64,000 nt of DNA from an uncultured Allomuricauda sp. (GTDB taxonomy: Bacteria; Bacteroidota; Bacteroidia; Flavobacteriales; Flavobacteriaceae), in contig NZ_CANLYK010000004.1 in the NCBI RefSeq assembly GCF_947495325.1, forward strand, positions 124,001 through 188,000, in the 5' to 3' direction. The notes under the pieces were generated by a model. That model was given only the letters and a program-made list of their open reading frames with translations. It had not been told where the DNA came from and made no database searches. Shown piece after piece: positions 1 through 64,000 of the stretch. The position numbers were made by a program, and so were the translations under genes. Each line of letters begins with the position of its first letter. Position 1 is the first letter of the stretch.

Positions 1-59
1 TTTATCATACCGATAGTACCTCCGGTATAGATAAGTAGAATGTTGGTCTTGTTTTGCAT
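1..59 (-). CDS. ansA: Type I L-asparaginase, N-terminal fragment (runs off window)
   Basis: Only the first 19 or so codons are present; the gene continues past the left edge. The visible peptide begins MQNKTNILLIYTGGTIGM. TGGTIGM is the first active-site signature of the asparaginase/glutaminase family, with the nucleophilic threonine, and its position this close to the N-terminus without a signal peptide fits the cytoplasmic type I enzyme. It converts asparagine to aspartate and ammonia. It lies 7 bp after tatD on the same strand, so the two are probably co-transcribed. The family call is firm for so short a piece; whether the rest of the gene is intact cannot be seen. Confidence 0.75.
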   Translation of the reverse strand, partial: MQNKTNILLIYTGGTIGMI

Positions 60-66
60 ACTAATT

Positions 67-834
67 CTAAATACCAAAAACCATTTTGGAGTTATCTGTC
101 GTTATTGAAGCTATATCCTCGAGCGTCTTATCATATATTAAAGCTAATTTTTCCAATACCTTAATTATATATGCACTTTCATTTCGTTTTCCGCGGTATG
201 GGACTGGTGCCAAGTAAGGCGAATCCGTTTCCAAAACAATATGTTTCAAATCAATATGTTTCAAAAATTGATCAATTTTTCCATTTTTAAATGTAGCAAC
301 TCCACCAATGCCCAACTTCATATTATAGGATATAGCTTGATGCGCCTGTTCCAAGGTTCCCGTAAAGCAATGAAAAATTCCATAGAGGCCTTCTCCTTTC
401 TCTTGTTCCAAAATCTCAAAAATCTCATCAAAAGATTCCCTACAATGAATTACTATGGGCAGCTTATATTTCTTTGCCAAACGTATTTGGTAGACAAACG
501 CTTCTTGTTGCTGCTTTAAAAAGGTTTTGTCCCAATATAAATCAATTCCTATTTCACCTACCGCGCAAAACTTTCTTTCCGATAGCAATTTTTCCACATG
601 GGACAACTCTTCCTTATAGTTTTCCTTCACATGGGTTGGGTGCAATCCCATCATTAAAAAAACATTGTCAGGATATTTGGTCTCCAAATCCAACATACTT
701 TGTGTATAGGTGGAATCAATTGCGGGAATAAAGAATCGCTCAACACCTAATTCCATAGCATTATTGATGACCTCATCGCGGTCATCATCAAAAGCTTCAC
801 TATATAAATGGGTATGTGTATCCGTTATTACCAT
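67..834 (-). CDS. tatD: TatD family metal-dependent deoxyribonuclease
   Basis: A 255-residue TIM-barrel hydrolase of the usual TatD length. Metal-binding signatures appear in order: DTHTHL near residue 5, GEIGID near 93 (the metal-bridging Glu), IHCRE near 129, FHCFTG near 155 and ETDSPYLAP near 203. Family members are metal-dependent 3'-5' exonucleases linked to DNA repair and quality control; flavobacterial copies are cytoplasmic, and no signal peptide is seen here. The gene is followed closely by an asparaginase gene. The divergent aspartic protease gene starts 37 bp away, so this short gap must hold both promoters. The exact substrate is not predictable. Confidence 0.93.
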   Translation of the reverse strand: MVITDTHTHLYSEAFDDDRDEVINNAMELGVERFFIPAIDSTYTQSMLDLETKYPDNVFLMMGLHPTHVKENYKEELSHVEKLLSERKFCAVGEIGIDLYWDKTFLKQQQEAFVYQIRLAKKYKLPIVIHCRESFDEIFEILEQEKGEGLYGIFHCFTGTLEQAHQAISYNMKLGIGGVATFKNGKIDQFLKHIDLKHIVLETDSPYLAPVPYRGKRNESAYIIKVLEKLALIYDKTLEDIASITTDNSKMVFGI

Positions 835-871
835 AAAGCAAAAATAGGTTTATCTTTAAGAAAAATTGTTG

Positions 872-1312
872 ATGAAATCCCTCAAAAAATTTCTGAAATC
901 CAAAAACTACCTCAGAATCCCCTTGGTTCTTACGGAAACCAACCATTTTGAAATTGCCGCCAAAATAAATGGAGTTTCTGGTCGATTCATTTTGGATACT
1001 GGAGCTTCCAATACCTGTGTTGGGATGGACAAAATTGATTTTTTTAAAATGATTTCTGAGGTTTCAGATATAAAAGCAGCAGGAGCTGGTGCAACCGAAA
1101 TGGAAACCTTGGTCTCTTCCAAAAATAAAATCCAAATTGGAGAATGGAAAAAAAGCAAGCAAAAAATAGTATTGTTCGATTTAGTCCATGTCAACGAAGC
1201 ATTAACCTCTCATAATTCCCTACCTGTAGATGGGATTATAGGTGGCGACATCCTTAAAAAAGGTAAGGCCATAATTGATTATGACAAAAAAAACCTTTAC
1301 TTAAAAAAGTAA
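872..1312 (+). CDS. Retropepsin-like (clan AA) aspartic protease
   Basis: A 146-residue protein carrying the single-lobe aspartic protease signature ILDTGASNT near residue 42, where the Asp of DTGA is catalytic, and a second conserved GIIGGDIL element near residue 123 that matches the Ile/Leu-Ile-Gly-Gly/Arg-Asp motif of clan AA. Such proteins act as dimers. There is no signal peptide or membrane segment, so it is probably cytoplasmic. I chose the ATG start at 872 over the in-frame TTG codons just upstream. The last codons overlap a hairpin that serves as terminator for the convergent odhB gene. Substrate unknown; the family is common and poorly studied in Flavobacteriia. Confidence 0.8.
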   Translation: MKSLKKFLKSKNYLRIPLVLTETNHFEIAAKINGVSGRFILDTGASNTCVGMDKIDFFKMISEVSDIKAAGAGATEMETLVSSKNKIQIGEWKKSKQKIVLFDLVHVNEALTSHNSLPVDGIIGGDILKKGKAIIDYDKKNLYLKK

Positions 1313-1315
1313 AGG
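1286..1315 (-). terminator. Rho-independent terminator of odhAB
   Basis: A perfect 9-bp stem (CCTTTACTT / AAGTAAAGG) with an AAAA loop is flanked on its left by a run of eight A, which reads as a U-run on the minus strand. It lies 27 bp after the odhB stop and overlaps the 3' end of the convergent protease gene. Confidence 0.7.
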
Positions 1316-1341
1316 CAATTGGTATTTAAAAAGCTTAGCTT

Positions 1342-2559
1342 TTAAAGCTCCAACGCTTTTTCCACATTGTCATTCATCAATAATTCTTCTGGACTCTCAA
1401 GAGCTTCTTTTACAGCAACCAAAAATCCTACAGATTCCTTCCCATCAATGATTCGGTGGTCGTATGAAAGTGCCACATACATAATAGGCGCAATGACCAC
1501 TTGACCATCTTTGGCAATTGGACGTTCCACAATATTGTGCATTCCTAAAATAGCACTCTGCGGTGGGTTAATAATAGGCGTGGACAGCATGGAACCAAAT
1601 ACTCCCCCATTTGTAATGGTAAAAGTCCCTCCTGTCATCTCATCTACGGTAATTTCACCTTCACGCGCTCTAATTGCCAATCGTTTTACCTCAGCTTCAA
1701 CGCCTCTAAACGTCAAGTTCTCGGCATTTCGAATAACGGGAACCATTAATCCTTTTGGGCCAGAAACCGCTATACTGATGTCGCAAAAATCATAGGACAA
1801 CATTTCCTTCCCATCAATCATAGAATTTACAGCTGGGTATAGTTCCAATGCACGAACAACAGCTTTAGTAAAAAAGGACATAAAGCCCAGACTTACTCCA
1901 TGCTTCTCTTTAAAGGTTTCCTTGTATTGTTTCCGTAATTCAAAGATTGGTGACATATCCACTTCATTGAAAGTGGTCAACATTGCGGTTTCATTCTTTG
2001 CCGAAACCAAACGTTCTGCCACTTTTCTGCGTAACATTGAAAGTTTGGAACGGGATTCCCCTCTACTTCCACCAGTTGGCGTACCCATTGAAGGAACAGC
2101 CTTAACTGCATCTTCTTTGGTTATGCGTCCATCTCTTCCTGTACCAGAAACAGCGGAAGGAGCTATTCCTTTTTCATCCAATATTTTTTTGGCCGCGGGA
2201 GAAGGACTACCAGAAGCATAGGTTTCTTTTTTAGCCTCAACTTTTGGTGCTTCAACCTTAGCGGGTTCTTTTTTATCCTCTTGCTTCTCCACAGCCGGTG
2301 CAGCTTCTCCTTCGGGTTTTGCTGCAGTGGTATCAATAAGGCAGACCACTTCACCAACGGCAACGGCATCACCCTCCTCTGCTTTTAAGGTTATGACCCC
2401 ACTTTCCTCAGCTGGAAGTTCCAACGTTGCCTTGTCCGAATCAACCTCAGCGATTGCCTGGTCTTTTTCTACATAGTCTCCATCTTGCACTAACCATTCT
2501 GCAATTTCAACCTCGGTTATGGACTCCCCCGGAGAGGGAACTTTCATTTCTAAAACCAT
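1342..2559 (-). CDS. odhB: 2-oxoglutarate dehydrogenase E2, dihydrolipoyllysine succinyltransferase
   Basis: A 405-residue E2 core subunit that transfers the succinyl group from lipoyl to CoA in the TCA cycle. Domains in order: one lipoyl domain (about residues 3-76, with the lipoylated Lys in [10 protein letters not shown] near 44), an Ala/Pro/Lys/Glu-rich flexible linker (about 80-115), a peripheral subunit-binding domain ([13 protein letters not shown], about 120-155) and the acyltransferase domain with the catalytic SYDHRIIDG near residue 373. One lipoyl domain is typical for the succinyl-type E2. It is 27 bp downstream of the E1 gene and surely in the same operon; the shared E3 (lipoamide dehydrogenase) gene is not in this window. 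Confidence 0.97.
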
Positions 2560-2586
2560 CTTATTTTAGTTTTATTCTTTTCTAAA

Positions 2587-5382
2587 TTAACTTCTTACCA
2601 TGTTGTCCTTGGTCTTATCAAAGACATATTCTATTACCTGTGCATGTCTGCGTTGCGAACGTACCGCACTACCAGCTGCTGGTGCCCCATAAAATCTTCT
2701 GGAGGCCACCCTAAAGTGTTTTGCTTCATCAAAATGCATCAACAGATGACCCCAAGCACCCATATTTCTTGGTTCTTCTTGCGCCCAGACCAAATCGTTT
2801 GCATTTTTATATTTTTTGATGGTGCTTTGTATTTCTTTTGTTGGCAATGGGAACAATTGTTCCAACCGAACCAAAGCAACATCATCTCTTTTCAATTCCT
2901 CTTTTTTATCCAACAGGTCATAATAAAACTTCCCTGTGCAGAACACCAAGGTTTTAACTTTGGATGCAACGGCCTTTTTATCATCAATCAACGTCTGGAA
3001 ACTTCCGCTCGCCATTTCCTCTTTGGTCGATAAGACTTTTGGATGCCGTAAAAGACTCTTTGGTGTAAAGACAATCAAAGGTTTTCTAAAATCAGCTTTC
3101 ATTTGTCTTCGTAACAAATGGAACATGTTTGCCGGAGTAGTAACATCGGCCACGTACATATTGTCCTTTGCACATAATTGAAGATATCTTTCCATTCGCG
3201 CTGATGAATGCTCCGCACCCTGACCTTCATATCCATGGGGCAACAATAACACCAAACCATTTTGAAGCTTCCATTTGTCCTCTGCCGATGAAAGGTATTG
3301 ATCAATGATTATTTGTGCCCCATTACTGAAGTCTCCAAATTGTGCTTCCCAAATAGTCAAAGTTTTTGGGCTTGCCATGGCATATCCATAATCAAATCCC
3401 ATAACCGCATACTCTGAAAGTAAGGAATTATAGATATGGAACTTCCCATTTTGATTTTCCCCTAGCTCATTCAATAGAGTGATCTCTTCCTCATGCATTT
3501 CGGTTTTAATCACAGCATGACGATGTGAAAACGTTCCACGCTCCACATCCTGCCCTGACATCCTAACATCATACCCCTCTTCAATCAACGAACCATAAGC
3601 CAAGAGTTCTCCCATTGCCCAGTCCAATTGATTATCTTCAAAATACATTTTATTTCGTGCTCCAACCAATCGTTCCAGTTTTCTAAGGAATTTCTTTCCT
3701 TCTGGAAGACCCGTAATACTTTTTGCCACCTCATCCAGTTTTTTAAGCTGGTACGAAGTATCAATAGCACTTAACATGGCATCTTCTGCAACTTGACCAA
3801 AACCTTCCCATTCATCTTGCATGAAGGGTGTAATTCTGGTTTTCTCAACCTTTCGAGAATCCAATAAGTTTTCTTCTAGATTTTTCTTGTATTCAAGCTC
3901 CAGATTTTTTACGAAATCCTTATCGATTACTCCCTGTGCAATAAGCTTTTCGGCATAAATATCCCTTGGGTTTGGGTGTTTGGAAATAGATTTATATAAT
4001 AAGGGCTGTGTGAATTTGGGTTCATCACCTTCATTATGTCCATATTTCCGATATCCCAATAAATCTAAAAAGACATCTCTTTTATAACGCATGCGATATT
4101 CCAAAGCAAATGTTGCTGCGTGCACAACGGCTTCAGCATCATCTGCATTAACATGCAAAACAGGCGAAAGGGTGACCTTGCCTACATCTGTACAATAGGT
4201 AGATGAGCGTGCATCCAGATAATTTGTTGTAAATCCTATTTGATTATTGACTACTATATGTATGGTTCCTCCGGTGCGATATCCATCCAAACGGGCCATT
4301 TGTATTATTTCATAAGCAATACCCTGCCCTGCAAAAGCTGCATCCCCATGCACCAAAATTGGTAGTACTTCTGATATGTTTTCTTGATGGTCTCTATCTT
4401 GTTTTGCCCTAGTAATTCCTTCAACAATAGAATTTACGGTTTCTAAATGGGATGGGTTTGGGGCGATGTTCATATTGACCATTTTTCCTGAATCGGTCTC
4501 CCGCATTGAAGTCCATCCCAAATGGTATTTTACATCTCCATCGAAGATGGCCTCTTCATAATCCTTGCCATCAAACTCGCTGAAAATATCTTTTGGTGAC
4601 TTACCAAAAATATTGGTAAGAACACTCAATCGCCCACGGTGTGCCATTCCCATGACAAACTGTTTTACTCCCGCATCTGCCGCCTTTTCAATAATTACAT
4701 CCAAAGCTGGGATAAGTGACTCTCCTCCTTCAAGCGAAAATCGTTTCTGGCCAACATATTTGGTATGTAAAAAGCTTTCAAAAGAAACGGCTTCGTTAAG
4801 TTTTCTAAGAATATTTTTCTTTTCCTCTGGGGAAAAGTTTGGATGATTGTCGTTTACATTTAACCACTCCTGAATCCACTGGATACGCTCGGGAGTACGA
4901 ATGTACATATACTCAACCCCAATGGCATCACAATATATCCGTTCTAAATGTGCTATGATTTTTTTCAATGAGCTTGACCCAATCCCTATGATCTTGCCTG
5001 CATCAAAAACTGTTTCCATATCCTCTTGGGCCAGCCCAAAATTGGAAATGTCCAAACTAGGAATATACTTTCTTCGTTCTCTTACTGGGTTTGTTTGGGT
5101 AAAGAGATGCCCCCGTGAACGGTACCCATCAATTAATCGGATTACCTGAAATTCTTTTTGTAACGACTGGGGGATTTCAATTTCCTGTCCGTTGGCAAGT
5201 GTCAATGCGCCATTTTCGCTGGATAAATCCAACTCATCCAAGGAACTTTCCAGACCAAAATCAAATCCTTGAAAAAAAGCCTTCCAACTTGGCTCCAGAC
5301 TATCAGGACTCTTAAGATATTTATCATATAACTCCGCAAAAAATGAAGTGTGCGCAGCATTTAAAAAGGAATATTTATCCAT
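2587..5382 (-). CDS. sucA: 2-oxoglutarate dehydrogenase E1 component
   Basis: A 931-residue thiamine-diphosphate enzyme that decarboxylates 2-oxoglutarate and succinylates the lipoyl group of OdhB. The N-terminus has the short E1o-specific helix that contacts the E2/E3 core (HTSFFAELYDKYL). The ThDP site is seen as AHRGRLSVLTN near residue 247 and the GDA...NN motif (GDAAFAGQG to VVNNQIGF, about 345-385). The pyrimidine-binding half carries FSHRHAV, WEAQFGDF and GQGAEHSSARMERYL. Length matches the family. It is the first gene of an odhA-odhB operon. Just upstream, a strong -7 box overlaps a perfect palindrome, suggesting repressor control. Confidence 0.97.
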   Translation of the reverse strand: MDKYSFLNAAHTSFFAELYDKYLKSPDSLEPSWKAFFQGFDFGLESSLDELDLSSENGALTLANGQEIEIPQSLQKEFQVIRLIDGYRSRGHLFTQTNPVRERRKYIPSLDISNFGLAQEDMETVFDAGKIIGIGSSSLKKIIAHLERIYCDAIGVEYMYIRTPERIQWIQEWLNVNDNHPNFSPEEKKNILRKLNEAVSFESFLHTKYVGQKRFSLEGGESLIPALDVIIEKAADAGVKQFVMGMAHRGRLSVLTNIFGKSPKDIFSEFDGKDYEEAIFDGDVKYHLGWTSMRETDSGKMVNMNIAPNPSHLETVNSIVEGITRAKQDRDHQENISEVLPILVHGDAAFAGQGIAYEIIQMARLDGYRTGGTIHIVVNNQIGFTTNYLDARSSTYCTDVGKVTLSPVLHVNADDAEAVVHAATFALEYRMRYKRDVFLDLLGYRKYGHNEGDEPKFTQPLLYKSISKHPNPRDIYAEKLIAQGVIDKDFVKNLELEYKKNLEENLLDSRKVEKTRITPFMQDEWEGFGQVAEDAMLSAIDTSYQLKKLDEVAKSITGLPEGKKFLRKLERLVGARNKMYFEDNQLDWAMGELLAYGSLIEEGYDVRMSGQDVERGTFSHRHAVIKTEMHEEEITLLNELGENQNGKFHIYNSLLSEYAVMGFDYGYAMASPKTLTIWEAQFGDFSNGAQIIIDQYLSSAEDKWKLQNGLVLLLPHGYEGQGAEHSSARMERYLQLCAKDNMYVADVTTPANMFHLLRRQMKADFRKPLIVFTPKSLLRHPKVLSTKEEMASGSFQTLIDDKKAVASKVKTLVFCTGKFYYDLLDKKEELKRDDVALVRLEQLFPLPTKEIQSTIKKYKNANDLVWAQEEPRNMGAWGHLLMHFDEAKHFRVASRRFYGAPAAGSAVRSQRRHAQVIEYVFDKTKDNMVRS

Positions 5383-5402
5383 TGATAGTTTTTAGCTAAA
5401 AC

Positions 5403-5427
5403 TTGTCTAAAAATTTAGACAAAAATA
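5403..5427 (-). promoter_or_regulatory. odhA promoter -7 box overlapped by a palindromic operator
   Basis: Read on the minus strand, TATTTTTG (5427 to 5420) matches the Bacteroidota -7 box TAnnTTTG. It overlaps a perfect inverted repeat with 8-bp arms TTGTCTAA / TTAGACAA and a 4-nt centre at 5403-5422. The palindrome covers the expected transcription start, about 20-40 nt before the sucA ATG, which is where a repressor would block initiation. The protein that binds is unknown. Confidence 0.5.
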
Positions 5428-5480
5428 CAATAAATACAATAGGCAGATAAACAAACTCGGGCATATTTCACAATAAGCCC

Positions 5481-5837
5481 TCAAGATGTAAATTTATTCT
5501 TGAACCATACTTTTTGCCATTCTCTTTTTAGCAACAAGAAGCATACTTCCTCAGAAACATCAACAATATCCAATGATTTTAGCTCAGTTATTTTATGCTC
5601 AGGAATATCTACAATATATAGCAGGTTCTGATATTCCGGAATATTTTCCAACAGCAGGAAGTAAATTTTCTCCTTTAGGGTATCCTTCAGTTCAGCTGGC
5701 CCAACATCCATTGAAAAAGATAACCTGACATTGGCAAGCTCAAAGTCTTTTTTCAATTGCAACAACAGGTTTTTGTATAGCATTTCCTTTTGGGCTACTT
5801 CCAAAACTTCCATACTGTTATTAAAATTGGTCAACAT
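5481..5837 (-). CDS. Conserved hypothetical protein, 118 aa
   Basis: I do not recognise a named family. The product is a soluble-looking alpha/beta protein of 118 residues without signal peptide, membrane segment or metal-binding motif. The start is ambiguous: the first Met reads MLTNFNNSMEVLEV, and the internal MEVLEV Met nine codons later is also possible. It sits 29 bp after the secreted amidohydrolase gene on the same strand, so it is probably the last gene of that unit. No function can be assigned. Confidence 0.6.
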   Translation of the reverse strand: MLTNFNNSMEVLEVAQKEMLYKNLLLQLKKDFELANVRLSFSMDVGPAELKDTLKEKIYFLLLENIPEYQNLLYIVDIPEHKITELKSLDIVDVSEEVCFLLLKREWQKVWFKNKFTS

Positions 5838-5866
5838 AAGGTATGAACGAACAACTTCTTGAAAAC

Positions 5867-7144
5867 TTATTCCGATTTAAATATTTGTCCCTCTTTCATA
5901 ACAAAGACAACATTTTCAAGGGTATCTACATTATCTACAGGGTTTTCATCAACGGCAATAATATCTGCCAAAAAGCCTTCTTTTAATTGACCAAGATTGT
6001 CTCCCATGCCTAAAAGTGTTGCGTTTGTAATCGTAGCTGATTTCAAGGCTTTCATTATAGGCATTCCTACTTCAACCATATAACCAAACTCCTTGGCATT
6101 GAGCCCATGCGGAAATACACCCGCATCCGTGCCAAAAGCAATGGGCACTCCCTTTTTATAGGCCTTTGCAAATGTGCTTTGGATAAGAGGACCTATTTCG
6201 CTTGCTTTTTTGGCAACCACCTCTGGAAAGTATCCAGGAATCTTTGCTTTTTCCGCTACTTGTTTGCCTGCGGTAATAGTGGGCACTAAATATGAATTGT
6301 ACTGTACCATTAAATCCATAGTTTCCTCGCTCATCAAGGTTCCGTGCTCAATGGTCTTGATACCCCCTTTTACTGCCCGTTGCATTCCCTCATCGCCATG
6401 CGCATGTGCCGCGGTAAGCATATTATAATCTTTCGCAGTCTCTGTTATGGCCTTAATTTCTTCAATGGTAAACTGCGGATTCTGACCACTTTTGGCAACA
6501 CTCAACACACCCCCAGTTGCAGTTATTTTTATGACATCCGCTCCATTTTTATACCGCTGTCTCACAGCTTTCTTTCCATCTTCCGGCGAATTGACAACAC
6601 CTTCTTTTGGACCAGGATCTCCTATCAAAACATTTTTCATGCCATTGGTCGGGTCTGCATGACCCCCTGTGGTAGCTATAGATTTTCCCGCCGTAAAAAT
6701 TCTCGGGCCTACTACAGTCCCTTTATTGATAGCATTTCGGAGTGCAATATTGACGCCTGTCCCACCTAGGTCACGTACTGTTGTAAATCCTGCCATTAAC
6801 GTTTTTTTTGCATATACCGTTGATTGAAATGCCACATCAGCTTCATTTAGCGTATACCTTTGAACATACGATTGCGGATTGGATTCACTTTCTATGTGCA
6901 CATGCATGTCTATAAATCCAGGAAGTATTGTTTTGTCTTTTAAATCGACAATAACAGCTTCAGCATTTCCGGTTTGATAACCGTTCAGAATGGATTTTAT
7001 GCTTTTCCCGGAAACTACTATTGTTTTTTCTGATAGGACTTTTCCAGATTTAACATCAACAATATGGCCACAATGGAGATAGGTTTCTTGTGCAAAAAGA
7101 ATTGAACTGGATAATAGAACTAAAAATAGAATGCTGTTTTTCAT
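5867..7144 (-). CDS. Secreted amidohydrolase (imidazolonepropionase/prolidase-like)
   Basis: A 425-residue binuclear-metal amidohydrolase. The start is set at the Met that opens a clear signal peptide (MKNSILFLVLLSSSILFAQ); an upstream in-frame Met would add a non-signal extension and is rejected. Metal ligands are visible: DMHVHIE (HxH on strand 1, near residue 80), VIKITATGG (the lysine usually carbamylated, near 207), the histidines of AAHAHG (near 245) and IEHGT (near 265), and FGTDAGVFPHG (Asp, near 338). The closest relatives are secreted Xaa-Pro dipeptidase-like or amidohydrolase-1 enzymes, so a role in periplasmic peptide or amide turnover is likely, but the substrate is unknown. Confidence 0.85.
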   Translation of the reverse strand: MKNSILFLVLLSSSILFAQETYLHCGHIVDVKSGKVLSEKTIVVSGKSIKSILNGYQTGNAEAVIVDLKDKTILPGFIDMHVHIESESNPQSYVQRYTLNEADVAFQSTVYAKKTLMAGFTTVRDLGGTGVNIALRNAINKGTVVGPRIFTAGKSIATTGGHADPTNGMKNVLIGDPGPKEGVVNSPEDGKKAVRQRYKNGADVIKITATGGVLSVAKSGQNPQFTIEEIKAITETAKDYNMLTAAHAHGDEGMQRAVKGGIKTIEHGTLMSEETMDLMVQYNSYLVPTITAGKQVAEKAKIPGYFPEVVAKKASEIGPLIQSTFAKAYKKGVPIAFGTDAGVFPHGLNAKEFGYMVEVGMPIMKALKSATITNATLLGMGDNLGQLKEGFLADIIAVDENPVDNVDTLENVVFVMKEGQIFKSE

Positions 7145-7229
7145 GTTTGAGTTAGTTGAATATATTCTTAAAAATAAGCATACATTCCAGTATTGCAATA
7201 CAACAAGACTTATTTGATGAGTGGTAAAT

Positions 7230-7258
7230 AAAAAGCCCGTCAAATGGACAGGCTTTCT
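7230..7258 (-). terminator. Rho-independent terminator after galE
   Basis: A 10-bp stem (AAAGCCCGTC / GACAGGCTTT, one G-U type mismatch) with a 5-nt loop precedes a T-rich stretch when read on the minus strand. It lies 23 bp after the galE stop codon and separates the galE unit from the amidohydrolase unit. Confidence 0.7.
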
Positions 7259-7280
7259 TTAGTCTTTTAAATATAGTTTT

Positions 7281-8297
7281 TCAACTTCTTATTTTTTGTT
7301 CCCAGTTCCATGCGGACCTCATGGAATCATCTAATGTGGATTCAGCTTTCCAGCCTAATATTTCATTTGCCTTTCTGGTATCAGCATAAGCCATTGCATC
7401 ATCTCCAGGTCTTTTATCCACTATGCGGTAGTTTAGTTTTGTCCCTGATACTCTTTCGAAGCTTTCAATCACTTCCAAAACTGTATTTCCATCGCCTGTC
7501 CCTAAATTGTAAAACTCAAAATTCGATTCATTTTTGCTATCCAGAAGCCTTCTTAATGCAGTAACATGCGCTTTAGCCAAATCAACAACATTGATATAGT
7601 CCCTAACACAAGTACCATCTTTTGTAGGCCAATCTCCACCAAATACGCTCAACTCATCTCGTAAACCCATCGCAGTTTGGGTAATATATGGAACCAGATT
7701 TTGCGGAACCCCTAAAGGCAATTCCCCAATTTCTGCTGATGGGTGTGCACCTACGGGGTTGAAATACCTCAATGAAATTACTGAAAGGTTAGTATTGACC
7801 TTACATACATCCTTCAAAATCTCTTCACCTATTTTTTTTGTATTTCCATATGGTGATTCTGCAGGCATTAAAGGTAAATCTTCTGACATTGGTCTGTTAT
7901 CCAATCTTCCATATACCGTTCTGGAAGAGCTAAAAATAAAATTAGCCTTATCCATCGCTATCATCTCTTTAAGCACATATACCAAAGCGCCAACATTGTT
8001 CTCATAATACAAAAGTGGATTCTCAACACTTTCGCCAACCGCTTTGCTAGCTGCAAAATGTATCACCCCATCAATATCCTTATATCTCTTGAAAAAATCT
8101 TGAACTTTGGATTTTTCCCGTAGATCCAATTTTTCAAAAATGGGTCTAACACCTGTAATTGCTTCGATTCCATCCAGCACTTTTTCAGAAGAATTGGAAA
8201 GATCGTCAATTACTATGACCTCATAGCCTACATTTTGTAGCTCAACAACAGTATGGGAGCCGATAAATCCCAAACCTCCGGTAACAAGTATTTTCAT
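7281..8297 (-). CDS. galE: UDP-glucose 4-epimerase
   Basis: A 338-residue short-chain dehydrogenase/reductase-type epimerase that interconverts UDP-glucose and UDP-galactose. The NAD-binding GGLGFIGSHT loop starts at residue 7, DDLSNS near 31 binds the adenosine ribose, and the catalytic Ser...YxxxK set is seen as FSSSRTVYG and SPYGNTKK (near 122-154). SLRYFNPVGAHPSAEIGE is the GalE-specific substrate loop. The length matches GalE. It starts 2 bp after the aminotransferase gene stop, so the two form an operon for nucleotide-sugar synthesis, fitting the LPS-related waaA gene that is divergent from them. Confidence 0.95.
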   Translation of the reverse strand: MKILVTGGLGFIGSHTVVELQNVGYEVIVIDDLSNSSEKVLDGIEAITGVRPIFEKLDLREKSKVQDFFKRYKDIDGVIHFAASKAVGESVENPLLYYENNVGALVYVLKEMIAMDKANFIFSSSRTVYGRLDNRPMSEDLPLMPAESPYGNTKKIGEEILKDVCKVNTNLSVISLRYFNPVGAHPSAEIGELPLGVPQNLVPYITQTAMGLRDELSVFGGDWPTKDGTCVRDYINVVDLAKAHVTALRRLLDSKNESNFEFYNLGTGDGNTVLEVIESFERVSGTKLNYRIVDKRPGDDAMAYADTRKANEILGWKAESTLDDSMRSAWNWEQKIRS

Positions 8298-8299
8298 GG

Positions 8300-9454
8300 T
8301 TATTTATTTATGAACTCAATGACCAGCTTGGTTATAAATTCAATCTGTTCATCATCTAGTTCTGTGTGCATGGGAAGCGAGATTACCTCTTCGACCAATT
8401 CATTAGTCACTGGAAAATCTTCCTCCTTGTAGCGCTCATCCACATAAGCCTTTTGTTTATGCAAAGGAATTGGATAATATACCCCACATGGAACGCCATT
8501 TTCATTTAAATGTTGTGCTAATTTGTCTCTTTTTTCGTTCAAAATCCGAAGAGTATATTGATGAAATACATGACAATCACAAGAATCACAAATACCTTCA
8601 CAGCCACTGACCATTTTTGGAGTCACAATATTCGGTTCACCTTCAAAGAACTTGGAATACTTCTTTGCCGCCTCTCTTCGTTTCTCATTATAAACATCTA
8701 GATTCGGAAGTTTTGCCCGCAAAATAGCTGCCTGCATAGAATCTAATCGAGAATTAACTCCAACCACATCATGATGGTATCTTTTATACATTCCATGGTT
8801 CACTATTCCCCGAATTGTATGGGCTAAATCATCATCATTGGTGAAAATAGCACCTCCATCCCCGTAACACCCCAAATTTTTAGATGGAAAGAAAGAGGTA
8901 GATGCCACATGGCCCATAGTTCCTGCTTTTTGTTTTTTTCCATTTTGGAATGTATGTGTAGCTCCAATGGCCTGGGCATTATCTTCAATTACGTACAGAT
9001 TATGCTTTTCTGCCAATTCCATAATGGCATCCATATTGGCACATTGCCCAAAAAGATGCACTGGAACTATCGCTTTTGTTCTTGGTGTAATTGCCTTTTC
9101 AATTGCACTTATGTCAATATTAAAAGTATCAATTTCAACATCAACTAAAACTGGTGTAAGATTTAACAACGCAATTACCTCCACCGTAGCCGCGAAAGTA
9201 AAGTCTGCAGTTATTACTTCATCACCAGGTTCCAATCCAAGGCCCATCATACAAATTTGAAGAGCGTCCGTGCCATTCGCACATGGAATTACATGTTTCA
9301 CCCCAAGATATTCTTCGAGTTCTTTTTGAAAAGCATGTACTTGAGGCCCATTTATAAATGCTGTGGAATCAAGGACTTCTGAAATGGAGGTATTCACCTG
9401 GTTTTTTATGCCCTCGTATTGACCCTTAAGGTCAACCATCTGTATTTTTTTCAT
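8300..9454 (-). CDS. DegT/DnrJ/EryC1/StrS family sugar aminotransferase
   Basis: A 384-residue PLP-dependent aminotransferase of the nucleotide-sugar type. CANGTDALQI near residue 58 binds the PLP phosphate, EDNAQAIGA near 156 supplies the Asp to the pyridine nitrogen, and SFFPSKNLGCYGDGG near 188 carries the Schiff-base lysine. The family makes amino sugars for O-antigen or glycan synthesis. A small cysteine-rich insert (CEGICDSCDCH, near residue 284) lies before the C-terminal part; related flavobacterial proteins appear to share it, so it may bind metal. It is the first gene in the pair with galE. The exact sugar is unknown. Confidence 0.88.
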   Translation of the reverse strand: MKKIQMVDLKGQYEGIKNQVNTSISEVLDSTAFINGPQVHAFQKELEEYLGVKHVIPCANGTDALQICMMGLGLEPGDEVITADFTFAATVEVIALLNLTPVLVDVEIDTFNIDISAIEKAITPRTKAIVPVHLFGQCANMDAIMELAEKHNLYVIEDNAQAIGATHTFQNGKKQKAGTMGHVASTSFFPSKNLGCYGDGGAIFTNDDDLAHTIRGIVNHGMYKRYHHDVVGVNSRLDSMQAAILRAKLPNLDVYNEKRREAAKKYSKFFEGEPNIVTPKMVSGCEGICDSCDCHVFHQYTLRILNEKRDKLAQHLNENGVPCGVYYPIPLHKQKAYVDERYKEEDFPVTNELVEEVISLPMHTELDDEQIEFITKLVIEFINK

Positions 9455-9489
9455 TCAAATGAATTATCCCACAAAATTAAGAAATTAAG

Positions 9490-10776
9490 GTGCTATATCA
9501 ACCTATTGCTGAAAGAATGTATTTTAGCGGAAATATAAATTTTGTGCGCTTTCTTTACAGCTTTTTAATTTTTATCTCTTGGAATGTTTTAAAAGTCATT
9601 GCGATTTTTAGTTCCAAGATAAAATTGTTCGTTTCAGGAAGAAAAAACACTTTTTCCATTTTAAATTCGAAAAATCTTGCTGGTGATTCCACCATCTGGC
9701 TGCATACGGCCTCACTTGGGGAGTACGAACAAGGGCTACCAATTCTGGAAAGATTAAAACGTGAATATCCAAAATATAAAATTGTGCTTACGTTTTTTTC
9801 GCCTTCTGGCTACGAAGTAAAAAAAGACAAAACTCCAGCCGATTGTGTGGTTTATTTACCATTGGATACTCAAAAAAATGCAAAACAATTTATCGAAACG
9901 ATTAATCCCGAAATAGCCATTTTTATAAAGTATGAAATTTGGCCCAACTACCTGAGGGAATTAAAACTTCGTAACATTCAAACCATTTTGGTTTCCGCAA
10001 TATTTTCTAAAAGACAAATCTTTTTTAAACCATTCGGTGGGTTTATGCGGAACAGTCTCAAGTCTTTCAATCATTTCTTTGTTCAAGACCAAAGTTCCCA
10101 GAAACTTCTGAACTCTATAGGAATCAAAAATGTTACTATTAGCGGGGATACCCGTTTTGATCGTGTTACCGAAATCTTAGGGCAAGAAAATTCCTTGGAT
10201 TTTATGAATAGTTTTAAAGGTAATGATCTCTGCTTAGTAGCAGGCAGCACATGGCCAGAGGACGAAGAAATAATAATTGATTTCATTAATACTTCTCAAA
10301 AAACTATTAAATATGTGATTGCGCCCCATACCATAAAACCTGCCCATATTGAAAAAATTGAAGTCGGTATTACCAAAAAAACCATTCGTTTTTCTAACAA
10401 GGGGAATGACCTTCCAAACTGTGAAGTCATCATTATAGACACTATAGGGTTGTTGACCAAAATTTATAGTTATGCTGATATAGCTTATGTTGGTGGAGCT
10501 TTTGCCACCGGACTTCATAACACCCTTGAACCCGCAGTATTTGGAATCCCAGTTGTGATTGGCCCAAACTATACAGGCTTCAAAGAAGCTGAAGACCTTG
10601 TTAACAAAAAAGGAATACATCCCATTTCAAATGCTCAAGAATTTAATGATGTAATGTCGCTTTTTCTTGAGGATGACTCTTTCAAAGAAAAAATGGGTAA
10701 AATAAATTTGGAATACATTCAAGGAAATGTTGGATCTACCCAGAAGATATTGAATTACATTAAATCCGTACTTTGA
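9490..10776 (+). CDS. waaA: 3-deoxy-D-manno-octulosonic acid (KDO) transferase
   Basis: A GT30 family glycosyltransferase that adds KDO to lipid A precursor at the inner membrane. The N-terminal hydrophobic segment (FLYSFLIFISWNVLKVIAIF) is the membrane anchor, followed by WLHTASLGEYEQGLPIL with the catalytic Glu, TFFSPSGYEV, and in the C-terminal half VGGAFATGLHNTLEPAVFGIPVVIGPNY, the nucleotide-sugar site. The start is uncertain: the first Met gives 428 residues, while ATG 9517 or GTG 9544 would give the shorter N-terminus common in relatives. It is divergent from the sugar aminotransferase gene and is transcribed alone. Confidence 0.92.
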   Translation: MLYQPIAERMYFSGNINFVRFLYSFLIFISWNVLKVIAIFSSKIKLFVSGRKNTFSILNSKNLAGDSTIWLHTASLGEYEQGLPILERLKREYPKYKIVLTFFSPSGYEVKKDKTPADCVVYLPLDTQKNAKQFIETINPEIAIFIKYEIWPNYLRELKLRNIQTILVSAIFSKRQIFFKPFGGFMRNSLKSFNHFFVQDQSSQKLLNSIGIKNVTISGDTRFDRVTEILGQENSLDFMNSFKGNDLCLVAGSTWPEDEEIIIDFINTSQKTIKYVIAPHTIKPAHIEKIEVGITKKTIRFSNKGNDLPNCEVIIIDTIGLLTKIYSYADIAYVGGAFATGLHNTLEPAVFGIPVVIGPNYTGFKEAEDLVNKKGIHPISNAQEFNDVMSLFLEDDSFKEKMGKINLEYIQGNVGSTQKILNYIKSVL

Positions 10777-10938
10777 TTTTATTTTTAATATCACCTATTA
10801 TCGACGCTAGTTGTTTTTTTTAATTTCAACCTCTACTTGAACAGAACACACTAAAAAGACATCATTTAATCGAATAACAGGCTATAATTTATATTCTATA
10901 CATGAATTATTCCGTAAATTGAATGAAATTACACTATT

Positions 10939-11070
10939 ATGAGCACTGAAATTTCTTTTGGCAATAGAATGCTAGTTGGTTTCTTACGACTGATGGTTTT
11001 TGTACTTGTCCTTATTTTAATCGCTATTCCAGTTTGTATTTTATTGGATTTTATTGGGATTTTGGGATAA
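10939..11070 (+). CDS. Small single-pass membrane protein, 43 aa
   Basis: A short reading frame in an otherwise empty 348-bp gap. It encodes MSTEISFGNRMLVGFLRL followed by an uninterrupted hydrophobic stretch (about residues 19-40) and stops after ILG. The composition is exactly that of a one-helix membrane microprotein, with a positively charged N-terminal side. No family is recognised and no strong promoter is seen, so the call rests on composition and position only. The 160 bp before it and 54 bp after it hold nothing I can identify. Confidence 0.4.
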   Translation: MSTEISFGNRMLVGFLRLMVFVLVLILIAIPVCILLDFIGILG

Positions 11071-11124
11071 CTATCCCATAATTCAACCACAGACGGTTTT
11101 AATACATGAGTCTAGAGAACTACT

Positions 11125-11754
11125 CTAAAAAATCACATCTTCCTCGCCCATTTTGCTTTTTATAAGCTTAATGTAAGAGTCAATGGTTTTTTCCATATTC
11201 ACTGGTTCCGTAACATCTATGTTGCCCCTCCAGATAAGCTCTCTTTCCTTGTCTACACAAATACAATACAATGAAGTTTCTGCCCGATAAATATTGAAGG
11301 TTTCATAATATTCTGGGTTGTAGTATATATCCTGATGTTCAAGATAATCGGCACTAAAACGAGTATACATTTCACTGATATTGTTCATCTTTTCCTTAAA
11401 TGTCCTTCTATTTTCAGTGCCGGTTATTTTGGTAAAAAGAATTGCATCAAAACCCTTGTCCAAAAGTTGCTGCTCAACAGCTGAGAGTTCTTCCTCAGAT
11501 TTTTCCGAAGAAGTAAATTCAACATCAAAAACATCAATGCTGCGCATTGCCTCCACACCTTTGGCCGAAAGGGCCTCTTGTAATCTCGTTTCAAATATTT
11601 GTTGTACATTTTCATCCTGTGTCATTCCCACCACCAGTACTTTATATGCATCGAACAACACAATATCTGGATTTTTCCAGGTACTCACCAATTTTGTGGT
11701 AGAACACCCTACCAAAAGCAATATACAGATAGAAACAATTTTTACTTTCATCAT
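11125..11754 (-). CDS. Putative lipoprotein, 209 aa (DUF4136-like)
   Basis: The N-terminus MMKVKIVSICILLLVGCSTTK is a lipoprotein signal peptide with lipobox VGC, so the product is anchored by Cys16 or so. The mature part starts STTKLVSTWKNP and resembles small envelope lipoproteins with a TolB/DUF4136-like alpha/beta fold (SxW motif, then KVLVVGM). Function unknown. It begins 41 bp after the hibernation factor gene stop and has no recognisable promoter of its own, so it is probably the second gene of an HPF operon and under the same Crp/Fnr-like site. Confidence 0.7.
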   Translation of the reverse strand: MMKVKIVSICILLLVGCSTTKLVSTWKNPDIVLFDAYKVLVVGMTQDENVQQIFETRLQEALSAKGVEAMRSIDVFDVEFTSSEKSEEELSAVEQQLLDKGFDAILFTKITGTENRRTFKEKMNNISEMYTRFSADYLEHQDIYYNPEYYETFNIYRAETSLYCICVDKERELIWRGNIDVTEPVNMEKTIDSYIKLIKSKMGEEDVIF

Positions 11755-11795
11755 TACGTTTAAAAAAGTTATTGCACTCGTCTAAATCACAACAG

Positions 11796-12095
11796 TTAAT
11801 GTCTTACAAATAATTCTTGCCGCTTTTCCAATTGTCTTTTTAACTCATCAACAGTTTCGGTCATCGCCTTTTCAAAATCATTATTTCTTGATTTAGCAAA
11901 GAGTCGTGGTCCCGGTGCACTTAGTTCTATTTCACACACCTTGTCCATTTTGGCCTTGTCATTTTCAATTTTAAAAATCACATTCGCCTTTATGATCCAG
12001 TTATATTTTTTACTGAGCCTTTCCAATTTCTTAGTTAGAAGATTACTCATAGATTCACTTGTGTTCATTTTTTGATACTGAATATTTACTACCAT
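11796..12095 (-). CDS. hpf: Ribosome hibernation promoting factor / RaiA family (short form)
   Basis: A 99-residue sigma-54 modulation / HPF family protein that binds the 30S decoding region and silences ribosomes in stress or stationary phase. MVVNIQYQKMNTSESM starts the beta-alpha-beta-beta-beta-alpha fold; basic residues crowd the C-terminal helix (ELKRQLEKRQELFVRH). Only the short form is present, without the long-form dimerisation domain. The start at MVVNIQ is chosen because an upstream in-frame Met would place the coding region over the promoter and its palindromic operator. A perfect TGACAATTGTCA lies 54 bp upstream, so the gene is likely induced by the Crp/Fnr regulator. Confidence 0.87.
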   Translation of the reverse strand: MVVNIQYQKMNTSESMSNLLTKKLERLSKKYNWIIKANVIFKIENDKAKMDKVCEIELSAPGPRLFAKSRNNDFEKAMTETVDELKRQLEKRQELFVRH

Positions 12096-12118
12096 TTCCG
12101 AATTATTTTTGGTTAATT

Positions 12119-12161
12119 CAAAACTATTGTAGAAAAGAAAGAAAATAAATGACAATTGTCA
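12119..12161 (-). promoter_or_regulatory. Crp/Fnr-type site and -7 box in front of hpf
   Basis: The operator at 12150-12161 is the perfect palindrome TGACAATTGTCA. The -7 box TAGTTTTG (12126 to 12119 on the minus strand) starts exactly 29.5 nt from the operator centre. The leader to the hpf ATG is only about 15 nt. Confidence 0.75.
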
Positions 12162-12179
12162 GTTTTGCAGCTTTAGGAG

Positions 12180-13499
12180 CTATCCAAGAAAAAATGGTTG
12201 CCCTGTACTTTGGAGCACTGAAAACCAAAAACCACCTTCTAAGTCAATCTTCTTTCTTTTGGAAACAACCGCAGTAATGGGCAGATACACAAATTTATCA
12301 TTGACCTTGCCCACAACAAACTTTGTTTTTCCGCTCATTGCACCATGCACGGCTTGGTATGCCAAGCTACTACAAAAAACACTGTCACTAGAATTTGCTG
12401 CGGCACTTCTGATAATATAACTTGGATCAATATATTTAATAGTCACTGGAAAAACATCTGAGAAGTATTCCTTTATTTTTTGTTTTAGGAATAACCCTAT
12501 ATCATCATGTTGAACATTTCCAGAAGCATCGGTCATTACAGCATTTTTCTCAAAAAGATGTTGCCCAGCACCTTCTGCAACAACAATGACCGCATGATGC
12601 TTGGTTTCCAATCTACTTTTTAAAACTTCCAAAAAGCCATTTTTGCCGTAAAGCTCAAAATCTAACTCTGGCACAAGGACAAAGTTCACTACTGGCATAG
12701 CAAGCGAAGCGGATGCAGCAATAAAACCGCTATCCCTACCCATTAACTTAATTATTGCAATGCCATTATAAGCTCCAGCAGCTTCATTATGTGCATCTTT
12801 TAAAATTGGACTTGCAATATCAAATGCCGTTTCAAAACCAAAAGACTTATCAATAATATCAACATCATTATCTATGGTCTTGGGAATTCCAACAACACTG
12901 ATATCTAGACCTCTTTTCATAATTTCTTCGCCAATGGCATTGCATCCTTTTAGGGTACCATCACCTCCTATTGTAAAGAGCATTTGAACATCATTTTTCA
13001 CCAAGGTGTCAACCATTACCGAAACATCTTGTGCTCCTCTTGAGGAACCTAAAATAGTGCCGCCAAACTGATGAATATCCTTTACTTTATCAGGAGTGAG
13101 CTCTATAAAACCATGTCCCATTTCAGGATTTAACCCTTCAAATCCATAGGGAACCCCCAAAATCTTTTTGACTCCATAAAAATAATGAAGTGCCATCACT
13201 ATTCCGCGGATCACATTGTTGATTCCTGGGCAAAGCCCTCCACAGGTAACAATAGCGGCGGTGGAATTTTCTGGATCAAAATGAATATTCTGCCTTGGAC
13301 CTGCTTTTTCAAAACACAACGGTTCTTCATTATTGGCCAAACATTTGGTATAGCCTTCCAAAGAAGTATCGAAAACCATTTTGTCCGTTTCGCTGATAAA
13401 TGTAAAAATATCATCTCCCCTTACAGTGCTTAACTGAAGGGGAGATTTGAATTTAGGAACTCCTAAATTTTCTATTTGGAATTCGATTTTATTACTCAC
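12180..13499 (-). CDS. pfkA: 6-phosphofructokinase, ATP-dependent plant/trypanosome-like group
   Basis: A 439-residue phosphofructokinase. TCGGLCPGINNVIRG near residue 85 binds nucleotide, TIGGDGTLKG near 177 has the Gly that marks ATP users at the position where PPi enzymes carry Asp, and GIPKTIDNDV near 203 has Lys where bacterial ATP-PFK has Gly. This Gly/Lys combination is that of the long ATP-dependent group of plants, trypanosomes and many spirochaetes and Bacteroidota. MGRDSGFIA near 253 contacts fructose 6-phosphate. It is the last gene of the usp-SLC13-pckA-pfkA unit, 12 bp after pckA. Pairing a glycolytic with a gluconeogenic enzyme under one promoter is notable. Confidence 0.9.
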   Translation of the reverse strand: MSNKIEFQIENLGVPKFKSPLQLSTVRGDDIFTFISETDKMVFDTSLEGYTKCLANNEEPLCFEKAGPRQNIHFDPENSTAAIVTCGGLCPGINNVIRGIVMALHYFYGVKKILGVPYGFEGLNPEMGHGFIELTPDKVKDIHQFGGTILGSSRGAQDVSVMVDTLVKNDVQMLFTIGGDGTLKGCNAIGEEIMKRGLDISVVGIPKTIDNDVDIIDKSFGFETAFDIASPILKDAHNEAAGAYNGIAIIKLMGRDSGFIAASASLAMPVVNFVLVPELDFELYGKNGFLEVLKSRLETKHHAVIVVAEGAGQHLFEKNAVMTDASGNVQHDDIGLFLKQKIKEYFSDVFPVTIKYIDPSYIIRSAAANSSDSVFCSSLAYQAVHGAMSGKTKFVVGKVNDKFVYLPITAVVSKRKKIDLEGGFWFSVLQSTGQPFFLG

Positions 13500-13511
13500 T
13501 TTGTCTTACAA

Positions 13512-15140
13512 TTAAAAATGCCCATCCAAGCTATGGTGTGAATCAATCAGTGGCCCACCATTTAGAATCTCTTCTGACGCTTCACTAGCAAATTTATCAA
13601 AATTAATATGGAATGAATGTGCCAATTGAATTGCTTTGCTTACATAAGCTCCTTTTTGCAACCAAGTGTTCATAGGGTCCAAAATCTCAGTTGGCACTCC
13701 CGGACAATATTTGGGCATGTGTAATCCAAAAATAGGATGGGCATCAAAGTCTACTTTATCCAAGTCACCTTCCAAAATGGCTGAAATCATTGCTCTGGTA
13801 TATTTCAATTTAATTCTTGAACCTACGCCATAGGGGCCGCCACTCCATCCAGTATTGACGAGCCATACATTAACACCTGCTTCAGTCATTTTCTTACTCA
13901 ACATTTCTGCATAAACCGCAGGGTGCAAAGGCATAAATGGTTCACCAAAACATGCGGAGAATGAGGGAACCGGTTCATTTATTCCTGCTTCTGTACCAGC
14001 AACTTTTGCAGTATATCCAGAAATGAAATGGTAAGCCGCCTGCCCAGGGGTCAGCTTAGAAACCGGAGGCAATACACCAAAGGCGTCACAGGTTAAGAAA
14101 AAGATGTTTTTTGGGTTTTCTGCATAAGAGGGTATCTGGATATTGTCAATATGATCAATAGGATAACTTACCCTCGTATTTTGGGTAATGGAGCTATCAA
14201 AGTAATCCACCTCTTTGGTTCCTTCTTTGAAAACAACATTTTCCAACAGCGCTCCAGGTCTAATAGCTCGATAAATGTCCGGCTCTTTCTCTTCTGTTAG
14301 GTCTATGACTTTGGCATAACATCCTCCTTCAAAATTAAAGATGATATTTTCTGCTGTCCAACCATGCTCATCATCTCCAATTAATTTTCTATTGGGGTCT
14401 GCGGACAAGGTTGTTTTTCCTGTACCGGATAAACCAAAGAAGATAGCGGTGTCGCCTTTCTCGCCTACATTGGCAGAGCAGTGCATTGGCAACACATTCT
14501 TATCTACCGGAAGTATTAAATTCAATGCAGAAAAGATACCTTTCTTCATTTCTCCTGGATACTCCGATCCTCCAACCAAAGCAATCTTGCGAGTAAAATT
14601 AAGAATGGAAAAATTACCTGCAATGATTCCAAAATCCTTTGGGTTAGGTGCTTCATACCCAGGCGCACATAGTACCAACCATTCTTCATCAAAGTCTTGT
14701 AATTCCTCCTCTGAAAGTCTCAGAAACATATTTTTGATAAAGTAGTTGGACCAAGGATACTCCGTAATCGTGCGAACGTTCATGGTATAGTCTGGGTGAG
14801 CACAAACTGCAGCATCCCTTACATATACTTCTTTGTTTGATAGATACTTGGCAATCTCGTTGTACAATTTGTCAAAGTTCTCAGGGGAAATTGGTTTGTT
14901 AATTCTACCCCACCACACCCTATCTTTTGTATACTCATCTTTTACCAAAAAACGGTCTTTAGGTGAGCGCCCTGTAAACTTTCCTGTATTTATAGATAGT
15001 GTTCCATTTTCAGTTTCGGTACCCATATCTTTTTCAACTGTAATACGTTGTAAGGTCTCTGCATCTAAATTCCAGAGCGCAGTAGTATTCTGTATTCCGT
15101 ACTTGCTTAAATCTTTTGTTTTTTCCGTGACTTCGTTCAT
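13512..15140 (-). CDS. pckA: Phosphoenolpyruvate carboxykinase (ATP)
   Basis: A 542-residue PEP carboxykinase, oxaloacetate + ATP to PEP, the entry to gluconeogenesis; in CO2-rich fermentation it can run in reverse. FFGLSGTGKTTLSADPNRKLIGDDEHGW holds the P-loop kinase-1a and metal-binding kinase-2 motifs, GRSPKDRFLV near the N-terminus and the arginine-rich NTRVSYP are substrate-binding. I start at MNEVTEKTKD (15140), 17 bp after the upstream gene stop; an in-frame Met 12 codons earlier would overlap the SLC13 gene. It lies between the transporter and pfkA in one operon, led by a universal stress protein gene. Confidence 0.96.
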   Translation of the reverse strand: MNEVTEKTKDLSKYGIQNTTALWNLDAETLQRITVEKDMGTETENGTLSINTGKFTGRSPKDRFLVKDEYTKDRVWWGRINKPISPENFDKLYNEIAKYLSNKEVYVRDAAVCAHPDYTMNVRTITEYPWSNYFIKNMFLRLSEEELQDFDEEWLVLCAPGYEAPNPKDFGIIAGNFSILNFTRKIALVGGSEYPGEMKKGIFSALNLILPVDKNVLPMHCSANVGEKGDTAIFFGLSGTGKTTLSADPNRKLIGDDEHGWTAENIIFNFEGGCYAKVIDLTEEKEPDIYRAIRPGALLENVVFKEGTKEVDYFDSSITQNTRVSYPIDHIDNIQIPSYAENPKNIFFLTCDAFGVLPPVSKLTPGQAAYHFISGYTAKVAGTEAGINEPVPSFSACFGEPFMPLHPAVYAEMLSKKMTEAGVNVWLVNTGWSGGPYGVGSRIKLKYTRAMISAILEGDLDKVDFDAHPIFGLHMPKYCPGVPTEILDPMNTWLQKGAYVSKAIQLAHSFHINFDKFASEASEEILNGGPLIDSHHSLDGHF

Positions 15141-15157
15141 AATTTTTGTTTTTAAGG

Positions 15158-16996
15158 TTAAAAGTTCCATATCCACGGAACCAATATTAATGTTGCAACA
15201 AAAAATAGGAGCAGTAATGGCCCTCCCACTTTTATGTAGTCTATAAATTTGTATCCCCCAGATGACATTACCATAGCATTGGTGGTCGTTCCAACTGGAG
15301 TTAAAAAAGCGGTTGAAGCACTAATTGCCACTCCAATCATAAATGGCTTAGGGGACACTCCCAATGTAGTTGAGGCCATTATAGCAATAGGCGCCATTAA
15401 AACTGCCGTCGCAGAATTGTTTATGGTTTGACTGAGTGTGGTGGTCAATATAAATATTCCTCCCAAAAGCGCAACAGGATGAATGCTTCCAAGTGAATTC
15501 ACCAAGCTATTGGCCGCCAATTGAGCCACGCCTGTCTTTTGTAGTGCAAGCCCCATGGGAATCATTGCCGCTATCATTATTACGCTTGTCCAACTAATTC
15601 CTTTGTATGCTTTTGAAATAGGAACACAACGGGTCAATAACATAATTCCCGCACAAATTAAAGCGGCTATGGCTCCTGGAAGTATTTTAAATACCAACAA
15701 CAAAATCATGAGTATAAGTGTTCCAATCGCAACATAACTACGTGCATTTAGTACAGCCACATTCTTTGACATTGATTCTGGACTTCCCGAAATCAATACG
15801 TTTTCATACAAAGACTTTAGGCTTTCTATATTTGTCCAGGATCCACGAATTACAAAGGCATCACCAGCTGCAATTTTTATTCTGCCCTTAAGGGCTCTAT
15901 TGTTTCTTGAAGCTGCCAATAATTGAACCCCTGCTTGTTTTAGATAATTTCCCAAATTGATGGTTTTACCTACAAACACAGAGTTTGGGGTAATCAGCAT
16001 TTCTGCCATTCCTACTTCTTGATTGATCAACTCGTTTTTAAGGGTATCTCTTTCTGCCTTGGTTGGAACAATGCCCAAATTATATTTTAAAACTAATTTA
16101 TCAACCGCCTCTGGTTCACCTTCCACAGTTATAATATCATGATACCGCATTTCGGTATCAGGGTCTGGCAATTCAACAAACTGAGGCACTTTTTGTTGTA
16201 ATGGACTGGGATGCCTTCGTTTTAAACGCATTACTGATATATTGTGTTCCTCTTCGAAATTCCAATGCCCTATCCTGGTATTTATAAAGGGGGACATTGA
16301 GCGTATCCTTAGACGATATAGGTTATCCCCGATACTATAGTTTTCAATCCATTTGTGCATTTCAGCATCAATATTCGCAGGTCTTTCATTAGTTTTTCGT
16401 TTGGGCAATAAGCGATAGCCCACGTACCTGAAATACACGATTGCAATAATCAATAACGGCAATCCTATCAAACTGAATTCAAAGAATGAGAACCCTTCAA
16501 AATTATTTTCAACCAAGGCGTTGCTAGCAATGATATTGGGAGGTGTTCCTGTAAGGGTTAAAAGTCCTCCAGTATTTGAGCCAAAAGCCACGGGCATAAG
16601 TAATTTTGATGGCAAAGTGCCGGCACTCCACGCAGCAGACACCGTAACAGGCAACAAGGCCGCTACCGTTCCTGTATTGCTTACAAAGCCTGAAAGAACA
16701 CTGGCTCCCAAAGTGACAATGACCAATAGTTTTGGGATACTCTTTCCTGCCCAACCTACAAAACGCTGCCCTGCCAATGCTGTCCATCCTGTTCTGGAAA
16801 GTCCTTCTCCAATGATGAACAAAGCAGCAATCATTATAACTGTTGAATTGCTAAAGCCCGACAGGGTTTCTTTTACATCCAGAATGCCTGCTAGATAGAG
16901 TGACAGCATGGACATAAGCGCCACAACATCTGGTGGAAACTTGCCCCAAATAAATAATAAGATTGTAATACCCAGTATTACCAATAATGTGAACAT
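15158..16996 (-). CDS. SLC13/DASS family permease with two TrkA-C domains
   Basis: A 612-residue inner-membrane transporter. The N-terminal half has about five membrane segments with the family hairpin FVSNTGTVAALLPV, a central soluble part (about residues 205-385) contains two TrkA-C/RCK-C modules (RIGHWNFEEEHNISVM..., and FVGKTINLGNYLKQAGVQLLA), and the C-terminal half repeats the fold with TLSQTINNSATAVLMAP. Family members import dicarboxylates, sulfate or related anions with Na+. Its place before pckA and pfkA makes a C4-dicarboxylate substrate plausible but unproven. It follows a usp gene by 22 bp. Confidence 0.88.
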   Translation of the reverse strand: MFTLLVILGITILLFIWGKFPPDVVALMSMLSLYLAGILDVKETLSGFSNSTVIMIAALFIIGEGLSRTGWTALAGQRFVGWAGKSIPKLLVIVTLGASVLSGFVSNTGTVAALLPVTVSAAWSAGTLPSKLLMPVAFGSNTGGLLTLTGTPPNIIASNALVENNFEGFSFFEFSLIGLPLLIIAIVYFRYVGYRLLPKRKTNERPANIDAEMHKWIENYSIGDNLYRLRIRSMSPFINTRIGHWNFEEEHNISVMRLKRRHPSPLQQKVPQFVELPDPDTEMRYHDIITVEGEPEAVDKLVLKYNLGIVPTKAERDTLKNELINQEVGMAEMLITPNSVFVGKTINLGNYLKQAGVQLLAASRNNRALKGRIKIAAGDAFVIRGSWTNIESLKSLYENVLISGSPESMSKNVAVLNARSYVAIGTLILMILLLVFKILPGAIAALICAGIMLLTRCVPISKAYKGISWTSVIMIAAMIPMGLALQKTGVAQLAANSLVNSLGSIHPVALLGGIFILTTTLSQTINNSATAVLMAPIAIMASTTLGVSPKPFMIGVAISASTAFLTPVGTTTNAMVMSSGGYKFIDYIKVGGPLLLLFFVATLILVPWIWNF

Positions 16997-17018
16997 ATCT
17001 TTTCTGTTGGAATAATAT

Positions 17019-17810
17019 TCAGTCCAAGGTTAAAACCGGTATCTCCGAATGCAGGGTCAACAGCTTTGTCAATCGTCCCTCAGAAGGAGAGCTCAATCTG
17101 GCGTGGTTTCTTGGCAAAATGGCAAGAAGATCAATGTTTTTCTTGTTGATGTAATTTAGAATGCCTTCTTCAACATCTTGATTTTTGTTGAATGTATGTT
17201 CCACATAAAAATGTTCTAAATAGTACTCCAATAAACTTTCCGTACTATCAACAATGGACTCCTCTGCATAAACAGATTCCTTATAAATGGTAAGTACATG
17301 TACCTTGGAATTAAAGGTGCGGGCAAGGTCTAAAAGAGTCTTTAAAACTTCCTTGTCCTCAATTTCCTCGTTGCCCATTACCAAGGCGATTTCCTTGGGT
17401 TCTTTAATACTGCATCCATACGGAATGGAAATAACAGGGCAATTAGCGTTTAACACTAATTTTGATGTGTTGGTTATAGCTTCATCCGTAACTTTATCGC
17501 CCATAGTTCCCATCATAATCAAATCAGCCTCATTTTCTTCCTGCATGGCAAGAATACTTTCAATGACCTCACCTGTAACAACGGCTAGTTTTGGAGCTTT
17601 TTTTGTCTTGGCTGAAAATGAGTCAATAACATTTTCAAAATCCAATCTCAACCTTTTCTCCTCAGACTCCGTAATCGGCATAGCTGAAACATATAAGGTC
17701 TCTATATCAACAACTCTATTAGGCCCGGCAAAGTTCATTACATAAGCCAAAGCATTGATGGATGCTTCAGAAAAATCGAATGGGACCAAAATTTTATTAA
17801 TGCTACTCAT
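17019..17810 (-). CDS. Universal stress protein, tandem UspA domains
   Basis: A 263-residue protein with two UspA-type alpha/beta domains (about 1-135 and 140-263). The first opens ILVPFDFSEASINALAY and carries MGTMGDKVTDEAITNTS, a partly degenerate version of the G-x2-G-x9-G(S/T) ATP loop; the second ends LPRNHARLSSPSEGRLTKLL, also without the canonical glycines, so ATP binding by either half is doubtful. It is the first gene of the usp-SLC13-pckA-pfkA operon and has a near-perfect Crp/Fnr-type operator and a TATTTTTG -7 box upstream. It is one of three intact usp genes in the island. Confidence 0.88.
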   Translation of the reverse strand: MSSINKILVPFDFSEASINALAYVMNFAGPNRVVDIETLYVSAMPITESEEKRLRLDFENVIDSFSAKTKKAPKLAVVTGEVIESILAMQEENEADLIMMGTMGDKVTDEAITNTSKLVLNANCPVISIPYGCSIKEPKEIALVMGNEEIEDKEVLKTLLDLARTFNSKVHVLTIYKESVYAEESIVDSTESLLEYYLEHFYVEHTFNKNQDVEEGILNYINKKNIDLLAILPRNHARLSSPSEGRLTKLLTLHSEIPVLTLD

Positions 17811-17844
17811 ACCAAAAAAATTAAATTATTAAAAATCTTCACTC

Positions 17845-17887
17845 CAAAAATAGAACCGCACCTTGACCTAAAATATGACAGAAATCA
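17845..17887 (-). promoter_or_regulatory. Crp/Fnr-type site and -7 box for the usp-SLC13-pckA-pfkA operon
   Basis: Operator TGACAGAAATCA at 17876-17887 (read as TGATTTCTGTCA toward the gene) and -7 box TATTTTTG from 17852 to 17845 on the minus strand. Centre-to-box distance is 29.5 nt, the same as at hpf and the other sites. No matching -7 box lies on the plus side, so the divergent ROK gene is probably not driven by it. Confidence 0.7.
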
Positions 17888-17991
17888 GGTTTTAAAATTT
17901 TAGTGCCAAAACACGCTATCATATTGTTTTAAATCCTTTTATGAACTCCATATTATTTATCTTTAAGTATCTCAATAAAAAGCACGGGAAC

Positions 17992-18951
17992 ATGGAATTA
18001 GTTTTAGGAATAGACATTGGTGGAACCAAAACAAAGATTGGATTGGTTGATAAAAGTGGGAAATGCCATACAAAGGCTGTTTTTAGAACAAGGGAATTTC
18101 CCAACTTGGAAGATTATCTGGATAAAGTCAAGGGTGTTTCAAATGAACTCATCCAAAGTATTGATGAAAAAACAACCATTTTAGGTTGTGGCATCGGTGC
18201 TCCAAATGCCTCCAGTAAAAATGGCACAATAGAAAATGCAAGTAATTTGGTATGGAAGGGCAGTGTTCCAATTCTTGAAAAATTAAGGGAAAGGATGGAT
18301 ATGCCCATGAGAATTATGAATGATGCAAGTGCTGCCGCATTGGGCGAAATGCTTTTTGGGGGAGCCCAGAGCCTAACTGATTTTATAGTAATTACACTAG
18401 GTACAGGTTTTGGCGCAGGGATTGTTGCAAATGGAAGATTGATTGACGGATATGATGGTTTTGCCGGGGAACTGGGTCATGTAGATATGACCATAGGTGA
18501 TGGCAGGCTAACGGGACTGGGAATTCGAGGTGGATTGGAAGCTTATGTATCTGCCACCGGCCTAAAACGAACCATAATGTACATGTTAAGCAAGTATTTG
18601 GTTGATAGTAGGTTTAGGAATATTGCATACAACGATTTACATGGCGAAGATATTACGAAAGCAGCCGAAGAAGGAGATATTATTGCCTTAAAGGCTTTTG
18701 ATTATACAGCAAAAATTATGGCTCAGGCGCTAGCCAATTTCACGGCCTTCACACAACCTGAAGCCTTTATTCTAATGGGAGGTTTGACAAATAGCGGCAA
18801 ATGGATAAAAGAACCGCTTGAATCTTATTTTAATGAATTTCTCTTAGATGTTTACAAAGGCAAGGTAAAATTGTTGGAATCGGGTATGCATGGAAAAACA
18901 GCGGCAATTTGTGGAGCGGCTGCCTTAATATGGGAAATCCAGGAAGCCTAA
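17992..18951 (+). CDS. ROK family sugar kinase (glucokinase-like) lacking the zinc-site cysteines
   Basis: A 319-residue ROK protein. ATP-binding GIDIGGTKTKIGLVD opens the protein, NDASAAALGE near residue 118 carries the catalytic Asp, and LGTGFGAGIV near 142 is the second phosphate loop; GELGH near 168 holds the sugar-binding Glu/His. The usual zinc motif CGCGxxGC that follows is replaced by TGLGIRGG, so all three cysteines are lost. There is no N-terminal helix-turn-helix, so it is a kinase not a repressor. Start set at MELVLGID; a plausible -7 box (TATCTTTA, 17958-17965) supports this over the longer frame. It is divergent from the usp operon. Confidence 0.83.
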   Translation: MELVLGIDIGGTKTKIGLVDKSGKCHTKAVFRTREFPNLEDYLDKVKGVSNELIQSIDEKTTILGCGIGAPNASSKNGTIENASNLVWKGSVPILEKLRERMDMPMRIMNDASAAALGEMLFGGAQSLTDFIVITLGTGFGAGIVANGRLIDGYDGFAGELGHVDMTIGDGRLTGLGIRGGLEAYVSATGLKRTIMYMLSKYLVDSRFRNIAYNDLHGEDITKAAEEGDIIALKAFDYTAKIMAQALANFTAFTQPEAFILMGGLTNSGKWIKEPLESYFNEFLLDVYKGKVKLLESGMHGKTAAICGAAALIWEIQEA

Positions 18952-18987
18952 TCTAAGCCCAGAATGGATGGGATTTAATACTGGAAC

Positions 18988-19031
18988 TGACAAGTATCAT
19001 ACTTTTTTGCAACAATAAACACAAAACTTTG
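18988..19031 (+). promoter_or_regulatory. Crp/Fnr-type site and -7 box for the DUF2490 gene
   Basis: Operator TGACAAGTATCA at 18988-18999 and a -7-like AAACTTTG at 19024-19031. The centre-to-box distance is 30.5 nt, one more than in the other sites, and the box lacks its first T, so this is the weakest promoter match of the set. Confidence 0.55.
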
Positions 19032-19056
19032 TACTCCAGAAATAAAGACCAATATT

Positions 19057-19773
19057 ATGGGGTACACCAAACCATTCCTATTTTGTTTCCTCTTCGTTCT
19101 ACTCTTTGTTTTTACTAACTTTATTTCCTACACGCAAACTTTAGATGAAAATAGGGCCGGGTCTTGGCTTGTTATTTCCGGAAACAATAAGATACATGAA
19201 CGTTGGAGTATACCAACTGTTGGAATTCTAAGGCATCATGATATTCTGGAACAATATGAGTTTGCCTTTTTCAGGACCGGAGTATCCTATCAACTCAATC
19301 CATCATCAACTTTTACGACTGGCGTAGCATATCTCAGTTCAAAAAACTACACAGGGTCCGAAGAATTCAAAAATGCATCGCAATTTTGGGTTTACGAAGA
19401 ATTCACTTTAAAAATGAAAGCTTTTTCCCATAGGTGGAGATTGGAAACAAGATGGAAAAAAAATGCAGAAAACCTACATATCAATAATAGGGTGAGGTAT
19501 CGACTTTTATATATTAAGCCACTTTCCAAAAATACTTATATCAAATCCTTCAACGAAATCTTTCTAAATCTTGAACGCCCTCTTTTTAATCAAAATAGGG
19601 CATATATCGGATTGGGACATATATTAACTCCCTCTATTAAGTTGGACATTGGTTACTTAAAAAATCATTTCAAGACCTCAGATCATGATGTTATCCGAAT
19701 GGGTGTGACCTTTAAAACAGACTTCACGAGAAAAGATATTGCCCAACTTACAGCGACCCATTCCAACCAATAA
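19057..19773 (+). CDS. DUF2490 domain outer-membrane protein
   Basis: A 238-residue protein with an N-terminal signal peptide (FLFCFLFVLLFVFTNFISYTQT) and alternating aromatic/polar strands that end in a barrel-like pattern (RWRLETRWKKN, RVRYRLLYIKPL, RAYIGLGHILTPSIKLDIGYLKN). The first strand ENRAGSWLVISGNNKIHERWS is typical of DUF2490, a predicted outer-membrane beta-barrel common in Bacteroidota. Function unknown. It stands alone between its own Crp/Fnr-type site and the tonB promoter, so it belongs to the same regulon and may serve envelope adaptation. Confidence 0.78.
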   Translation: MGYTKPFLFCFLFVLLFVFTNFISYTQTLDENRAGSWLVISGNNKIHERWSIPTVGILRHHDILEQYEFAFFRTGVSYQLNPSSTFTTGVAYLSSKNYTGSEEFKNASQFWVYEEFTLKMKAFSHRWRLETRWKKNAENLHINNRVRYRLLYIKPLSKNTYIKSFNEIFLNLERPLFNQNRAYIGLGHILTPSIKLDIGYLKNHFKTSDHDVIRMGVTFKTDFTRKDIAQLTATHSNQ

Positions 19774-19800
19774 TAGGTAAAAATAGGTATTGCCAAGACC

Positions 19801-19843
19801 TGATTATTATCATATTTTTTGACAATTGACCTATCTAACTTTA
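19801..19843 (+). promoter_or_regulatory. Crp/Fnr-type site and -7 box for tonB
   Basis: Operator TGATTATTATCA at 19801-19812 and -7 box TAACTTTA at 19836-19843, again with 29.5 nt from operator centre to the first base of the box. Confidence 0.65.
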
Positions 19844-19865
19844 TCTCAATTAAATAGGAAAAGTC

Positions 19866-20591
19866 ATGAAACCAAAAAAGAACCCAAAAGCAGATATAGG
19901 ACGCAACAGCAGTCTTTATTTTATGATAGGTCTCAATTTTGTCTTATTTATAATTTGGCAATCATTCGAGGTTAAAACCTATGAAAAGGAGCTTAGAGCT
20001 CATGATCTGGTTCAAGTTGTTGATGAACTTGATGAAGATGTTCCAATAACAGAAACCGTGTTGACAACCCCTCCACCTCCACCGCCTTCAGCGCCAGATA
20101 TAATTGAAATTGTTGAAGATGTTGAAGATGTTGAGGAAACTGTTATAGAAAGTACCGAAAGTAGTCAGGATACTTTTATTGAAGATGTTATTGTTAATGT
20201 AGATGATCTTGAAGTGGGTGAAGTGGAAGAAGATATCACCGTTCCTTTTGCTGTTATTGAAAATGTTCCCGTTTTTCCAGGTTGTGAAATCTATACTACC
20301 GAAGAGGAACGTAAAATGTGCTTTAACCAAAAGATGCAGGAACATGTTAAAAATAATTTCAATTACCCCAAAGCCGCCCTTGAAATGAATATTACTGGAA
20401 GGGTCTATGTACAATTTGTAATAGACTCCAATGGAAAGGTAAGAAACATTCAAAAAAGAGGGCCGGACAGATTATTGGAACAGGAAGCGGAACGTATCAT
20501 TGCTGCCTTACCCAAAATAAAGCCAGGTGTACAAAGGGGCAAATCAGTAAAGGTTAAGTACGGAATACCCATAAATTTTGTAATGCAATAA
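19866..20591 (+). CDS. tonB: Energy transducer TonB
   Basis: A 241-residue TonB family protein. One membrane segment (SLYFMIGLNFVLFIIWQSF, about residues 16-34) anchors it in the inner membrane; a proline stretch (TPPPPPPSAP) and a long Glu/Asp/Val-rich spacer span the periplasm; the C-terminal TonB domain (about 150-241) has the YPKAALEMNITGRVYVQFVID and GPDRLLEQEAERIIAALP signatures. It energises outer-membrane TonB-dependent receptors. The acidic spacer replaces the usual Pro-Lys repeats. No exbBD genes are near. Control by a Crp/Fnr-type site ties receptor energisation to oxygen or redox state. Confidence 0.9.
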   Translation: MKPKKNPKADIGRNSSLYFMIGLNFVLFIIWQSFEVKTYEKELRAHDLVQVVDELDEDVPITETVLTTPPPPPPSAPDIIEIVEDVEDVEETVIESTESSQDTFIEDVIVNVDDLEVGEVEEDITVPFAVIENVPVFPGCEIYTTEEERKMCFNQKMQEHVKNNFNYPKAALEMNITGRVYVQFVIDSNGKVRNIQKRGPDRLLEQEAERIIAALPKIKPGVQRGKSVKVKYGIPINFVMQ

Positions 20592-20614
20592 TCGTTGTAA
20601 GTTCTAAAACCCAG

Positions 20615-20645
20615 AGGCTCTTGAATCAAATCTTGAGCCTTTTCA
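20615..20645 (+). terminator. Terminator after tonB
   Basis: Stem AGGCTC / GAGCCT with a 14-nt loop followed by TTTTC, 24 bp after the tonB stop and just before the convergent hydrolase gene end. Confidence 0.55.
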
Positions 20646-20646
20646 T

Positions 20647-21843
20647 TTAAAACCAATTAGCGCTCAAATATTCATCATTTTTAGAAGCAGTATCCCTGCT
20701 TTTGACCACCAAATGTGTCTTATCCAATTGTCGGGTTCTATATCCCAGTAAATGAAAAATTGATTTAGCCAGCAGCTTGGCCACCTTTTGATCTACCAAC
20801 AACGCATCTTTCTTCAGGGACTCCCATTTTACTCCAGGTAAATGTACCAAGAGCTGGTCTACTTTAAGTTTTCTCAGATATTTAGAAATCCAGAGAAGTA
20901 CTTTTGGAATTGGTCTTACATAATAAAACCCTTCCTTTCCTTTACTTTGGTATAAGGGCATAAAAATTTGTCTCTTTCCATCGGTATAAAGTACATCTTC
21001 ATTGTTTATGGCAATCTGTTCCCCCTTTGCAATTTGTTGAAAATTCACAAATCCGGGCAGCATTTTAAAGTCGCTTCCACTTTCTATATTGTATTGATAA
21101 TATATTTCATAAAACTTATTGGAAACCCTTCCAGATTCCAAAAGTTCATCCTTAAGCCTTTTTAATTCATCTTTGGTAAAAAGCACGGAATCTGTAATTC
21201 CCAATGTAAACTTGATAAAACCAATACAGTTGCGTATTGCATTTATATCTTCATGCTTACCACTTTCGTAACCCAAGGATACGTATCCCAGTTCATTGAT
21301 AAAGCTCAACATAGCATCTGCCAAGTATTCCTCAATCCCCAAAACAATTGGGAGCGGATAGTTGGAAGCAAACTTCCTGTTTAATAAACTATCATTAAGA
21401 ACAATAAATGGTGATGTTTCACTTGAGGTGGTATGCAAATCAATGAAGTAAAATGGGGGTTGCCCATTTTCAAGAATTTCAAGAAATAGATTATATAATG
21501 ACAAAAGCTCGTTTTCATCATCAGTACATTTCTCTTTATTTTTTTGAATTGCTTCAATCTTTTTGGGTGACCATATCCGATTCAGATCGTTCGATTGAAA
21601 TCTTACGTTCTTTTTAAGTGCGGCAAGATTACCTGCAATGGCATATATTTCTCCATAAATTAATCTTTGTTGAAGCTTTAGTTCCCGAAGTGCATGTTTT
21701 AGTGCAAACACCCCAGCCGGTTCATTACCATGGATTCCTCCAAAAAAAACTACGGTCGGCCCTTCTTTTTCGCCCTTGATATGACCTATAATTCTTTCAA
21801 TCTCTATGGTTTCATTGAGGGCAATGCTGTACACTTTTGACAT
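20647..21843 (-). CDS. Succinylglutamate desuccinylase/aspartoacylase family zinc hydrolase
   Basis: A 398-residue M14-like zinc hydrolase of the AstE/AspA family. FFGGIHGNEPAGVFAL near residue 38 supplies the HxxE zinc pair, NDLNRIWSP near 86 the substrate-binding Asn-Arg, and IDLHTTSSETSPF near 133 the third zinc His. Members remove an acyl or acetyl group from an amino acid or peptide amide. It lies 3 bp after the GCS2-CBS ligase gene, so the two are translated from one message and should act on related substrates: one makes an amide bond, the other cleaves one. The residual substrate is unknown. The C-terminal 120 residues are lineage-specific. Confidence 0.85.
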   Translation of the reverse strand: MSKVYSIALNETIEIERIIGHIKGEKEGPTVVFFGGIHGNEPAGVFALKHALRELKLQQRLIYGEIYAIAGNLAALKKNVRFQSNDLNRIWSPKKIEAIQKNKEKCTDDENELLSLYNLFLEILENGQPPFYFIDLHTTSSETSPFIVLNDSLLNRKFASNYPLPIVLGIEEYLADAMLSFINELGYVSLGYESGKHEDINAIRNCIGFIKFTLGITDSVLFTKDELKRLKDELLESGRVSNKFYEIYYQYNIESGSDFKMLPGFVNFQQIAKGEQIAINNEDVLYTDGKRQIFMPLYQSKGKEGFYYVRPIPKVLLWISKYLRKLKVDQLLVHLPGVKWESLKKDALLVDQKVAKLLAKSIFHLLGYRTRQLDKTHLVVKSRDTASKNDEYLSANWF

Positions 21844-21846
21844 ATT

Positions 21847-23700
21847 CTAAAAATCAACCTTACTGAGAATACCCACCATATTTGAACCTACACAAACTGG
21901 CAAACAACCAATTTGGTACTCTTTCATTAACCTTTTTGCAGTTTCTATCTTTGTCCTTGGTCGGACTGTTATCACTTTTTTAATCATTATCTCTGAAACT
22001 TTAGACTCTTCTTTTCCTTTGTTTTTTTCTATGCTCTCTATATGACTCCATGTTAAAAGACCTACCAGTTCCCCTTTATTATTTTCCACTGGAATATGAT
22101 GGATGTTGTTCCATTTCATTATGGCCAAGGCCAAACTCACATAGTCATCTTCATATAATTTCATAAGCTTTGTGGACATTATCTGAGCCACCCAATGAAA
22201 GGAGGTTGTTGCTTTGTTTGTTTTTTTTATAGGTGGCCATTCATGTACAGGTATATTTTTTTCTTGGTTGATTGATATGGCTTTTGTTAATTCCAATAAA
22301 GTACTATCCAACTTCATATGCTTTCTTAACTCCCTACAATTTCTAATCTGCCACTCTGCCCCAGTACCATTATTCGTTCTTGCCTCAATGACCCCTAGTA
22401 ACCTATCAATATCAACTTTATCAATATCAAACTTTTTTAATCCTTCGTATGCTATTGGAAGAAGCTCTTTGAGAACAAGTTTTTTAAGGGTTATTGGTTT
22501 TCCCAACCATGAAAGCACTGTTTGCCTACCCGTTCTGGCTGACTTTATAAAATTAAGTTTGGCCTCTTTAAAGTGCATTATAGAGGGCATATCATCATAT
22601 TTTTTGGGCCTGCCCACCATTAAACCTACCCAAAAAGCAAAATTGGCAATCTCATCAATTATTGTGGGTCCGGATGGAATGTACCTGTTTTCAATGCGCA
22701 GATGAGGTTTTCCGTTGCCAACTCCATAACAAGGACGGTTCCAGCGATAGACTGTTCCGTTATATAGATTCAGCGCTTCCAGTTTTGGAATTTTCCCATT
22801 ATCCATAAGCTGTAAAGAGCTTTGTCCAATAGGCTTTGTTAAAACAATACGATGGGTAGAGATGTCTTCCTTGAAAATCTCTACCACCGATTTTTTTTGC
22901 CACTGATTTCCAAAACCCACTCTTGCAAATTGCTCTTTTAGGGCATAGGTCCATTTTCTAGTATCCAAGCTTTGTTGAAATAATGCGATACGAGTTTCTT
23001 TCCAAAGCTCTCGCCCCATTAGCAATGGAGAGTTACACGAAATTCCCAAGACAGGGCCGGCAATTGCCTGTGCCCAGTTATAACTCTTTACAAAATCCTT
23101 TGGTGTAACTTGTAAATGGAGTTGAAAGCTGGTATTGCATGCCTCAAAAAGCACAGAATCATGACGAATGGTTAATTCATCCACCCCTTTTATCTTAAGA
23201 GTGAAATGTTCTCCTCGCCATGAGCTTAAAATTTCATTTAGTTTATAATAGCGAGGAACAGGGGTCATAAAATCTATTCCTAATTCATTCTTGCTTAAAG
23301 TGGGAAGAATTCCCGTCAACACGATATTTATACCCAGCTTCTTTGCCTCGGTCTTTGCCTTATTCAGCATTTCTGTAAGCTGTTTTTCAACCTTTGAAAA
23401 ACAATTTTTCTCAAGTTCGAACGGATCTAGGTTTATTTCCAGGTTAAAACTTGCCAATTCTGTGGTAAAATGGGAATCATCGATAGTATCTAAAAGTTCA
23501 AGAGATTTCCCAGAAGGTCTGTAATTATCGTCAACAAGACAGATTTCCTGTTCGGCGCCTATTCTTATAACATCATCTTCAACTAGGTTTTGTTCCAAAA
23601 GAAGTTCCAAAGCTTTGATATCATCAATCAAGTGTTGCACAAAAGCCTTGCGCTCATTTTGATCAAATTTGCTTTTACAAATGTTTTTGCCCATACCCAA
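21847..23700 (-). CDS. GCS2 (glutamate-cysteine ligase-like) carboxylate-amine ligase fused to CBS pair
   Basis: A 617-residue fusion. Residues about 40-390 form a GCS2-type carboxylate-amine ligase: RIGAEQEICLVDD is the ATP/metal-binding start motif, LEINLDPFEL and RHDSVLFEACNTSFQLHLQV follow, and HLRIENRYIPSGPT carries the conserved Arg/Glu. Residues about 505-617 form two CBS motifs (MSTKLMKLYEDDYVSLALAIM and MIKKVITVRPRTKIETAKRLM), usual sensors of adenine nucleotides. The arrangement implies an amide-forming ligase gated by energy charge. It is co-transcribed with the AstE/AspA-type hydrolase and led by a Crp/Fnr-type site. True glutathione synthesis is unlikely without a gshB neighbour. 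Confidence 0.82.
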   Translation of the reverse strand: MGMGKNICKSKFDQNERKAFVQHLIDDIKALELLLEQNLVEDDVIRIGAEQEICLVDDNYRPSGKSLELLDTIDDSHFTTELASFNLEINLDPFELEKNCFSKVEKQLTEMLNKAKTEAKKLGINIVLTGILPTLSKNELGIDFMTPVPRYYKLNEILSSWRGEHFTLKIKGVDELTIRHDSVLFEACNTSFQLHLQVTPKDFVKSYNWAQAIAGPVLGISCNSPLLMGRELWKETRIALFQQSLDTRKWTYALKEQFARVGFGNQWQKKSVVEIFKEDISTHRIVLTKPIGQSSLQLMDNGKIPKLEALNLYNGTVYRWNRPCYGVGNGKPHLRIENRYIPSGPTIIDEIANFAFWVGLMVGRPKKYDDMPSIMHFKEAKLNFIKSARTGRQTVLSWLGKPITLKKLVLKELLPIAYEGLKKFDIDKVDIDRLLGVIEARTNNGTGAEWQIRNCRELRKHMKLDSTLLELTKAISINQEKNIPVHEWPPIKKTNKATTSFHWVAQIMSTKLMKLYEDDYVSLALAIMKWNNIHHIPVENNKGELVGLLTWSHIESIEKNKGKEESKVSEIMIKKVITVRPRTKIETAKRLMKEYQIGCLPVCVGSNMVGILSKVDF

Positions 23701-23727
23701 GAACTTACTACTTCTTTACGGTTCGAA

Positions 23728-23770
23728 TAAAACTACAAAGTGTTCAGACCATAAAATATGATTCTTGTCA
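23728..23770 (-). promoter_or_regulatory. Crp/Fnr-type site and -7 box for the GCS2-CBS operon
   Basis: Operator TGATTCTTGTCA at 23759-23770 (TGACAAGAATCA toward the gene) and -7 box TAGTTTTA from 23735 to 23728 on the minus strand, spacing 29.5 nt. It is one of two separate sites in the divergent region shared with hemN. Confidence 0.65.
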
Positions 23771-23792
23771 TGCTCGAGATTCTAGGCTGTCC

Positions 23793-23835
23793 TGACATTT
23801 ATCATGTTTTTTAAAAACATGGCAGGTTAATTTTG
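23793..23835 (+). promoter_or_regulatory. Crp/Fnr-type site and -7 box for hemN-usp
   Basis: Operator TGACATTTATCA at 23793-23804 and consensus -7 box TAATTTTG at 23828-23835, spacing 29.5 nt. The operator is identical in sequence to that between ccoI and the Crp/Fnr gene. The leader to the hemN ATG is about 14 nt. Confidence 0.75.
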
Positions 23836-23855
23836 ACAAATACCATTATTCGATT

Positions 23856-25214
23856 ATGTGTGACCTAATTCAAAAATATAATGTTCCCGGACCTCGCTAT
23901 ACCAGCTACCCCACTGTTCCCTACTGGGACTTGGACAACTTTTCTGGTAAGCTCTGGAAAGCAAGTGTGGTAAAAGCATTTCAAGAAGATCCTAAAACGG
24001 GAATCAGTCTTTATATTCATCTTCCATTTTGCGAGAGTATGTGCACTTTTTGTGGCTGCCATAAGCGAATAACCAAAAGACATGAACTAGAGTTGCCCTA
24101 CATAAAGACCATTATTAAAGAATGGCAATTGTATTGTGACCTTCTCGATACCAAACCCACAATTAAAGAAATACACCTTGGTGGAGGCACTCCTACTTTT
24201 TTCTCTCCTAAGCACCTGAGAATACTAATGGAAGGTATTCTTCAACATGGAAAGAAAGCGGAGACATATCAATTTAGCTTTGAAGGGCATCCGAACAATA
24301 CAACAAAAGCACATTTACAAACTCTTTTTGACCTAGGGTTTAGAAGAGTTTGCTTTGGTGTACAGGATTATAATGAAACTGTTCAAAAAGCAATAAATAG
24401 AATTCAACCCTTTGAAAATGTTAAAAATGTGACTGAATGGGCCAGGGAAATAGGGTATACTTCCATTGGTCATGATATTATTTATGGTTTGCCCTTTCAA
24501 ACATTGGGAAATGTAGAAGAAACCATTTTAAAGACCATTGAACTGAACCCTGAACGAATAGCTTTTTACAGTTATGCCCATGTCCCATGGTTAAAAGGTA
24601 GCGGGCAGCGCGGTTATAGGGATGAGGATATTCCGTCGGGCACAGAGAAAAGGGTTCAATATGAAATTGGAAAAAAGATATTGACGGATTCTGGATATGT
24701 TGATATTGGAATGGATCATTTTTCCCTACCATCCGATGACCTTTATGAAGCAATGATAAATGGTAATCTACACAGGAATTTTATGGGGTATACCCCTTCC
24801 AAAACCAAACTCATGATAGGTTTGGGGGCATCGAGCATAAGTGATAGTTGGTATGGGTTTGCCCAAAATGTTAAAGGCGTGGAAGAATATGAAAATTTGG
24901 TGTCCAATGGTGTTCTTCCAATTTTTAGAGGACATATTCTTACCGAAGAAGATCAAATTCTAAGAAAGCATATTCTTAATCTTATGTGCCAGTTTGAAAC
25001 AGGTTGGGGACTTGGGGAAGCACGTATAACTGATTTTCAAAAAATCTTTGACAAGTTATCCGAATTAGAGTTCGATGGCTTGGTTGCCATTGAGGCCGAC
25101 GGTATAAAAATTACACAGAAAGGAAGACCTTTTGTACGTAATGTAAGTATGGCCTTTGACTTAAAATTACACCGAAAAAAGCCTGATACCAGGTTATTTT
25201 CAATGACAGTTTAA
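23856..25214 (+). CDS. hemN: Oxygen-independent coproporphyrinogen III oxidase
   Basis: A 452-residue radical-SAM enzyme that converts coproporphyrinogen III to protoporphyrinogen IX without oxygen. The N-terminal YNVPGPRYTSYPTVP is the HemN-specific tip, and HLPFCESMCTFCGC near residue 58 holds the CxxxCxxC 4Fe-4S cluster plus the extra conserved Cys. IHLGGGTPTFFSP near 108 binds SAM, and the C-terminal HemN domain is complete. These features separate true HemN from HemW-like proteins. It provides haem when oxygen is low, matching the adjacent cbb3 oxidase genes. A universal stress protein gene follows by 17 bp. Confidence 0.96.
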   Translation: MCDLIQKYNVPGPRYTSYPTVPYWDLDNFSGKLWKASVVKAFQEDPKTGISLYIHLPFCESMCTFCGCHKRITKRHELELPYIKTIIKEWQLYCDLLDTKPTIKEIHLGGGTPTFFSPKHLRILMEGILQHGKKAETYQFSFEGHPNNTTKAHLQTLFDLGFRRVCFGVQDYNETVQKAINRIQPFENVKNVTEWAREIGYTSIGHDIIYGLPFQTLGNVEETILKTIELNPERIAFYSYAHVPWLKGSGQRGYRDEDIPSGTEKRVQYEIGKKILTDSGYVDIGMDHFSLPSDDLYEAMINGNLHRNFMGYTPSKTKLMIGLGASSISDSWYGFAQNVKGVEEYENLVSNGVLPIFRGHILTEEDQILRKHILNLMCQFETGWGLGEARITDFQKIFDKLSELEFDGLVAIEADGIKITQKGRPFVRNVSMAFDLKLHRKKPDTRLFSMTV

Positions 25215-25231
25215 TTATAAAACCAAATCTA

Positions 25232-26053
25232 ATGAAAAGTATTATTGTACCAGTTGATTTCTCAGAGCAATCAGAAAATGCTCTAAAGGTAGCTGCATCC
25301 CTAGCAAAGAAAAATGATGCCCAATTATTGATTTTACATATGCTAGAGCTCTCACCGGCAATTATGAGTGAGTCTGGTTTTATAGCCCCAGAACATGTGG
25401 TACACCTTATAAAAACTGGAGAAAAACGTTTTAACGAGTTTTTGGACAAGCCCTATTTAAAAGGCGTAAATATCATTCCAATTATAAAACATTATAAAGT
25501 ATTTCAAGAAGTCCATGAGGTTGCCAAACAGCACGATGCCGATTTAATTGTTATGGGATCTCATGGTACAGATGGGTTACAAGAAATTTTCATAGGTTCC
25601 AATACTGAACGTGTGGTACGCAGTTCTGAGATTCCTGTTTTGGTCATTAAAGGCGATGTTAAAAAGTTTAAAGTGGATCGTTTTGTTTTTGCCAGTGACT
25701 ATAGAGAGGAAAGTATTCCTGCACTGAAGAGGGCTTTGGCAATTTCTGAGTTGTTTAAATCCAAACTGCATTTGGTCTATATCAATACACCTGGCGATGA
25801 ATTCTTGAGCACAGAAGATGCTTACAGTAGAATCTCAAAATTTCTGAACATTGCCAAAATTGGGCTTGAAGTTGAAATTTACAACGACTATAGTGTAGAA
25901 AAAGGGGTGCTAAACTATAGTGAAACTGTAGCCGCCGACCTTATTGGAATACCTACCCATGGTAGAAAGGGCTTATCGCATTTTTTCATGGGAAGCATTG
26001 GGGAAGATATAGCCAATCATTCCAATATTCCGGTCATAACCTTTAAAATTTAA
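25232..26053 (+). CDS. Universal stress protein, tandem UspA domains
   Basis: A 273-residue protein with two intact UspA domains. The first starts IIVPVDFSEQSENALKVA and ends GSHGTDGLQEIFIGSN, the second ends GIPTHGRKGLSHFFMGS; both match the G-x2-G-x9-G(S/T) ATP-binding loop. This is the most canonical of the three intact usp genes here and likely binds ATP in both halves. It follows hemN directly and shares its Crp/Fnr-type promoter. USPs are classical members of Fnr/Anr regulons in other bacteria, where they aid anaerobic survival. Confidence 0.9.
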   Translation: MKSIIVPVDFSEQSENALKVAASLAKKNDAQLLILHMLELSPAIMSESGFIAPEHVVHLIKTGEKRFNEFLDKPYLKGVNIIPIIKHYKVFQEVHEVAKQHDADLIVMGSHGTDGLQEIFIGSNTERVVRSSEIPVLVIKGDVKKFKVDRFVFASDYREESIPALKRALAISELFKSKLHLVYINTPGDEFLSTEDAYSRISKFLNIAKIGLEVEIYNDYSVEKGVLNYSETVAADLIGIPTHGRKGLSHFFMGSIGEDIANHSNIPVITFKI

Positions 26054-26091
26054 TGATTGTTTTTTGATAGGGTTTTGTTTTATTTAAATTG

Positions 26092-26125
26092 AAAAAAGGG
26101 AAGCTATACAAGTTTCCCTTTTTTT
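26092..26125. terminator. Bidirectional terminator between usp and the CoA-transferase gene
   Basis: A stem formed by AAAAAAGGGAA and TTCCCTTTTTT with a 10-nt central part has a T-run on the plus strand and an A-run on the left, so it can stop transcripts from both sides. The two flanking genes converge on it. Confidence 0.75.
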
Positions 26126-26141
26126 ATGTTCCGCCAAAATA

Positions 26142-27410
26142 TTACAGATTAAATCTTTTATTTGCCTCTTTCTCCAAATATTCCCTGTGATTTGGATGTG
26201 CAATGGATATCAATGCGTCAGCGCGCTGTTTTAAGTTCTTCCCATAAAGATTTACAACTCCATATTCAGTAGCAATGTAATGCACGTGGGCCCTGGTCGT
26301 GGTTACACCAGCTCCTTCTTTTAAAAATGGCACTATTTTAGAAACGCCTTTATTAGTTTCCGAAGACATGGCAAAAATAGGTTTACCTCCCTTAGAAAGT
26401 GAAGCCCCTCTTATAAAATCCATTTGCCCTCCGACTCCAGAAAACTGGCGACTCCCAATCGTATCCGCACAAACTTGCCCGGTTAAATCAATTTCTATGG
26501 CGCTGTTAATTGCGGTAACTTTTGGATTTCTTCGGATGCGTGCCGTATCATTGGTATAGGCTGCTTCCCTAAAGTCGCAAACCGGGTTATCATCAATAAA
26601 ATCATACAATTTTCTTGAGCCTACAGCAAAACAACTCACAATCTTTCCTTGTTTTACAGCTTTTTCTTCTCCAGTAATAACTCCTTTTTCAATGAGAGGC
26701 AAAACACCATCCGAAAACATTTCAGTATGTATTCCCAATCTTTTATGATTGCCCAAGTTGGATAGCACGGCATTAGGAATATTCCCAATCCCCATTTGTA
26801 AGGTAGCGCCATCATCAATCAAAGAAGCAACATGGTTCCCAATTTGATGATCTATCCTAGAAATTTCCAGAGGTTCATGCTCGTGAATTGGTCTGTCTAC
26901 CTCAATGGCAAAATCGATCTGGTTAATATGGATAATACCATCTCCATGGGTGCGAGGTACTTGGGGGTTGATTTGTGCCACTACTTTTTTCGCCATTTCA
27001 ATTGCAGGCAGAGTTACATCAACTGAAACCCCTAAAGAACAATACCCGTGTTTATCTGGAGGTGATACTTGTATAAATGCGACATCCAACGGCAAAATAT
27101 TTCTTCGGAACAGCAAACAAATCTCACTCAAGAAAATAGGTACATAATCCCCTTTGTAACCATTCACAAACTTCCTCACATTCCCTCCCACAAAAAGACT
27201 GTTCAGCGTAAAACTTTCATTACAAGGTGCTTGTGTATATCTGGCTTCCCCCTCAGTGTGAATGGATACAATTTCAATATCCTTAATCTCTTTGTGTCGG
27301 TCGCAAAGCGCATCTATAAGTTCATTGGGAGTCATGGCCGCTCCTTGAAAAAAAACACGATTTCCTGTTTTAATTACTTCTACTGCCTTTTCTGGTGATG
27401 TAATAAGCAT
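26142..27410 (-). CDS. Acetyl-CoA hydrolase / 4-hydroxybutyrate-type CoA-transferase
   Basis: A 422-residue family I CoA-transferase-like enzyme. The catalytic glutamate is seen in IHTEMFSDG near residue 227, which forms the glutamyl-CoA thioester; GIGNIPNAVL before it and GVGGQMDFIRGA after it are the CoA-binding glycine loops. Family members move CoA between acetate and other acids (4-hydroxybutyrate, succinate) or hydrolyse acetyl-CoA. It is the last gene in the cbb3 oxidase operon, 10 bp after the SafE-like gene. This is unusual company and suggests that acetate or acyl-CoA balance is adjusted together with micro-aerobic respiration. Exact acyl acceptor unknown. Confidence 0.85.
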   Translation of the reverse strand: MLITSPEKAVEVIKTGNRVFFQGAAMTPNELIDALCDRHKEIKDIEIVSIHTEGEARYTQAPCNESFTLNSLFVGGNVRKFVNGYKGDYVPIFLSEICLLFRRNILPLDVAFIQVSPPDKHGYCSLGVSVDVTLPAIEMAKKVVAQINPQVPRTHGDGIIHINQIDFAIEVDRPIHEHEPLEISRIDHQIGNHVASLIDDGATLQMGIGNIPNAVLSNLGNHKRLGIHTEMFSDGVLPLIEKGVITGEEKAVKQGKIVSCFAVGSRKLYDFIDDNPVCDFREAAYTNDTARIRRNPKVTAINSAIEIDLTGQVCADTIGSRQFSGVGGQMDFIRGASLSKGGKPIFAMSSETNKGVSKIVPFLKEGAGVTTTRAHVHYIATEYGVVNLYGKNLKQRADALISIAHPNHREYLEKEANKRFNL

Positions 27411-27420
27411 TTTTATGTTT

Positions 27421-28134
27421 TTATGGTTGATGACATTCTATGGTTGCTGTGGCCAAATCCGTTTGAATCGGTTTTGGCGATACATAAGGAATTCCAAGTC
27501 CCAAACCCCTAATAATAAACAAAATCCCAATGAGTATGACGAATACGGGGATAACTTTTTTTAGGTTTTGCCGTAAAGCACCTTTCATTAATCCTCTTGA
27601 AAAAACAACAAAGGTCATTAATGGGATGGTTCCCAGCCCAAATAAAATCATATAAGCGCCTGCTTGAAGACCATGTGCCAGACCTATTGCCCCCAAAAGT
27701 GCCATATAGACCAATCCGCAGGGTAAAAAACCGTTTAAAAAACCAATGGTCAGGAAAACATCTGGAGTCTTTTTTTTGAGTTCAGCTCCAAGTTTTGATT
27801 TTAATTTTCCCAATACGGTATAAATTGGTCTGGAGAGTCTGCCGCTCAAAACATATTTGCTGGGAATCAATACCAGAGCAATCATAACCACTCCAATTAC
27901 AATAGATAATTTCTGCTGAATACCAAATAACGATAATCCTTTTCCCAAGAAACCAAAGAGCAATCCAATGATTCCATATGCCAGGAGTCTTCCAAAATGA
28001 TAGATAAACAGTTGTGTTGTCTTCCTGGTTGTGTTATTTTGATCTAAAGGTAACATAAAAGCAATAGGGCCGCACATTCCCAAGCAGTGCAAGCTTCCCA
28101 AAAATCCTAATATAATTGCCGATAGAAATACCAT
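27421..28134 (-). CDS. Sulfite exporter TauE/SafE family membrane protein
   Basis: A 237-residue membrane protein with about six helices. The N-terminal GSLHCLGMCGPIAFMLPL is the hallmark cysteine motif of the heavy-metal/cytochrome-linked subgroup (UreH-like, related to DsbD/CcdA-like transporters) found beside cbb3 oxidase genes, where a copper or redox role in oxidase assembly is inferred. A second LNGFLPCGLVYMALLGA repeats the motif in the middle. Its start overlaps the stop of the FixH gene by one base, so translation is coupled. Confidence 0.85.
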   Translation of the reverse strand: MVFLSAIILGFLGSLHCLGMCGPIAFMLPLDQNNTTRKTTQLFIYHFGRLLAYGIIGLLFGFLGKGLSLFGIQQKLSIVIGVVMIALVLIPSKYVLSGRLSRPIYTVLGKLKSKLGAELKKKTPDVFLTIGFLNGFLPCGLVYMALLGAIGLAHGLQAGAYMILFGLGTIPLMTFVVFSRGLMKGALRQNLKKVIPVFVILIGILFIIRGLGLGIPYVSPKPIQTDLATATIECHQP

Positions 28135-28580
28135 TAATACAACAGTTTTTCTTTGTGTAAAAAGGTTTTATCCTTATAGTTCCATTTGATGGTAATGTCC
28201 CAGCGACCGTCCAGCAAGCTATTGTCAGGTATGAGCAAATGTGCATTGGACAAACTTATAGGAAAGTTAAAATCCAAGTGCTTGTTAGACGGTCTATAAA
28301 GGGACACTGTGCCATTAATATGTACTGGATTGAATTGTTCTGGAAACAAAATTGTGATTCCTTTTTCAGATTTCACCAATTTTAGACTCGCATTCATCGC
28401 CAAGGCAGATTCTACTGCATCAATTTCATTCTGGTAGGCCAATTCTTGTTTATAATACTCTTCGGTAACCAAATCGTGATTGGCACTGTTATCCGTACTC
28501 ATTCTAATCACAAAGTATAATATGAAACTGATGAATGCTATAAAAGCCAGTACTATACTTGTTCCCCAATTTATTTTCAT
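28134..28580 (-). CDS. ccoH: FixH/CcoH family cbb3 oxidase assembly protein
   Basis: A 148-residue protein with one N-terminal membrane helix (TSIVLAFIAFISFILYFVIRMS) and a periplasmic domain ending in FPISLSNAHLLIPDNSLLDGRWDITIKWNYKDKTFLHKEKLLY, matching FixH (a beta-sandwich domain with the conserved GRWD). FixH/CcoH stabilises the assembling cbb3 complex. It lies 11 bp after ccoG. The NHDLVTEEYYKQELAYQ region after the helix is the conserved FixH start of the soluble part. Confidence 0.88.
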   Translation of the reverse strand: MKINWGTSIVLAFIAFISFILYFVIRMSTDNSANHDLVTEEYYKQELAYQNEIDAVESALAMNASLKLVKSEKGITILFPEQFNPVHINGTVSLYRPSNKHLDFNFPISLSNAHLLIPDNSLLDGRWDITIKWNYKDKTFLHKEKLLY

Positions 28581-28591
28581 GATGCTATTTT

Positions 28592-30001
28592 TTAATGGTA
28601 ACTTCTTGGTGCCAAAAACTGTGTTGTTGTTGTTTCAATAAGTTTTTCGCCATTATAAACTCCAATTTTCAACTTATCCTTATCTCCCGTTAGTGCGGAA
28701 CTGTTAATCTCTATAAACAATGTCCCTTCAGTAATTTCCTCTGCGGGAACTTTAAACCTATCCTGGGATACCATTTTAATCTCTCCTCTATGTGACAATA
28801 ATTTAAAGCCAACGCTATCTATATCTTTGGATGTTTTGTTCACCAATTTATAGGTGTATACATTACTGATGTTGTTATTGGCCTTTCTCTCATACAACTG
28901 CCCAGGTAATCTTAAGATGTTTGCTTCCAATTCATTCCTAAGAAAAAGCATGCCAATCAAAATACCTGTGAGTATAACAAGCACCGCAGTATAGCCTTTC
29001 ATTCTAGCGGTAAATTTGAATTTTGCTTTTTTGTTTATCTCATCTTCGCTCGCATAACGAATCAATCCTCTCGGTTTTTGAATACTGTCCATAATATGGT
29101 CGCATTCATCAATACATGCTGTGCAGTTGACACATTCCAATTGGGTTCCATTTCGAATATCTATTCCTGTTGGACAAACGTTTACACACTGAAAACAATC
29201 TATACAATCTCCGTGACCCAAGGCATCCCTATCTTCGTTCTTTCGGAATTTTTTACGCCCGTTATCTCCTTCTCCCCGTTTGTGGTCGTAGGCCACCACA
29301 ATGGATTTATCATCCAAAAGCACTCCTTGCAGTCTTCCGTAAGGACATGCTATGATACACACTTGCTCACGAAACCATGCGAACACAAAATAGAACACGC
29401 CGGTAAAAATGAGCAATGGAATCATGGTTCCCATATGGGCCATTGGTCCATCAATAACGTACCTGATCAGTTTATCACTTCCAATGAGATAGGCCAAGAA
29501 AACATTGGCTATCAAAAATGAAATAATAAAAAAGACTGTCCACTTTAATACTCTTTTCCGAATCTTTTTACCGTTCCAGGGTGACCTGTCCAGTCTTATT
29601 TGCGCCCCACGATCTCCATCTATCCAGTATTCAATTCTTCGAAAGACCATTTCCATGAAAATAGTCTGGGGACACATCCATCCGCAAAAAATACGGCCAT
29701 ATGCTACGGTAAATAACGATACAAAAATTACACCTGCAATCATAGAAACTACAACTAGGTGAAAATCCTGTGGCCAGAAAGGAAATCCAAAAATATTGAA
29801 CCTTCTTTCCAATACATTGAACAGCAGAAATTGATTGCCGTTTATTTTGATAAAAGGTGATGCAATCAAAAAAAGTAAGAGTCCATAACTAACGTATTTG
29901 CGATACTCAAAAAATCTTCCTTTAGGTTTCTTAGGATAAATCCATGCCCTTTTGCCCTCTTCAGATATCGTCCCTATGGAATCCCTAAAATTCTCTTCCA
30001 T
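28592..30001 (-). CDS. ccoG: Cytochrome c oxidase accessory protein CcoG
   Basis: A 469-residue polyferredoxin-like membrane protein. Several N-terminal helices include CGWMCPQTIFMEM; two 4Fe-4S sites follow, CIDCFQCVNVCP and CVNCTACIDEC (about 255-295); the C-terminal domain after the last helix is an IgFN-like fold. CcoG reduces Cu2+ to Cu+ for delivery into the cbb3 active site. It sits 72 bp after ccoP, the largest gap in the operon, without a visible promoter. Full length for the family. Confidence 0.95.
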   Translation of the reverse strand: MEENFRDSIGTISEEGKRAWIYPKKPKGRFFEYRKYVSYGLLLFLIASPFIKINGNQFLLFNVLERRFNIFGFPFWPQDFHLVVVSMIAGVIFVSLFTVAYGRIFCGWMCPQTIFMEMVFRRIEYWIDGDRGAQIRLDRSPWNGKKIRKRVLKWTVFFIISFLIANVFLAYLIGSDKLIRYVIDGPMAHMGTMIPLLIFTGVFYFVFAWFREQVCIIACPYGRLQGVLLDDKSIVVAYDHKRGEGDNGRKKFRKNEDRDALGHGDCIDCFQCVNVCPTGIDIRNGTQLECVNCTACIDECDHIMDSIQKPRGLIRYASEDEINKKAKFKFTARMKGYTAVLVILTGILIGMLFLRNELEANILRLPGQLYERKANNNISNVYTYKLVNKTSKDIDSVGFKLLSHRGEIKMVSQDRFKVPAEEITEGTLFIEINSSALTGDKDKLKIGVYNGEKLIETTTTQFLAPRSYH

Positions 30002-30073
30002 TGCAATTGTATTTTAACCTCAACAGTATTTCTAAACCAACACCTCTTCTTGAGGTATGAGGTACTGGTTCTT

Positions 30074-31027
30074 TTAATTCATCGCTACATCTGTAGAATC
30101 AGAAACCTGTTCCGTTCGAGTTTCTTCAATAGTTTCTTCTGATTCAGGTGCATCTGGATCCACCCAAATTTCACCTTCTGGTGCTTTTGGGTCTGCTGGG
30201 GTTGTACCTCCCAATGTTAATATATAACTGGCCACTTGTGCCATTTCTACAGGTTTTAGACTTTGTTTCCAGGCAATCATACCCTTACCATCCCGACCTC
30301 CTTCGGAAATGGTATTAAATACATTTTTGATGCCTCCGCCCAAAATCCAATATTCATCTGTTAGGTTAGGGCCAATTCCTCCACCTCCATCAGCCATATG
30401 ACATGCAACACAACTTGTGGTAAATATTTTTTCTCCAGCACTCAAATCTGCCGCTTCGGATAAAAATTCCACGGTATTGACATCGACCAAATCCTTAGCA
30501 GTTTTCTTATATTCTTCAATGGCAATTTTAGCTGCAGCTACTTCCTGTTCGTATTCCAATTTCTGGTCATAGTCGCCAGCAACATGAAAACGTATGAGAT
30601 AAACTACCCCAAAAATGATGGTGGCATAAAAGAGGTATACCCACCAAGGAGGCAAAACATTGTCCAACTCCCTAATTCCATCATAATTATGGTCCAGGAT
30701 TATTTCGCCTTCTTTTTCAATTTCCTTGGTCTTGGTGAGGCGTTTATAGATATTTTTAACCCATGTCCATTCCCTTTTCCTAACCTTGGACGCCAAATAG
30801 CGTTCTTTCGCCTCTTCTGAAAGTGTTTGGAACATTACATTTTCAATAGATTTTAAAATCAGCTCTATTGCAATTAATATCATCAATACCATCAGCAAAA
30901 AAAACTGTGTGATTGGATATTCAATGATAGCTGGTTTATCACCCGAATCTATAAAGTATTCCATTAATCCGAAGATGATGAAGAATAATAGCGGAATGCG
31001 AATCCACCAAGGTGTTCTTGTACTCAT
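30074..31027 (-). CDS. ccoP: cbb3 cytochrome oxidase subunit III (CcoP), mono-haem
   Basis: A 317-residue membrane-bound cytochrome c. Two N-terminal helices (about 10-60) are followed by a charged part, a third helix (WWVYLFYATIIFGVVYLIRF) and one c-type haem motif CVACH near residue 206, with GPNLTDEYWILGG and a distal Met (GKGMIAWK). Proteobacterial CcoP has two haems; one is common in Bacteroidota. An acidic tail follows the haem domain. It passes electrons to the CcoN-CcoO protein. It is 4 bp after ccoQ. Confidence 0.93.
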   Translation of the reverse strand: MSTRTPWWIRIPLLFFIIFGLMEYFIDSGDKPAIIEYPITQFFLLMVLMILIAIELILKSIENVMFQTLSEEAKERYLASKVRKREWTWVKNIYKRLTKTKEIEKEGEIILDHNYDGIRELDNVLPPWWVYLFYATIIFGVVYLIRFHVAGDYDQKLEYEQEVAAAKIAIEEYKKTAKDLVDVNTVEFLSEAADLSAGEKIFTTSCVACHMADGGGGIGPNLTDEYWILGGGIKNVFNTISEGGRDGKGMIAWKQSLKPVEMAQVASYILTLGGTTPADPKAPEGEIWVDPDAPESEETIEETRTEQVSDSTDVAMN

Positions 31028-31031
31028 AATG

Positions 31032-31217
31032 CTATAGTTTATTTTGTTGATCGTTATCTAAAGGCAGCTCCGCCATTTCTTTTATATGTGCCTTGGTAGC
31101 AGTAAACACCCACCAAAACAACAGGACAAAGAACACGAAGAATATTAATAGGGATATCATGGGATAACTTGCTATCCCTTCTATACTTTCCATATGGTTT
31201 TTTACAAATTTCAACAT
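31032..31217 (-). CDS. ccoQ: CcoQ/FixQ small subunit of cbb3 oxidase
   Basis: A 61-residue single-helix membrane protein (YPMISLLIFFVFFVLLFWWVFTAT, about residues 18-41) between ccoNO and ccoP, the position of CcoQ. CcoQ stabilises the oxidase against oxygen. The short charged tail (HIKEMAELPLDNDQQNKL) is typical for the flavobacterial form. Confidence 0.88.
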   Translation of the reverse strand: MLKFVKNHMESIEGIASYPMISLLIFFVFFVLLFWWVFTATKAHIKEMAELPLDNDQQNKL

Positions 31218-31240
31218 GGTGATTTGTTTTGAGATTGTAA

Positions 31241-33421
31241 TTATTCTGTTTCTTTTACTTTAATATCAGTACCCAATCGTTGCAGGTAAGCAATCAATGC
31301 AACTATTTCCCTATCGCGCATTTCAATAAAATCCTCTCCATTTTCTTGCGCATATTTTTTATCGGCCTCATAGGTTCTTTCAAACTCTGGATCTGTATAC
31401 AGATTCTTCTCTATTTGTATAGCTTGTTCTGCCATGGATTGCGGCGCATTTGCTATATCATCATCTGTATAAGGCACGCCAAGGCTAACCATGGCTTCCA
31501 TTTTATTTTGAACAGCGCTTCTGTCATGTTCATTAATGACCAACCACTGATAGGCAGGCATAATTGAACCTGATGACGTACTTTGTGGATCATACATATG
31601 GTTCAGGTGCCAATTATCAGAGTACTTCCCTCCAATTCGCAATAAATCCGGACCAGTTCGCTTACTACCCCATAGAAAAGGGTGATCGTAAACAAATTCT
31701 CCTGCCTTGGCATATTCTCCATAGCGTTCCACTTCACTTCTAAAAGGTCTGATCATTTGGGAGTGACAACCCACACAACCTTCACGAATGTATAGATCCC
31801 GACCTTCCAATTCTAAAGGTGTATATGGTTTTACACTTGTGATGGTAGGAATATTGGATTTTACCAGAATAGTTGGTACAATCTGGATAATGCCTCCTAT
31901 TAAAATGGCAACTGTGGCCAAAATGGTCAATTGCACTGGTCTACGTTCCAACCAGTTGTGGAAGGTCTCTCCAGAAGTTCTTCTTTTAGAAACCCTTGTC
32001 AAGGCAGGTGCCTCTGCTTTTTCATCCTCTACGGAGCTTCCTTTTCTAATTGTGACAATCACATTGTAGACCATAATCAACATACCAACAAGGAACATGG
32101 TACCTCCTATAGCACGCATCCAATACATTGGGATGATTTGAGTTACGGTTTCCAAGAAGTTTCCATAGACCAATGATCCATCTGGATTGAATTCTTTCCA
32201 CATTAGTGCTTGGGTAAACCCTGCAACATACATGGGCAATGCATATAGGATAATACCTAAGGTCCCAATCCAGAAATGCAAGTTTGCCAACCCTTTTGAA
32301 TACAGTGTTGTCTTGAACATTTTGGGAACCAGCCAATAAATCATACCGAAGGTCAAAAATCCATTCCAAGCCAGTGCCCCAACGTGTACGTGAGCAATAA
32401 TCCAATCGCTAAAATGCGCGATGGCATTTACATTTTTTAAGGATAACATTGGGCCTTCAAAAGTGGCCATACCATAACCTGTAATGGCAACTACCATAAA
32501 TTTTAAAGTGGCATCGCTACGTACTTTATCCCAAACGCCTCTCAAGGTTAAAAGTCCATTGATCATACCACCCCAAGACGGAGCAATCAACATAATAGAG
32601 AAAACAACCCCTAAGTTTTGAGCCCAATCTGGTAAAGACGAATACAACAAATGGTGAGGTCCTGCCCAGATATAAATGAATATCAATGACCAGAAATGGA
32701 CAATGGAAAGGCGATAAGAATATATAGGTCTATTGGCTGCCTTGGGAACAAAATAGTACATCAATCCCAAAAATGGTGTGGTTAAAAAGAAGGCCACGGC
32801 ATTATGTCCGTACCACCATTGCACCAAAGCATCTTGTACCCCCGCGTACACCGAATAACTTTTTAATGCGGCCACGGGCAACTCCAAGCTATTAAAAATA
32901 TGAAGTACAGCTACGGTGACAAATGTTGCCAGGTAAAACCAAATTGCCACATAGAGATGGCGTTGTCTTCTTTTTAAGATGGTTCCAATCAGGTTCCAAC
33001 CAAAAACGACCCAAACCACAGCGATGGCAATATCTATGGGCCATTCCAATTCTGCATATTCTTTAGAGGTAGTATACCCCAAAGGCAAGGTAATGGCGGC
33101 AGCCACAATAATCAGTTGCCAGCCCCAAAAATTAAAATTGCTCAGAAAATCACTGAACATTCGCGCTTTCAGTAATCTTTGGGTGGAATAATAGACCCCG
33201 GCAAAGATGGCGTTCCCGACAAATGCAAAAATCACGGCATTGGTATGCAATGGGCGCAAACGTCCAAAGCTCAACCACGAAATACCATCTGTGATATTGG
33301 GAAACAAAAACATAAATGCCAGCAGCAGTCCTACCAACATTCCAACAACGCCCCACAGCATGGTAGCGTATAAAAACTTTTGTACGATTTTGTTATCGTA
33401 GCTAAATTGTTGTATTTCCAT
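31241..33421 (-). CDS. ccoNO: cbb3 cytochrome oxidase subunits I and II fused (CcoN-CcoO)
   Basis: A 726-residue fusion. The N-terminal part (about 1-470) is the 12-helix CcoN with haem- and copper-binding histidines in LHTNAVIFAF, WWYGHNAVAFF, WAGPHHLLYSS and AHVHVGALAWNG. The C-terminal part (about 495-726) is CcoO, one helix followed by the c-haem motif CVGCHSQM near residue 549. In most proteobacteria these are separate genes; the fusion is a Bacteroidota trait. It reduces oxygen with high affinity and pumps protons. Its first codons overlap the end of ccoS by 20 bp. Confidence 0.96.
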   Translation of the reverse strand: MEIQQFSYDNKIVQKFLYATMLWGVVGMLVGLLLAFMFLFPNITDGISWLSFGRLRPLHTNAVIFAFVGNAIFAGVYYSTQRLLKARMFSDFLSNFNFWGWQLIIVAAAITLPLGYTTSKEYAELEWPIDIAIAVVWVVFGWNLIGTILKRRQRHLYVAIWFYLATFVTVAVLHIFNSLELPVAALKSYSVYAGVQDALVQWWYGHNAVAFFLTTPFLGLMYYFVPKAANRPIYSYRLSIVHFWSLIFIYIWAGPHHLLYSSLPDWAQNLGVVFSIMLIAPSWGGMINGLLTLRGVWDKVRSDATLKFMVVAITGYGMATFEGPMLSLKNVNAIAHFSDWIIAHVHVGALAWNGFLTFGMIYWLVPKMFKTTLYSKGLANLHFWIGTLGIILYALPMYVAGFTQALMWKEFNPDGSLVYGNFLETVTQIIPMYWMRAIGGTMFLVGMLIMVYNVIVTIRKGSSVEDEKAEAPALTRVSKRRTSGETFHNWLERRPVQLTILATVAILIGGIIQIVPTILVKSNIPTITSVKPYTPLELEGRDLYIREGCVGCHSQMIRPFRSEVERYGEYAKAGEFVYDHPFLWGSKRTGPDLLRIGGKYSDNWHLNHMYDPQSTSSGSIMPAYQWLVINEHDRSAVQNKMEAMVSLGVPYTDDDIANAPQSMAEQAIQIEKNLYTDPEFERTYEADKKYAQENGEDFIEMRDREIVALIAYLQRLGTDIKVKETE

Positions 33422-33632
33422 ATGTATTGGTTTGTTCTTTACTTTGTTTGATTTCTGTAATTTCTGCTTCGGTTTCTTCTAAATCACCTATTAATTCATC
33501 CTCAAAAAGCATACGGACTGAAGGTGTATATGCATCATCATATTGTCCACTTTTGACCGAAAAGACAAAAGCAACAAAAAAGACCAGCGCAACTGAAATG
33601 CTTATGGCCAACAACACATATATAACACTCAT
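33402..33632 (-). CDS. ccoS: cbb3 oxidase maturation protein CcoS
   Basis: A 76-residue protein with one N-terminal helix (VIYVLLAISISVALVFFVAFVFSV) then SGQYDDAYTPSVRMLFEDE, the CcoS signature. CcoS is needed to insert haem and copper into CcoN. It opens the operon ccoS-NO-Q-P-G-H-safE-CoA transferase, 51 bp after a Crp/Fnr-type site. Confidence 0.93.
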   Translation of the reverse strand: MSVIYVLLAISISVALVFFVAFVFSVKSGQYDDAYTPSVRMLFEDELIGDLEETEAEITEIKQSKEQTNTYGNTTI

Positions 33633-33651
33633 ACCTACCTGAATTCTAGCG

Positions 33652-33694
33652 TAAAACTACATTGCCGTTCTTGTGAAAAAAATGACATATATCA
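33652..33694 (-). promoter_or_regulatory. Crp/Fnr-type site and -7 box for the cbb3 operon
   Basis: Operator TGACATATATCA at 33683-33694 (TGATATATGTCA toward ccoS) and -7 box TAGTTTTA from 33659 to 33652 on the minus strand, spacing 29.5 nt. It lies in the 71-bp gap between ccoI and ccoS, so the oxidase operon has its own promoter although ccoI is upstream on the same strand. Confidence 0.75.
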
Positions 33695-33703
33695 GTTTTT
33701 AAT

Positions 33704-36076
33704 TTATTTTAATCTCCTACCAAAAAAGTTTGTGCACAAGGTTGTGAAAATCACTATACTGATTGAACTCAAAGGCATAAGTATTGCCGCAACTACAGGT
33801 TCTAACTGGCCTGTAACCGCGAAATACAATCCAATAACATTATAGCACAATGAGAGGAGGAAACTGAGTTTTATAATTTGAATAGATTTTCTCGATAGCT
33901 TCAGAAAAGCAGGAAGTTTGGTCAGGTTTGAAGCATCTAAAATGGCATCGCATGCCGGTGAAAAAACGTTGATATCTTCAGAAATGGATACACCCACATT
34001 ACTTTGGGCCAAAGCACCAGCATCGTTGAGTCCGTCACCAACCATAAGTACACTATGGTCTTTTTGCAGATGTTTTATATAATCTAATTTGTCCTTAGGT
34101 TTTTGGTTGAACAGTAAATTGGTTTTAGCAGGAAGTATGCCTTGCAACTGTTTTCTTTCACCATCATTATCTCCAGACAATATTCCAATATTCATGGTTT
34201 TGCCCAAGGCGACAAAAAGCTCTTCCACCCCATCTCTATATTTATTCTTGAACACAAACCTGCCTTTGAAATCCTCATCAGAACTAATATAAACAGCTGT
34301 ATCTGATACAAGTTTTGGCACAGATTCTCCAACATAGCTAGCAGAACCTGCTTTAATGGTATGCTTGTTCAATTTCCCTTCCACTCCTTTGCCAGTATGC
34401 TCTTGAAATTCATCCAGGGTCGTTATGGCATTGGATTTTAATATCTCATATAGAGACCTGCTCAATGGATGGTTGGATGCGCGCAAGGTGGTTTTTAACA
34501 ATGTGGTTTCTTCCTTGGTCAATTCAATCCCTTCATATAGAATGGCATCTTTTGCGGTTGTTGTTATGGTTCCTGTTTTATCAAATATGGCGGTGTCAAT
34601 TTTTGACAATCGCTCTATGACATTGGTATTTTTTAGGTAGAATTTGTGCTTGCCATAAATGCGAAGCATATTTCCCAGCGTAAATGGAGCGGCTAGAGCA
34701 ATTGCGCAGGGGCACGCAATGATAAGGACAGCCGTAAAAACGTTAAGGGCCATGCTTGGCATATAAAACAACCAAAACATGGTCGCCAATGTAGCAATGC
34801 TCAAAACCCCAATGGTAAATCGCTTTCCAATACTATCCGTTAATGTTTGAAAGGTGGTTATCTTATCTTTTGAAAATATCGAATTGCTCCATAGTTGGGT
34901 GAGATAACTTTGCGAGACAGATTTTACAACCTCAACCTCCAAGACCCCTGAAAGTTGTTTTCCTCCAGCAAATAGCTTTTCTCCAGAAGCCTTAAAAACT
35001 GCATTGGATTCCCCAGTTACAAAACTGTAGTCTATTTCGGCATTACCTTTAATCAAAATACTGTCTACAGGAATAATTTCCATACTCCTGATCAAGAGCC
35101 TATCTCCTGTCTTTATTTTATAAATTTGAATGTTTTCTTCCTCTCCGTTAGCATTCAATCTTGTTACGGCTATTGGAAAGTAAGATTTATAATCTCTTTC
35201 AAAAGAGAGAAATGAGTAGGTTTTCTGTTGAAAAAATTTTCCCAATAAAAGAAAAAATACCAAGCCCGTCAGGCTATCAAAAAAACCAGATCCCAAATCA
35301 AAAATAATATCAACCGTACTCCTTAAAAACAGGGTTAAAATTCCCAGGGCAATGGGAACATCAATGTTCAATACTTTAGAGCGCAATCCTTTAAAGGCCG
35401 AAATAAAATAATCTTGCCCTGCATAAAACACTACTGGTAGTGAAAAGGCAAACATCAACCAACGAAACACCGGTTTATACTGATTTAGCCAAAATTCCTC
35501 AACCTCAAAATATTCAGGGAAAGAGAACAGCATTATATTACCAAAAGCAAAACCTGCAACACCAAGCTTATAGATGAGTGAACGGTCTACTTTTGTATTT
35601 TTCTTGGTATACTCTTCTAAGGAAATGTAAGGTTCATACCCTATGGCGCTCAACAGTAGCACAAGAGCCTTCAAAGAAAAATCCTTTGATCTATAGGTTA
35701 CCCTGATGGTCTTTTTAGGAAAATCTACTTGTGAAGTAGAAATAGATGAATGCATACGATTCAGGTTTTCCAATACCCAAATGCAGGAGCTACAATGAAT
35801 GTTTGGAATGCTCAAATTGACAACTTGAACTCCCTCCTCATTAAACTCGATAAGTTTTTCAACAATATCCTGATTATCCAGAAAATCGTACTTGTGCTGA
35901 ATTTCATTTGGAGTGGTACCTGCCCTAGCCTCAATGTCATAGAAATTAGACAACCCATTGGAAGTGAAAATCTCATAGACCGTTTTACAACCATTGCAAC
36001 AAAACTCCTTTTCATCGAAAAGAACCGGTGCGCGATTGCAATCATCCCCACAATGATAACATCTCATGTTTGTCAT
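33704..36076 (-). CDS. ccoI: Copper-transporting P-type ATPase for cbb3 assembly
   Basis: A 790-residue P1B-type ATPase. The N-terminus has a Cys-rich zinc-finger-like part (CYHCGDDC...FCCNGCKTVY), then a heavy-metal domain with HCSSCIWVLENL near residue 95. TGESNAVF near 355 (actuator), the CPCAIALAAP ion site near 455, phosphorylated Asp in DKTGTITTT near 499, and GDGLNDAGAL near 681 are all intact, so it is active. It supplies copper to the oxidase. It is divergent from the Crp/Fnr gene and shares one operator with it. Confidence 0.95.
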   Translation of the reverse strand: MTNMRCYHCGDDCNRAPVLFDEKEFCCNGCKTVYEIFTSNGLSNFYDIEARAGTTPNEIQHKYDFLDNQDIVEKLIEFNEEGVQVVNLSIPNIHCSSCIWVLENLNRMHSSISTSQVDFPKKTIRVTYRSKDFSLKALVLLLSAIGYEPYISLEEYTKKNTKVDRSLIYKLGVAGFAFGNIMLFSFPEYFEVEEFWLNQYKPVFRWLMFAFSLPVVFYAGQDYFISAFKGLRSKVLNIDVPIALGILTLFLRSTVDIIFDLGSGFFDSLTGLVFFLLLGKFFQQKTYSFLSFERDYKSYFPIAVTRLNANGEEENIQIYKIKTGDRLLIRSMEIIPVDSILIKGNAEIDYSFVTGESNAVFKASGEKLFAGGKQLSGVLEVEVVKSVSQSYLTQLWSNSIFSKDKITTFQTLTDSIGKRFTIGVLSIATLATMFWLFYMPSMALNVFTAVLIIACPCAIALAAPFTLGNMLRIYGKHKFYLKNTNVIERLSKIDTAIFDKTGTITTTAKDAILYEGIELTKEETTLLKTTLRASNHPLSRSLYEILKSNAITTLDEFQEHTGKGVEGKLNKHTIKAGSASYVGESVPKLVSDTAVYISSDEDFKGRFVFKNKYRDGVEELFVALGKTMNIGILSGDNDGERKQLQGILPAKTNLLFNQKPKDKLDYIKHLQKDHSVLMVGDGLNDAGALAQSNVGVSISEDINVFSPACDAILDASNLTKLPAFLKLSRKSIQIIKLSFLLSLCYNVIGLYFAVTGQLEPVVAAILMPLSSISIVIFTTLCTNFFGRRLK

Positions 36077-36097
36077 TTACATTTGCTTTACCCAAGA

Positions 36098-36171
36098 CAA
36101 AATTGTTACACATTTTATTGTTAAAACATGACATTTATCAGTTCTTGTTCAATACTTTAGATTTAATTTTG
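36098..36171. promoter_or_regulatory. One Crp/Fnr-type site serving two divergent promoters (ccoI and crp/fnr)
   Basis: Operator TGACATTTATCA at 36129-36140. On the plus side the consensus -7 box TAATTTTG lies at 36164-36171; on the minus side CAATTTTG runs from 36105 to 36098. Both boxes start 29.5 nt from the same centre, and the two ATG codons are 53 and 56 bp from the operator edges. The regulator therefore probably activates its own gene and the copper pump gene from one site. Confidence 0.75.
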
Positions 36172-36195
36172 TGCTATCAGGTAAATCAAAACGTT

Positions 36196-36885
36196 ATGGA
36201 GAGCAGGTGTGAAAATTGCATCGTTAGACAATTCAATTCGCTAAGGGCAATGAGCAAAGAAGAATTGAAGAAAGTATCCGACTCTAAAACCATAAAAAAA
36301 GTCAAAAAAGGAGAGCCTCTTTTCGAGGAAGGTGAGAAATTGAATGGTGTTTTTTGTGTTCGAGATGGGGTTTCTAAACTCTCCAAACTTAGTGCCAATG
36401 GAAAAGATCAAATTGTAAAATTGGCAACCAAAGGAGAAGTGCTTGGACAACGGTCCGTGATAGCTGAAGAATGCACCAATCTTTCCGCGATAGCTGTCAA
36501 TGATATGGAAGTATGTTTTATTCCAAAAGAAAGTATTAATAATACTTTACAAAGTAATCCGAATTTCACCCTTGAAGTGTTGCGGCATATGGCACATGAT
36601 CTTAAAGAAGCCGATGACGTTATCGTAAACATGTCTCAAAAAACTGTAAAACAACGTATTGCCGAAGCCTTTTTATATCTAAAAAATAATTTTGGTGAAG
36701 ATGAAGATGGCTTTTTGGCCTTAACACTGTCCAGAGAAGATATATCAAATGTTGTAGGTACCGCTACGGAGTCTGCCATTCGAATTATTTCAGAATTCAA
36801 GAAAAAAGGGTTTATTCATACCTCTGGAAAGAAGGTAGGCATAACAAATGAGCGCAAGCTAGCTGAACTGGTCGAAGGTTTCTAA
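36196..36885 (+). CDS. Crp/Fnr family transcriptional regulator
   Basis: A 229-residue regulator and the likely master of the surrounding genes. A cyclic-nucleotide-type beta-roll (about 25-130) is followed by the dimer helix and a winged HTH (LSREDISNVVGTATESAIRIISEFKKKGF), whose recognition helix has the Glu and Arg positions of Fnr/Crp. The N-terminus has CENC (C5, C8) and further Cys at 54, 93 and 107. E. coli Fnr uses three N-terminal cysteines plus one distal; here only CxxC is near the N-terminus. Start chosen at MESRCENC because a longer frame would run through the operator. Autoregulated by the shared site. Confidence 0.88.
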   Translation: MESRCENCIVRQFNSLRAMSKEELKKVSDSKTIKKVKKGEPLFEEGEKLNGVFCVRDGVSKLSKLSANGKDQIVKLATKGEVLGQRSVIAEECTNLSAIAVNDMEVCFIPKESINNTLQSNPNFTLEVLRHMAHDLKEADDVIVNMSQKTVKQRIAEAFLYLKNNFGEDEDGFLALTLSREDISNVVGTATESAIRIISEFKKKGFIHTSGKKVGITNERKLAELVEGF

Positions 36886-36906
36886 AACTACGTCCAAATC
36901 AAAACC

Positions 36907-36949
36907 TGATAATTGTCATAGTATCCCTTTTTGCTTAGCGTTAATTTTA
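36907..36949 (+). promoter_or_regulatory. Crp/Fnr-type site and -7 box for the third usp gene
   Basis: Operator TGATAATTGTCA at 36907-36918 and -7 box TAATTTTA at 36942-36949, spacing 29.5 nt. It lies directly after the Crp/Fnr gene and 54 bp before the usp ATG. Confidence 0.72.
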
Positions 36950-36972
36950 TCTAATCTTTATTAACTAGCACT

Positions 36973-37875
36973 ATGCAGAAGATTTTAATTCCTACGGATT
37001 TTTCAGAAAATGCCTGGAATGCCATTGATTATGGCATGCAATTATTTCGAAATAAAAAGTGTACTTTTTATTTACTAAATACGTATACCCCAGTAATTCC
37101 CAGTAGCCGTTTTATGGCCAAAATGATTGATGGAGTAAGTATTGTAGATGCGGTAAGAAACTCTTCTGAACAAGGTTTGCAAAAAACCATTGACCGCATA
37201 AAGACCAAGTATGGTAATCCCAATCATAGTTTTGAGACCATTTCCTCTTTTAATTTATTGGTTGAAGAAGTAAAGGACATTGTAGATGCATTTGATATTA
37301 ATCTTGTGATTACTGGAACCAAAGGTGCTTCTGGGATAGATGAAGTTTTTATGGGAAGCAATACGGTTCGGATTATAAAAAACACAAAAAAATGTCCTGT
37401 ACTGGCAATTCCGCAGCATTTTGATTTTATTACGCCTAGTGAAATTGCCTTTGCAACAGATTTTAATCGATTCTATACAACTTCGGAATTGAACCCGCTG
37501 CTGGAACTAGCCGAAATGTTCCAAGCTACAATTCGTATTGTCCATGTGCAATATGGAATAAAGGCACTATCCGAGCTACAACAGTTCAACTTAAATATGC
37601 TTAGACGTTATCTTGGAGAAACTGAGCATTATGTGCACACCGTATCTGAACTTAATTCGGTTTCAAAAACATTGGAAATCTTTTCAAAAGAACTGGACAT
37701 TCACTTACTGGCCCTATTGAATTATCAGCATAGCTATATGGAGAAAATGACCAGGGAGCCCATAGTTAAGCGAACAGCATTTCATACGCAAATTCCTTTA
37801 TTGGTAATTCCAGAATTGGGAATGGAAGGTATTTCTAAAAATTTAGAGGAACAGGAACAGATGATTTCGGATTAG
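36973..37875 (+). CDS. Universal stress protein, tandem UspA domains
   Basis: A 300-residue two-domain UspA protein. The first domain opens ILIPTDFSENAWNAIDYGM and ends GTKGASGIDEVFMGSN, a canonical ATP loop; the second domain (about 155-290) starts IAFATDFNRFYTT and has lost the loop (LLNYQHSYMEKMTREP), so only the first half should bind ATP. The C-terminal tail (EGISKNLEEQEQMISD) is hydrophilic. It has its own Crp/Fnr-type promoter. A decayed copy of its last 150 bp lies 4.7 kb downstream. Confidence 0.88.
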   Translation: MQKILIPTDFSENAWNAIDYGMQLFRNKKCTFYLLNTYTPVIPSSRFMAKMIDGVSIVDAVRNSSEQGLQKTIDRIKTKYGNPNHSFETISSFNLLVEEVKDIVDAFDINLVITGTKGASGIDEVFMGSNTVRIIKNTKKCPVLAIPQHFDFITPSEIAFATDFNRFYTTSELNPLLELAEMFQATIRIVHVQYGIKALSELQQFNLNMLRRYLGETEHYVHTVSELNSVSKTLEIFSKELDIHLLALLNYQHSYMEKMTREPIVKRTAFHTQIPLLVIPELGMEGISKNLEEQEQMISD

Positions 37876-37993
37876 TCCTTGTCCTGTATCCAAACCAGAA
37901 AAATTATTGAAAATAAAAGAGGGCCTTTCCATAAACTTAGTTCCAAATTGGTGTCTTACACGCTATTGATTTTTCCAAATTAACCTAAGGATT

Positions 37994-40951
37994 TTATACG
38001 GGCTGGGCATACTCTGAAGGAGAACATCCAAAATACTGTTTAAAACAAGTGGAAAAATAGGCTGGTTGATTAAACCCAACCGTATATCCAATTTCTGAAA
38101 TGTTTACACCGCCATCTTTTAAAAGTTGGGCCGCAAGTTTAAGTCTCTGAGCTCTTATAAATTCTGTTGTGGAAAATCCAGTAAGGGCTTTTAATTTACG
38201 GTGTAAATGCATCCTACTTAACCCAATCTGATCGGAAAACATCTTTGCGCTAAAATTTGGATCGGTCAATTGATCATCAAGTATCTGTTGTATTCTTTTT
38301 AGCAGTTGAGCATCTATTGAGGTTAACTCAATTTCATGGGGCTTAAGAAATACCTGCTGGCTAAATTTTTCCTGAATGGCAGTTCTTGAAGCAATCAATT
38401 TTTCAATAACTACTCTTAATTTTTCCTCCTTAAAAGGTTTTATCATATAAGCATCAGCCCCAGTTTTAAGTCCAGCTAGTTCATCTTCTTCAGCTGATTT
38501 GGCTGTTAGTAGAACAATCGGGATATGAGAAGTTCGCTCATCCGATTTTAAACTGTTACTTAAATAAATTCCGTCTTCAACAGGCATCATGATATCAGAA
38601 AGAATTAAATCTGGTATGGTCTCAAATGCTACCTCCACTCCTTCTTTTCCATTTTCCGCCTGTAGTACACGATAGTCGTTTTTCAATAATGATTTTATAA
38701 AAAGTCTGATCTCTTCATTATCATCAACAATCAGTAGCAATGGTAAAGATTCATCATTGATTTGTACTTCTTCCTCTTGAAGTATTATTTCTGTACTTGG
38801 TTCAGATTTAGATTTTTCCAAAAGACTATTTGCCGAGGCCAATTCTTCATCTGTAAAGGCATTTTTTGATATCGGCAAAGTCACACTAAATCTAACAGTT
38901 CCCGTACTTGGTTTATCTGCTTTGACTTCTCCATGAGACAAGTGAGATAGTTCTTTAACTAAGGATAATCCTATCCCAAATCCTTGATTTACCGAATCGT
39001 TCTGATAGAAACGATCAAACAATTTCGGTAGTTCTTTTTCAGTCAAGTTTTCATTTTCGTTGATAACACTGATCCGCACCTCATCGTTAACAACCTCTGC
39101 TTTAAAATCAATGTCACCATTTTTATCACTGTATTTAAGGGCGTTTGACAAGAGGTTTCCCACGATTTTTTCTACTAAGTCCCGGTCAAACCAAGCCTGA
39201 TCAGGAAGATTAATGTCAGTATTAAAGGTTAGGTTTTTACGAGCAGATTGGTAACTGAAAGGTTCAACAAGATGTTTAAGAAATAAATCCAGACTTCCTT
39301 TTGATAATTTTAGTTTTCTACGTCCAGCCTCAATCTTGGACAAATCCAAAAGTTGATCAACCAAATCCAACAATCTATTTGCATTTCGTTCAATCAAACC
39401 CAAGTCCGTTTTATCATCTGATGATAATTGTTCTTTTGACAATTGGTGTGCGACGGGTCCGGAGATAAGGGTGAGAGGGGTACGGAATTCATGAGAGATA
39501 TTTGCGAAAAACCTAGATTTGGCAACTTCTAACTGTCTTAATTTTTCATTAGTCTTTTGCTTGTTTCGAAAAAGAACATAAAGTGTGATTACTGCAAGCG
39601 TCAAAATTAAAATCCCCGCAGTAAAAAGGCCCTTCTCATTTTTTGTTTTTTGTTTTTCCAGTTCTGCTTGTGAGGTAAGCAATTTTATTTCCTGCTCTTT
39701 CTTTTCTGTCTGATATTTCTTCTCTAATTCCTCAACCACCAAATGGTTTTGAAATCTTCTGATACTATCTTCTAAAACAGCTTTTTTCTCATAAGTAATT
39801 ACGGCTGCCTCATAATCCTTCATTTTCGTATAAGTAGCTATCAAACCCTTATACGCTGCTAAAACATTAAGTCCCTCTGATTTGTTATTCTCTAAACCAC
39901 TTCCTATTTCAATTGTTTTATTATAGTGCGATATTGCTTTACGATATTCTTTTCTGGCACTATAGAGGTCGCCCAATGCCGTATTATTGGTAGCCAAAAA
40001 TGTAATCCGTTGCGCGTCTTCTGAAAGCACATTACTTTTTAAAAGATATTCTTCAGCTTTCTCTATATCTTCCTCCAAATAGCAGCTACCTAGTCTCATG
40101 TATATTTCTGCAAGCATGTTGGCATCCTCATATTCCTCATAAAAGTCTTTTGCCTTTAACAAATGTTGTATTGATGTTTTGCAATTACCCTGAAGTTCAT
40201 AGTGAATTCCCAGAGCCGCTTCGCCATAATGCACCCCTTCTTGATGCCCCAGTTTTTGATACACATCAATACTCTTTTTCATGTACTTGACCGCCTGTGG
40301 GTTTTTGAGTTCTGAGTATATGAGACCGATATTGGAATAAGCTGCAGCCAAAGACTTATCTAGACTATTTTGGGCAGTGTATATAGAATCCAATTTTAGG
40401 TAATAGGATAATGCTTTTGGATATTGGGTGAATTGAAAACTCCTATTCCCCAGCGCCACGTATATGGAGGATAGTAAACGCCAGTCTTGCGCTTCCTTTG
40501 CACTTACCAAAGCTTTATTGATAAACTTTACTGAGAGAGAATCGTTTCTCCAAACATCATAAATAATAGAGATCTTTTTATAATTATCAGCCATATAGGC
40601 TTTGTTGTCCAGTTTTTCAGCTAAAGTTGCCGCTGCTTTGATATGAAAAAGAGCGCTGTCTAAATTTGACTTTGCAAAATAAAACCTTCCACTTTGGGAA
40701 TTATAAAAATAGTTCCCCTCTTGGTATGAGTTTTTTTTTGAAATCTCACCAATATGCTTTCGATAAAAGTCGGCAGAATCCAAAGACGTATATAAATACG
40801 ACTCAAAGAGTTCATTTGAAATCTTAACGGTTTCTGCCGGCGCTATCTTTTGTTTTAGAAGTCTCTTTAACGAATCTATTTGCGGAGTTTCCTGGCTCCA
40901 ACTCAAGTAATACAACAAGAAGGTAATTAAAAAGCAAAGGTTGGTTTTCAT
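37994..40951 (-). CDS. TPR-sensor hybrid histidine kinase with response regulator and AraC output
   Basis: A 985-residue one-protein signalling system. After a signal peptide (MKTNLCFLITFLLYYLSWSQE) a periplasmic array of TPR repeats fills about 35-400, a coiled coil leads to one membrane helix (about 441-460), then HisKA with the phospho-His in NISHEFRTPL (His487), HATPase_c (GNLLSNALKYSDKNG, GFGIGLSL), a receiver domain with phospho-Asp in LSDIMMP (Asp786) and an AraC HTH (LSRMHLHRKLKALTG, ISEIGYTVGFNQPAYFS). All key residues are intact. Unlike classical HTCS of glycan loci it has TPRs, not a beta-propeller. The start is set at the signal peptide Met. Confidence 0.92.
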   Translation of the reverse strand: MKTNLCFLITFLLYYLSWSQETPQIDSLKRLLKQKIAPAETVKISNELFESYLYTSLDSADFYRKHIGEISKKNSYQEGNYFYNSQSGRFYFAKSNLDSALFHIKAAATLAEKLDNKAYMADNYKKISIIYDVWRNDSLSVKFINKALVSAKEAQDWRLLSSIYVALGNRSFQFTQYPKALSYYLKLDSIYTAQNSLDKSLAAAYSNIGLIYSELKNPQAVKYMKKSIDVYQKLGHQEGVHYGEAALGIHYELQGNCKTSIQHLLKAKDFYEEYEDANMLAEIYMRLGSCYLEEDIEKAEEYLLKSNVLSEDAQRITFLATNNTALGDLYSARKEYRKAISHYNKTIEIGSGLENNKSEGLNVLAAYKGLIATYTKMKDYEAAVITYEKKAVLEDSIRRFQNHLVVEELEKKYQTEKKEQEIKLLTSQAELEKQKTKNEKGLFTAGILILTLAVITLYVLFRNKQKTNEKLRQLEVAKSRFFANISHEFRTPLTLISGPVAHQLSKEQLSSDDKTDLGLIERNANRLLDLVDQLLDLSKIEAGRRKLKLSKGSLDLFLKHLVEPFSYQSARKNLTFNTDINLPDQAWFDRDLVEKIVGNLLSNALKYSDKNGDIDFKAEVVNDEVRISVINENENLTEKELPKLFDRFYQNDSVNQGFGIGLSLVKELSHLSHGEVKADKPSTGTVRFSVTLPISKNAFTDEELASANSLLEKSKSEPSTEIILQEEEVQINDESLPLLLIVDDNEEIRLFIKSLLKNDYRVLQAENGKEGVEVAFETIPDLILSDIMMPVEDGIYLSNSLKSDERTSHIPIVLLTAKSAEEDELAGLKTGADAYMIKPFKEEKLRVVIEKLIASRTAIQEKFSQQVFLKPHEIELTSIDAQLLKRIQQILDDQLTDPNFSAKMFSDQIGLSRMHLHRKLKALTGFSTTEFIRAQRLKLAAQLLKDGGVNISEIGYTVGFNQPAYFSTCFKQYFGCSPSEYAQPV

Positions 40952-41085
40952 ACTGCTTAGTGAGGTTACTCCAAAAAGATACAAAATTTGATTTTTCATC
41001 ACATAAATAGAAACATCTTAAAAATCCAATTTGTTTTTATATCCCTCTAAACAGGTATACTGCAAATTTTAACGTTGCCAATATA

Positions 41086-41505
41086 TCAACCCTGTGTTTT
41101 ATCAAGTATAATGATATCTCCACTTGAGTCTGTTAGTGATAACTCACTTGCAGTAATACTATTAATAGTTGCTGAAACAATCTCAGAACCAAACGTAATT
41201 TCCAAAGACGAACCACTTAAGGTGTAAGTAGCTGTGGCAGTTTCTTCTAACTCACAAGTCCCCGAATTTTCTTCAAAGTTTTCCTGTACAATTGAACCAT
41301 CATCATTAAATTGAAGAGAGCCATTTTTTTCACAGGCTGAAAAATCATCAGGTGTTTTTGATTCTAGATACCATTTGCCTGAAGTCAGTAAATTTTCTGT
41401 TTTCTGCATTTCCGATAAATCGTCATCATTGTTGTCACTACACGAAAATGTTAAAAATAAAAGGCCTAGAATACTAATTGTTTTTATTGTTTTTATTGTT
41501 TTCAT
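41086..41505 (-). CDS. Lipocalin-like lipoprotein
   Basis: A 139-residue lipoprotein: signal peptide ending LTFSCSDNN, with Cys as the lipid anchor and an acidic DNNDDD start of the kind that directs surface export in Bacteroidota. The mature part has the lipocalin-like pattern: KWYLESK at the start, GSLQFNDDGS, TATYTLSGSSLEITFG and a final strand ELSLTDSSGDIIILDK. Function unknown. It lies 19 bp after the collagen-like gene and is probably co-transcribed with it. Confidence 0.78.
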   Translation of the reverse strand: MKTIKTIKTISILGLLFLTFSCSDNNDDDLSEMQKTENLLTSGKWYLESKTPDDFSACEKNGSLQFNDDGSIVQENFEENSGTCELEETATATYTLSGSSLEITFGSEIVSATINSITASELSLTDSSGDIIILDKTQG

Positions 41506-41524
41506 AATATTTTGGTTTTGGTTA

Positions 41525-42163
41525 TTAATCTGGAAGGTTGTAAAATGCCTTTACCGCTTCATAATCATTGTAATCCAATGCTGATTTTCCGCTTACATTT
41601 ATATTACCTGGAATTATGACATATCGAAGTCGATTGTAGATAATCCCTTCAAATTGACCAAACGTGTCACGTACTTCAAAATCTTGGTCATACCGTCTAA
41701 TGGTTATCCATACATCGCCGGATATACCTCTAACATTCATTGATCGTGAAATATTTAAAGCCCCAGTAATTGTACTATATGAATTCCAAGGAACAAGAAA
41801 TGTAGATCCGTTATTGGTAATCCAATAAAAGAGAATTACACCATCATCATAATTCTGCCCAAATTCAGGATCCGTAACTATCATTCGCTTAGCCCTTGGA
41901 GTATCAAATTCATTCCAATCTGGAAAGAACCAATCTGAATAAATGACATTGGCATTGCCATCCACTCCATCAGTACCGCCTGGACCTTGCAAACCTTGTT
42001 CTCCTTGTTCACCTTGAATACCTTGTTCCCCCTGTTCGCCTTGTTCGCCTTGAATACCTTGCTCCCCCTGTAATCCGTCAGTTCCATCTTCAGCAGAGCA
42101 TCCACCCAAGCCGATAAATACAGTGAGGAGCAACAGTTTTGAAATTCCATTGATTTTTTTCAT
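41525..42163 (-). CDS. Collagen-like triple-helix repeat lipoprotein
   Basis: A 212-residue lipoprotein (lipobox LGGC, Cys22). Directly after the anchor come 15 uninterrupted Gly-X-Y triplets (GTD GLQ GEQ GIQ GEQ and so on to GNA), rich in Gln/Glu, followed by a compact beta-rich domain of about 140 residues. The stalk should trimerise and lift the C-terminal head off the membrane. Bacterial collagen-like proteins are adhesins or trimeric display scaffolds. Length polymorphism of the repeat is likely since the DNA is a run of near-identical 9-bp units. Function of the head is not recognised. Confidence 0.82.
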   Translation of the reverse strand: MKKINGISKLLLLTVFIGLGGCSAEDGTDGLQGEQGIQGEQGEQGEQGIQGEQGEQGLQGPGGTDGVDGNANVIYSDWFFPDWNEFDTPRAKRMIVTDPEFGQNYDDGVILFYWITNNGSTFLVPWNSYSTITGALNISRSMNVRGISGDVWITIRRYDQDFEVRDTFGQFEGIIYNRLRYVIIPGNINVSGKSALDYNDYEAVKAFYNLPD

Positions 42164-42295
42164 AATCCTTGTTTTATTAGTTATAAATTATAGGTTAATG
42201 GGGGAGTCTTGTGTTATACATTACTCCATTTTTAAGACAGAATAATTATAAAACATGGTAAAAGTAATTTGAGGTGTTTTGAGTCCTTATTCCAT

Positions 42296-42325
42296 ATGTA
42301 ACATAAGCTTTCACTTATGTAACAT
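42296..42325. promoter_or_regulatory. Paired ATGTAACAT direct repeats spaced by 21 bp
   Basis: ATGTAACAT occurs at 42296-42304 and again at 42317-42325, exactly two helical turns apart, about 130 bp upstream of the collagen-like lipoprotein gene. Because the unit is nearly self-complementary, the pair also reads as an imperfect 12-bp hairpin. Direct repeats two turns apart are typical of AraC-type binding, and an AraC-output kinase gene is nearby. Confidence 0.35.
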
Positions 42326-42472
42326 CCATTGGTTTTGGACCAAAAAGAGCTGTCTAGCCTAAACAATACCACTTTTTAAGCAAATGAAGATTTAAAAGGA
42401 AATGTGGTTCAATCCTTCTGAGGTTGACGCAAAAAATCGGATGTCTTTAAAGATATATTTTGAAATTATAAC

Positions 42473-42614
42473 GCCTTGAAAAATTATCGCTACAGTTATA
42501 TGGAAAAAATGACGTAGGAGCCTATTTTGAAATGAACAGTCTTTCACACGCAAATATTCCTTTATTGGGAATTCCAGAAATTTAGAGGAACAGGAACAGA
42601 TGATTTCGGATTAG
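42473..42614 (+). pseudogene. Decayed 3' fragment of a universal stress protein gene
   Basis: The segment matches the last 150 bp of the usp gene that ends at 37875. The final 34 bases, including the stop codon, are identical. The rest has substitutions, single-base insertions that break the frame (an in-frame TAG appears where the parent has ACCAGG), and a 23-bp deletion between short AGAA/AAA repeats. No start or N-terminal part is found. It is a remnant of a former duplication, not a gene. The 290 bp to its left show no clear coding content. Confidence 0.8.
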
Positions 42615-42670
42615 TTCCGTATATGGTATTTAAAATATTCAATTACTCGTAGTACATTTTGATGAAAATT

Positions 42671-42788
42671 CGTCAATTCGAGTGATTTTGTTTGGCAAGA
42701 CCAATAAAAATAGTATCGAGAATAGAATTTTCAATGACAAAGACCTTATTCTCGATACTTTTTCCTTTGGAAAAAACTCGAACTGACG
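42671..42788. repeat. Nested palindromic intergenic repeat (REP-like)
   Basis: An outer inverted repeat (CGTCAATTCGAGT at 42671-42683 with ACTCGAACTGACG at 42776-42788, one mismatch) encloses an inner perfect 13-bp repeat (AGTATCGAGAATA at 42712-42724 with TATTCTCGATACT at 42747-42759) flanked by A and T runs. The element is 118 bp and non-coding. It can fold into a long cruciform-like hairpin and may also end transcription from both sides. I see only one copy here, but the form is like dispersed intergenic repeats of this bacterial family. Confidence 0.7.
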
Positions 42789-42828
42789 GTTTTTTGAAAT
42801 GAACCAACTCAAAATTCACTACGGGTAT

Positions 42829-43668
42829 TCAGTTCTTAAATTTTAACTCAGAATATACTGGAAAATGATCTGAGGGATATCTCCCGCCCATGGATTCAAT
42901 CAAAATAGAATTTTTAAGTACGTCCAAACTATTCTGGGTTATAAAGATGTAGTCAATTCTTCTTTTGGCCACAACAGTAGTATCAAACTTATTAAATGTT
43001 CCATAAACTCCTTGTTCCTTAATATCCGTTTTGATGTGAGTATCTGTAAAATTCTTTAGAATATTCTGGATGGCTTCGCTAGTACTTTCAAGATTAAAGT
43101 CTCCCATAAGAATAACGGGCAAATCGTTACTATTAAGTTCCTCAATTTTGCTTAAGATGAGTTTGGCGCTTTCTTCTCTTGCTCTTTCTCCTACATGGTC
43201 AAAATGGGTGTTGAAAACATAAAATTGTCTGTTATCTTTCTTTGTTTTGAACAGACCATAGGTGCAAACTCTGGGCAATGCGGCATCCCAAGCCTTTGAG
43301 GGCTTTTCAGGAGTCTTGGAAAGCCAAAAGGTATCTTCAAAAAGTAATGTAAACTTTTCCATATTGTAAAAAATCGCCGTGAACTCCCCTTCTTCGTCTC
43401 CATTATCTCTTCCAACTCCAAAAAAAGCGTAGTCTTTAAGTCCATTTTTTATATCACGCAATTGATGCTTCAAACCTTCTTGGGTACCAAAAATATCAGG
43501 TGCATAAAAGTTCAATTGTGAAATAAGAAAGTCTTTTCTATTGTCCCACTTGTTGAGACTATCTCTGGGATTATCGTATTTTATGTTATACGTGAGCAAG
43601 TCAAAAGACTGTGCAAAACTAGTTTGAACATAGCAAATAAGAAGGTATAAAACAATGGATTTTTTCAT
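42829..43668 (-). CDS. Secreted endonuclease/exonuclease/phosphatase (EEP) family protein
   Basis: A 279-residue secreted enzyme (signal peptide ends QTSFAQ). EEP-fold residues are complete: TYNIKYDN (Asn), GTQEG (metal Glu), FNTHFDHVG (His), MGDFNLE (Asp, Asn) and the final SDHFPV (Asp-His pair). Family members hydrolyse phosphodiester or phosphomonoester bonds. The subgroup with WDNRKDFL near the N-terminus often sits in polysaccharide loci, perhaps acting on phosphate-linked sugars. The start codon overlaps the sulfatase stop (ATGA), so the two genes are translationally coupled, and it is the last gene of the polysaccharide locus. Confidence 0.85.
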   Translation of the reverse strand: MKKSIVLYLLICYVQTSFAQSFDLLTYNIKYDNPRDSLNKWDNRKDFLISQLNFYAPDIFGTQEGLKHQLRDIKNGLKDYAFFGVGRDNGDEEGEFTAIFYNMEKFTLLFEDTFWLSKTPEKPSKAWDAALPRVCTYGLFKTKKDNRQFYVFNTHFDHVGERAREESAKLILSKIEELNSNDLPVILMGDFNLESTSEAIQNILKNFTDTHIKTDIKEQGVYGTFNKFDTTVVAKRRIDYIFITQNSLDVLKNSILIESMGGRYPSDHFPVYSELKFKN

Positions 43669-45287
43669 CTTATTGGTGTTCCACGCAATCGCCTAAATGC
43701 ATCATTTGCTTTGTCGATTTCTGCTTTTGGTGTGGTTTCAAACTCTTTTTCGGTTACTCCATAGTGTTGTTGCAAGCTATCTAATTTTTGATGCATAATC
43801 GCAATTTCCTTAGTATATTTTTTGTCATTTATTGCATTATGCACTTCATTGGGGTCATTCTCCAAATCATAAAATTCCCACGTGTCAATATCATCGTAAA
43901 AGTGAATGAGTTTATAGCGTTTGGTACGCACTCCATACTGTCTCTTCACCATATGAAAAGCAGGAAAATCATAATAATGGTAATAAATGGCATCCTTAAA
44001 TTCTTCTTGTGAGCCATCCAATAGGTTTCGAAACGATTCTCCCTGCATATCAAAACTATACTTGGAACCGCCAGCCAAATCCAGAAAGGTAGGGGCAAAA
44101 TCAAGGTTCTGTACCATTGCCTCAATAGTACTACCAGGTTCTATCACACTAGGCAGTTGCATCAATAAAGGCATTTTCAAAGATTCTTCATACATGAACC
44201 TTTTATCGAACCAACCATGTTCACCAAGATAAAATCCCTGATCTGATGTGTAAACAACCAAAGTAGTATCATCTAACCCGCTCTCTTCCAAATAATCAAG
44301 TAATTGACCTACACCTTCATCAACCGCAGCAACAGTGGCCATATAATCTTGAAAATATCTTTGGCCTTTCCAAATAGCCAGCTCCTTCTCCGATAAAACA
44401 GCCTTATACATAGCATTATTCTTTGGCAAATAAGCTTTATCCCATGCTTTACGTTGCTCTTCGGTCATTCGCTCAAAATCTGTGGTCCACGGATTGTGCG
44501 CCAGTTCCGTACTACCAAATGCTTTAGACATTTTTAGATCATGACCTTCGTACATATCCTCATAAATGGTCTGCTGTTGTTCTTTTGCAGCTTGTTGATT
44601 TTTAAAATCAGGGAAATAGGTATCAGGCAATGGAAATGTAACGGAATCATATTTGTTCAGATGCCTCAAAGCTGGCATCCAATTCCGGTGCGGTGCTTTA
44701 TGGTGTACCATTAAAAAGAAAGGGGAGTCAATATTGTTACGTTGCTTTAACCAATCCAAACTTTTTTTGGTGATGATATCGGTGGCGTATCCTTTGATAA
44801 TACTGGTATCGTTTTCCTTTATGAATTCAGGGTTATAATAATTGCCCTGATCATTCAAAATATCCCAATGATTAAATCCAGTGGGTTTGCCATGCAAGTG
44901 CCATTTGCCAATAATTGCAGTTTCGTATCCTACCTTTCGCAAATGTTTTGGTAAAGTAGCCTGATTGCCATTAAATGGCTCACCGTTCATTCTAAAACCA
45001 TTTACATGGCTGTGTTTGCCCGTTAAAATAACCGCCCTACTAGGCCCACAGATAGAGTTTGTACAGAAGCTATTCTGAAAAATTGCCCCATTTGTTGCCA
45101 ACCTATCAATGTTTGGTGTTGGTGCCAATTTGCCAATTTCATGCCCATAGGCACTGATTGCCTGTAACGCATGATCATCCGACATGATAAAAATGATGTT
45201 AGGGCGTACCGCTTCTTGTTTAAGACTTTCTTGTTTGCAAGCTAAAAAGAACAACAAAAAGCTTATAATAATTGGTTTACAGCTCAT
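43665..45287 (-). CDS. Lipid-anchored sulfatase (type I)
   Basis: A 540-residue arylsulfatase-family protein with lipobox FLACKQE, so membrane anchored. DDHALQAISAYG holds the calcium-binding Asp pair, and SICGPSRAVILTGKHSH the CxPSR motif whose Cys is turned into formylglycine by an anaerobic-type maturase (not in this window). HHKAPHRNW and YTSDQGFYLGEHGWFDKR complete the active site. It removes sulfate esters from a glycan. It follows the GH3 gene by 47 bp. Its presence suggests that the locus substrate, or a co-occurring algal glycan, is sulfated. Confidence 0.92.
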   Translation of the reverse strand: MSCKPIIISFLLFFLACKQESLKQEAVRPNIIFIMSDDHALQAISAYGHEIGKLAPTPNIDRLATNGAIFQNSFCTNSICGPSRAVILTGKHSHVNGFRMNGEPFNGNQATLPKHLRKVGYETAIIGKWHLHGKPTGFNHWDILNDQGNYYNPEFIKENDTSIIKGYATDIITKKSLDWLKQRNNIDSPFFLMVHHKAPHRNWMPALRHLNKYDSVTFPLPDTYFPDFKNQQAAKEQQQTIYEDMYEGHDLKMSKAFGSTELAHNPWTTDFERMTEEQRKAWDKAYLPKNNAMYKAVLSEKELAIWKGQRYFQDYMATVAAVDEGVGQLLDYLEESGLDDTTLVVYTSDQGFYLGEHGWFDKRFMYEESLKMPLLMQLPSVIEPGSTIEAMVQNLDFAPTFLDLAGGSKYSFDMQGESFRNLLDGSQEEFKDAIYYHYYDFPAFHMVKRQYGVRTKRYKLIHFYDDIDTWEFYDLENDPNEVHNAINDKKYTKEIAIMHQKLDSLQQHYGVTEKEFETTPKAEIDKANDAFRRLRGTPIR

Positions 45288-45334
45288 TCTACTATTTTTG
45301 GACTTGGGTTTTAAACTGTATATGATAGTGATGA

Positions 45335-47614
45335 CTATTTTAAGACAAAGGACTTTTTAAGTGATGCGTTGGAATCGGTTCCTACAAAAACTTCAAATTC
45401 ACCTGGTTCCGAAACAAACTCCAAACTGCCATTATAGAACTTCAAATCATCAGGAGTCAATTCTAAATTTACTGTTCTACGCTCTCCTTTTTTCAAAAAC
45501 ACTTTTTTAAAACCTTTTAACTGTCGTATGGGGGGCGTAATGGTACGCACTACGTCTCGCAGATAAAGCTGAACTATTTCTTCACCATCATAATTTCCAG
45601 TATTTTTAACAGTAACTGAGATATCCATAGATTCTCCCTGGGATGTTTTAGTTTTACTCAAGACAAGGTTCGAATATTCAAAAGTTGTGTAGCTCAATCC
45701 ATAACCAAAAGGCATCAAAGGTGTATTGTCCACATCTAAATAGTTTGATTTAAACTTTTCGAATTTGTCATTGGGAGCTGGTCTCCCTGTATTTTTTACA
45801 CTGTGATAAATCGGGATTTGCCCCATATTTCTTGGCCAAGTGGTGGTTAACTTGCCTGATGGATTGTAATCGCCAAAAACCACATCAGCAATAGCATTAC
45901 CAGCTTCAACTCCAGGGTGCCAAACTTGTAATATGGCCACTGGTAAGTCAAATTCTTCCGGAATGGTCAATGGTCGCCCACTCATAAGCACCAAAACTAC
46001 AGGCTTACCCGTTGCCATTAGTTCACGAATCAGTTTCTTTTGACTATCTGGGATTGAAATATCTGTTCGGCTTGCCGCCTCTCCGCTCATTTCAGTAGCT
46101 TCACCAACTACAGCAACAACTACATCAGATGTTTTTGCCACAGCTAGTGCCTCTTGCAATAACTCTTCAGATGAACGCTTATCAATTAAGATTCGGGGTC
46201 CGAAAACATTGATTTTCTTGGCAAATTCAGGATCATCGGATATGTTGGCCCCTTTTGCATAGGTAATTCTTGCCCCCGAGGCCACATTTTTAAATCCTTC
46301 CAGTATTGTTACGGCCAAATCAGGATTTCCCGTAGGGGCCCAGGTACCCAGCATATTGTTTCTGCTGTCCGCCAAGGGACCGACCAAAGCTAGTTTTGCA
46401 TCCTTTTTTATGGGAAGGATGTTATCATGATTTTTGAGCAAAACAAAAGAATGTGCTGCCAACTTTCTGGCCAACGCTCTATTTTCAACTGTAAGGATAT
46501 CTTTTTTAGGTCGATCCGTATCTAAATATCTAAATGGGTCCTCAAAAAGTCCAGATTTATATTTCGCTTCCAATACCATTCGACAGGCATGGGTTATCTC
46601 TGCCTCAGTTACTTTGCCCTCCTTAACCGATTTTCTCAAGGTGGTCAAAAAACCCTCCCCTACCATGTCCATATGCAATCCAGCTTTTAGGGAAAGTGCG
46701 GATACAGCTTGCAAATCTCCAAGACCGTGAGCTATCATCTCATTGACTGAGGTATAGTCGGAAATCACTAAACCATTAAAACCCCATCGGTTCCGAAGCA
46801 ATTCGGTCAACAGCCATTTATTTCCTGATGCGGGTACTCCATCAATATCATTAAAGGAGGTCATAACACTGGCGACACCAGCATCAATAGCGGATTTGTA
46901 GGGCGGCAAGTACTGGTTGAACATTTTCACCTTGCCCATATCCACCGTATGATAATCACGCCCAGCTTCTGGGGCCCCATAAAGTGCCAGGTGTTTTACA
47001 CACGCGAGCATGGTATTAGATGCTGAAAGGTCGTTCTGTTGATAGCCTTTTACCATTGCCTCTGCTACTTTAGCACCTAAATACGGATCTTCTCCCGCCC
47101 CTTCGGCAATTCTGCCCCAACGTGGGTCACGTGCAATATCGACCATGGGGGAAAAGTTCCAATTGATTCCATCTGCAGTGGCTTCCTTTGCAGCCATTTG
47201 GGCTGCTTGTTCTATTAAATCCATATCCCAACTACAGGAAAGTCCCAAAGGAATTGGATAGGTAGTCTTATACCCGTGAATAACGTCTGCACCTATTAAC
47301 AATGGAATTTTTAAACGTGTATTGTTTACTGCAAATTCTTGCGCAATCCGTACCCTGTCCGGTCCTGAAACTCCAAAAATCCCACCTACCTTACCAGTTT
47401 TTATTTTTGCTTCCACATTTTTACTAACCACGGAACCCGTTGCAATGCCGCCCCCTGGGGTAAGCAGGTTCAATTGGCCTATCTTTTCTTCCAAGGTCAT
47501 TTTTTCCAATAGAACCTCCACTTCTGGAATCAAATTTTGTCCACGCATAATAGAGGTAACCAAAAAAAGGAGAATCATCGTAGATTTCATCATGCCATAT
47601 TTCATCATTTTCAT
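45335..47614 (-). CDS. bglX: Glycoside hydrolase family 3 beta-glucosidase
   Basis: A 759-residue periplasmic enzyme with signal peptide (STMILLFLVTSIMRGQ). The TIM-barrel domain has SPMVDIARDPRWGRIAEGAGEDPYL and the nucleophile Asp in GLVISDYTSV near residue 305; the alpha/beta sandwich has KNHDNILPI and EMSGEAASRTDI with the acid/base region; the C-terminal fibronectin-III-like domain starts near 660 (EEIVQLYLRD). All are intact. The enzyme releases glucose from oligosaccharide ends. Beside two GH144-like genes it could be the sophoro-oligosaccharide glucosidase of a beta-1,2-glucan pathway. The initial Met is one of several close together. Confidence 0.93.
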   Translation of the reverse strand: MKMMKYGMMKSTMILLFLVTSIMRGQNLIPEVEVLLEKMTLEEKIGQLNLLTPGGGIATGSVVSKNVEAKIKTGKVGGIFGVSGPDRVRIAQEFAVNNTRLKIPLLIGADVIHGYKTTYPIPLGLSCSWDMDLIEQAAQMAAKEATADGINWNFSPMVDIARDPRWGRIAEGAGEDPYLGAKVAEAMVKGYQQNDLSASNTMLACVKHLALYGAPEAGRDYHTVDMGKVKMFNQYLPPYKSAIDAGVASVMTSFNDIDGVPASGNKWLLTELLRNRWGFNGLVISDYTSVNEMIAHGLGDLQAVSALSLKAGLHMDMVGEGFLTTLRKSVKEGKVTEAEITHACRMVLEAKYKSGLFEDPFRYLDTDRPKKDILTVENRALARKLAAHSFVLLKNHDNILPIKKDAKLALVGPLADSRNNMLGTWAPTGNPDLAVTILEGFKNVASGARITYAKGANISDDPEFAKKINVFGPRILIDKRSSEELLQEALAVAKTSDVVVAVVGEATEMSGEAASRTDISIPDSQKKLIRELMATGKPVVLVLMSGRPLTIPEEFDLPVAILQVWHPGVEAGNAIADVVFGDYNPSGKLTTTWPRNMGQIPIYHSVKNTGRPAPNDKFEKFKSNYLDVDNTPLMPFGYGLSYTTFEYSNLVLSKTKTSQGESMDISVTVKNTGNYDGEEIVQLYLRDVVRTITPPIRQLKGFKKVFLKKGERRTVNLELTPDDLKFYNGSLEFVSEPGEFEVFVGTDSNASLKKSFVLK

Positions 47615-47617
47615 ATC

Positions 47618-49354
47618 TTATTTTATGTCTTGTTCCATGCTAACGGGATTCAACCTTTCTGAAATGCCATTCTCATTGAAGGCTTCAATAGTTACATAAT
47701 AATTCTGGTCTGTATTCAAGGATTTCAATTCCAAACTGTTTTCCCCATAAACCAACCAAGAACTGTATAACTTATCAGGAGCAATGCCCCATAGCACATT
47801 ATATCCTTGGCTTCCTTTTACCTCATCCCAAATTATTTTCACATCTCTTTTGTCCTTTTTTCTAGTCACTGTAAGGTTTTTGGGCGCTTTCGGTATTTTA
47901 CCATTGCCTTTGCCAAAAACCCGAATACCGGAAATAGAAAGATATGGAGTGGGAACATGTATGTTTTTAAAGCGAACAAAACGGGCTTTTTTAGGAATTT
48001 TAATTTCGTTATAGTCGTTGGGAGTATCTTTTTTATTGGCACTTCGGTCGATAAGCATTGACCATTTTTTCCCATCCAAAGAACCTTCGATAGTATATTG
48101 GTGGTACAATCCTGGAATTTTACCGTACATATCAGATTCATAATCATTATAGTTTACTTGAATGGCATGAATCAATGAGGGCTTGATCAAATCTATTTCT
48201 ATCCATTCATCATCCATGTTGTTCTCTGCCAACCAAAAAGTTTTGATACTCTCATCAACCAGATTTTTAGCGTTGTAATTTTCTCTTTCTGATGACGCTT
48301 TTACGGGTTTTTTATAAGAAAGCAACATCCAGCCCCTAAAACTTCCTTCTTTGTCGAAAACCGATGGTTCATAATGGGGATAATCGCCAAAATAGGTGTC
48401 GCAGTACATAATTCCGTCATCATCAAAAAACGTTGGAAATGCACCAATTCGACGCTCCCAACCTATATTTACATTTACGGCCATTGAGGAAAAGTGCCAA
48501 TAGACACTTCCAGGACCTACTACCGTGCCTCCATGACCTGCTCCATTAATAAAGCCCCCAGGTTTGTATGAAAAGGGATTGTTCGGCGCATAGGTGAACG
48601 GCCCCAATGGTGAATCTCCTACATAGGTTCCATCGCCATACACATTGAACTCTGTACCCGGTGCCGCATATTGCAAATAATATTTATTCTTGTGTTTTGT
48701 CATCCATGGGCCTTCAATATACCCACCCAAAATTGTATCGGTATGGTTTTCGCCAAAACGTTCCCAACCATGCTTCTCAGGTTGAAGGTTGAAAAGTTCA
48801 TATACCTTTTCCGAAGGTTTGAAACGCTTTTCTTTGTCCAATTTTTTGGCGCGGATTGGAAATTTATTGGAAGAACCCCAATACATATATGCCTGATCGT
48901 CATCATCTATAAAAAGTGCGGGATCTTGCAATCTTGTTAGAATGGCAGGGGTAGCTTTCCATAATCCCTTTTCAGGACTATCAGAGTATAGTATACTCAT
49001 TGCGCCGGATGGGTCGCCAGCTACATATAATACAGAATCTTTATAGTTGAAAGCAGCTGGGGCATTTGACCCTTGAAAATACCATTGTTTGGGAGTAATA
49101 AATTTCCAATTGGTCAAGTCTTTTGAATGCCAATATCCCATGGAACGGGTAACAAACATGTAATAATCATCCTTGAATTTGACTACCGCGGGATCCGCCC
49201 CTGAACGATAGGACAAATTTTTATGGGCATTATAGATCATGTAGGTATAGTCTAGGTTAATTGGGTTGCAATAGGTTTGCCTGTCATTTTGGGCCACAAG
49301 CGACATGGACAAGCATAGAAATAGAAAACAATATATATTACAAATATTCTTCAT
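47618..49354 (-). CDS. GH43 family glycosidase with F5/8-type carbohydrate-binding and FN3 domains
   Basis: A 578-residue secreted protein (signal peptide ending MSLVAQ). The five-bladed propeller catalytic domain (about 30-330) contains SGADPAVVKFKDDYYMF with the general base Asp, LQDPALFIDDDDQAYMYWG with the pKa-modulating Asp, and GGYIEGPWMTKHKNKYYL with the acid Glu. It is followed by a discoidin-like domain (about 345-470, VDESIKTFWLAE, WIEIDL) and a fibronectin III domain (about 480-575). GH43 enzymes act on arabinose, xylose or galactose linkages, so side chains other than glucose are implied. The exact subfamily is not clear. Confidence 0.9.
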   Translation of the reverse strand: MKNICNIYCFLFLCLSMSLVAQNDRQTYCNPINLDYTYMIYNAHKNLSYRSGADPAVVKFKDDYYMFVTRSMGYWHSKDLTNWKFITPKQWYFQGSNAPAAFNYKDSVLYVAGDPSGAMSILYSDSPEKGLWKATPAILTRLQDPALFIDDDDQAYMYWGSSNKFPIRAKKLDKEKRFKPSEKVYELFNLQPEKHGWERFGENHTDTILGGYIEGPWMTKHKNKYYLQYAAPGTEFNVYGDGTYVGDSPLGPFTYAPNNPFSYKPGGFINGAGHGGTVVGPGSVYWHFSSMAVNVNIGWERRIGAFPTFFDDDGIMYCDTYFGDYPHYEPSVFDKEGSFRGWMLLSYKKPVKASSERENYNAKNLVDESIKTFWLAENNMDDEWIEIDLIKPSLIHAIQVNYNDYESDMYGKIPGLYHQYTIEGSLDGKKWSMLIDRSANKKDTPNDYNEIKIPKKARFVRFKNIHVPTPYLSISGIRVFGKGNGKIPKAPKNLTVTRKKDKRDVKIIWDEVKGSQGYNVLWGIAPDKLYSSWLVYGENSLELKSLNTDQNYYVTIEAFNENGISERLNPVSMEQDIK

Positions 49355-49401
49355 AGTTGAATCTTAAATTGGGCCTTACCAGCTTATCATTATATCTTAT
49401 T

Positions 49402-50778
49402 TCAATAGTTGAAACTTAATTTATCCAGACCTGCCTGTACATCTTCGTTTTGCATAAACAAATTCCACAAAAGACCAGTTCTATGGTTTTCAATCATTAT
49501 GATTTGGGGTCCTTGGTCAATGGCTAGATATGCTTCGGCAACCCAAAAATTGTATTCAGGACTAAAAGCATCATAAAAACCGGCTGGTCCCAAGAGTTCA
49601 TCCCTGTGTTCATAAAAATAGTGCAGCGCCTTAAGCGATTCATCCGGGGTATAGACAATTGAACTAATGGCAGCGGTAGGTGAAACAACCCCTGTATCGT
49701 TAGTAGGGTGGTGCGCATTGTAACCAATAGTTCCATCTTCATTTCTGCCATAACTGGCTGTAAGCCCCCAACAGTCTTCCCCATAATCCTCATAATTTTT
49801 GGGGTTCTCCACACAATAGGAATAATTTATTTTGGAGTGATTTACATTGACATCCCAATAATTGACATAGTCATCTGAAAGGTTTTTTGGGTTTAAACCG
49901 AGATATGAATAATGTGAAAAAAACAATGGCCCGCCATAGGGAAGAGAATTCCCATGCCGTACCAAAAGAGGATATCCGTATTGATTGTTAGGATAGGTAA
50001 TCCCCCCATTTGAAGCCCAACCATTGGTATACACTTCTTTTGAAATACCATGATCAGGAGATGCAGCGGCCAAAACGTATGTGATCAAGACTTCGTTGTA
50101 TCCTTTAAGTTCTAAATCGATATCAAAATTGAAATTTGGACTCCAATGCCAGTATAAAATATCTTCATTCTGCGTATACCAATTCCATTCAACTCCTTTC
50201 CAAAGGTTATTTGCTTGTTGGGCTAGAGCCTGTTCTGTTTCTGTTCCAGTCTTAAAATATTCTTTTAAACAGATAAGGCCCTGGGTCAAAAATGCAGTTT
50301 CTACCAAATCTCCCCCATTGTCTTTTGCGCTAAACGGAATTACAACACCATTGGTGCCGTTTATCCAATGTGGCCATGCTCCATGAAACCTATCCGCACC
50401 TTCTAAAAAATCTAAAAGGGTTTGTAAACGATTATATCCTTCTTCCCTCGAAATATATCCTCTTTCGATACCCACCAAAATGGCCATCAATCCAAAACCT
50501 GTTCCCCCAGTCGCTACAACATTTGCATCTCTTGATGGGTCATCGGGATGGTATCTTTCTTTCGCAGCTCCAGAGTTTTCCTCTGCAAAATCCCAGAAAT
50601 ATTTGAAGGTTTCCTGCTGTGTAAGATCCAATAATTCCGTATCACTAATAGATGGCTCGCTACTCTGATCATCATCCGGGAATTCTATCGGAGTATATGT
50701 AAAATCGTCTTTACCTCCACATGAAAAAAGAACTATCAAAAAAAACAAAAGAAGAAAAATAGTATACTTACCCATCAT
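49402..50778 (-). CDS. GH144-like (glucoamylase-annotated) lipoprotein, copy 1
   Basis: A 458-residue lipoprotein (lipobox VLFSCGG). The (alpha/alpha)6-barrel domain of pfam10091 has TFKYFWDFAEENSGAAKERY, GGTGFGLMAILVGIERGYISRE, WPHWINGTNG, GGDLVETAFLTQGLI, VEWNWYTQ and the C-terminal MIENHRTGLLWNLFMQNEDVQ. Automatic annotation calls this glucoamylase, but characterised members of this group (GH144) are endo-beta-1,2-glucanases. It is a close paralogue of the next gene, with a one-base overlap (start at the stop of copy 2), so the pair arose by tandem duplication. Surface anchoring suits initial polymer cleavage. Confidence 0.82.
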   Translation of the reverse strand: MMGKYTIFLLLFFLIVLFSCGGKDDFTYTPIEFPDDDQSSEPSISDTELLDLTQQETFKYFWDFAEENSGAAKERYHPDDPSRDANVVATGGTGFGLMAILVGIERGYISREEGYNRLQTLLDFLEGADRFHGAWPHWINGTNGVVIPFSAKDNGGDLVETAFLTQGLICLKEYFKTGTETEQALAQQANNLWKGVEWNWYTQNEDILYWHWSPNFNFDIDLELKGYNEVLITYVLAAASPDHGISKEVYTNGWASNGGITYPNNQYGYPLLVRHGNSLPYGGPLFFSHYSYLGLNPKNLSDDYVNYWDVNVNHSKINYSYCVENPKNYEDYGEDCWGLTASYGRNEDGTIGYNAHHPTNDTGVVSPTAAISSIVYTPDESLKALHYFYEHRDELLGPAGFYDAFSPEYNFWVAEAYLAIDQGPQIIMIENHRTGLLWNLFMQNEDVQAGLDKLSFNY

Positions 50779-52142
50779 TAGTTTAAATAAGGACTCTTGA
50801 AGTCCAACTTTTTAAGTCCTTTCTGCACATCCGCATTGGCCATAAATAGCTTCCATAGCATTCCACTTCTATGATTTTCCACCATTACTGGAATTGGACC
50901 TTGGTCAATGGCCAAATACCGTGGTACATACCAATCTTTTTCTAAACTGAAAGCATCATAAGGGCCATATTTACCTATAAGACTATCCTGTTCCGTATAC
51001 AAAAATCTTAAAAACGTAATGCTTTCCTTAGGTGTGTAGGGCATGGACGAAAGTGCGGCCGTTGGGGAAATTACCCCCAAATCATGGTCAGGTCTGTGTC
51101 CTGCATAACCTTTCATCGAGTAACTGGATGTAAGGCCCCAATTATTTTCTCCGTATCCTTCGTAATTTTTAGGATTTTCTACACAATGCCTGTAGTGGAT
51201 GAGTGCATGATTTGTATTTAACTTTTTGTAATCCCCAAATTGATCCTTTAAACCATTGGGGTCTAATCCCAAATAGGAATAATGTGCCCAAAAAAGTGGT
51301 CCTACGGGAGATTTATCATGTTCATAGTGATTCAGTTCAGTCTGTAAATCATAGTATATGGTATCATTGGAAATTGTACCGTTTACCGCCCAGCCTTTTT
51401 CGTATACGCTTTTATCTACTGAATGAGTGGGCGATCCTGCTGCCAAAACATACATTATAAGCGCCTCATTGTATCCTCCAACCGGAAAATCCATTTCCCA
51501 ACCAAAATTGGGAGACCAATGCCAGTATAATACATCTTCCCCTTTGGTATACCAATCCCATTCAACTTCTTCCCAGAGCTGTTGTATCTTATCAGCAAGT
51601 TTTTTTTCTCGTTTGTTGTTTTGATCAAGAAATTCTTTTATCGTCAACAAACCCTGAACCAAAAAAGCGGTTTCTACCAAATCTCCGCCATCATCCTTTT
51701 GGCTAAAAGGAGCTGTTTTACCGTTGGGCATGAGCCAATGCGGCCAAGCTCCATGAAACCTATCTGCTTTTTCCAGAAAACCAATGGCCTTTTCAAATCT
51801 TAGCAAGGCTTGTTCCCGGGTGATAAAACCACGTTCCACGCCAACCAAAATTGCCATTAGTCCAAAACCAGAACCTCCAATTGTAATAATGTCCTTGCTG
51901 TGGGTAGGGTATATATTATCAAGATGGATACGTTCTCTTGCAAGACCTGATATGGGTTCAGCTCCATCCCAAAAATAATTAAAGGTCTGTCGTTGTACCA
52001 GGTCCATCAGGTCATCATCAGAATATTGATTGGACTTGGACGTATTTTGAGCTACAAGCTCCTTTTTATAAGTTTTTCGGCCATTGCACCCCGCTACTAT
52101 GGATGCAACAGCCAAAACAACTGAAATTACAACTAACTTCAT
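50778..52142 (-). CDS. GH144-like (glucoamylase-annotated) lipoprotein, copy 2
   Basis: A 454-residue lipoprotein (lipobox SIVAGCNG). It shares with copy 1 the order of motifs: TFNYFWDGAEPISGLARERI, GGSGFGLMAILVGVERGFITRE, WPHWLMPNG, GGDLVETAFLVQGLL, VEWDWYTKGEDVLYWHWSPNF, LTSSYSMKGYAGHRPDHD and VMVENHRSGMLWKLFM. The paired copies differ in loops around the cleft, so they may cut polymers of different length or end state. It starts 36 bp after the LamG gene. Assignment to beta-1,2-glucan is by family, not by direct evidence. Confidence 0.82.
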   Translation of the reverse strand: MKLVVISVVLAVASIVAGCNGRKTYKKELVAQNTSKSNQYSDDDLMDLVQRQTFNYFWDGAEPISGLARERIHLDNIYPTHSKDIITIGGSGFGLMAILVGVERGFITREQALLRFEKAIGFLEKADRFHGAWPHWLMPNGKTAPFSQKDDGGDLVETAFLVQGLLTIKEFLDQNNKREKKLADKIQQLWEEVEWDWYTKGEDVLYWHWSPNFGWEMDFPVGGYNEALIMYVLAAGSPTHSVDKSVYEKGWAVNGTISNDTIYYDLQTELNHYEHDKSPVGPLFWAHYSYLGLDPNGLKDQFGDYKKLNTNHALIHYRHCVENPKNYEGYGENNWGLTSSYSMKGYAGHRPDHDLGVISPTAALSSMPYTPKESITFLRFLYTEQDSLIGKYGPYDAFSLEKDWYVPRYLAIDQGPIPVMVENHRSGMLWKLFMANADVQKGLKKLDFKSPYLN

Positions 52143-52178
52143 AAAACTAACTAACTCAAAACTTATGTTATCTAAAGG

Positions 52179-53957
52179 TTATAGATCTAAATTCATAACG
52201 GACTGTACTTCTTCTTGCGACAATGCTTTATCAAAGAGACGAAGCTCATCCAAATAGCTTAGGTCATACCAATGGTTCCAACCTGTAAAATTTGGTGCAC
52301 CGGACATAATTGAAAGGACATTACAATCTGTCCAGTCAACACCGGCAAAGGCACCTTGCGATACAACTTCACCATCTATATATACGACTGCTTCAGTACC
52401 TGAAATGGTAAAGGCCAGATGTATCCAACCTGTGGCTGTAGCCGGGTCAACATCAGCGGCCGCTCCGCCATCGAACCAGCTTCCCCCATCTCCAAAACCA
52501 ACATTCAGTTTGAAGCGCTGCATTCCCCCTGCATCTTCCCTAAAAAATCGGAAACCTTTGGTTAAATCGTTTGATGTACCATCAATCATTGGAGGACCCA
52601 TCACCAAAATACCTGCCCTATTCGGATCAGCATTTACTTTGTACCACATTGTAGCACTGAACTCGGATGTAGTTATACCCCCGGTTGGAAAAGTAAGATA
52701 GGAGTCGATCGCTCCTGCATATGCATTGTCCCCGGAGGCACCCTCGCCTGCAAATCCTGGAGACCCCACAACTGCAGCTTCACTGGCAGTGAACATTTCC
52801 ATAGTGTCACCTTCAAAAGGCATGTAGAACATTTCTCCATCAAAAGCACCCACAAAGCCCCCTGCCTCTGTGGTCATTATATTTTGTATCTCACCTTGGG
52901 AAAGTGCTCTATCAAACATTCGGAGTTCATCGATACTACTTTGGTCCGACCAGTGGTTCCAACCCGTGAAGTTTGGAGCCCCTGACATAATGGAAAGAAT
53001 ATCACAGTCTGTCCAGTCCAAACCAGGGAAATCACCAGTGCTTACAACCTCTCCATTGATGTAGACAGTTGCTGTGGTTTGTGACATCGTAATAGCCATA
53101 TGGGTCCAACCAGAACCGGGTGAGACATCTGCCGCTTCACCGCCATCGAACCAGTGGCCAGAGCTACCAGAGCCAATGTTCAACTTAAAGCGTTGATTTC
53201 CCCCAACTTCTTCCCTAAAAAACCGGAACCCTTTCGTTAAATCGTTTGATGTACCATCAATCATTGGGGGACTCATTATGAGCACTCCTGCTCTCTTTGA
53301 CCCTACTATATTGGCAGCGTCGTTAACATTTATCCAAAAAATGGCGCTGAATTCAGATTCCTGCAGTCCTTCTGTCGGTAAAGTCAAATACGATTCAAGG
53401 GCTCCTTCGTAGGCGTTTAGCCCCACAAAACCTTCTCCGAAAAAGCCTGGAGAGCCTGCTTCATCGGCAGGTCTTAAGCCTACCAAATCAAAATAATCAC
53501 CATCAAAGGGCATATACAATGTTTCGCCCATATATAGTGGCACATAGGCCGGTTCCTTAACAAAGTTTACGGTTACCGAAGTAGTCTTGCCATCAAGATC
53601 GGTGGCATTTACTGTAAAAATATGGTCCCCATCATCCAAACCATCATAGTTTAAATCATCTACCACAACACGGCGATAATCCAAAAAGTTGTTCATTGTA
53701 GCAATTTTGTTGCCGTCTATTGATGCTTCAATTGTGGCCACTTCTATATCATCGGTTACCTCGAAATCTACCGTTATTGAAGTTACCAATTCCAATACTT
53801 TGATCGTTGTACCTTCAAGTGGATAATTAATGGTCACCTGTGGAGCTGAGGCATCAGCTCCAGGGTCCACTTGGGTAAGACCATCTATGCCTTGGTCACA
53901 GCTGTAGAACAATACCACAGCCAATATACTTTGTGCTAAAGTTTTTATAGTTCTCAT
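52179..53957 (-). CDS. Surface glycan-binding lipoprotein with two LamG domains
   Basis: A 592-residue lipoprotein (lipobox LFYSCDQ). An N-terminal Ig-like domain (about 40-135, APQVTINYPLEGTTIKV) is followed by two LamG/concanavalin-type lectin domains (about 145-365 and 375-592). The two are close copies (both contain MIDGTSNDLTKGFRFFRE, MSGAPNFTGWNHW and LSQ at the end), a recent internal duplication. It has no catalytic motif. Its position right after SusD is that of a SusE/F-type surface glycan-binding protein, and two lectin modules should raise avidity for a polymer. Confidence 0.85.
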   Translation of the reverse strand: MRTIKTLAQSILAVVLFYSCDQGIDGLTQVDPGADASAPQVTINYPLEGTTIKVLELVTSITVDFEVTDDIEVATIEASIDGNKIATMNNFLDYRRVVVDDLNYDGLDDGDHIFTVNATDLDGKTTSVTVNFVKEPAYVPLYMGETLYMPFDGDYFDLVGLRPADEAGSPGFFGEGFVGLNAYEGALESYLTLPTEGLQESEFSAIFWINVNDAANIVGSKRAGVLIMSPPMIDGTSNDLTKGFRFFREEVGGNQRFKLNIGSGSSGHWFDGGEAADVSPGSGWTHMAITMSQTTATVYINGEVVSTGDFPGLDWTDCDILSIMSGAPNFTGWNHWSDQSSIDELRMFDRALSQGEIQNIMTTEAGGFVGAFDGEMFYMPFEGDTMEMFTASEAAVVGSPGFAGEGASGDNAYAGAIDSYLTFPTGGITTSEFSATMWYKVNADPNRAGILVMGPPMIDGTSNDLTKGFRFFREDAGGMQRFKLNVGFGDGGSWFDGGAAADVDPATATGWIHLAFTISGTEAVVYIDGEVVSQGAFAGVDWTDCNVLSIMSGAPNFTGWNHWYDLSYLDELRLFDKALSQEEVQSVMNLDL

Positions 53958-53969
53958 AATTGCAATTTT

Positions 53970-55520
53970 TTAATTGTTTACGATATCACCCAATATTGGG
54001 AATTCGTCTATTTGGTCTTGATGATAGGTTACAAAGGTCCTATCAGGAGTAAATGTCCTGCCTCCAAAACTCAATTCATCATATCTTTCCAATCTAACCA
54101 TATCAAAAAACCGCTTGCCCCATTCCATAGCAAGCTCAGCATATTTCTCATCAATAAGTTGATCTAGAGTAACACCATTTAATGGATCTAGACCTGCTCT
54201 GGACCTAACTAAGTTTATTGCGTCATCAGCCGATATGGCAGTTTGTGAAGCTCCTTGTAAAAGTGCTTCGGCATATATTAGAAGTGTTTCGGCATAACGG
54301 AAAACAATGTAGTGCTTATTACTCCCGTAGGCCGTTCTCCCAGGTATCAATTGATTTGTAGGCAAATAATGTTTCCCACTTGAAAATATTGACCTTACCG
54401 TTGAAGTGTTGGTATCACCATCTCTTGTAGTGGGAGAAACAAAACTAGGTAAAGTAGCTTCAGTATATGGTGTTGAAGCTATAAGACTATCTATTCCTCT
54501 TTCGGAAAAGAATACTGAGGTTTCCAAACGTACATCTTCTTCTCTATCCAACATGAACTCTACATATTTTAGAGTAGGTTCAAAAAATCCCCATCCATTG
54601 CTTGCACCTGCAATTGTGGGATCCCAACTAGTGGGTCCATAAGGATTATAAAGGTGGCTTACTCTATCCCCTTCACCTACACCAAAATCAGAATATTGAA
54701 ATTCGAATAGGCTTTCATCACTCAACTTTCCTGGTGTTTTAAAAAGTTCGTAAAAATCATTGAAAAGGCTAAACTTTGCAGAGTTGATAATTTCACCAGC
54801 TGCATCTGCAACGGCTTGATAATTCTCCAACTCCTGATTTGCCACTGCTTTAATCATCAAAGCCGTATATCTTGTAACACCACCTGGCAAATCTGTGCGC
54901 TCATTGGGGCGCATATCCAATAAGAACGGTAGGGCCTCATCCATCTGATCCGAAATATGTTGCATTACCTCATCTTTCGTGGGTACAGAAGTAACATCTG
55001 CAAATGCATTAAGATCGGAGGATTCAGGAATAAATACTGCACCATACACTTGTGACAGTTGAAAAAGCAGAATTGCCCTTAAAACCTTGGCCTCTGCAAT
55101 ATATTGGTTGCCCAAGGCAACGCCCTCATCATCTGCAAATTCTTGATATCTTTCAATTTGCTCCATCCCAGTGTGGGCAGCAATAATATCACCATAGTAC
55201 GTTTCCCATAAGGTTCGTGATCCAAAAAATGAATTGTCATACACATAACGGTCTTGGTTGATAAGGCCTTGTTGATCTCCTGCGGCGTTTACATCATCTC
55301 CCCTGGTAGAAATCACCAATGGCTGTTCCCATCCTCTGGACGTAACTGTTTGGTAAACCCCGATGAGTGAAAAAACCATATCATCAGTCTTTGAAAAATC
55401 CGTGCCTCCAGCAAAATTATTATTGAGCTCCGGTTGATCTAATTCGCTTGAACAACTTGTAATAATAATCCCGATAAAAACAAGGAGTGTATAAAGTTTG
55501 TTTGTTCTTAAATATGTCAT
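53970..55520 (-). CDS. susD: SusD/RagB family nutrient-binding outer-membrane lipoprotein
   Basis: A 516-residue lipoprotein (lipobox IITSCSSELDQ). The TPR-like N-terminal half (about 85-240, EAKVLRAILLFQLSQVYGAVF is the conserved signature) and the RagB C-terminal domain (ETLLIYAEALLQ, INLVRSRAGLDPL, ELAMEWGKRFFDMVRLERYDE) are complete. It forms the lid of the SusC channel and captures the glycan. The gene directly follows susC (11 bp). No sign of truncation. Confidence 0.95.
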   Translation of the reverse strand: MTYLRTNKLYTLLVFIGIIITSCSSELDQPELNNNFAGGTDFSKTDDMVFSLIGVYQTVTSRGWEQPLVISTRGDDVNAAGDQQGLINQDRYVYDNSFFGSRTLWETYYGDIIAAHTGMEQIERYQEFADDEGVALGNQYIAEAKVLRAILLFQLSQVYGAVFIPESSDLNAFADVTSVPTKDEVMQHISDQMDEALPFLLDMRPNERTDLPGGVTRYTALMIKAVANQELENYQAVADAAGEIINSAKFSLFNDFYELFKTPGKLSDESLFEFQYSDFGVGEGDRVSHLYNPYGPTSWDPTIAGASNGWGFFEPTLKYVEFMLDREEDVRLETSVFFSERGIDSLIASTPYTEATLPSFVSPTTRDGDTNTSTVRSIFSSGKHYLPTNQLIPGRTAYGSNKHYIVFRYAETLLIYAEALLQGASQTAISADDAINLVRSRAGLDPLNGVTLDQLIDEKYAELAMEWGKRFFDMVRLERYDELSFGGRTFTPDRTFVTYHQDQIDEFPILGDIVNN

Positions 55521-55531
55521 AGCTATTGTTT

Positions 55532-58500
55532 TTAGATTGTAATATTTACGCCAAAGGTGTAAACACCAGGTATTGGATAAGTTTGATTATCTCTACCATC
55601 TGGAACTTCAGGGGTAAAACCGTTGTAGTCGAATAACGTTAAAGGACGCTCAGCGGTAAGGTAAAATCTTATTTTAGGATTAAAATCCCCACCAAACTGA
55701 GGCAGAGTGTACCCTAACGTAACATTCTGTAATCTTACAAAATCTCCATTCTCAACAAAAAAACTGTTGAGAAACTGATTGCTCCAAGGATTTCTTATAC
55801 CTCTTGCTGAAGGATAGGTATTCGAAGTTCCTGCACCATTCCATCTATTGACAGCAAAGTCTCTATCAATATTTGGGTCAGGAGTCTGTCGGATATTAAA
55901 TCTTTTTTGGTTGGCAATGACATTACCCCCTTGCCCAATTACATTCATGGAAAAATCCCATGCTTTGTAATTAAGTCCAAGATTGAAACCGAATGTATAA
56001 GTAGGTATGTATGATCCCAAATCTACCCTGTCCTGGGCATCAATCATCATATCCCCATTGTGGTCCACAAACCTGAAATCTCCAGGTTCAACTGTCAATC
56101 CATTAGTTATTGCAGTTTGTGCAGCTGGGTCATTTTGTATTTCTTCAGGTGTTTGATATACTCCTGCAACCTCTAATCCAAAGAAAGGATCAATGGTTCC
56201 ACCGATAACAGTCCTTTGGGCAAGATCTCCCCCACTGGTTAAATTTTCTTGGCCTGCCAAATCCAACACTTCATTGTTCAGCGTTGCAAAATTTGCACCT
56301 ATACTGTAACTGAAATTATCAGAAACCCTTTTGTTCCAGTTCATGACAATTTCAAAACCAGTATTCTTTATTTCACCAACATTTTGCCTTGTTGTTCCCG
56401 GTACTAAAAGCCTGGAAACTGGAATTACGGCATCTCGGGTAACTCTGTTGAAGTAATCTGCTTCCAAGGACAATTGATTATCGAACAACCTAGCTGTAAT
56501 ACCAAAGTTTGTGGTCTCTGTAACCTCCCATTTTAAGGCTTCAAAGTCGCTACTTGTTACCAATCCAGAAAATGGTGTGTCTCCAAATGCTGCCGTAACC
56601 TCCTCCGAGGTAATTCCACCTGAACTTGAAGCTACGTTGGCATTTCCCGATTCGCCCCAAGTTGCCCGTAATTTTAAATAATTTAGCGTTTTACTTTTAG
56701 GGAAAAAAGATTCTTCCGAAACTACCCAACCAGCACCAATAGCGGGAAAATACCCCCATTTTTCTTGGTACTTGTTGGTACCATCAGCTCTAAATGTTCC
56801 ATAAAGTAAATATCTATCGTCAAAGTTATATGCAACTCTTCCAAAATAGGAGAAGAAGTATTGCCTAGACCCATCATCTCCAGTTGCCCTATCACCATCA
56901 TTTCCTTCTGTCAAATCTATGGTGTCGGACAAGTCTAAAAAATAGGATTCATCTCCAATTCCGGGACCATTGGGGAAATTCAAGCCAGTTATCTCTAACT
57001 GTTCCCAAGAGCGGTCCCTAAAAGCAGTACCCGCCAAAAGGGTAAGGTTATGTTTACCAAAGCTATCAGTATAAGTCAGTGTATTGTCCCAAGTCTGCTC
57101 AGATAATGTCTCATTTCTTTTTATCAAAGTGGCATTCTCCCTAAAGGCATTTCCATTACCGAAAAAATATGGAAGCCGAACCTCCCTAACCTCAAGCGTT
57201 TCAAAATTGTGATAATATGCTGTTTTAAAAGTCAGTTTGTCTGGGACCAATTGATAACTCAAATCAATCGTCATCAATGCATTTCTACCTTTATTTCTGT
57301 TCTCAGTATTTTCCATTACCGGGAAAGGATTTTGCGTACCTCTATAACCTAAGTCTTGTGCATTTGCATAAGGCCTGGGAAATGCATCTGTTTTTGATGG
57401 ATCGAGGACGGGCATTACGGGGACGGCATAGTAAGCCAGTGCAAATGCTGTATCTTCAGGGCGATATCTTGTGGAATTGCTGAAGAGTGTCGATAGTCCA
57501 ATATTTAAACGATCACTTACATCAAAGTTTAGCTTACCCCTGATATTAAATCGTTCATAATCATTCTTCATCTTAAGAATTCCTTCTTGTTCAAAATAAT
57601 TCAACCCTACTGAATACGTTATGCTTTCCGCACCTCCGGTAACCCCAAAACTGTGATTTTGCTGAAGCGCATCACGCAGGATTAAATCATACCAATCCGT
57701 GTTTACATCAGGTACATCCGGATTTATCCGACTTCTACCATAACGTTGGATGGCGTTTTCAATAAACTGTGCTTCTGCATCTGATCCAGACTCCCTTGCT
57801 AAAGTGGCAAACTGTTCCGTGTTTGAAAGTGTCACCAAATTCTGGGCTATTTGAACTGATTGGTAACCACTATAGGTAATTTGTGGTTTCTGGTTTTTTC
57901 TACCCGATTTTGTTTGAATCAAGACAACTCCATTTGCTGCTCTTACTCCATAAATAGCAGTTGCGGATGCATCTTTTAAAACCGAAATACTCTCAACATC
58001 TTCAGGGTTTAAAAAATCAATGTCATCAAAAAATACCCCGTCAACTACATAAAGTGGATCTGAGGCACCATCAACAAAAGAACCCAAGCCCCTAACCCTA
58101 ATTGTGGGACCTGTACCTGGAGCTCCACTGCTTACTACCTGCAGACCAGCTACTTTTCCTTGAAGTGATTGCATGGCAGCTCCCGATGGAGTTCGGACGA
58201 TATCTTCAGATTTTATAGTAGCTATTGAGCCTGTTAAATCTGCTTTCTTTTGGGTACCATAACCTATAACAACTACTTCATCAAGTGATTGGGTATCTTC
58301 CTGCAAAACTACGTTTATGGAGTTCTGACCATTTACAGGAATCTCTTGTGCCGTAAAACCGATATAGCTAAATACAAGAATTCCGTTGCTGGGAACATCT
58401 CCCAAATTATAGTTGCCATCAAAATCTGTTTGAATACCATTTGTTGTACCCTTAACAATGACACTAGCGCCTGGCAACGGGCTTCCTTGGTCATCATTAA

Positions 58501-58591
58501 CTACCCCCGAGACCGTAATATTATCCTGGGCGTAAATAAGGACTTGGAAAAGAAAAAATGATATTGATAAAAAGTATCTACTCATTTTCAT
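55532..58591 (-). CDS. susC: SusC/RagA family TonB-dependent outer-membrane transporter
   Basis: A 1019-residue receptor. Signal peptide, then a carboxypeptidase-regulatory-like domain (VSGVVNDDQGSPLPGASVIVKGT, about 24-105), the TonB box/plug (DEVVVIGYGTQKKADLTGSIATI, GLGSFVDGASDPLYVVDGVFFDD) and a 22-strand barrel ending in YTFGVNITI. There is no N-terminal STN or signalling extension, so it is not part of an ECF-sigma/anti-sigma relay; control must come from another regulator. It imports oligosaccharides using TonB. First gene of the locus operon. Confidence 0.96.
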   Translation of the reverse strand: MKMSRYFLSISFFLFQVLIYAQDNITVSGVVNDDQGSPLPGASVIVKGTTNGIQTDFDGNYNLGDVPSNGILVFSYIGFTAQEIPVNGQNSINVVLQEDTQSLDEVVVIGYGTQKKADLTGSIATIKSEDIVRTPSGAAMQSLQGKVAGLQVVSSGAPGTGPTIRVRGLGSFVDGASDPLYVVDGVFFDDIDFLNPEDVESISVLKDASATAIYGVRAANGVVLIQTKSGRKNQKPQITYSGYQSVQIAQNLVTLSNTEQFATLARESGSDAEAQFIENAIQRYGRSRINPDVPDVNTDWYDLILRDALQQNHSFGVTGGAESITYSVGLNYFEQEGILKMKNDYERFNIRGKLNFDVSDRLNIGLSTLFSNSTRYRPEDTAFALAYYAVPVMPVLDPSKTDAFPRPYANAQDLGYRGTQNPFPVMENTENRNKGRNALMTIDLSYQLVPDKLTFKTAYYHNFETLEVREVRLPYFFGNGNAFRENATLIKRNETLSEQTWDNTLTYTDSFGKHNLTLLAGTAFRDRSWEQLEITGLNFPNGPGIGDESYFLDLSDTIDLTEGNDGDRATGDDGSRQYFFSYFGRVAYNFDDRYLLYGTFRADGTNKYQEKWGYFPAIGAGWVVSEESFFPKSKTLNYLKLRATWGESGNANVASSSGGITSEEVTAAFGDTPFSGLVTSSDFEALKWEVTETTNFGITARLFDNQLSLEADYFNRVTRDAVIPVSRLLVPGTTRQNVGEIKNTGFEIVMNWNKRVSDNFSYSIGANFATLNNEVLDLAGQENLTSGGDLAQRTVIGGTIDPFFGLEVAGVYQTPEEIQNDPAAQTAITNGLTVEPGDFRFVDHNGDMMIDAQDRVDLGSYIPTYTFGFNLGLNYKAWDFSMNVIGQGGNVIANQKRFNIRQTPDPNIDRDFAVNRWNGAGTSNTYPSARGIRNPWSNQFLNSFFVENGDFVRLQNVTLGYTLPQFGGDFNPKIRFYLTAERPLTLFDYNGFTPEVPDGRDNQTYPIPGVYTFGVNITI

Positions 58592-58659
58592 AATTGTTCA
58601 AAAGTTTAGTTTGTTTATTGCTAAATTAATAATAGGGGCCAGTACCCAATAACATTAGG

Positions 58660-58780
58660 ATTACATAAAAATTACATCATTAAAAAACACACTGGAGCAC
58701 CCTATTTTAACAGGATTTGTGTAGTGATAGTGTTGACTTAATAAAAAAAAATTAACAGTTTGATGTAATAATGATGTAGT
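58660..58780 (-). promoter_or_regulatory. Four ATTACATCA-like motifs, 11-bp phased, upstream of susC
   Basis: ATTACATAA (58660-58668) and ATTACATCA (58671-58679) lie 11 bp apart in direct order. About 100 bp further upstream TGATGTAAT (58761-58769) and TGATGTAGT (58772-58780) form an inverted pair, again 11 bp apart. The near pair is about 70-90 bp before the susC ATG. This spacing puts each pair on one helix face and suggests cooperative binding by the locus regulator. Nothing else recognisable lies in the 540-bp gap apart from the inverted repeats listed below. Confidence 0.5.
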
Positions 58781-58870
58781 ATGTTTTAATGGTAGAGTGG
58801 GTAGTAAATAGATTGTTCTAAAGCTTAAAAGTCATCTTGAACTTTTTAGCTTCTCAATTTTTCAACGAAA

Positions 58871-58922
58871 AGTAAACTTTATTTATCTTTTAACAGGGAT
58901 ATGTATCTATATAAAGTTTACT
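58871..58922. repeat. Perfect 12-bp inverted repeat with 28-nt spacer
   Basis: AGTAAACTTTAT (58871-58882) and ATAAAGTTTACT (58911-58922) are exact reverse complements in the gap between susC and the 180-residue protein gene. It could be an operator or a stem-loop; no gene of its own. Confidence 0.5.
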
Positions 58923-59085
58923 ATGCTGAACACCTATTTTGGAATTTGTATTTCTCTACCACCATTTAAAGCCTATCTAATGGAAGGCTAAATTTGAAAG
59001 GCTAACATAGCCTTAAAACTAGTGTAAGATTTTCTATATCGACAGTTAAGGCCAAGTGTGTATAAAAAACTTGAACCGAACGTGT

Positions 59086-59122
59086 ATTAATTCCCCAGGA
59101 ATAACATCACAGGGGAATTAAT
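59086..59122 (-). terminator. Stem-loop after the 180-aa protein gene
   Basis: A perfect 11-bp stem (ATTAATTCCCC / GGGGAATTAAT) with a 15-nt loop lies 11 bp after the stop codon. The U-run on the minus strand is poor, so termination may be inefficient. Confidence 0.45.
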
Positions 59123-59133
59123 TGCTATTTTGT

Positions 59134-59676
59134 TTAATCGAGACCCACTATGAAAGCAGAGCGGGAAGTGGATGTTGCCTCTGCACGTGCATAAGCTCCT
59201 GAGCTAGAATAGCCTGAATCATAATCATACTCGCCGTTACAGCTTTCTGCAAAAGCATAATAATACCCAGGACTTCCGGAAGTATCCTGAAGAGCCGTTT
59301 GACCACAGCTCACACTCATGTTCAAATCGCTTTGACCCGGTGAAGCAATGGAAACCCGGTTTGATGAACTTTTTTCTAAACCAAAAGTTTCTGTTCTAAA
59401 ATGTGTGTTCATATACGTTTCTATATATTCTGAAGGTGACTCATCTTCAGACTTTCTTCGCTCAGCCTCAATCATCATCTGGGCCAAATCGCTTTGGGAA
59501 ATGCCCTTCCCACTCACAATATTGTAAACATTGTCGTGAAATTGAACTTCTGTCAAACCCTTTGCTCCATCAACATCACCGACAACCAACGATTCTTTCG
59601 TAGTAAAAGCCAAAATGATCGTAATTGTCAAGAAAGTAAGCAACATTGTCTTTATTACTTTAAATTTTGTATTCAT
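59134..59676 (-). CDS. Secreted hypothetical protein, 180 aa
   Basis: I do not recognise this protein. An N-terminal hydrophobic segment (MLLTFLTITIILAFTT) is a signal peptide or anchor. The middle (SQSDLAQMMIEAERRKSEDESP) is helical and charged. The last 70 residues are rich in Ser, Ala, Tyr and Gly with two cysteines (VSCGQTA, AESCNGEYDY) that could form a disulfide, ending AYARAEATSTSRSAFIVGLD. It sits alone between the SusC operon and the locus regulator, on the same strand, with a stem-loop after it. It may be an export-associated small protein of the locus, but nothing direct supports that. Confidence 0.6.
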   Translation of the reverse strand: MNTKFKVIKTMLLTFLTITIILAFTTKESLVVGDVDGAKGLTEVQFHDNVYNIVSGKGISQSDLAQMMIEAERRKSEDESPSEYIETYMNTHFRTETFGLEKSSSNRVSIASPGQSDLNMSVSCGQTALQDTSGSPGYYYAFAESCNGEYDYDSGYSSSGAYARAEATSTSRSAFIVGLD

Positions 59677-60094
59677 AATTACATTCTTTACATATTAATA
59701 AACAGTGTAGAATTCGGTTTTCAAACCATGTTAGTCTCTTTTTTAATGTCGTTTTTCACTTTCACATACACGACGTTGGATTGTCAGACCGTATCAAACA
59801 AAACATATTTTTAGTTTTAAATCGTTTATGAAAACATATTAACCCGATGCATAGTATTCCAATCGGTTTTTGCAATTACCCAAATGATTTAGGTTAAAGA
59901 GTCATTGAAAAGATAGGAAAAAGACTATTTTATTAGAAATATTTTACTACTTCAAAATCACATCAATTTATTAAAATAGCTTGAGGGCATATTTTTCGGT
60001 GAATACCATCATTAAAGGTTTCTAGGGGAGATCACAATATGTATGGTCCAGATGAAATAGTGAAGTAGTTAAGAATCTATGAAGTTGTTATTAA
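59677..60094. other. Non-coding gap before the 180-aa protein gene
   Basis: AT-rich spacer holding the presumed promoter of the 180-residue protein gene and the 3' end region of the regulator gene. I find no credible small gene, RNA gene or strong repeat here. Confidence 0.5.
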
Positions 60095-62851
60095 TTAGAA
60101 AGTAATTAAAAAATTGGAGAGATTCTTTGAGCTGTCAATTTCCAATTTCTTTCTCAGTCTATACCGATGTATTTCAACCCCTCGAACCGTTATTGCCATT
60201 AAGGGTGCTATTTCTTTAGTTGATAGATTCATCTTAAGATAAGCGCACAGCTTTAAATCTTTTGGTGTAAGTGTCGGATATTTTTTCAATAATCTTTCAA
60301 AAAAATCGTCATGCAATTCCTTAAAATTGACTTCAAACCGTTTCCAGTCTTCGGTATCATGAATAGAGTTGTCCAATTTTTTCATGAATGATCGGTATCG
60401 CTGCGAACTTGGAAATTTCTCTTTGTTCATCACCAACATATTCTTCAACTCCAAAATCATTTCATTTTTCTTGGCAATATTCAATGTTGTACTGGTCAAT
60501 TCATTTTGTTTTATACGAATCTCTTTTTCCAGTTTATCTTTCTCTATTTCTACCATTCGCTCATGCTGTTCACGTTGCATCTGTTTTTGCAACTGGAGTT
60601 GTTTGCGTCTCAACTTCCTCTTATTGTAACTTCTTGTCCAATAAATAATCCCTACGGCTATTAAAATGTAAACCAATAAGCTCATGTATGAAAAATACCA
60701 GGGTGGGGCTATCTTGAATAAAATGGTATTTGGGTTGGAAATCCTATTGTCAATGCTTACTGAAGATATATTAAGTTCATAATCACCAAATGGCAGGTTC
60801 TGAAAATTAAGCTCGCCTTTATCAAGATAACCTGTTTTAGCAAGTTTCCCATCAAGCTTATAATAGTAACGTGCCTGATTCAATGTAGGCGATGCTATTT
60901 TGATAACTAAATTTTGAGAGTTCTTAAAGGAAATATCTTTTCTCTTTTTATTAATTACATGAAAACCCTCTTCGTCTTTAAAAGAACTCAACTTGGGTGT
61001 GGGCAAAACAAAATTGTCTAGCTGTCTCTTTAATTTTGAAAGGTTAATTTCACCAAAACCATCAGAAAGTGTAAACAGAAAAATGGAATCGTTGCGCTTT
61101 ATAATTTTTTGGGCTTCTGGCACCAACCGCTCTTGAAGCTGCGGATAGTTTATCACCAAACTATCCGACCTTAAATTTGTATAGGTTATCTCTTTATTCC
61201 CTTCCGTATCTGCAAACCAGAAATAATCGTCATCAAAATATAGGAGTTCTCTATTGGTAAAAGTTTCAAATTCCTTGAAAGTGATTATTTTATCTAGAAT
61301 AGGATCGTATTTATACCACAATCCCCTGTTGTTGAAAACAATTTGGTTTTTGATATTGTACAATCTTACGTTGTAATCGTCAGTAATCCCCTCATCTTTA
61401 AACTGCTTAACGTCTATCGCTTCATTGCTTTCCTTGTTTACTTTAATTCTATACAATCCTTTATAAGGATGTGCGGCCCAAATTGTGCTGGGGTTTTCAA
61501 AGCACAATTGTTTTGTAGGGAACTCAAACCCCTCAACCCTATCAACTTTCCAATTCCCTAAATCCTGTTTATCAAACTTTGCCAGACCATTATAATTCCC
61601 CTGTATATACGTTAATGTCTTTTCTGGCACTTTTACTATTTTGTAGCCTCCAGCTACGTCGGAAATTCTAGCCAAACTACCTCCATTAATTTTATATGTG
61701 GTTGAATTGTGTCCACATAACAGGTCGCCATCAATAACCTTCAAATCCCAAACATGGCCTTGGGTACCATCAACAAATTCAAGTTTCCCATCCTCAAAAA
61801 AGTACACTCCGGTATTACTCCCCATGTATAATTTTCCGTTATGTATTTCAATGTCGTAAACCGTACCCAATACCCCTGTAAAATCAGTGTAATAGTGTAT
61901 GGGATTGTTTAATTTTATATAATCTATTCCATTGTCAAGACCTAACCATAATTGATGGTCATAATATAGCATTGAGAGCACCGTATTATTTTGTAATCCC
62001 AATTGCCTATTTATATTTTCATAGGTCTCATTCTTCAAGTCATAGATGTAAATACCGTTCTTAATGGTACCAAAAGCAATCTTAGCATTACCAACACCAG
62101 TAATCTTGTTCAACTGCTGTTTCTTCAATTGATCGTTCAATTCTGATTCCCAAGGTGTCAATTTACCTTCTTTATCATACAAAAAACACCCATTAAGTTT
62201 GGTCCCTATTAGCAACCTATCCCCAATTAGGGCAATATCGGTTATTGTTTTGTTGTTCAATCGATCTTGGTCACTAAGAGCCACTAAATCATCTCCTTGC
62301 AACTCAAATAGCTCTTTACCGCTACTGGCCACAATTATTTTATCGTTGAACTCAATGAAGTGTGAGATTATTTGAATAGGGTCTATTACTTTGATACTAT
62401 CATTTTCGTAGCTATAGATCGAGGAAAAAGATCTGAACATTATCTTTCCATCAAACGAGATGATTTCCCAAAATTCTTCGCTTGTAAAAGTATGTCCCTT
62501 AATTAAATGGGTCAAGGATGTATATTCAAGACTCCCGAGTTCATTTTTTACCCAGTACCCAAACTCTTCATAGGACCCTGTAAAAATTCTTTCCTCATGG
62601 CAAAATACCGATCGTATTATGGTGTTATTGGGAAGTTTGTAGAGCGTCCATTCTTCGCCATTAAAGTGCAATAACCCGCTATTATTGGCCACAAACAACT
62701 CTCCGTCATCATTGCTTGAAATTCCCCAGTTCTTACTTGCCGCACCATATTCAATTGTCTTATAATTGTATACAGGGGGCAATAAATTCTGACCATTGAT
62801 CAAAAAAGAAAATGAAAACAATAGAAGAAATAAGTCTAGCTTTTTTTTCAT
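60095..62851 (-). CDS. Membrane-spanning propeller/Y_Y_Y sensor with LuxR-type HTH
   Basis: A 918-residue one-component regulator. After the signal peptide (MKKKLDLFLLLFSFSFLINGQ) a periplasmic two-component-regulator beta-propeller (about 20-630) and Y_Y_Y domain (about 640-715, RYYYKLDG, LPFGDYELNI) lead to one membrane helix (YMSLLVYILIAVGIIYW, about 718-736), a long coiled coil (KLRRKQLQLQKQMQREQHERM and on) and a C-terminal LuxR HTH (LTPKDLKLCAYLKMNLSTKEIAPLM, then VRGVEIHRYRLRKKL). There is no kinase or receiver domain, so DNA binding must respond directly through the membrane. It is the likely activator of the adjacent Sus locus. Confidence 0.9.
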   Translation of the reverse strand: MKKKLDLFLLLFSFSFLINGQNLLPPVYNYKTIEYGAASKNWGISSNDDGELFVANNSGLLHFNGEEWTLYKLPNNTIIRSVFCHEERIFTGSYEEFGYWVKNELGSLEYTSLTHLIKGHTFTSEEFWEIISFDGKIMFRSFSSIYSYENDSIKVIDPIQIISHFIEFNDKIIVASSGKELFELQGDDLVALSDQDRLNNKTITDIALIGDRLLIGTKLNGCFLYDKEGKLTPWESELNDQLKKQQLNKITGVGNAKIAFGTIKNGIYIYDLKNETYENINRQLGLQNNTVLSMLYYDHQLWLGLDNGIDYIKLNNPIHYYTDFTGVLGTVYDIEIHNGKLYMGSNTGVYFFEDGKLEFVDGTQGHVWDLKVIDGDLLCGHNSTTYKINGGSLARISDVAGGYKIVKVPEKTLTYIQGNYNGLAKFDKQDLGNWKVDRVEGFEFPTKQLCFENPSTIWAAHPYKGLYRIKVNKESNEAIDVKQFKDEGITDDYNVRLYNIKNQIVFNNRGLWYKYDPILDKIITFKEFETFTNRELLYFDDDYFWFADTEGNKEITYTNLRSDSLVINYPQLQERLVPEAQKIIKRNDSIFLFTLSDGFGEINLSKLKRQLDNFVLPTPKLSSFKDEEGFHVINKKRKDISFKNSQNLVIKIASPTLNQARYYYKLDGKLAKTGYLDKGELNFQNLPFGDYELNISSVSIDNRISNPNTILFKIAPPWYFSYMSLLVYILIAVGIIYWTRSYNKRKLRRKQLQLQKQMQREQHERMVEIEKDKLEKEIRIKQNELTSTTLNIAKKNEMILELKNMLVMNKEKFPSSQRYRSFMKKLDNSIHDTEDWKRFEVNFKELHDDFFERLLKKYPTLTPKDLKLCAYLKMNLSTKEIAPLMAITVRGVEIHRYRLRKKLEIDSSKNLSNFLITF

Positions 62852-62957
62852 ACTTGGACCCATTATTAAAAATAGGTAATCGCATCAAGATACAAAAGAT
62901 ACTTGTGCTATACTTCGCGTTTACAACTTCGACTTTGTTAGAAGAATTTGAGAATAA

Positions 62958-62987
62958 AAAAAGCTTCTCGTTCTTGAGAAGCTTTTT
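62958..62987 (-). terminator. Terminator of the original tRNA-Leu transcript
   Basis: A 12-bp perfect stem (AAAAAGCTTCTC / GAGAAGCTTTTT) with a 6-nt loop and T-run on the minus strand. It starts 3 bp after the CC of the tRNA 3' end and belongs to the disrupted tRNA gene. Confidence 0.75.
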
Positions 62988-62992
62988 CAAGG

Positions 62993-63045
62993 TGCGGGCG
63001 GAGAGACTCGAACTCTCACACCTCGCGGCACTAGATCCTAAGTCT
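62993..63045 (-). tRNA. Truncated tRNA-Leu(UAG), 3' half only (integration site)
   Basis: On the minus strand the sequence AGACTTAGGATCTAG gives the 3' part of the anticodon arm with loop CTTAGGA (anticodon UAG). A long variable arm (TGCCGCGAGGTGT), a perfect T arm (GAGAG-TTCGAGT-CTCTC) and the acceptor 3' strand CGCCCGC plus discriminator A follow. The 5' acceptor strand, D arm and most of the 5' anticodon stem are missing and replaced by unrelated AT-rich DNA. CCA is not encoded (CCT follows). This is the leftover tRNA end after an element integrated in the anticodon loop; the intact copy should lie at the far end of the element. Confidence 0.8.
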
Positions 63046-63063
63046 GGTATATATTGCACCAAT

Positions 63064-63101
63064 AAAACATAAATAATCTCATTTTCAATGATTTATGTTT
63101 T
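63064..63101. repeat. Perfect 11-bp inverted repeat beside the att junction
   Basis: AAAACATAAAT (63064-63074) and ATTTATGTTTT (63091-63101) are exact reverse complements around a 16-nt spacer. It may be a recombinase or excisionase contact, or a transcription stop. Confidence 0.55.
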
Positions 63102-63147
63102 CAATCATTTTATTTAAAGTCATTTAATATCAGTTGATTTCAATATT

Positions 63148-63223
63148 TGTTGTACCTATGTTGTACCCAGATTACCTAATAAATTAGTAACTTTAGGGCG
63201 GTTTTCATATCAAATGTTGTACC
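63148..63223 (+). repeat. Three TGTTGTACC direct repeats, likely recombinase arm sites
   Basis: TGTTGTACC occurs at 63148-63156, 63159-63167 and 63215-63223, between the tRNA junction and the integrase start. The first two are 11 bp apart. Short directly repeated sites in this place are typical arm-type binding sites of tyrosine recombinases. Confidence 0.6.
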
Positions 63224-63256
63224 TGATTTGACTTTCGGACTCAAAACAGGTTTACA

Positions 63257-64000
63257 ATGTCAACAAGTGCAAAAATTATTCTTCGTAAAAAGCCTAATTC
63301 GAAAGGTCTATATCCCCTTGCTATTAGGATAACTAAAGACCGTCGTTCAACATATAAACACATAGGTCATTATATTGAACTGGAAGATTGGGATACGAAA
63401 AATCTTAAAGTAAAGAAATCACATCCTAACGCGGAAAGCTTAAACAATCTCTTAACTTCAAAACTTTCAGAAGCTAGGAAAGGTTTAATCGTTTTACAGA
63501 CTAACAATAAGGATGCAACGGTTCGCCAAATTAAAAAGGAAATTTATAAACCAACTTCTAAACTCACTTTCTTTGATTTTGCAGACGAACATCTTGAAGC
63601 TCTTGTAGCAGAAAATAAAATTAATCGTCTTTCTACGGATTCTGCTTGGCTAAGTTATATTGAGAAATATTGCAAGGCACGACAGCTTACTTTTCAAGAA
63701 ATAGATGAACGATTCCTCAAAAAGTTTAAAATCTACCTTAAGGGCTCTTGCTCACTTACTGAAACTACTGCTATGAATGTTATGGTTTTAATTCGTTTAC
63801 TTTTTAATCGGGCAATAAAAGACAAGGTAGTTAGTAAGGAACTTTATCCATTCGGCACAGGTAAATTTAAAATCAAGTTTCCCGAAACTACCAAAACAGG
63901 GCTCACGGGCAAAGAAATAAAAGCCCTTGAAAATGTTTCTGAACTCTCCAATATGGAAGAACACTCGTTGAATGTTTGGCTTTTTAGTTTCTATTTTGCG
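63257..64000 (+). CDS. Tyrosine recombinase (phage integrase SAM-like), N-terminal part
   Basis: The first 248 codons of an integrase that runs off the right edge. Residues about 5-90 form the Bacteroidota arm-binding domain (IILRKKPNSKGLYPLAIRI, then YIELEDWD), about 105-205 the SAM-like core-binding domain (LTFFDFADEHLEALV, FKIYLKG, NVMVLIRLLFNRAI), and LTGKEIKALENVSELSN begins the catalytic domain. The catalytic Arg would follow LFSFYFA just beyond the window, so the active site cannot be checked. It is the recombinase for the adjacent tRNA-Leu junction and reads away from it. Confidence 0.9.
   Translation, partial: MSTSAKIILRKKPNSKGLYPLAIRITKDRRSTYKHIGHYIELEDWDTKNLKVKKSHPNAESLNNLLTSKLSEARKGLIVLQTNNKDATVRQIKKEIYKPTSKLTFFDFADEHLEALVAENKINRLSTDSAWLSYIEKYCKARQLTFQEIDERFLKKFKIYLKGSCSLTETTAMNVMVLIRLLFNRAIKDKVVSKELYPFGTGKFKIKFPETTKTGLTGKEIKALENVSELSNMEEHSLNVWLFSFYFA

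Follow-up and report, generated by a model that had tools for sequence, protein, structure and literature searches.

In marine flavobacteria, low-oxygen genes are probably activated by an FNR-like regulator at sites that keep one fixed distance from the promoter, and related genera seem to retain these sites but to read them with a different sensor protein. In an uncultured Allomuricauda sp., the sites gather in an island (12119..36949) that contains the regulator's own gene. This island is likely to be the core of a microaerobic regulon run by that protein, here called type A, as a class II activator, with binding, direction of effect, signal and Fe-S cluster all predicted.

Sites and promoters of the island

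Nine intergenic palindromes of the form TGAYWNNWRTCA stand before ten promoters in the window, meaning the whole 64-kb stretch of DNA that was analysed, and all nine lie within 12150-36918; the nine sites and ten promoters are those that the initial annotation had described. Its claim of a fixed spacing in nine of the ten promoters also holds: the -7 box begins 23 nt past the site in eight promoters with a TAnnTTTR box and in that of ccoI, where the box is CAATTTTG, and the same gap is conserved over many genera.

On the reverse strand, the hpf promoter (12119..12161) has its site TGACAATTGTCA at 12150-12161 and, after 23 nt, the box TAGTTTTG at 12119-12126; the hpf product gives a domain match to Ribosomal_S30AE. 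The promoter of usp-SLC13-pckA-pfkA (17845..17887, reverse strand) combines TGATTTCTGTCA at 17876-17887 with TATTTTTG at 17845-17852, again 23 nt apart. The DUF2490 promoter on the forward strand (18988..19031) is the exception, with site TGACAAGTATCA at 18988-18999, a gap of 24 nt and box AAACTTTG at 19024-19031; the spacing one nucleotide longer that had been reported for it stands, but the box is not of the TAnn type. At the tonB promoter (19801..19843, forward strand) TGATTATTATCA at 19801-19812 is followed after 23 nt by TAACTTTA at 19836-19843. The promoters of GCS2-CBS (23728..23770, reverse strand; site TGACAAGAATCA at 23759-23770, 23 nt, box TAGTTTTA at 23728-23735) and hemN (23793..23835, forward strand; site TGACATTTATCA at 23793-23804, 23 nt, box TAATTTTG at 23828-23835) have sites of their own. 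The ccoS-ccoNO-ccoP-ccoG-ccoH operon is served by a promoter at 33652..33694 on the reverse strand (site TGATATATGTCA at 33683-33694, 23 nt, box TAGTTTTA at 33652-33659), and ccoS, the first gene of this cbb3 operon (33402..33632, reverse strand), matches Pfam FixS at 2.9e-18. One palindrome, TGACATTTATCA at 36129-36140, is common to ccoI and the regulator: the ccoI promoter (36098..36140, reverse strand) reaches its box CAATTTTG at 36098-36105 and the regulator promoter (36129..36171, forward strand) its box TAATTTTG at 36164-36171, each after 23 nt. The type A gene (36196..36885, forward strand) encodes an FNR-like protein of 229 aa with cNMP_binding and HTH_Crp_2 domains, and the third usp promoter follows at 36907..36949 on the forward strand (site TGATAATTGTCA at 36907-36918, 23 nt, box TAATTTTA at 36942-36949).

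Density of sites in the window and genome

Intergenic DNA makes up 1,557 of the 26,080 bases from hpf to the third usp, and all nine palindromes fall in it; with none of the nine inside genes, an accident of coding sequence was rejected as their origin. Exact composites (site, 23 nt and TAnnTTTR) number eight in the window; 100 first-order Markov simulations of it averaged 0.01 and never gave more than 1. A genome-wide scan, which the initial annotation had suggested, finds 103 palindromes and 54 matches to a reversed-pattern control, with the sites denser in the 24.8-kb island, where nine are present and 0.57 expected (Poisson 1e-8). The genome holds 12 exact composites, eight of them in the island, and the reversed control none; with one mismatch allowed there are 27 versus 5 in the control. 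When the gap was left free between 10 and 38 nt, 28 places were found (control 7), 11 of them at 23 nt, one of which entered through a shorter match, and at most two at each other gap. Chance clustering was rejected on the Poisson value, the reversed controls and the simulations.

The density argument of the initial annotation is right where site numbers are concerned, but the regulon is wider and the island forms one of its clusters. Outside lie four composites, two of which precede a TonB-dependent receptor operon and the nos operon, while the remaining two (C1:1266380 and C2:820165) may be chance. The regulon extends past the island, to nos among others.

Promoter geometry across the Flavobacteriaceae

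Among 199 genomes, one per genus, the composite is present in 171 genera (28 rows were zero), with 2047 matches versus 45 for the reversed control, the latter counted by hand. Across 1.50 Mb of sequence from 80 named relatives, 291 boxes lie at most 60 nt from a site, and 221 of them are exactly 23 nt away; the second commonest gap is 0 nt (33 boxes), and the reversed-site control gave one in total. According to the promoter mapping in the F. psychrophilum transcriptome study (PMC9723704), the sigma-A -7 box occupies -12..-5, and because the gap is 23 nt this puts the site centre at -41.5. With start points predicted in this way, a fit of the promoters to the class II position, the activator being centred at -41.5 over the -35/-33 region, is supported. 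The earlier proposal of class II geometry on a Bacteroidota-type promoter is likewise borne out by the gap kept over many genera together with the box position mapped in that study (PMC9723704).

In the logo of 216 unique promoters the A/T flanks are symmetric and a separate TTTG near -33 is missing; the base preceding TGA is C or A, never T, and the -7 box ends in A in 69% of these promoters. A downstream TTTT run was considered as a -33 promoter element and rejected, as it is the mirror image, about the centre of the palindrome, of the AAA run upstream; because of this symmetry both runs were read as operator flanks. FNR-type proteins can act as repressors and the direction of effect here is predicted, so the sites might be repression operators or dual sites. 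A repressor, however, would not need a fixed distance on one helical face, whereas here the centre falls at -41.5, the position of an activator, in one promoter after another, a separate -33 element is absent and the targets are typical low-oxygen-induced genes. We regard repression as highly unlikely and class II activation as the preferred reading.

In a sample of the phylum counted by eye, all 19 genomes from the family had at least three composites, as did one of two from the same order, 8 of 28 from the same class and 3 of the remaining 149. The composite architecture thins out beyond the Flavobacteriaceae.

Conservation of individual targets

Among 12 same-genus loci, own included, the exact composite is kept before usp-SLC13-pckA-pfkA in 8 and before tonB in 9, and the DUF2490 exception (24 nt, AAACTTTG) is kept in 8 of 12 orthologous loci counted in the same way. 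A site lies upstream of GCS2-CBS in G176 too. The hemN site is kept in all nine relatives with hemN in the stretch read, the cco operon site in 9 of 10, the ccoI/regulator site in 10 of 10, the third usp site in 8 of the 9 relatives that yielded a usp3 homologue, and the nosZ site in 4 of 4. The first T of the ccoI box is indeed absent, as had been pointed out, and a non-T base stands there in all 67 loci with a strict site, of 80 loci (in the other 13 there is none within 320 bases, and some end at contig ends); when the site was defined more loosely and the gene start less exactly, the count was 67 of 69. The regulator's own TAnnTTTR at 23 nt was found in 58 of the 67 loci with a strict site. 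Among 40 distant type A orthologues, 31 have a strict palindrome upstream and only one, by eye, a forward TAnnTTTR at 23 nt; by this comparison, a -41.5 promoter before the regulator gene itself characterises its subclade. In F. psychrophilum, cbb3 oxidase and haem-synthesis genes are up under oxygen limitation (PMC9723704), and these low-oxygen classes, as given in that study, are the same gene classes that carry sites here.

The type A protein and its cysteines

Type A contains a cNMP-type beta-roll and a Crp-type HTH. Its best NCBIfam model is Fnr, at 104.2 bits and below the cut-off of 228; the CRP model gives 53.3 bits, below its cut-off of 266. Cysteines C5, C8, C54 and C107 are invariant, and the recognition helix carries E192, I195 and R196, of which the invariant E192 and R196 match E209 and R213 of FNR in the alignment. 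C5, C8 and C107 align with FNR C20, C23 and C122, and N14 with C29. The FNR ligands are three N-terminal cysteines and one internal one (C20, C23, C29 and C122); this full set is not present in type A, where the C29 equivalent is absent, and three FNR ligand cysteines plus a cysteine elsewhere, C54, were found in 69 of 69 orthologues sampled. These comprise the 29 sequences of alignment A1 (one of 30 loci, L059, was left out) and, for a wider comparison of the cysteines, 40 orthologues of greater distance taken from the 199 genomes. A protein search with A1 gave at least 120 matches, and the 120 closest, those listed, were all near relatives.

All 29 sequences of A1 have N14, the residue aligned with FNR C29, and C54 might instead be structural or form a disulfide, with any cluster held by three cysteines plus N14 or solvent as a ligand other than cysteine. 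This is the less probable arrangement, though one of some weight: of the 38 further orthologues in which a residue aligns there, four lack N14 (S in G127, G014 and G094, G in G186), whereas C54 is kept in 40 of 40, and the paralogue type B has a third N-terminal cysteine and lacks C54. The cysteine pattern of type A suggests a displaced Fe-S ligand.

For flavobacterial CRP/FNR homologues, nitric oxide, nucleotide or carbon-status signals have been suggested in a study that puts Flavobacteriales homologues near MalR (PMC8510549), its protein not being equated with type A here. The best structural match of type A is 2gau, a Crp/Fnr protein of Porphyromonas gingivalis, and the nos operon is among the targets. 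A signal other than oxygen is nevertheless unlikely, given the four invariant cysteines, three at FNR ligand places, and an alternative regulator paired with a kinase whose PAS domain resembles oxygen-sensing haem PAS domains.

A receiver-CRP fusion as proposed reader of the same sites

Genomes without type A keep the same sites with that alternative regulator, a receiver-CRP fusion (type C) encoded beside a FixL/DosP-like PAS kinase. Scans of three kinases and two regulators gave Response_reg, cNMP_binding and HTH_Crp_2 as the domains of type C, and the PAS kinase match adjoins the receiver-CRP gene in 13 of 13 loci. The DosP-aligned His and the GxGR Arg, candidate proximal and distal residues for haem binding, are present in 10 of 10 PAS segments from the 13 loci.

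With type A taken at 1e-50 and type C at 1e-70 (thresholds of our own choosing, one genome per genus and kinship ignored), 148 of the 155 genomes that have either regulator carry at least three composites, versus 4 of the 44 that have neither. By regulator, the counts are 63 of 70 for type A only, the other seven having at most two composites, 48 of 48 for A and C together and 37 of 37 for C only. Genomes that lack both regulators are often small, but for genomes of at least 2.5 Mb the counts are still 139 of 143 with a regulator versus 1 of 13 with neither. The four genomes that reach three composites with neither regulator are G048 (28 composites; 82% complete), G147 (13; 73% complete), G138 (8) and G188 (3). 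In the C-only genome G027 a strict site precedes ccoI, hemN and the nos region, and none was found directly before ccoNO; at C-type loci with an hpf match, a site lies before hpf in 4 of 5. The initial annotation had predicted the encoded Crp/Fnr protein as the binder, which gains indirect support from the site in its own promoter and from the rarity of composites in genomes that have neither this protein nor its receiver-fused relative.

The genome encodes ten cNMP-binding proteins, and the main binder might be another Crp/Fnr paralogue, chiefly type B (C2:14908-15672), which has equivalents of E192, I195 and R196 and, with CxxC-x4-C and a C107 equivalent, a classical-looking FNR cysteine set. 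However, its gene lies far from the cluster, genomes with B and without A and C have one composite (G051) or none (G165), and A genomes without a B orthologue keep sites, for example G182 (14), G106 (14) and G176 (9). Type B as sole binder was set aside on these counts, and another paralogue as main binder is quite unlikely; binding may be shared by types A and B.

Proposed mechanism and comparison with known systems

With type A as the preferred binder, its dimer would bind AAAn(C/A)TGAYA-WW-TRTCA(T/G)nTTT centred at -41.5, adjacent to the sigma-A polymerase of Bacteroidota, and would serve as a class II activator of promoters with a TAnnTTTR -7 box and without a separate -33 TTTG. It would act at low oxygen via an Fe-S cluster held by C5, C8, C107 and a fourth ligand, probably C54 replacing FNR C29. 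The targets raised would be cbb3 oxidase and its assembly (ccoSNOPGH, ccoI), haem synthesis (hemN), ribosome hibernation (hpf), usp proteins, C4/phosphoenolpyruvate metabolism, TonB and DUF2490 functions, and N2O reduction (nos).

Type A resembles FNR of E. coli and Aliivibrio fischeri in fold, length and the C20/C23/C122 equivalents, and the sites resemble FNR class II promoters in the TGA...TCA core and the centre at -41.5; low-oxygen targets such as hemN and cbb3 are common to both. It differs in the invariant C54 in place of C29, in I195 where FNR has Ser212, in the C or A before TGA where the FNR consensus carries T, in the Bacteroidota-type TAnnTTTR box and in a score below the curated FNR cut-off. 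Type A may still work like FNR. CRP/CAP class II promoters share the A/T-flanked palindrome, the centre at -41.5 and the fold of the regulator, but cAMP dependence is not expected of type A because of its low CRP model score. Compared with the TAnnTTTG promoters of Bacteroidota sigma-A, the -7 box is as mapped in F. psychrophilum (PMC9723704), but the regulator site replaces the -33 element and the box often ends in A.

The rhizobial FnrN and FixK circuits (PMC7888657) likewise bring two alternative oxygen inputs, FixL-FixJ-FixK and FnrN, to one operator type before fixNOQP-like genes. By analogy, type A would correspond to FnrN, and the PAS kinase with its receiver-CRP partner to FixL-FixJ-FixK; type C loci resemble a FixLJ-type system in that a PAS histidine kinase adjoins a receiver-domain regulator. 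Unlike in rhizobia, receiver and CRP are in one protein, FixJ and FixK being in effect fused, and the promoters are Bacteroidota-type; the FixK NCBIfam model gives a weak match (51.8 bits, cut-off 300). A broader proposal, which we would place just short of evenly balanced, is that the Flavobacteriaceae use one operator-promoter architecture, its gap fixed at 23 nt, with two oxygen sensors that can replace each other. One would be an FNR with its fourth Fe-S ligand shifted out of the N-terminal loop onto a beta-roll strand (C54), the other a haem-PAS kinase with a receiver-CRP fusion that combines FixJ and FixK in one chain. Targets and promoter quirks such as the non-T ccoI box would persist through the change of sensor.

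Implications

No description of the motif, the spacing or the receiver-CRP partner in flavobacteria was found in the open-licence literature. Beyond the initial annotation lie the targets outside the island (nos), the spread of the architecture through the family, the change in the cysteines and the second regulator. The Flavobacteriaceae are a major bacterial family in soil, sea and fresh water (PMC9723704). If the proposal is true, a motif of 20 specified or half-specified positions would predict low-oxygen and N2O-reduction genes in each genome, and the family would provide a Bacteroidota case of class II activation with exact geometry, on a polymerase that reads TAnnTTTG, which is testable by shifting one site a few bases. 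The displaced cysteine would be a naturally occurring variant of the Fe-S site of FNR, and the exchange of sensors a natural rewiring experiment in which the targets stay constant.

Composite sites in the window and in the source genome

The nine palindromes (TGAYW-NN-WRTCA) that the initial annotation had placed before ten promoters were all found in the window by a pattern scan, and a -7 box stands 23 nt past the site at nine of the ten promoters (TAnnTTTR at eight; the ccoI box lacks the first T). The DUF2490 promoter (box AAACTTTG, gap 24 nt) is the exception. The observation of sites, boxes and spacing is confirmed. The island at 12119–36949 contains nine palindromes against 0.57 expected, none within a gene, and the window holds eight exact composites (site, 23 nt and TAnnTTTR box), where 100 Markov simulations yielded 0.01 on average. 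Within the window Pfam confirmed hpf, pfkA, pckA, a CitMHS/SLC13-type transporter, three usp genes, ROK, DUF2490, TonB_C, GCS2-CBS (a weak GCS2 match, 23.7 bits against a cut-off of 21), hemN, ccoS (FixS), a fused ccoNO, ccoP, ccoG, ccoH, ccoI and the regulator; a DsbD_2 protein is located at 27421–28134.

The window is C4:124001–188000 of a 4.11 Mb genome, in which the composite occurs 12 times, eight of them in the island, while the reversed control gave none; bare palindromes number 103 against 54 for that control. Of the four composites outside the island, two are located upstream of a TonB-dependent receptor operon and of a nos operon encoding cytochrome c, NosZ (TIGR04246, 930.9 bits, cut-off 625), NosL and NosD, and a third is upstream of a biotin-carboxylase operon. 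The outside composite at C2:820165 is doubtful as a genuine site, as is a place with a 22 nt gap upstream of a PLP-enzyme gene on contig C3. At C1:316785–330000 the nos operon, with a Sec-dependent NosZ, NosL and NosD, adjoins genes for the TonB-dependent receptor and a YtkA-like protein as well as one of Rrf2-like type (assigned by eye), and a composite marks the start of both operons. This receptor may import copper for NosZ.

Promoter geometry and distribution in the family

The sequence logo built from 216 unique promoters gives AAAn(C/A)TGAYA-WW-TRTCA(T/G)n-TTT, after which there is no strong position before TAnTTTT(A/G). In the Flavobacterium psychrophilum transcriptome paper (PMC9723704) the sigma-A box TAnnTTTG is placed at -12 to -5, which sets the palindrome centre at -41.5, and cbb3 oxidase and haem-synthesis genes are reported to rise under oxygen limitation; the words Fnr and Crp are absent from its main text.

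Composites summed over 199 family genomes, one per genus, number 2047 against 45 for the reversed control (counted by hand), and 171 of the 199 carry at least one exact copy; in a phylum sample the composite becomes scarcer beyond Flavobacteriaceae. The 1.50 Mb of sequence surrounding the regulator gene of 80 named relatives contains 261 palindromes versus 22 in the reversed control. TAnnTTTR boxes within 60 nt of a site numbered 291 in these relatives, and the gap was exactly 23 nt in 221, 0 nt in 33 and 17 nt in nine, with no other single value in more than five.

Targets were compared in ten relatives over about 30 kb each. The common ccoI/regulator site, with both boxes, is kept in all ten, the cco operon site in nine of ten, the hemN site in all nine with hemN inside the stretch, the nosZ site in 4/4, and the third usp site in eight of the nine with a match. 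One genome (G176) has a tandem pair of regulator genes between the third usp and ccoI (L196:1540–3016), the second being only 33% identical to type A, the regulator of the window.

The exceptions are conserved too. Twenty genomes were searched within the genus and 12 had the orthologous DUF2490 locus; own genome included, promoters were kept in 8/12 for usp, 8/12 for DUF2490 (24 nt, AAnnTTTG) and 9/12 for tonB, so that DUF2490 retains its extra base and AA. The first base of the ccoI box is A, C or G, never T, at all 67 loci with a strict site.

Class II activation is established, as are the control of cbb3 and hemN by FNR and FixK/FnrN exchange in rhizobia (see PMC7888657 and PMC7078487). The reading of the cluster as a class II regulon is supported by the centre at -41.5, obtained via the F. 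psychrophilum box position, and by a 23 nt gap common across relatives. A search of open-licence papers found neither the motif nor the spacing described for flavobacteria. One report (PMC8510549) predicts CRP/FNR homologues of a Flavobacteriales genome as carbon sensors, which may or may not be of type A.

The type A regulator

Type A (36196–36885, forward strand) is a protein of 229 aa that combines a cNMP-type domain with a Crp-type helix-turn-helix and is 95–96% identical to its Allomuricauda and Flagellimonas counterparts. The ligand cysteines of FNR are C20, C23, C29 and C122. In a profile alignment with Aliivibrio fischeri FNR, type A C5, C8 and C107 align with C20, C23 and C122, whereas FNR C29 aligns with N14, and type A C54 with an Ala. 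C5, C8, C54, C107 and recognition-helix residues E192, I195 and R196 are invariant in 29/29 aligned type A sequences and 40/40 more distant ones (69, from 70 taken), although two of the 69 (G043, G020) have a different stretch past CxxC, where alignment is less certain. The predicted model (mean pLDDT 86.8) places C54 in strand 51–57 and C107 in strand 104–110; 2gau and holo-FNR 5e44 are among the solved structures nearest to it in fold. From sequence, we propose a displaced Fe-S ligand in type A, in which C54 would take over from FNR C29 as a putative cluster ligand. A paralogue in this genome, B (C2:14908–15672), has the third N-terminal cysteine and lacks C54; with CxxC-x4-C and an equivalent of C107, its cysteines are closer to the classical FNR set.

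A receiver-CRP protein proposed to act at the same sites

Type A is absent from several composite-rich genomes. The majority of those examined carry a gene for a protein of some 355 aa (type C), in which a receiver domain precedes the cNMP-binding and Crp-type HTH domains; its helix pattern, ATESLIR, is the same as in type A. With presence thresholds of 1e-50 (type A) and 1e-70 (type C), 70 genomes have type A only (643 composites, at least three in 63), 37 type C only (391, at least three in all 37), 48 both (948, at least three in all 48) and 44 neither (65, at least three in four); G194 is tallied as having type C though its copy is truncated. The four exceptions are G048 (28 composites) and G147 (13), both incomplete, G138 (8) and G188.

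A histidine kinase gene adjoins the receiver-CRP gene at 13/13 loci, and three kinases scanned contain PAS, HisKA and HATPase domains. Of the 14 distinct PDB sequences matched by the PAS domain, 13 are DosP or FixL, one of these listed as YddU, another name for DosP. The His and Arg aligning with DosP, presumably its haem ligands, are kept in 10/10 segments from the 13 loci. These loci (L177–L189) place receiver-CRP and the kinase, with its FixL/DosP-like PAS, in a usp gene cluster; by eye, genes for a metallo-beta-lactamase-fold exonuclease-like and an ATP-cone protein lie by the usp genes in L177 and L183, and a small heat-shock-like gene in L183.

In type C genomes the sites are upstream of usp, hpf, hemN and the nos region; they also precede ccoI, where the box is AACCTTTG, and usp-SLC13, where it is TAGTTTTA. 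Sequence comparison leads us to propose that type A and receiver-CRP may be exchanged as sensors acting at the same sites.
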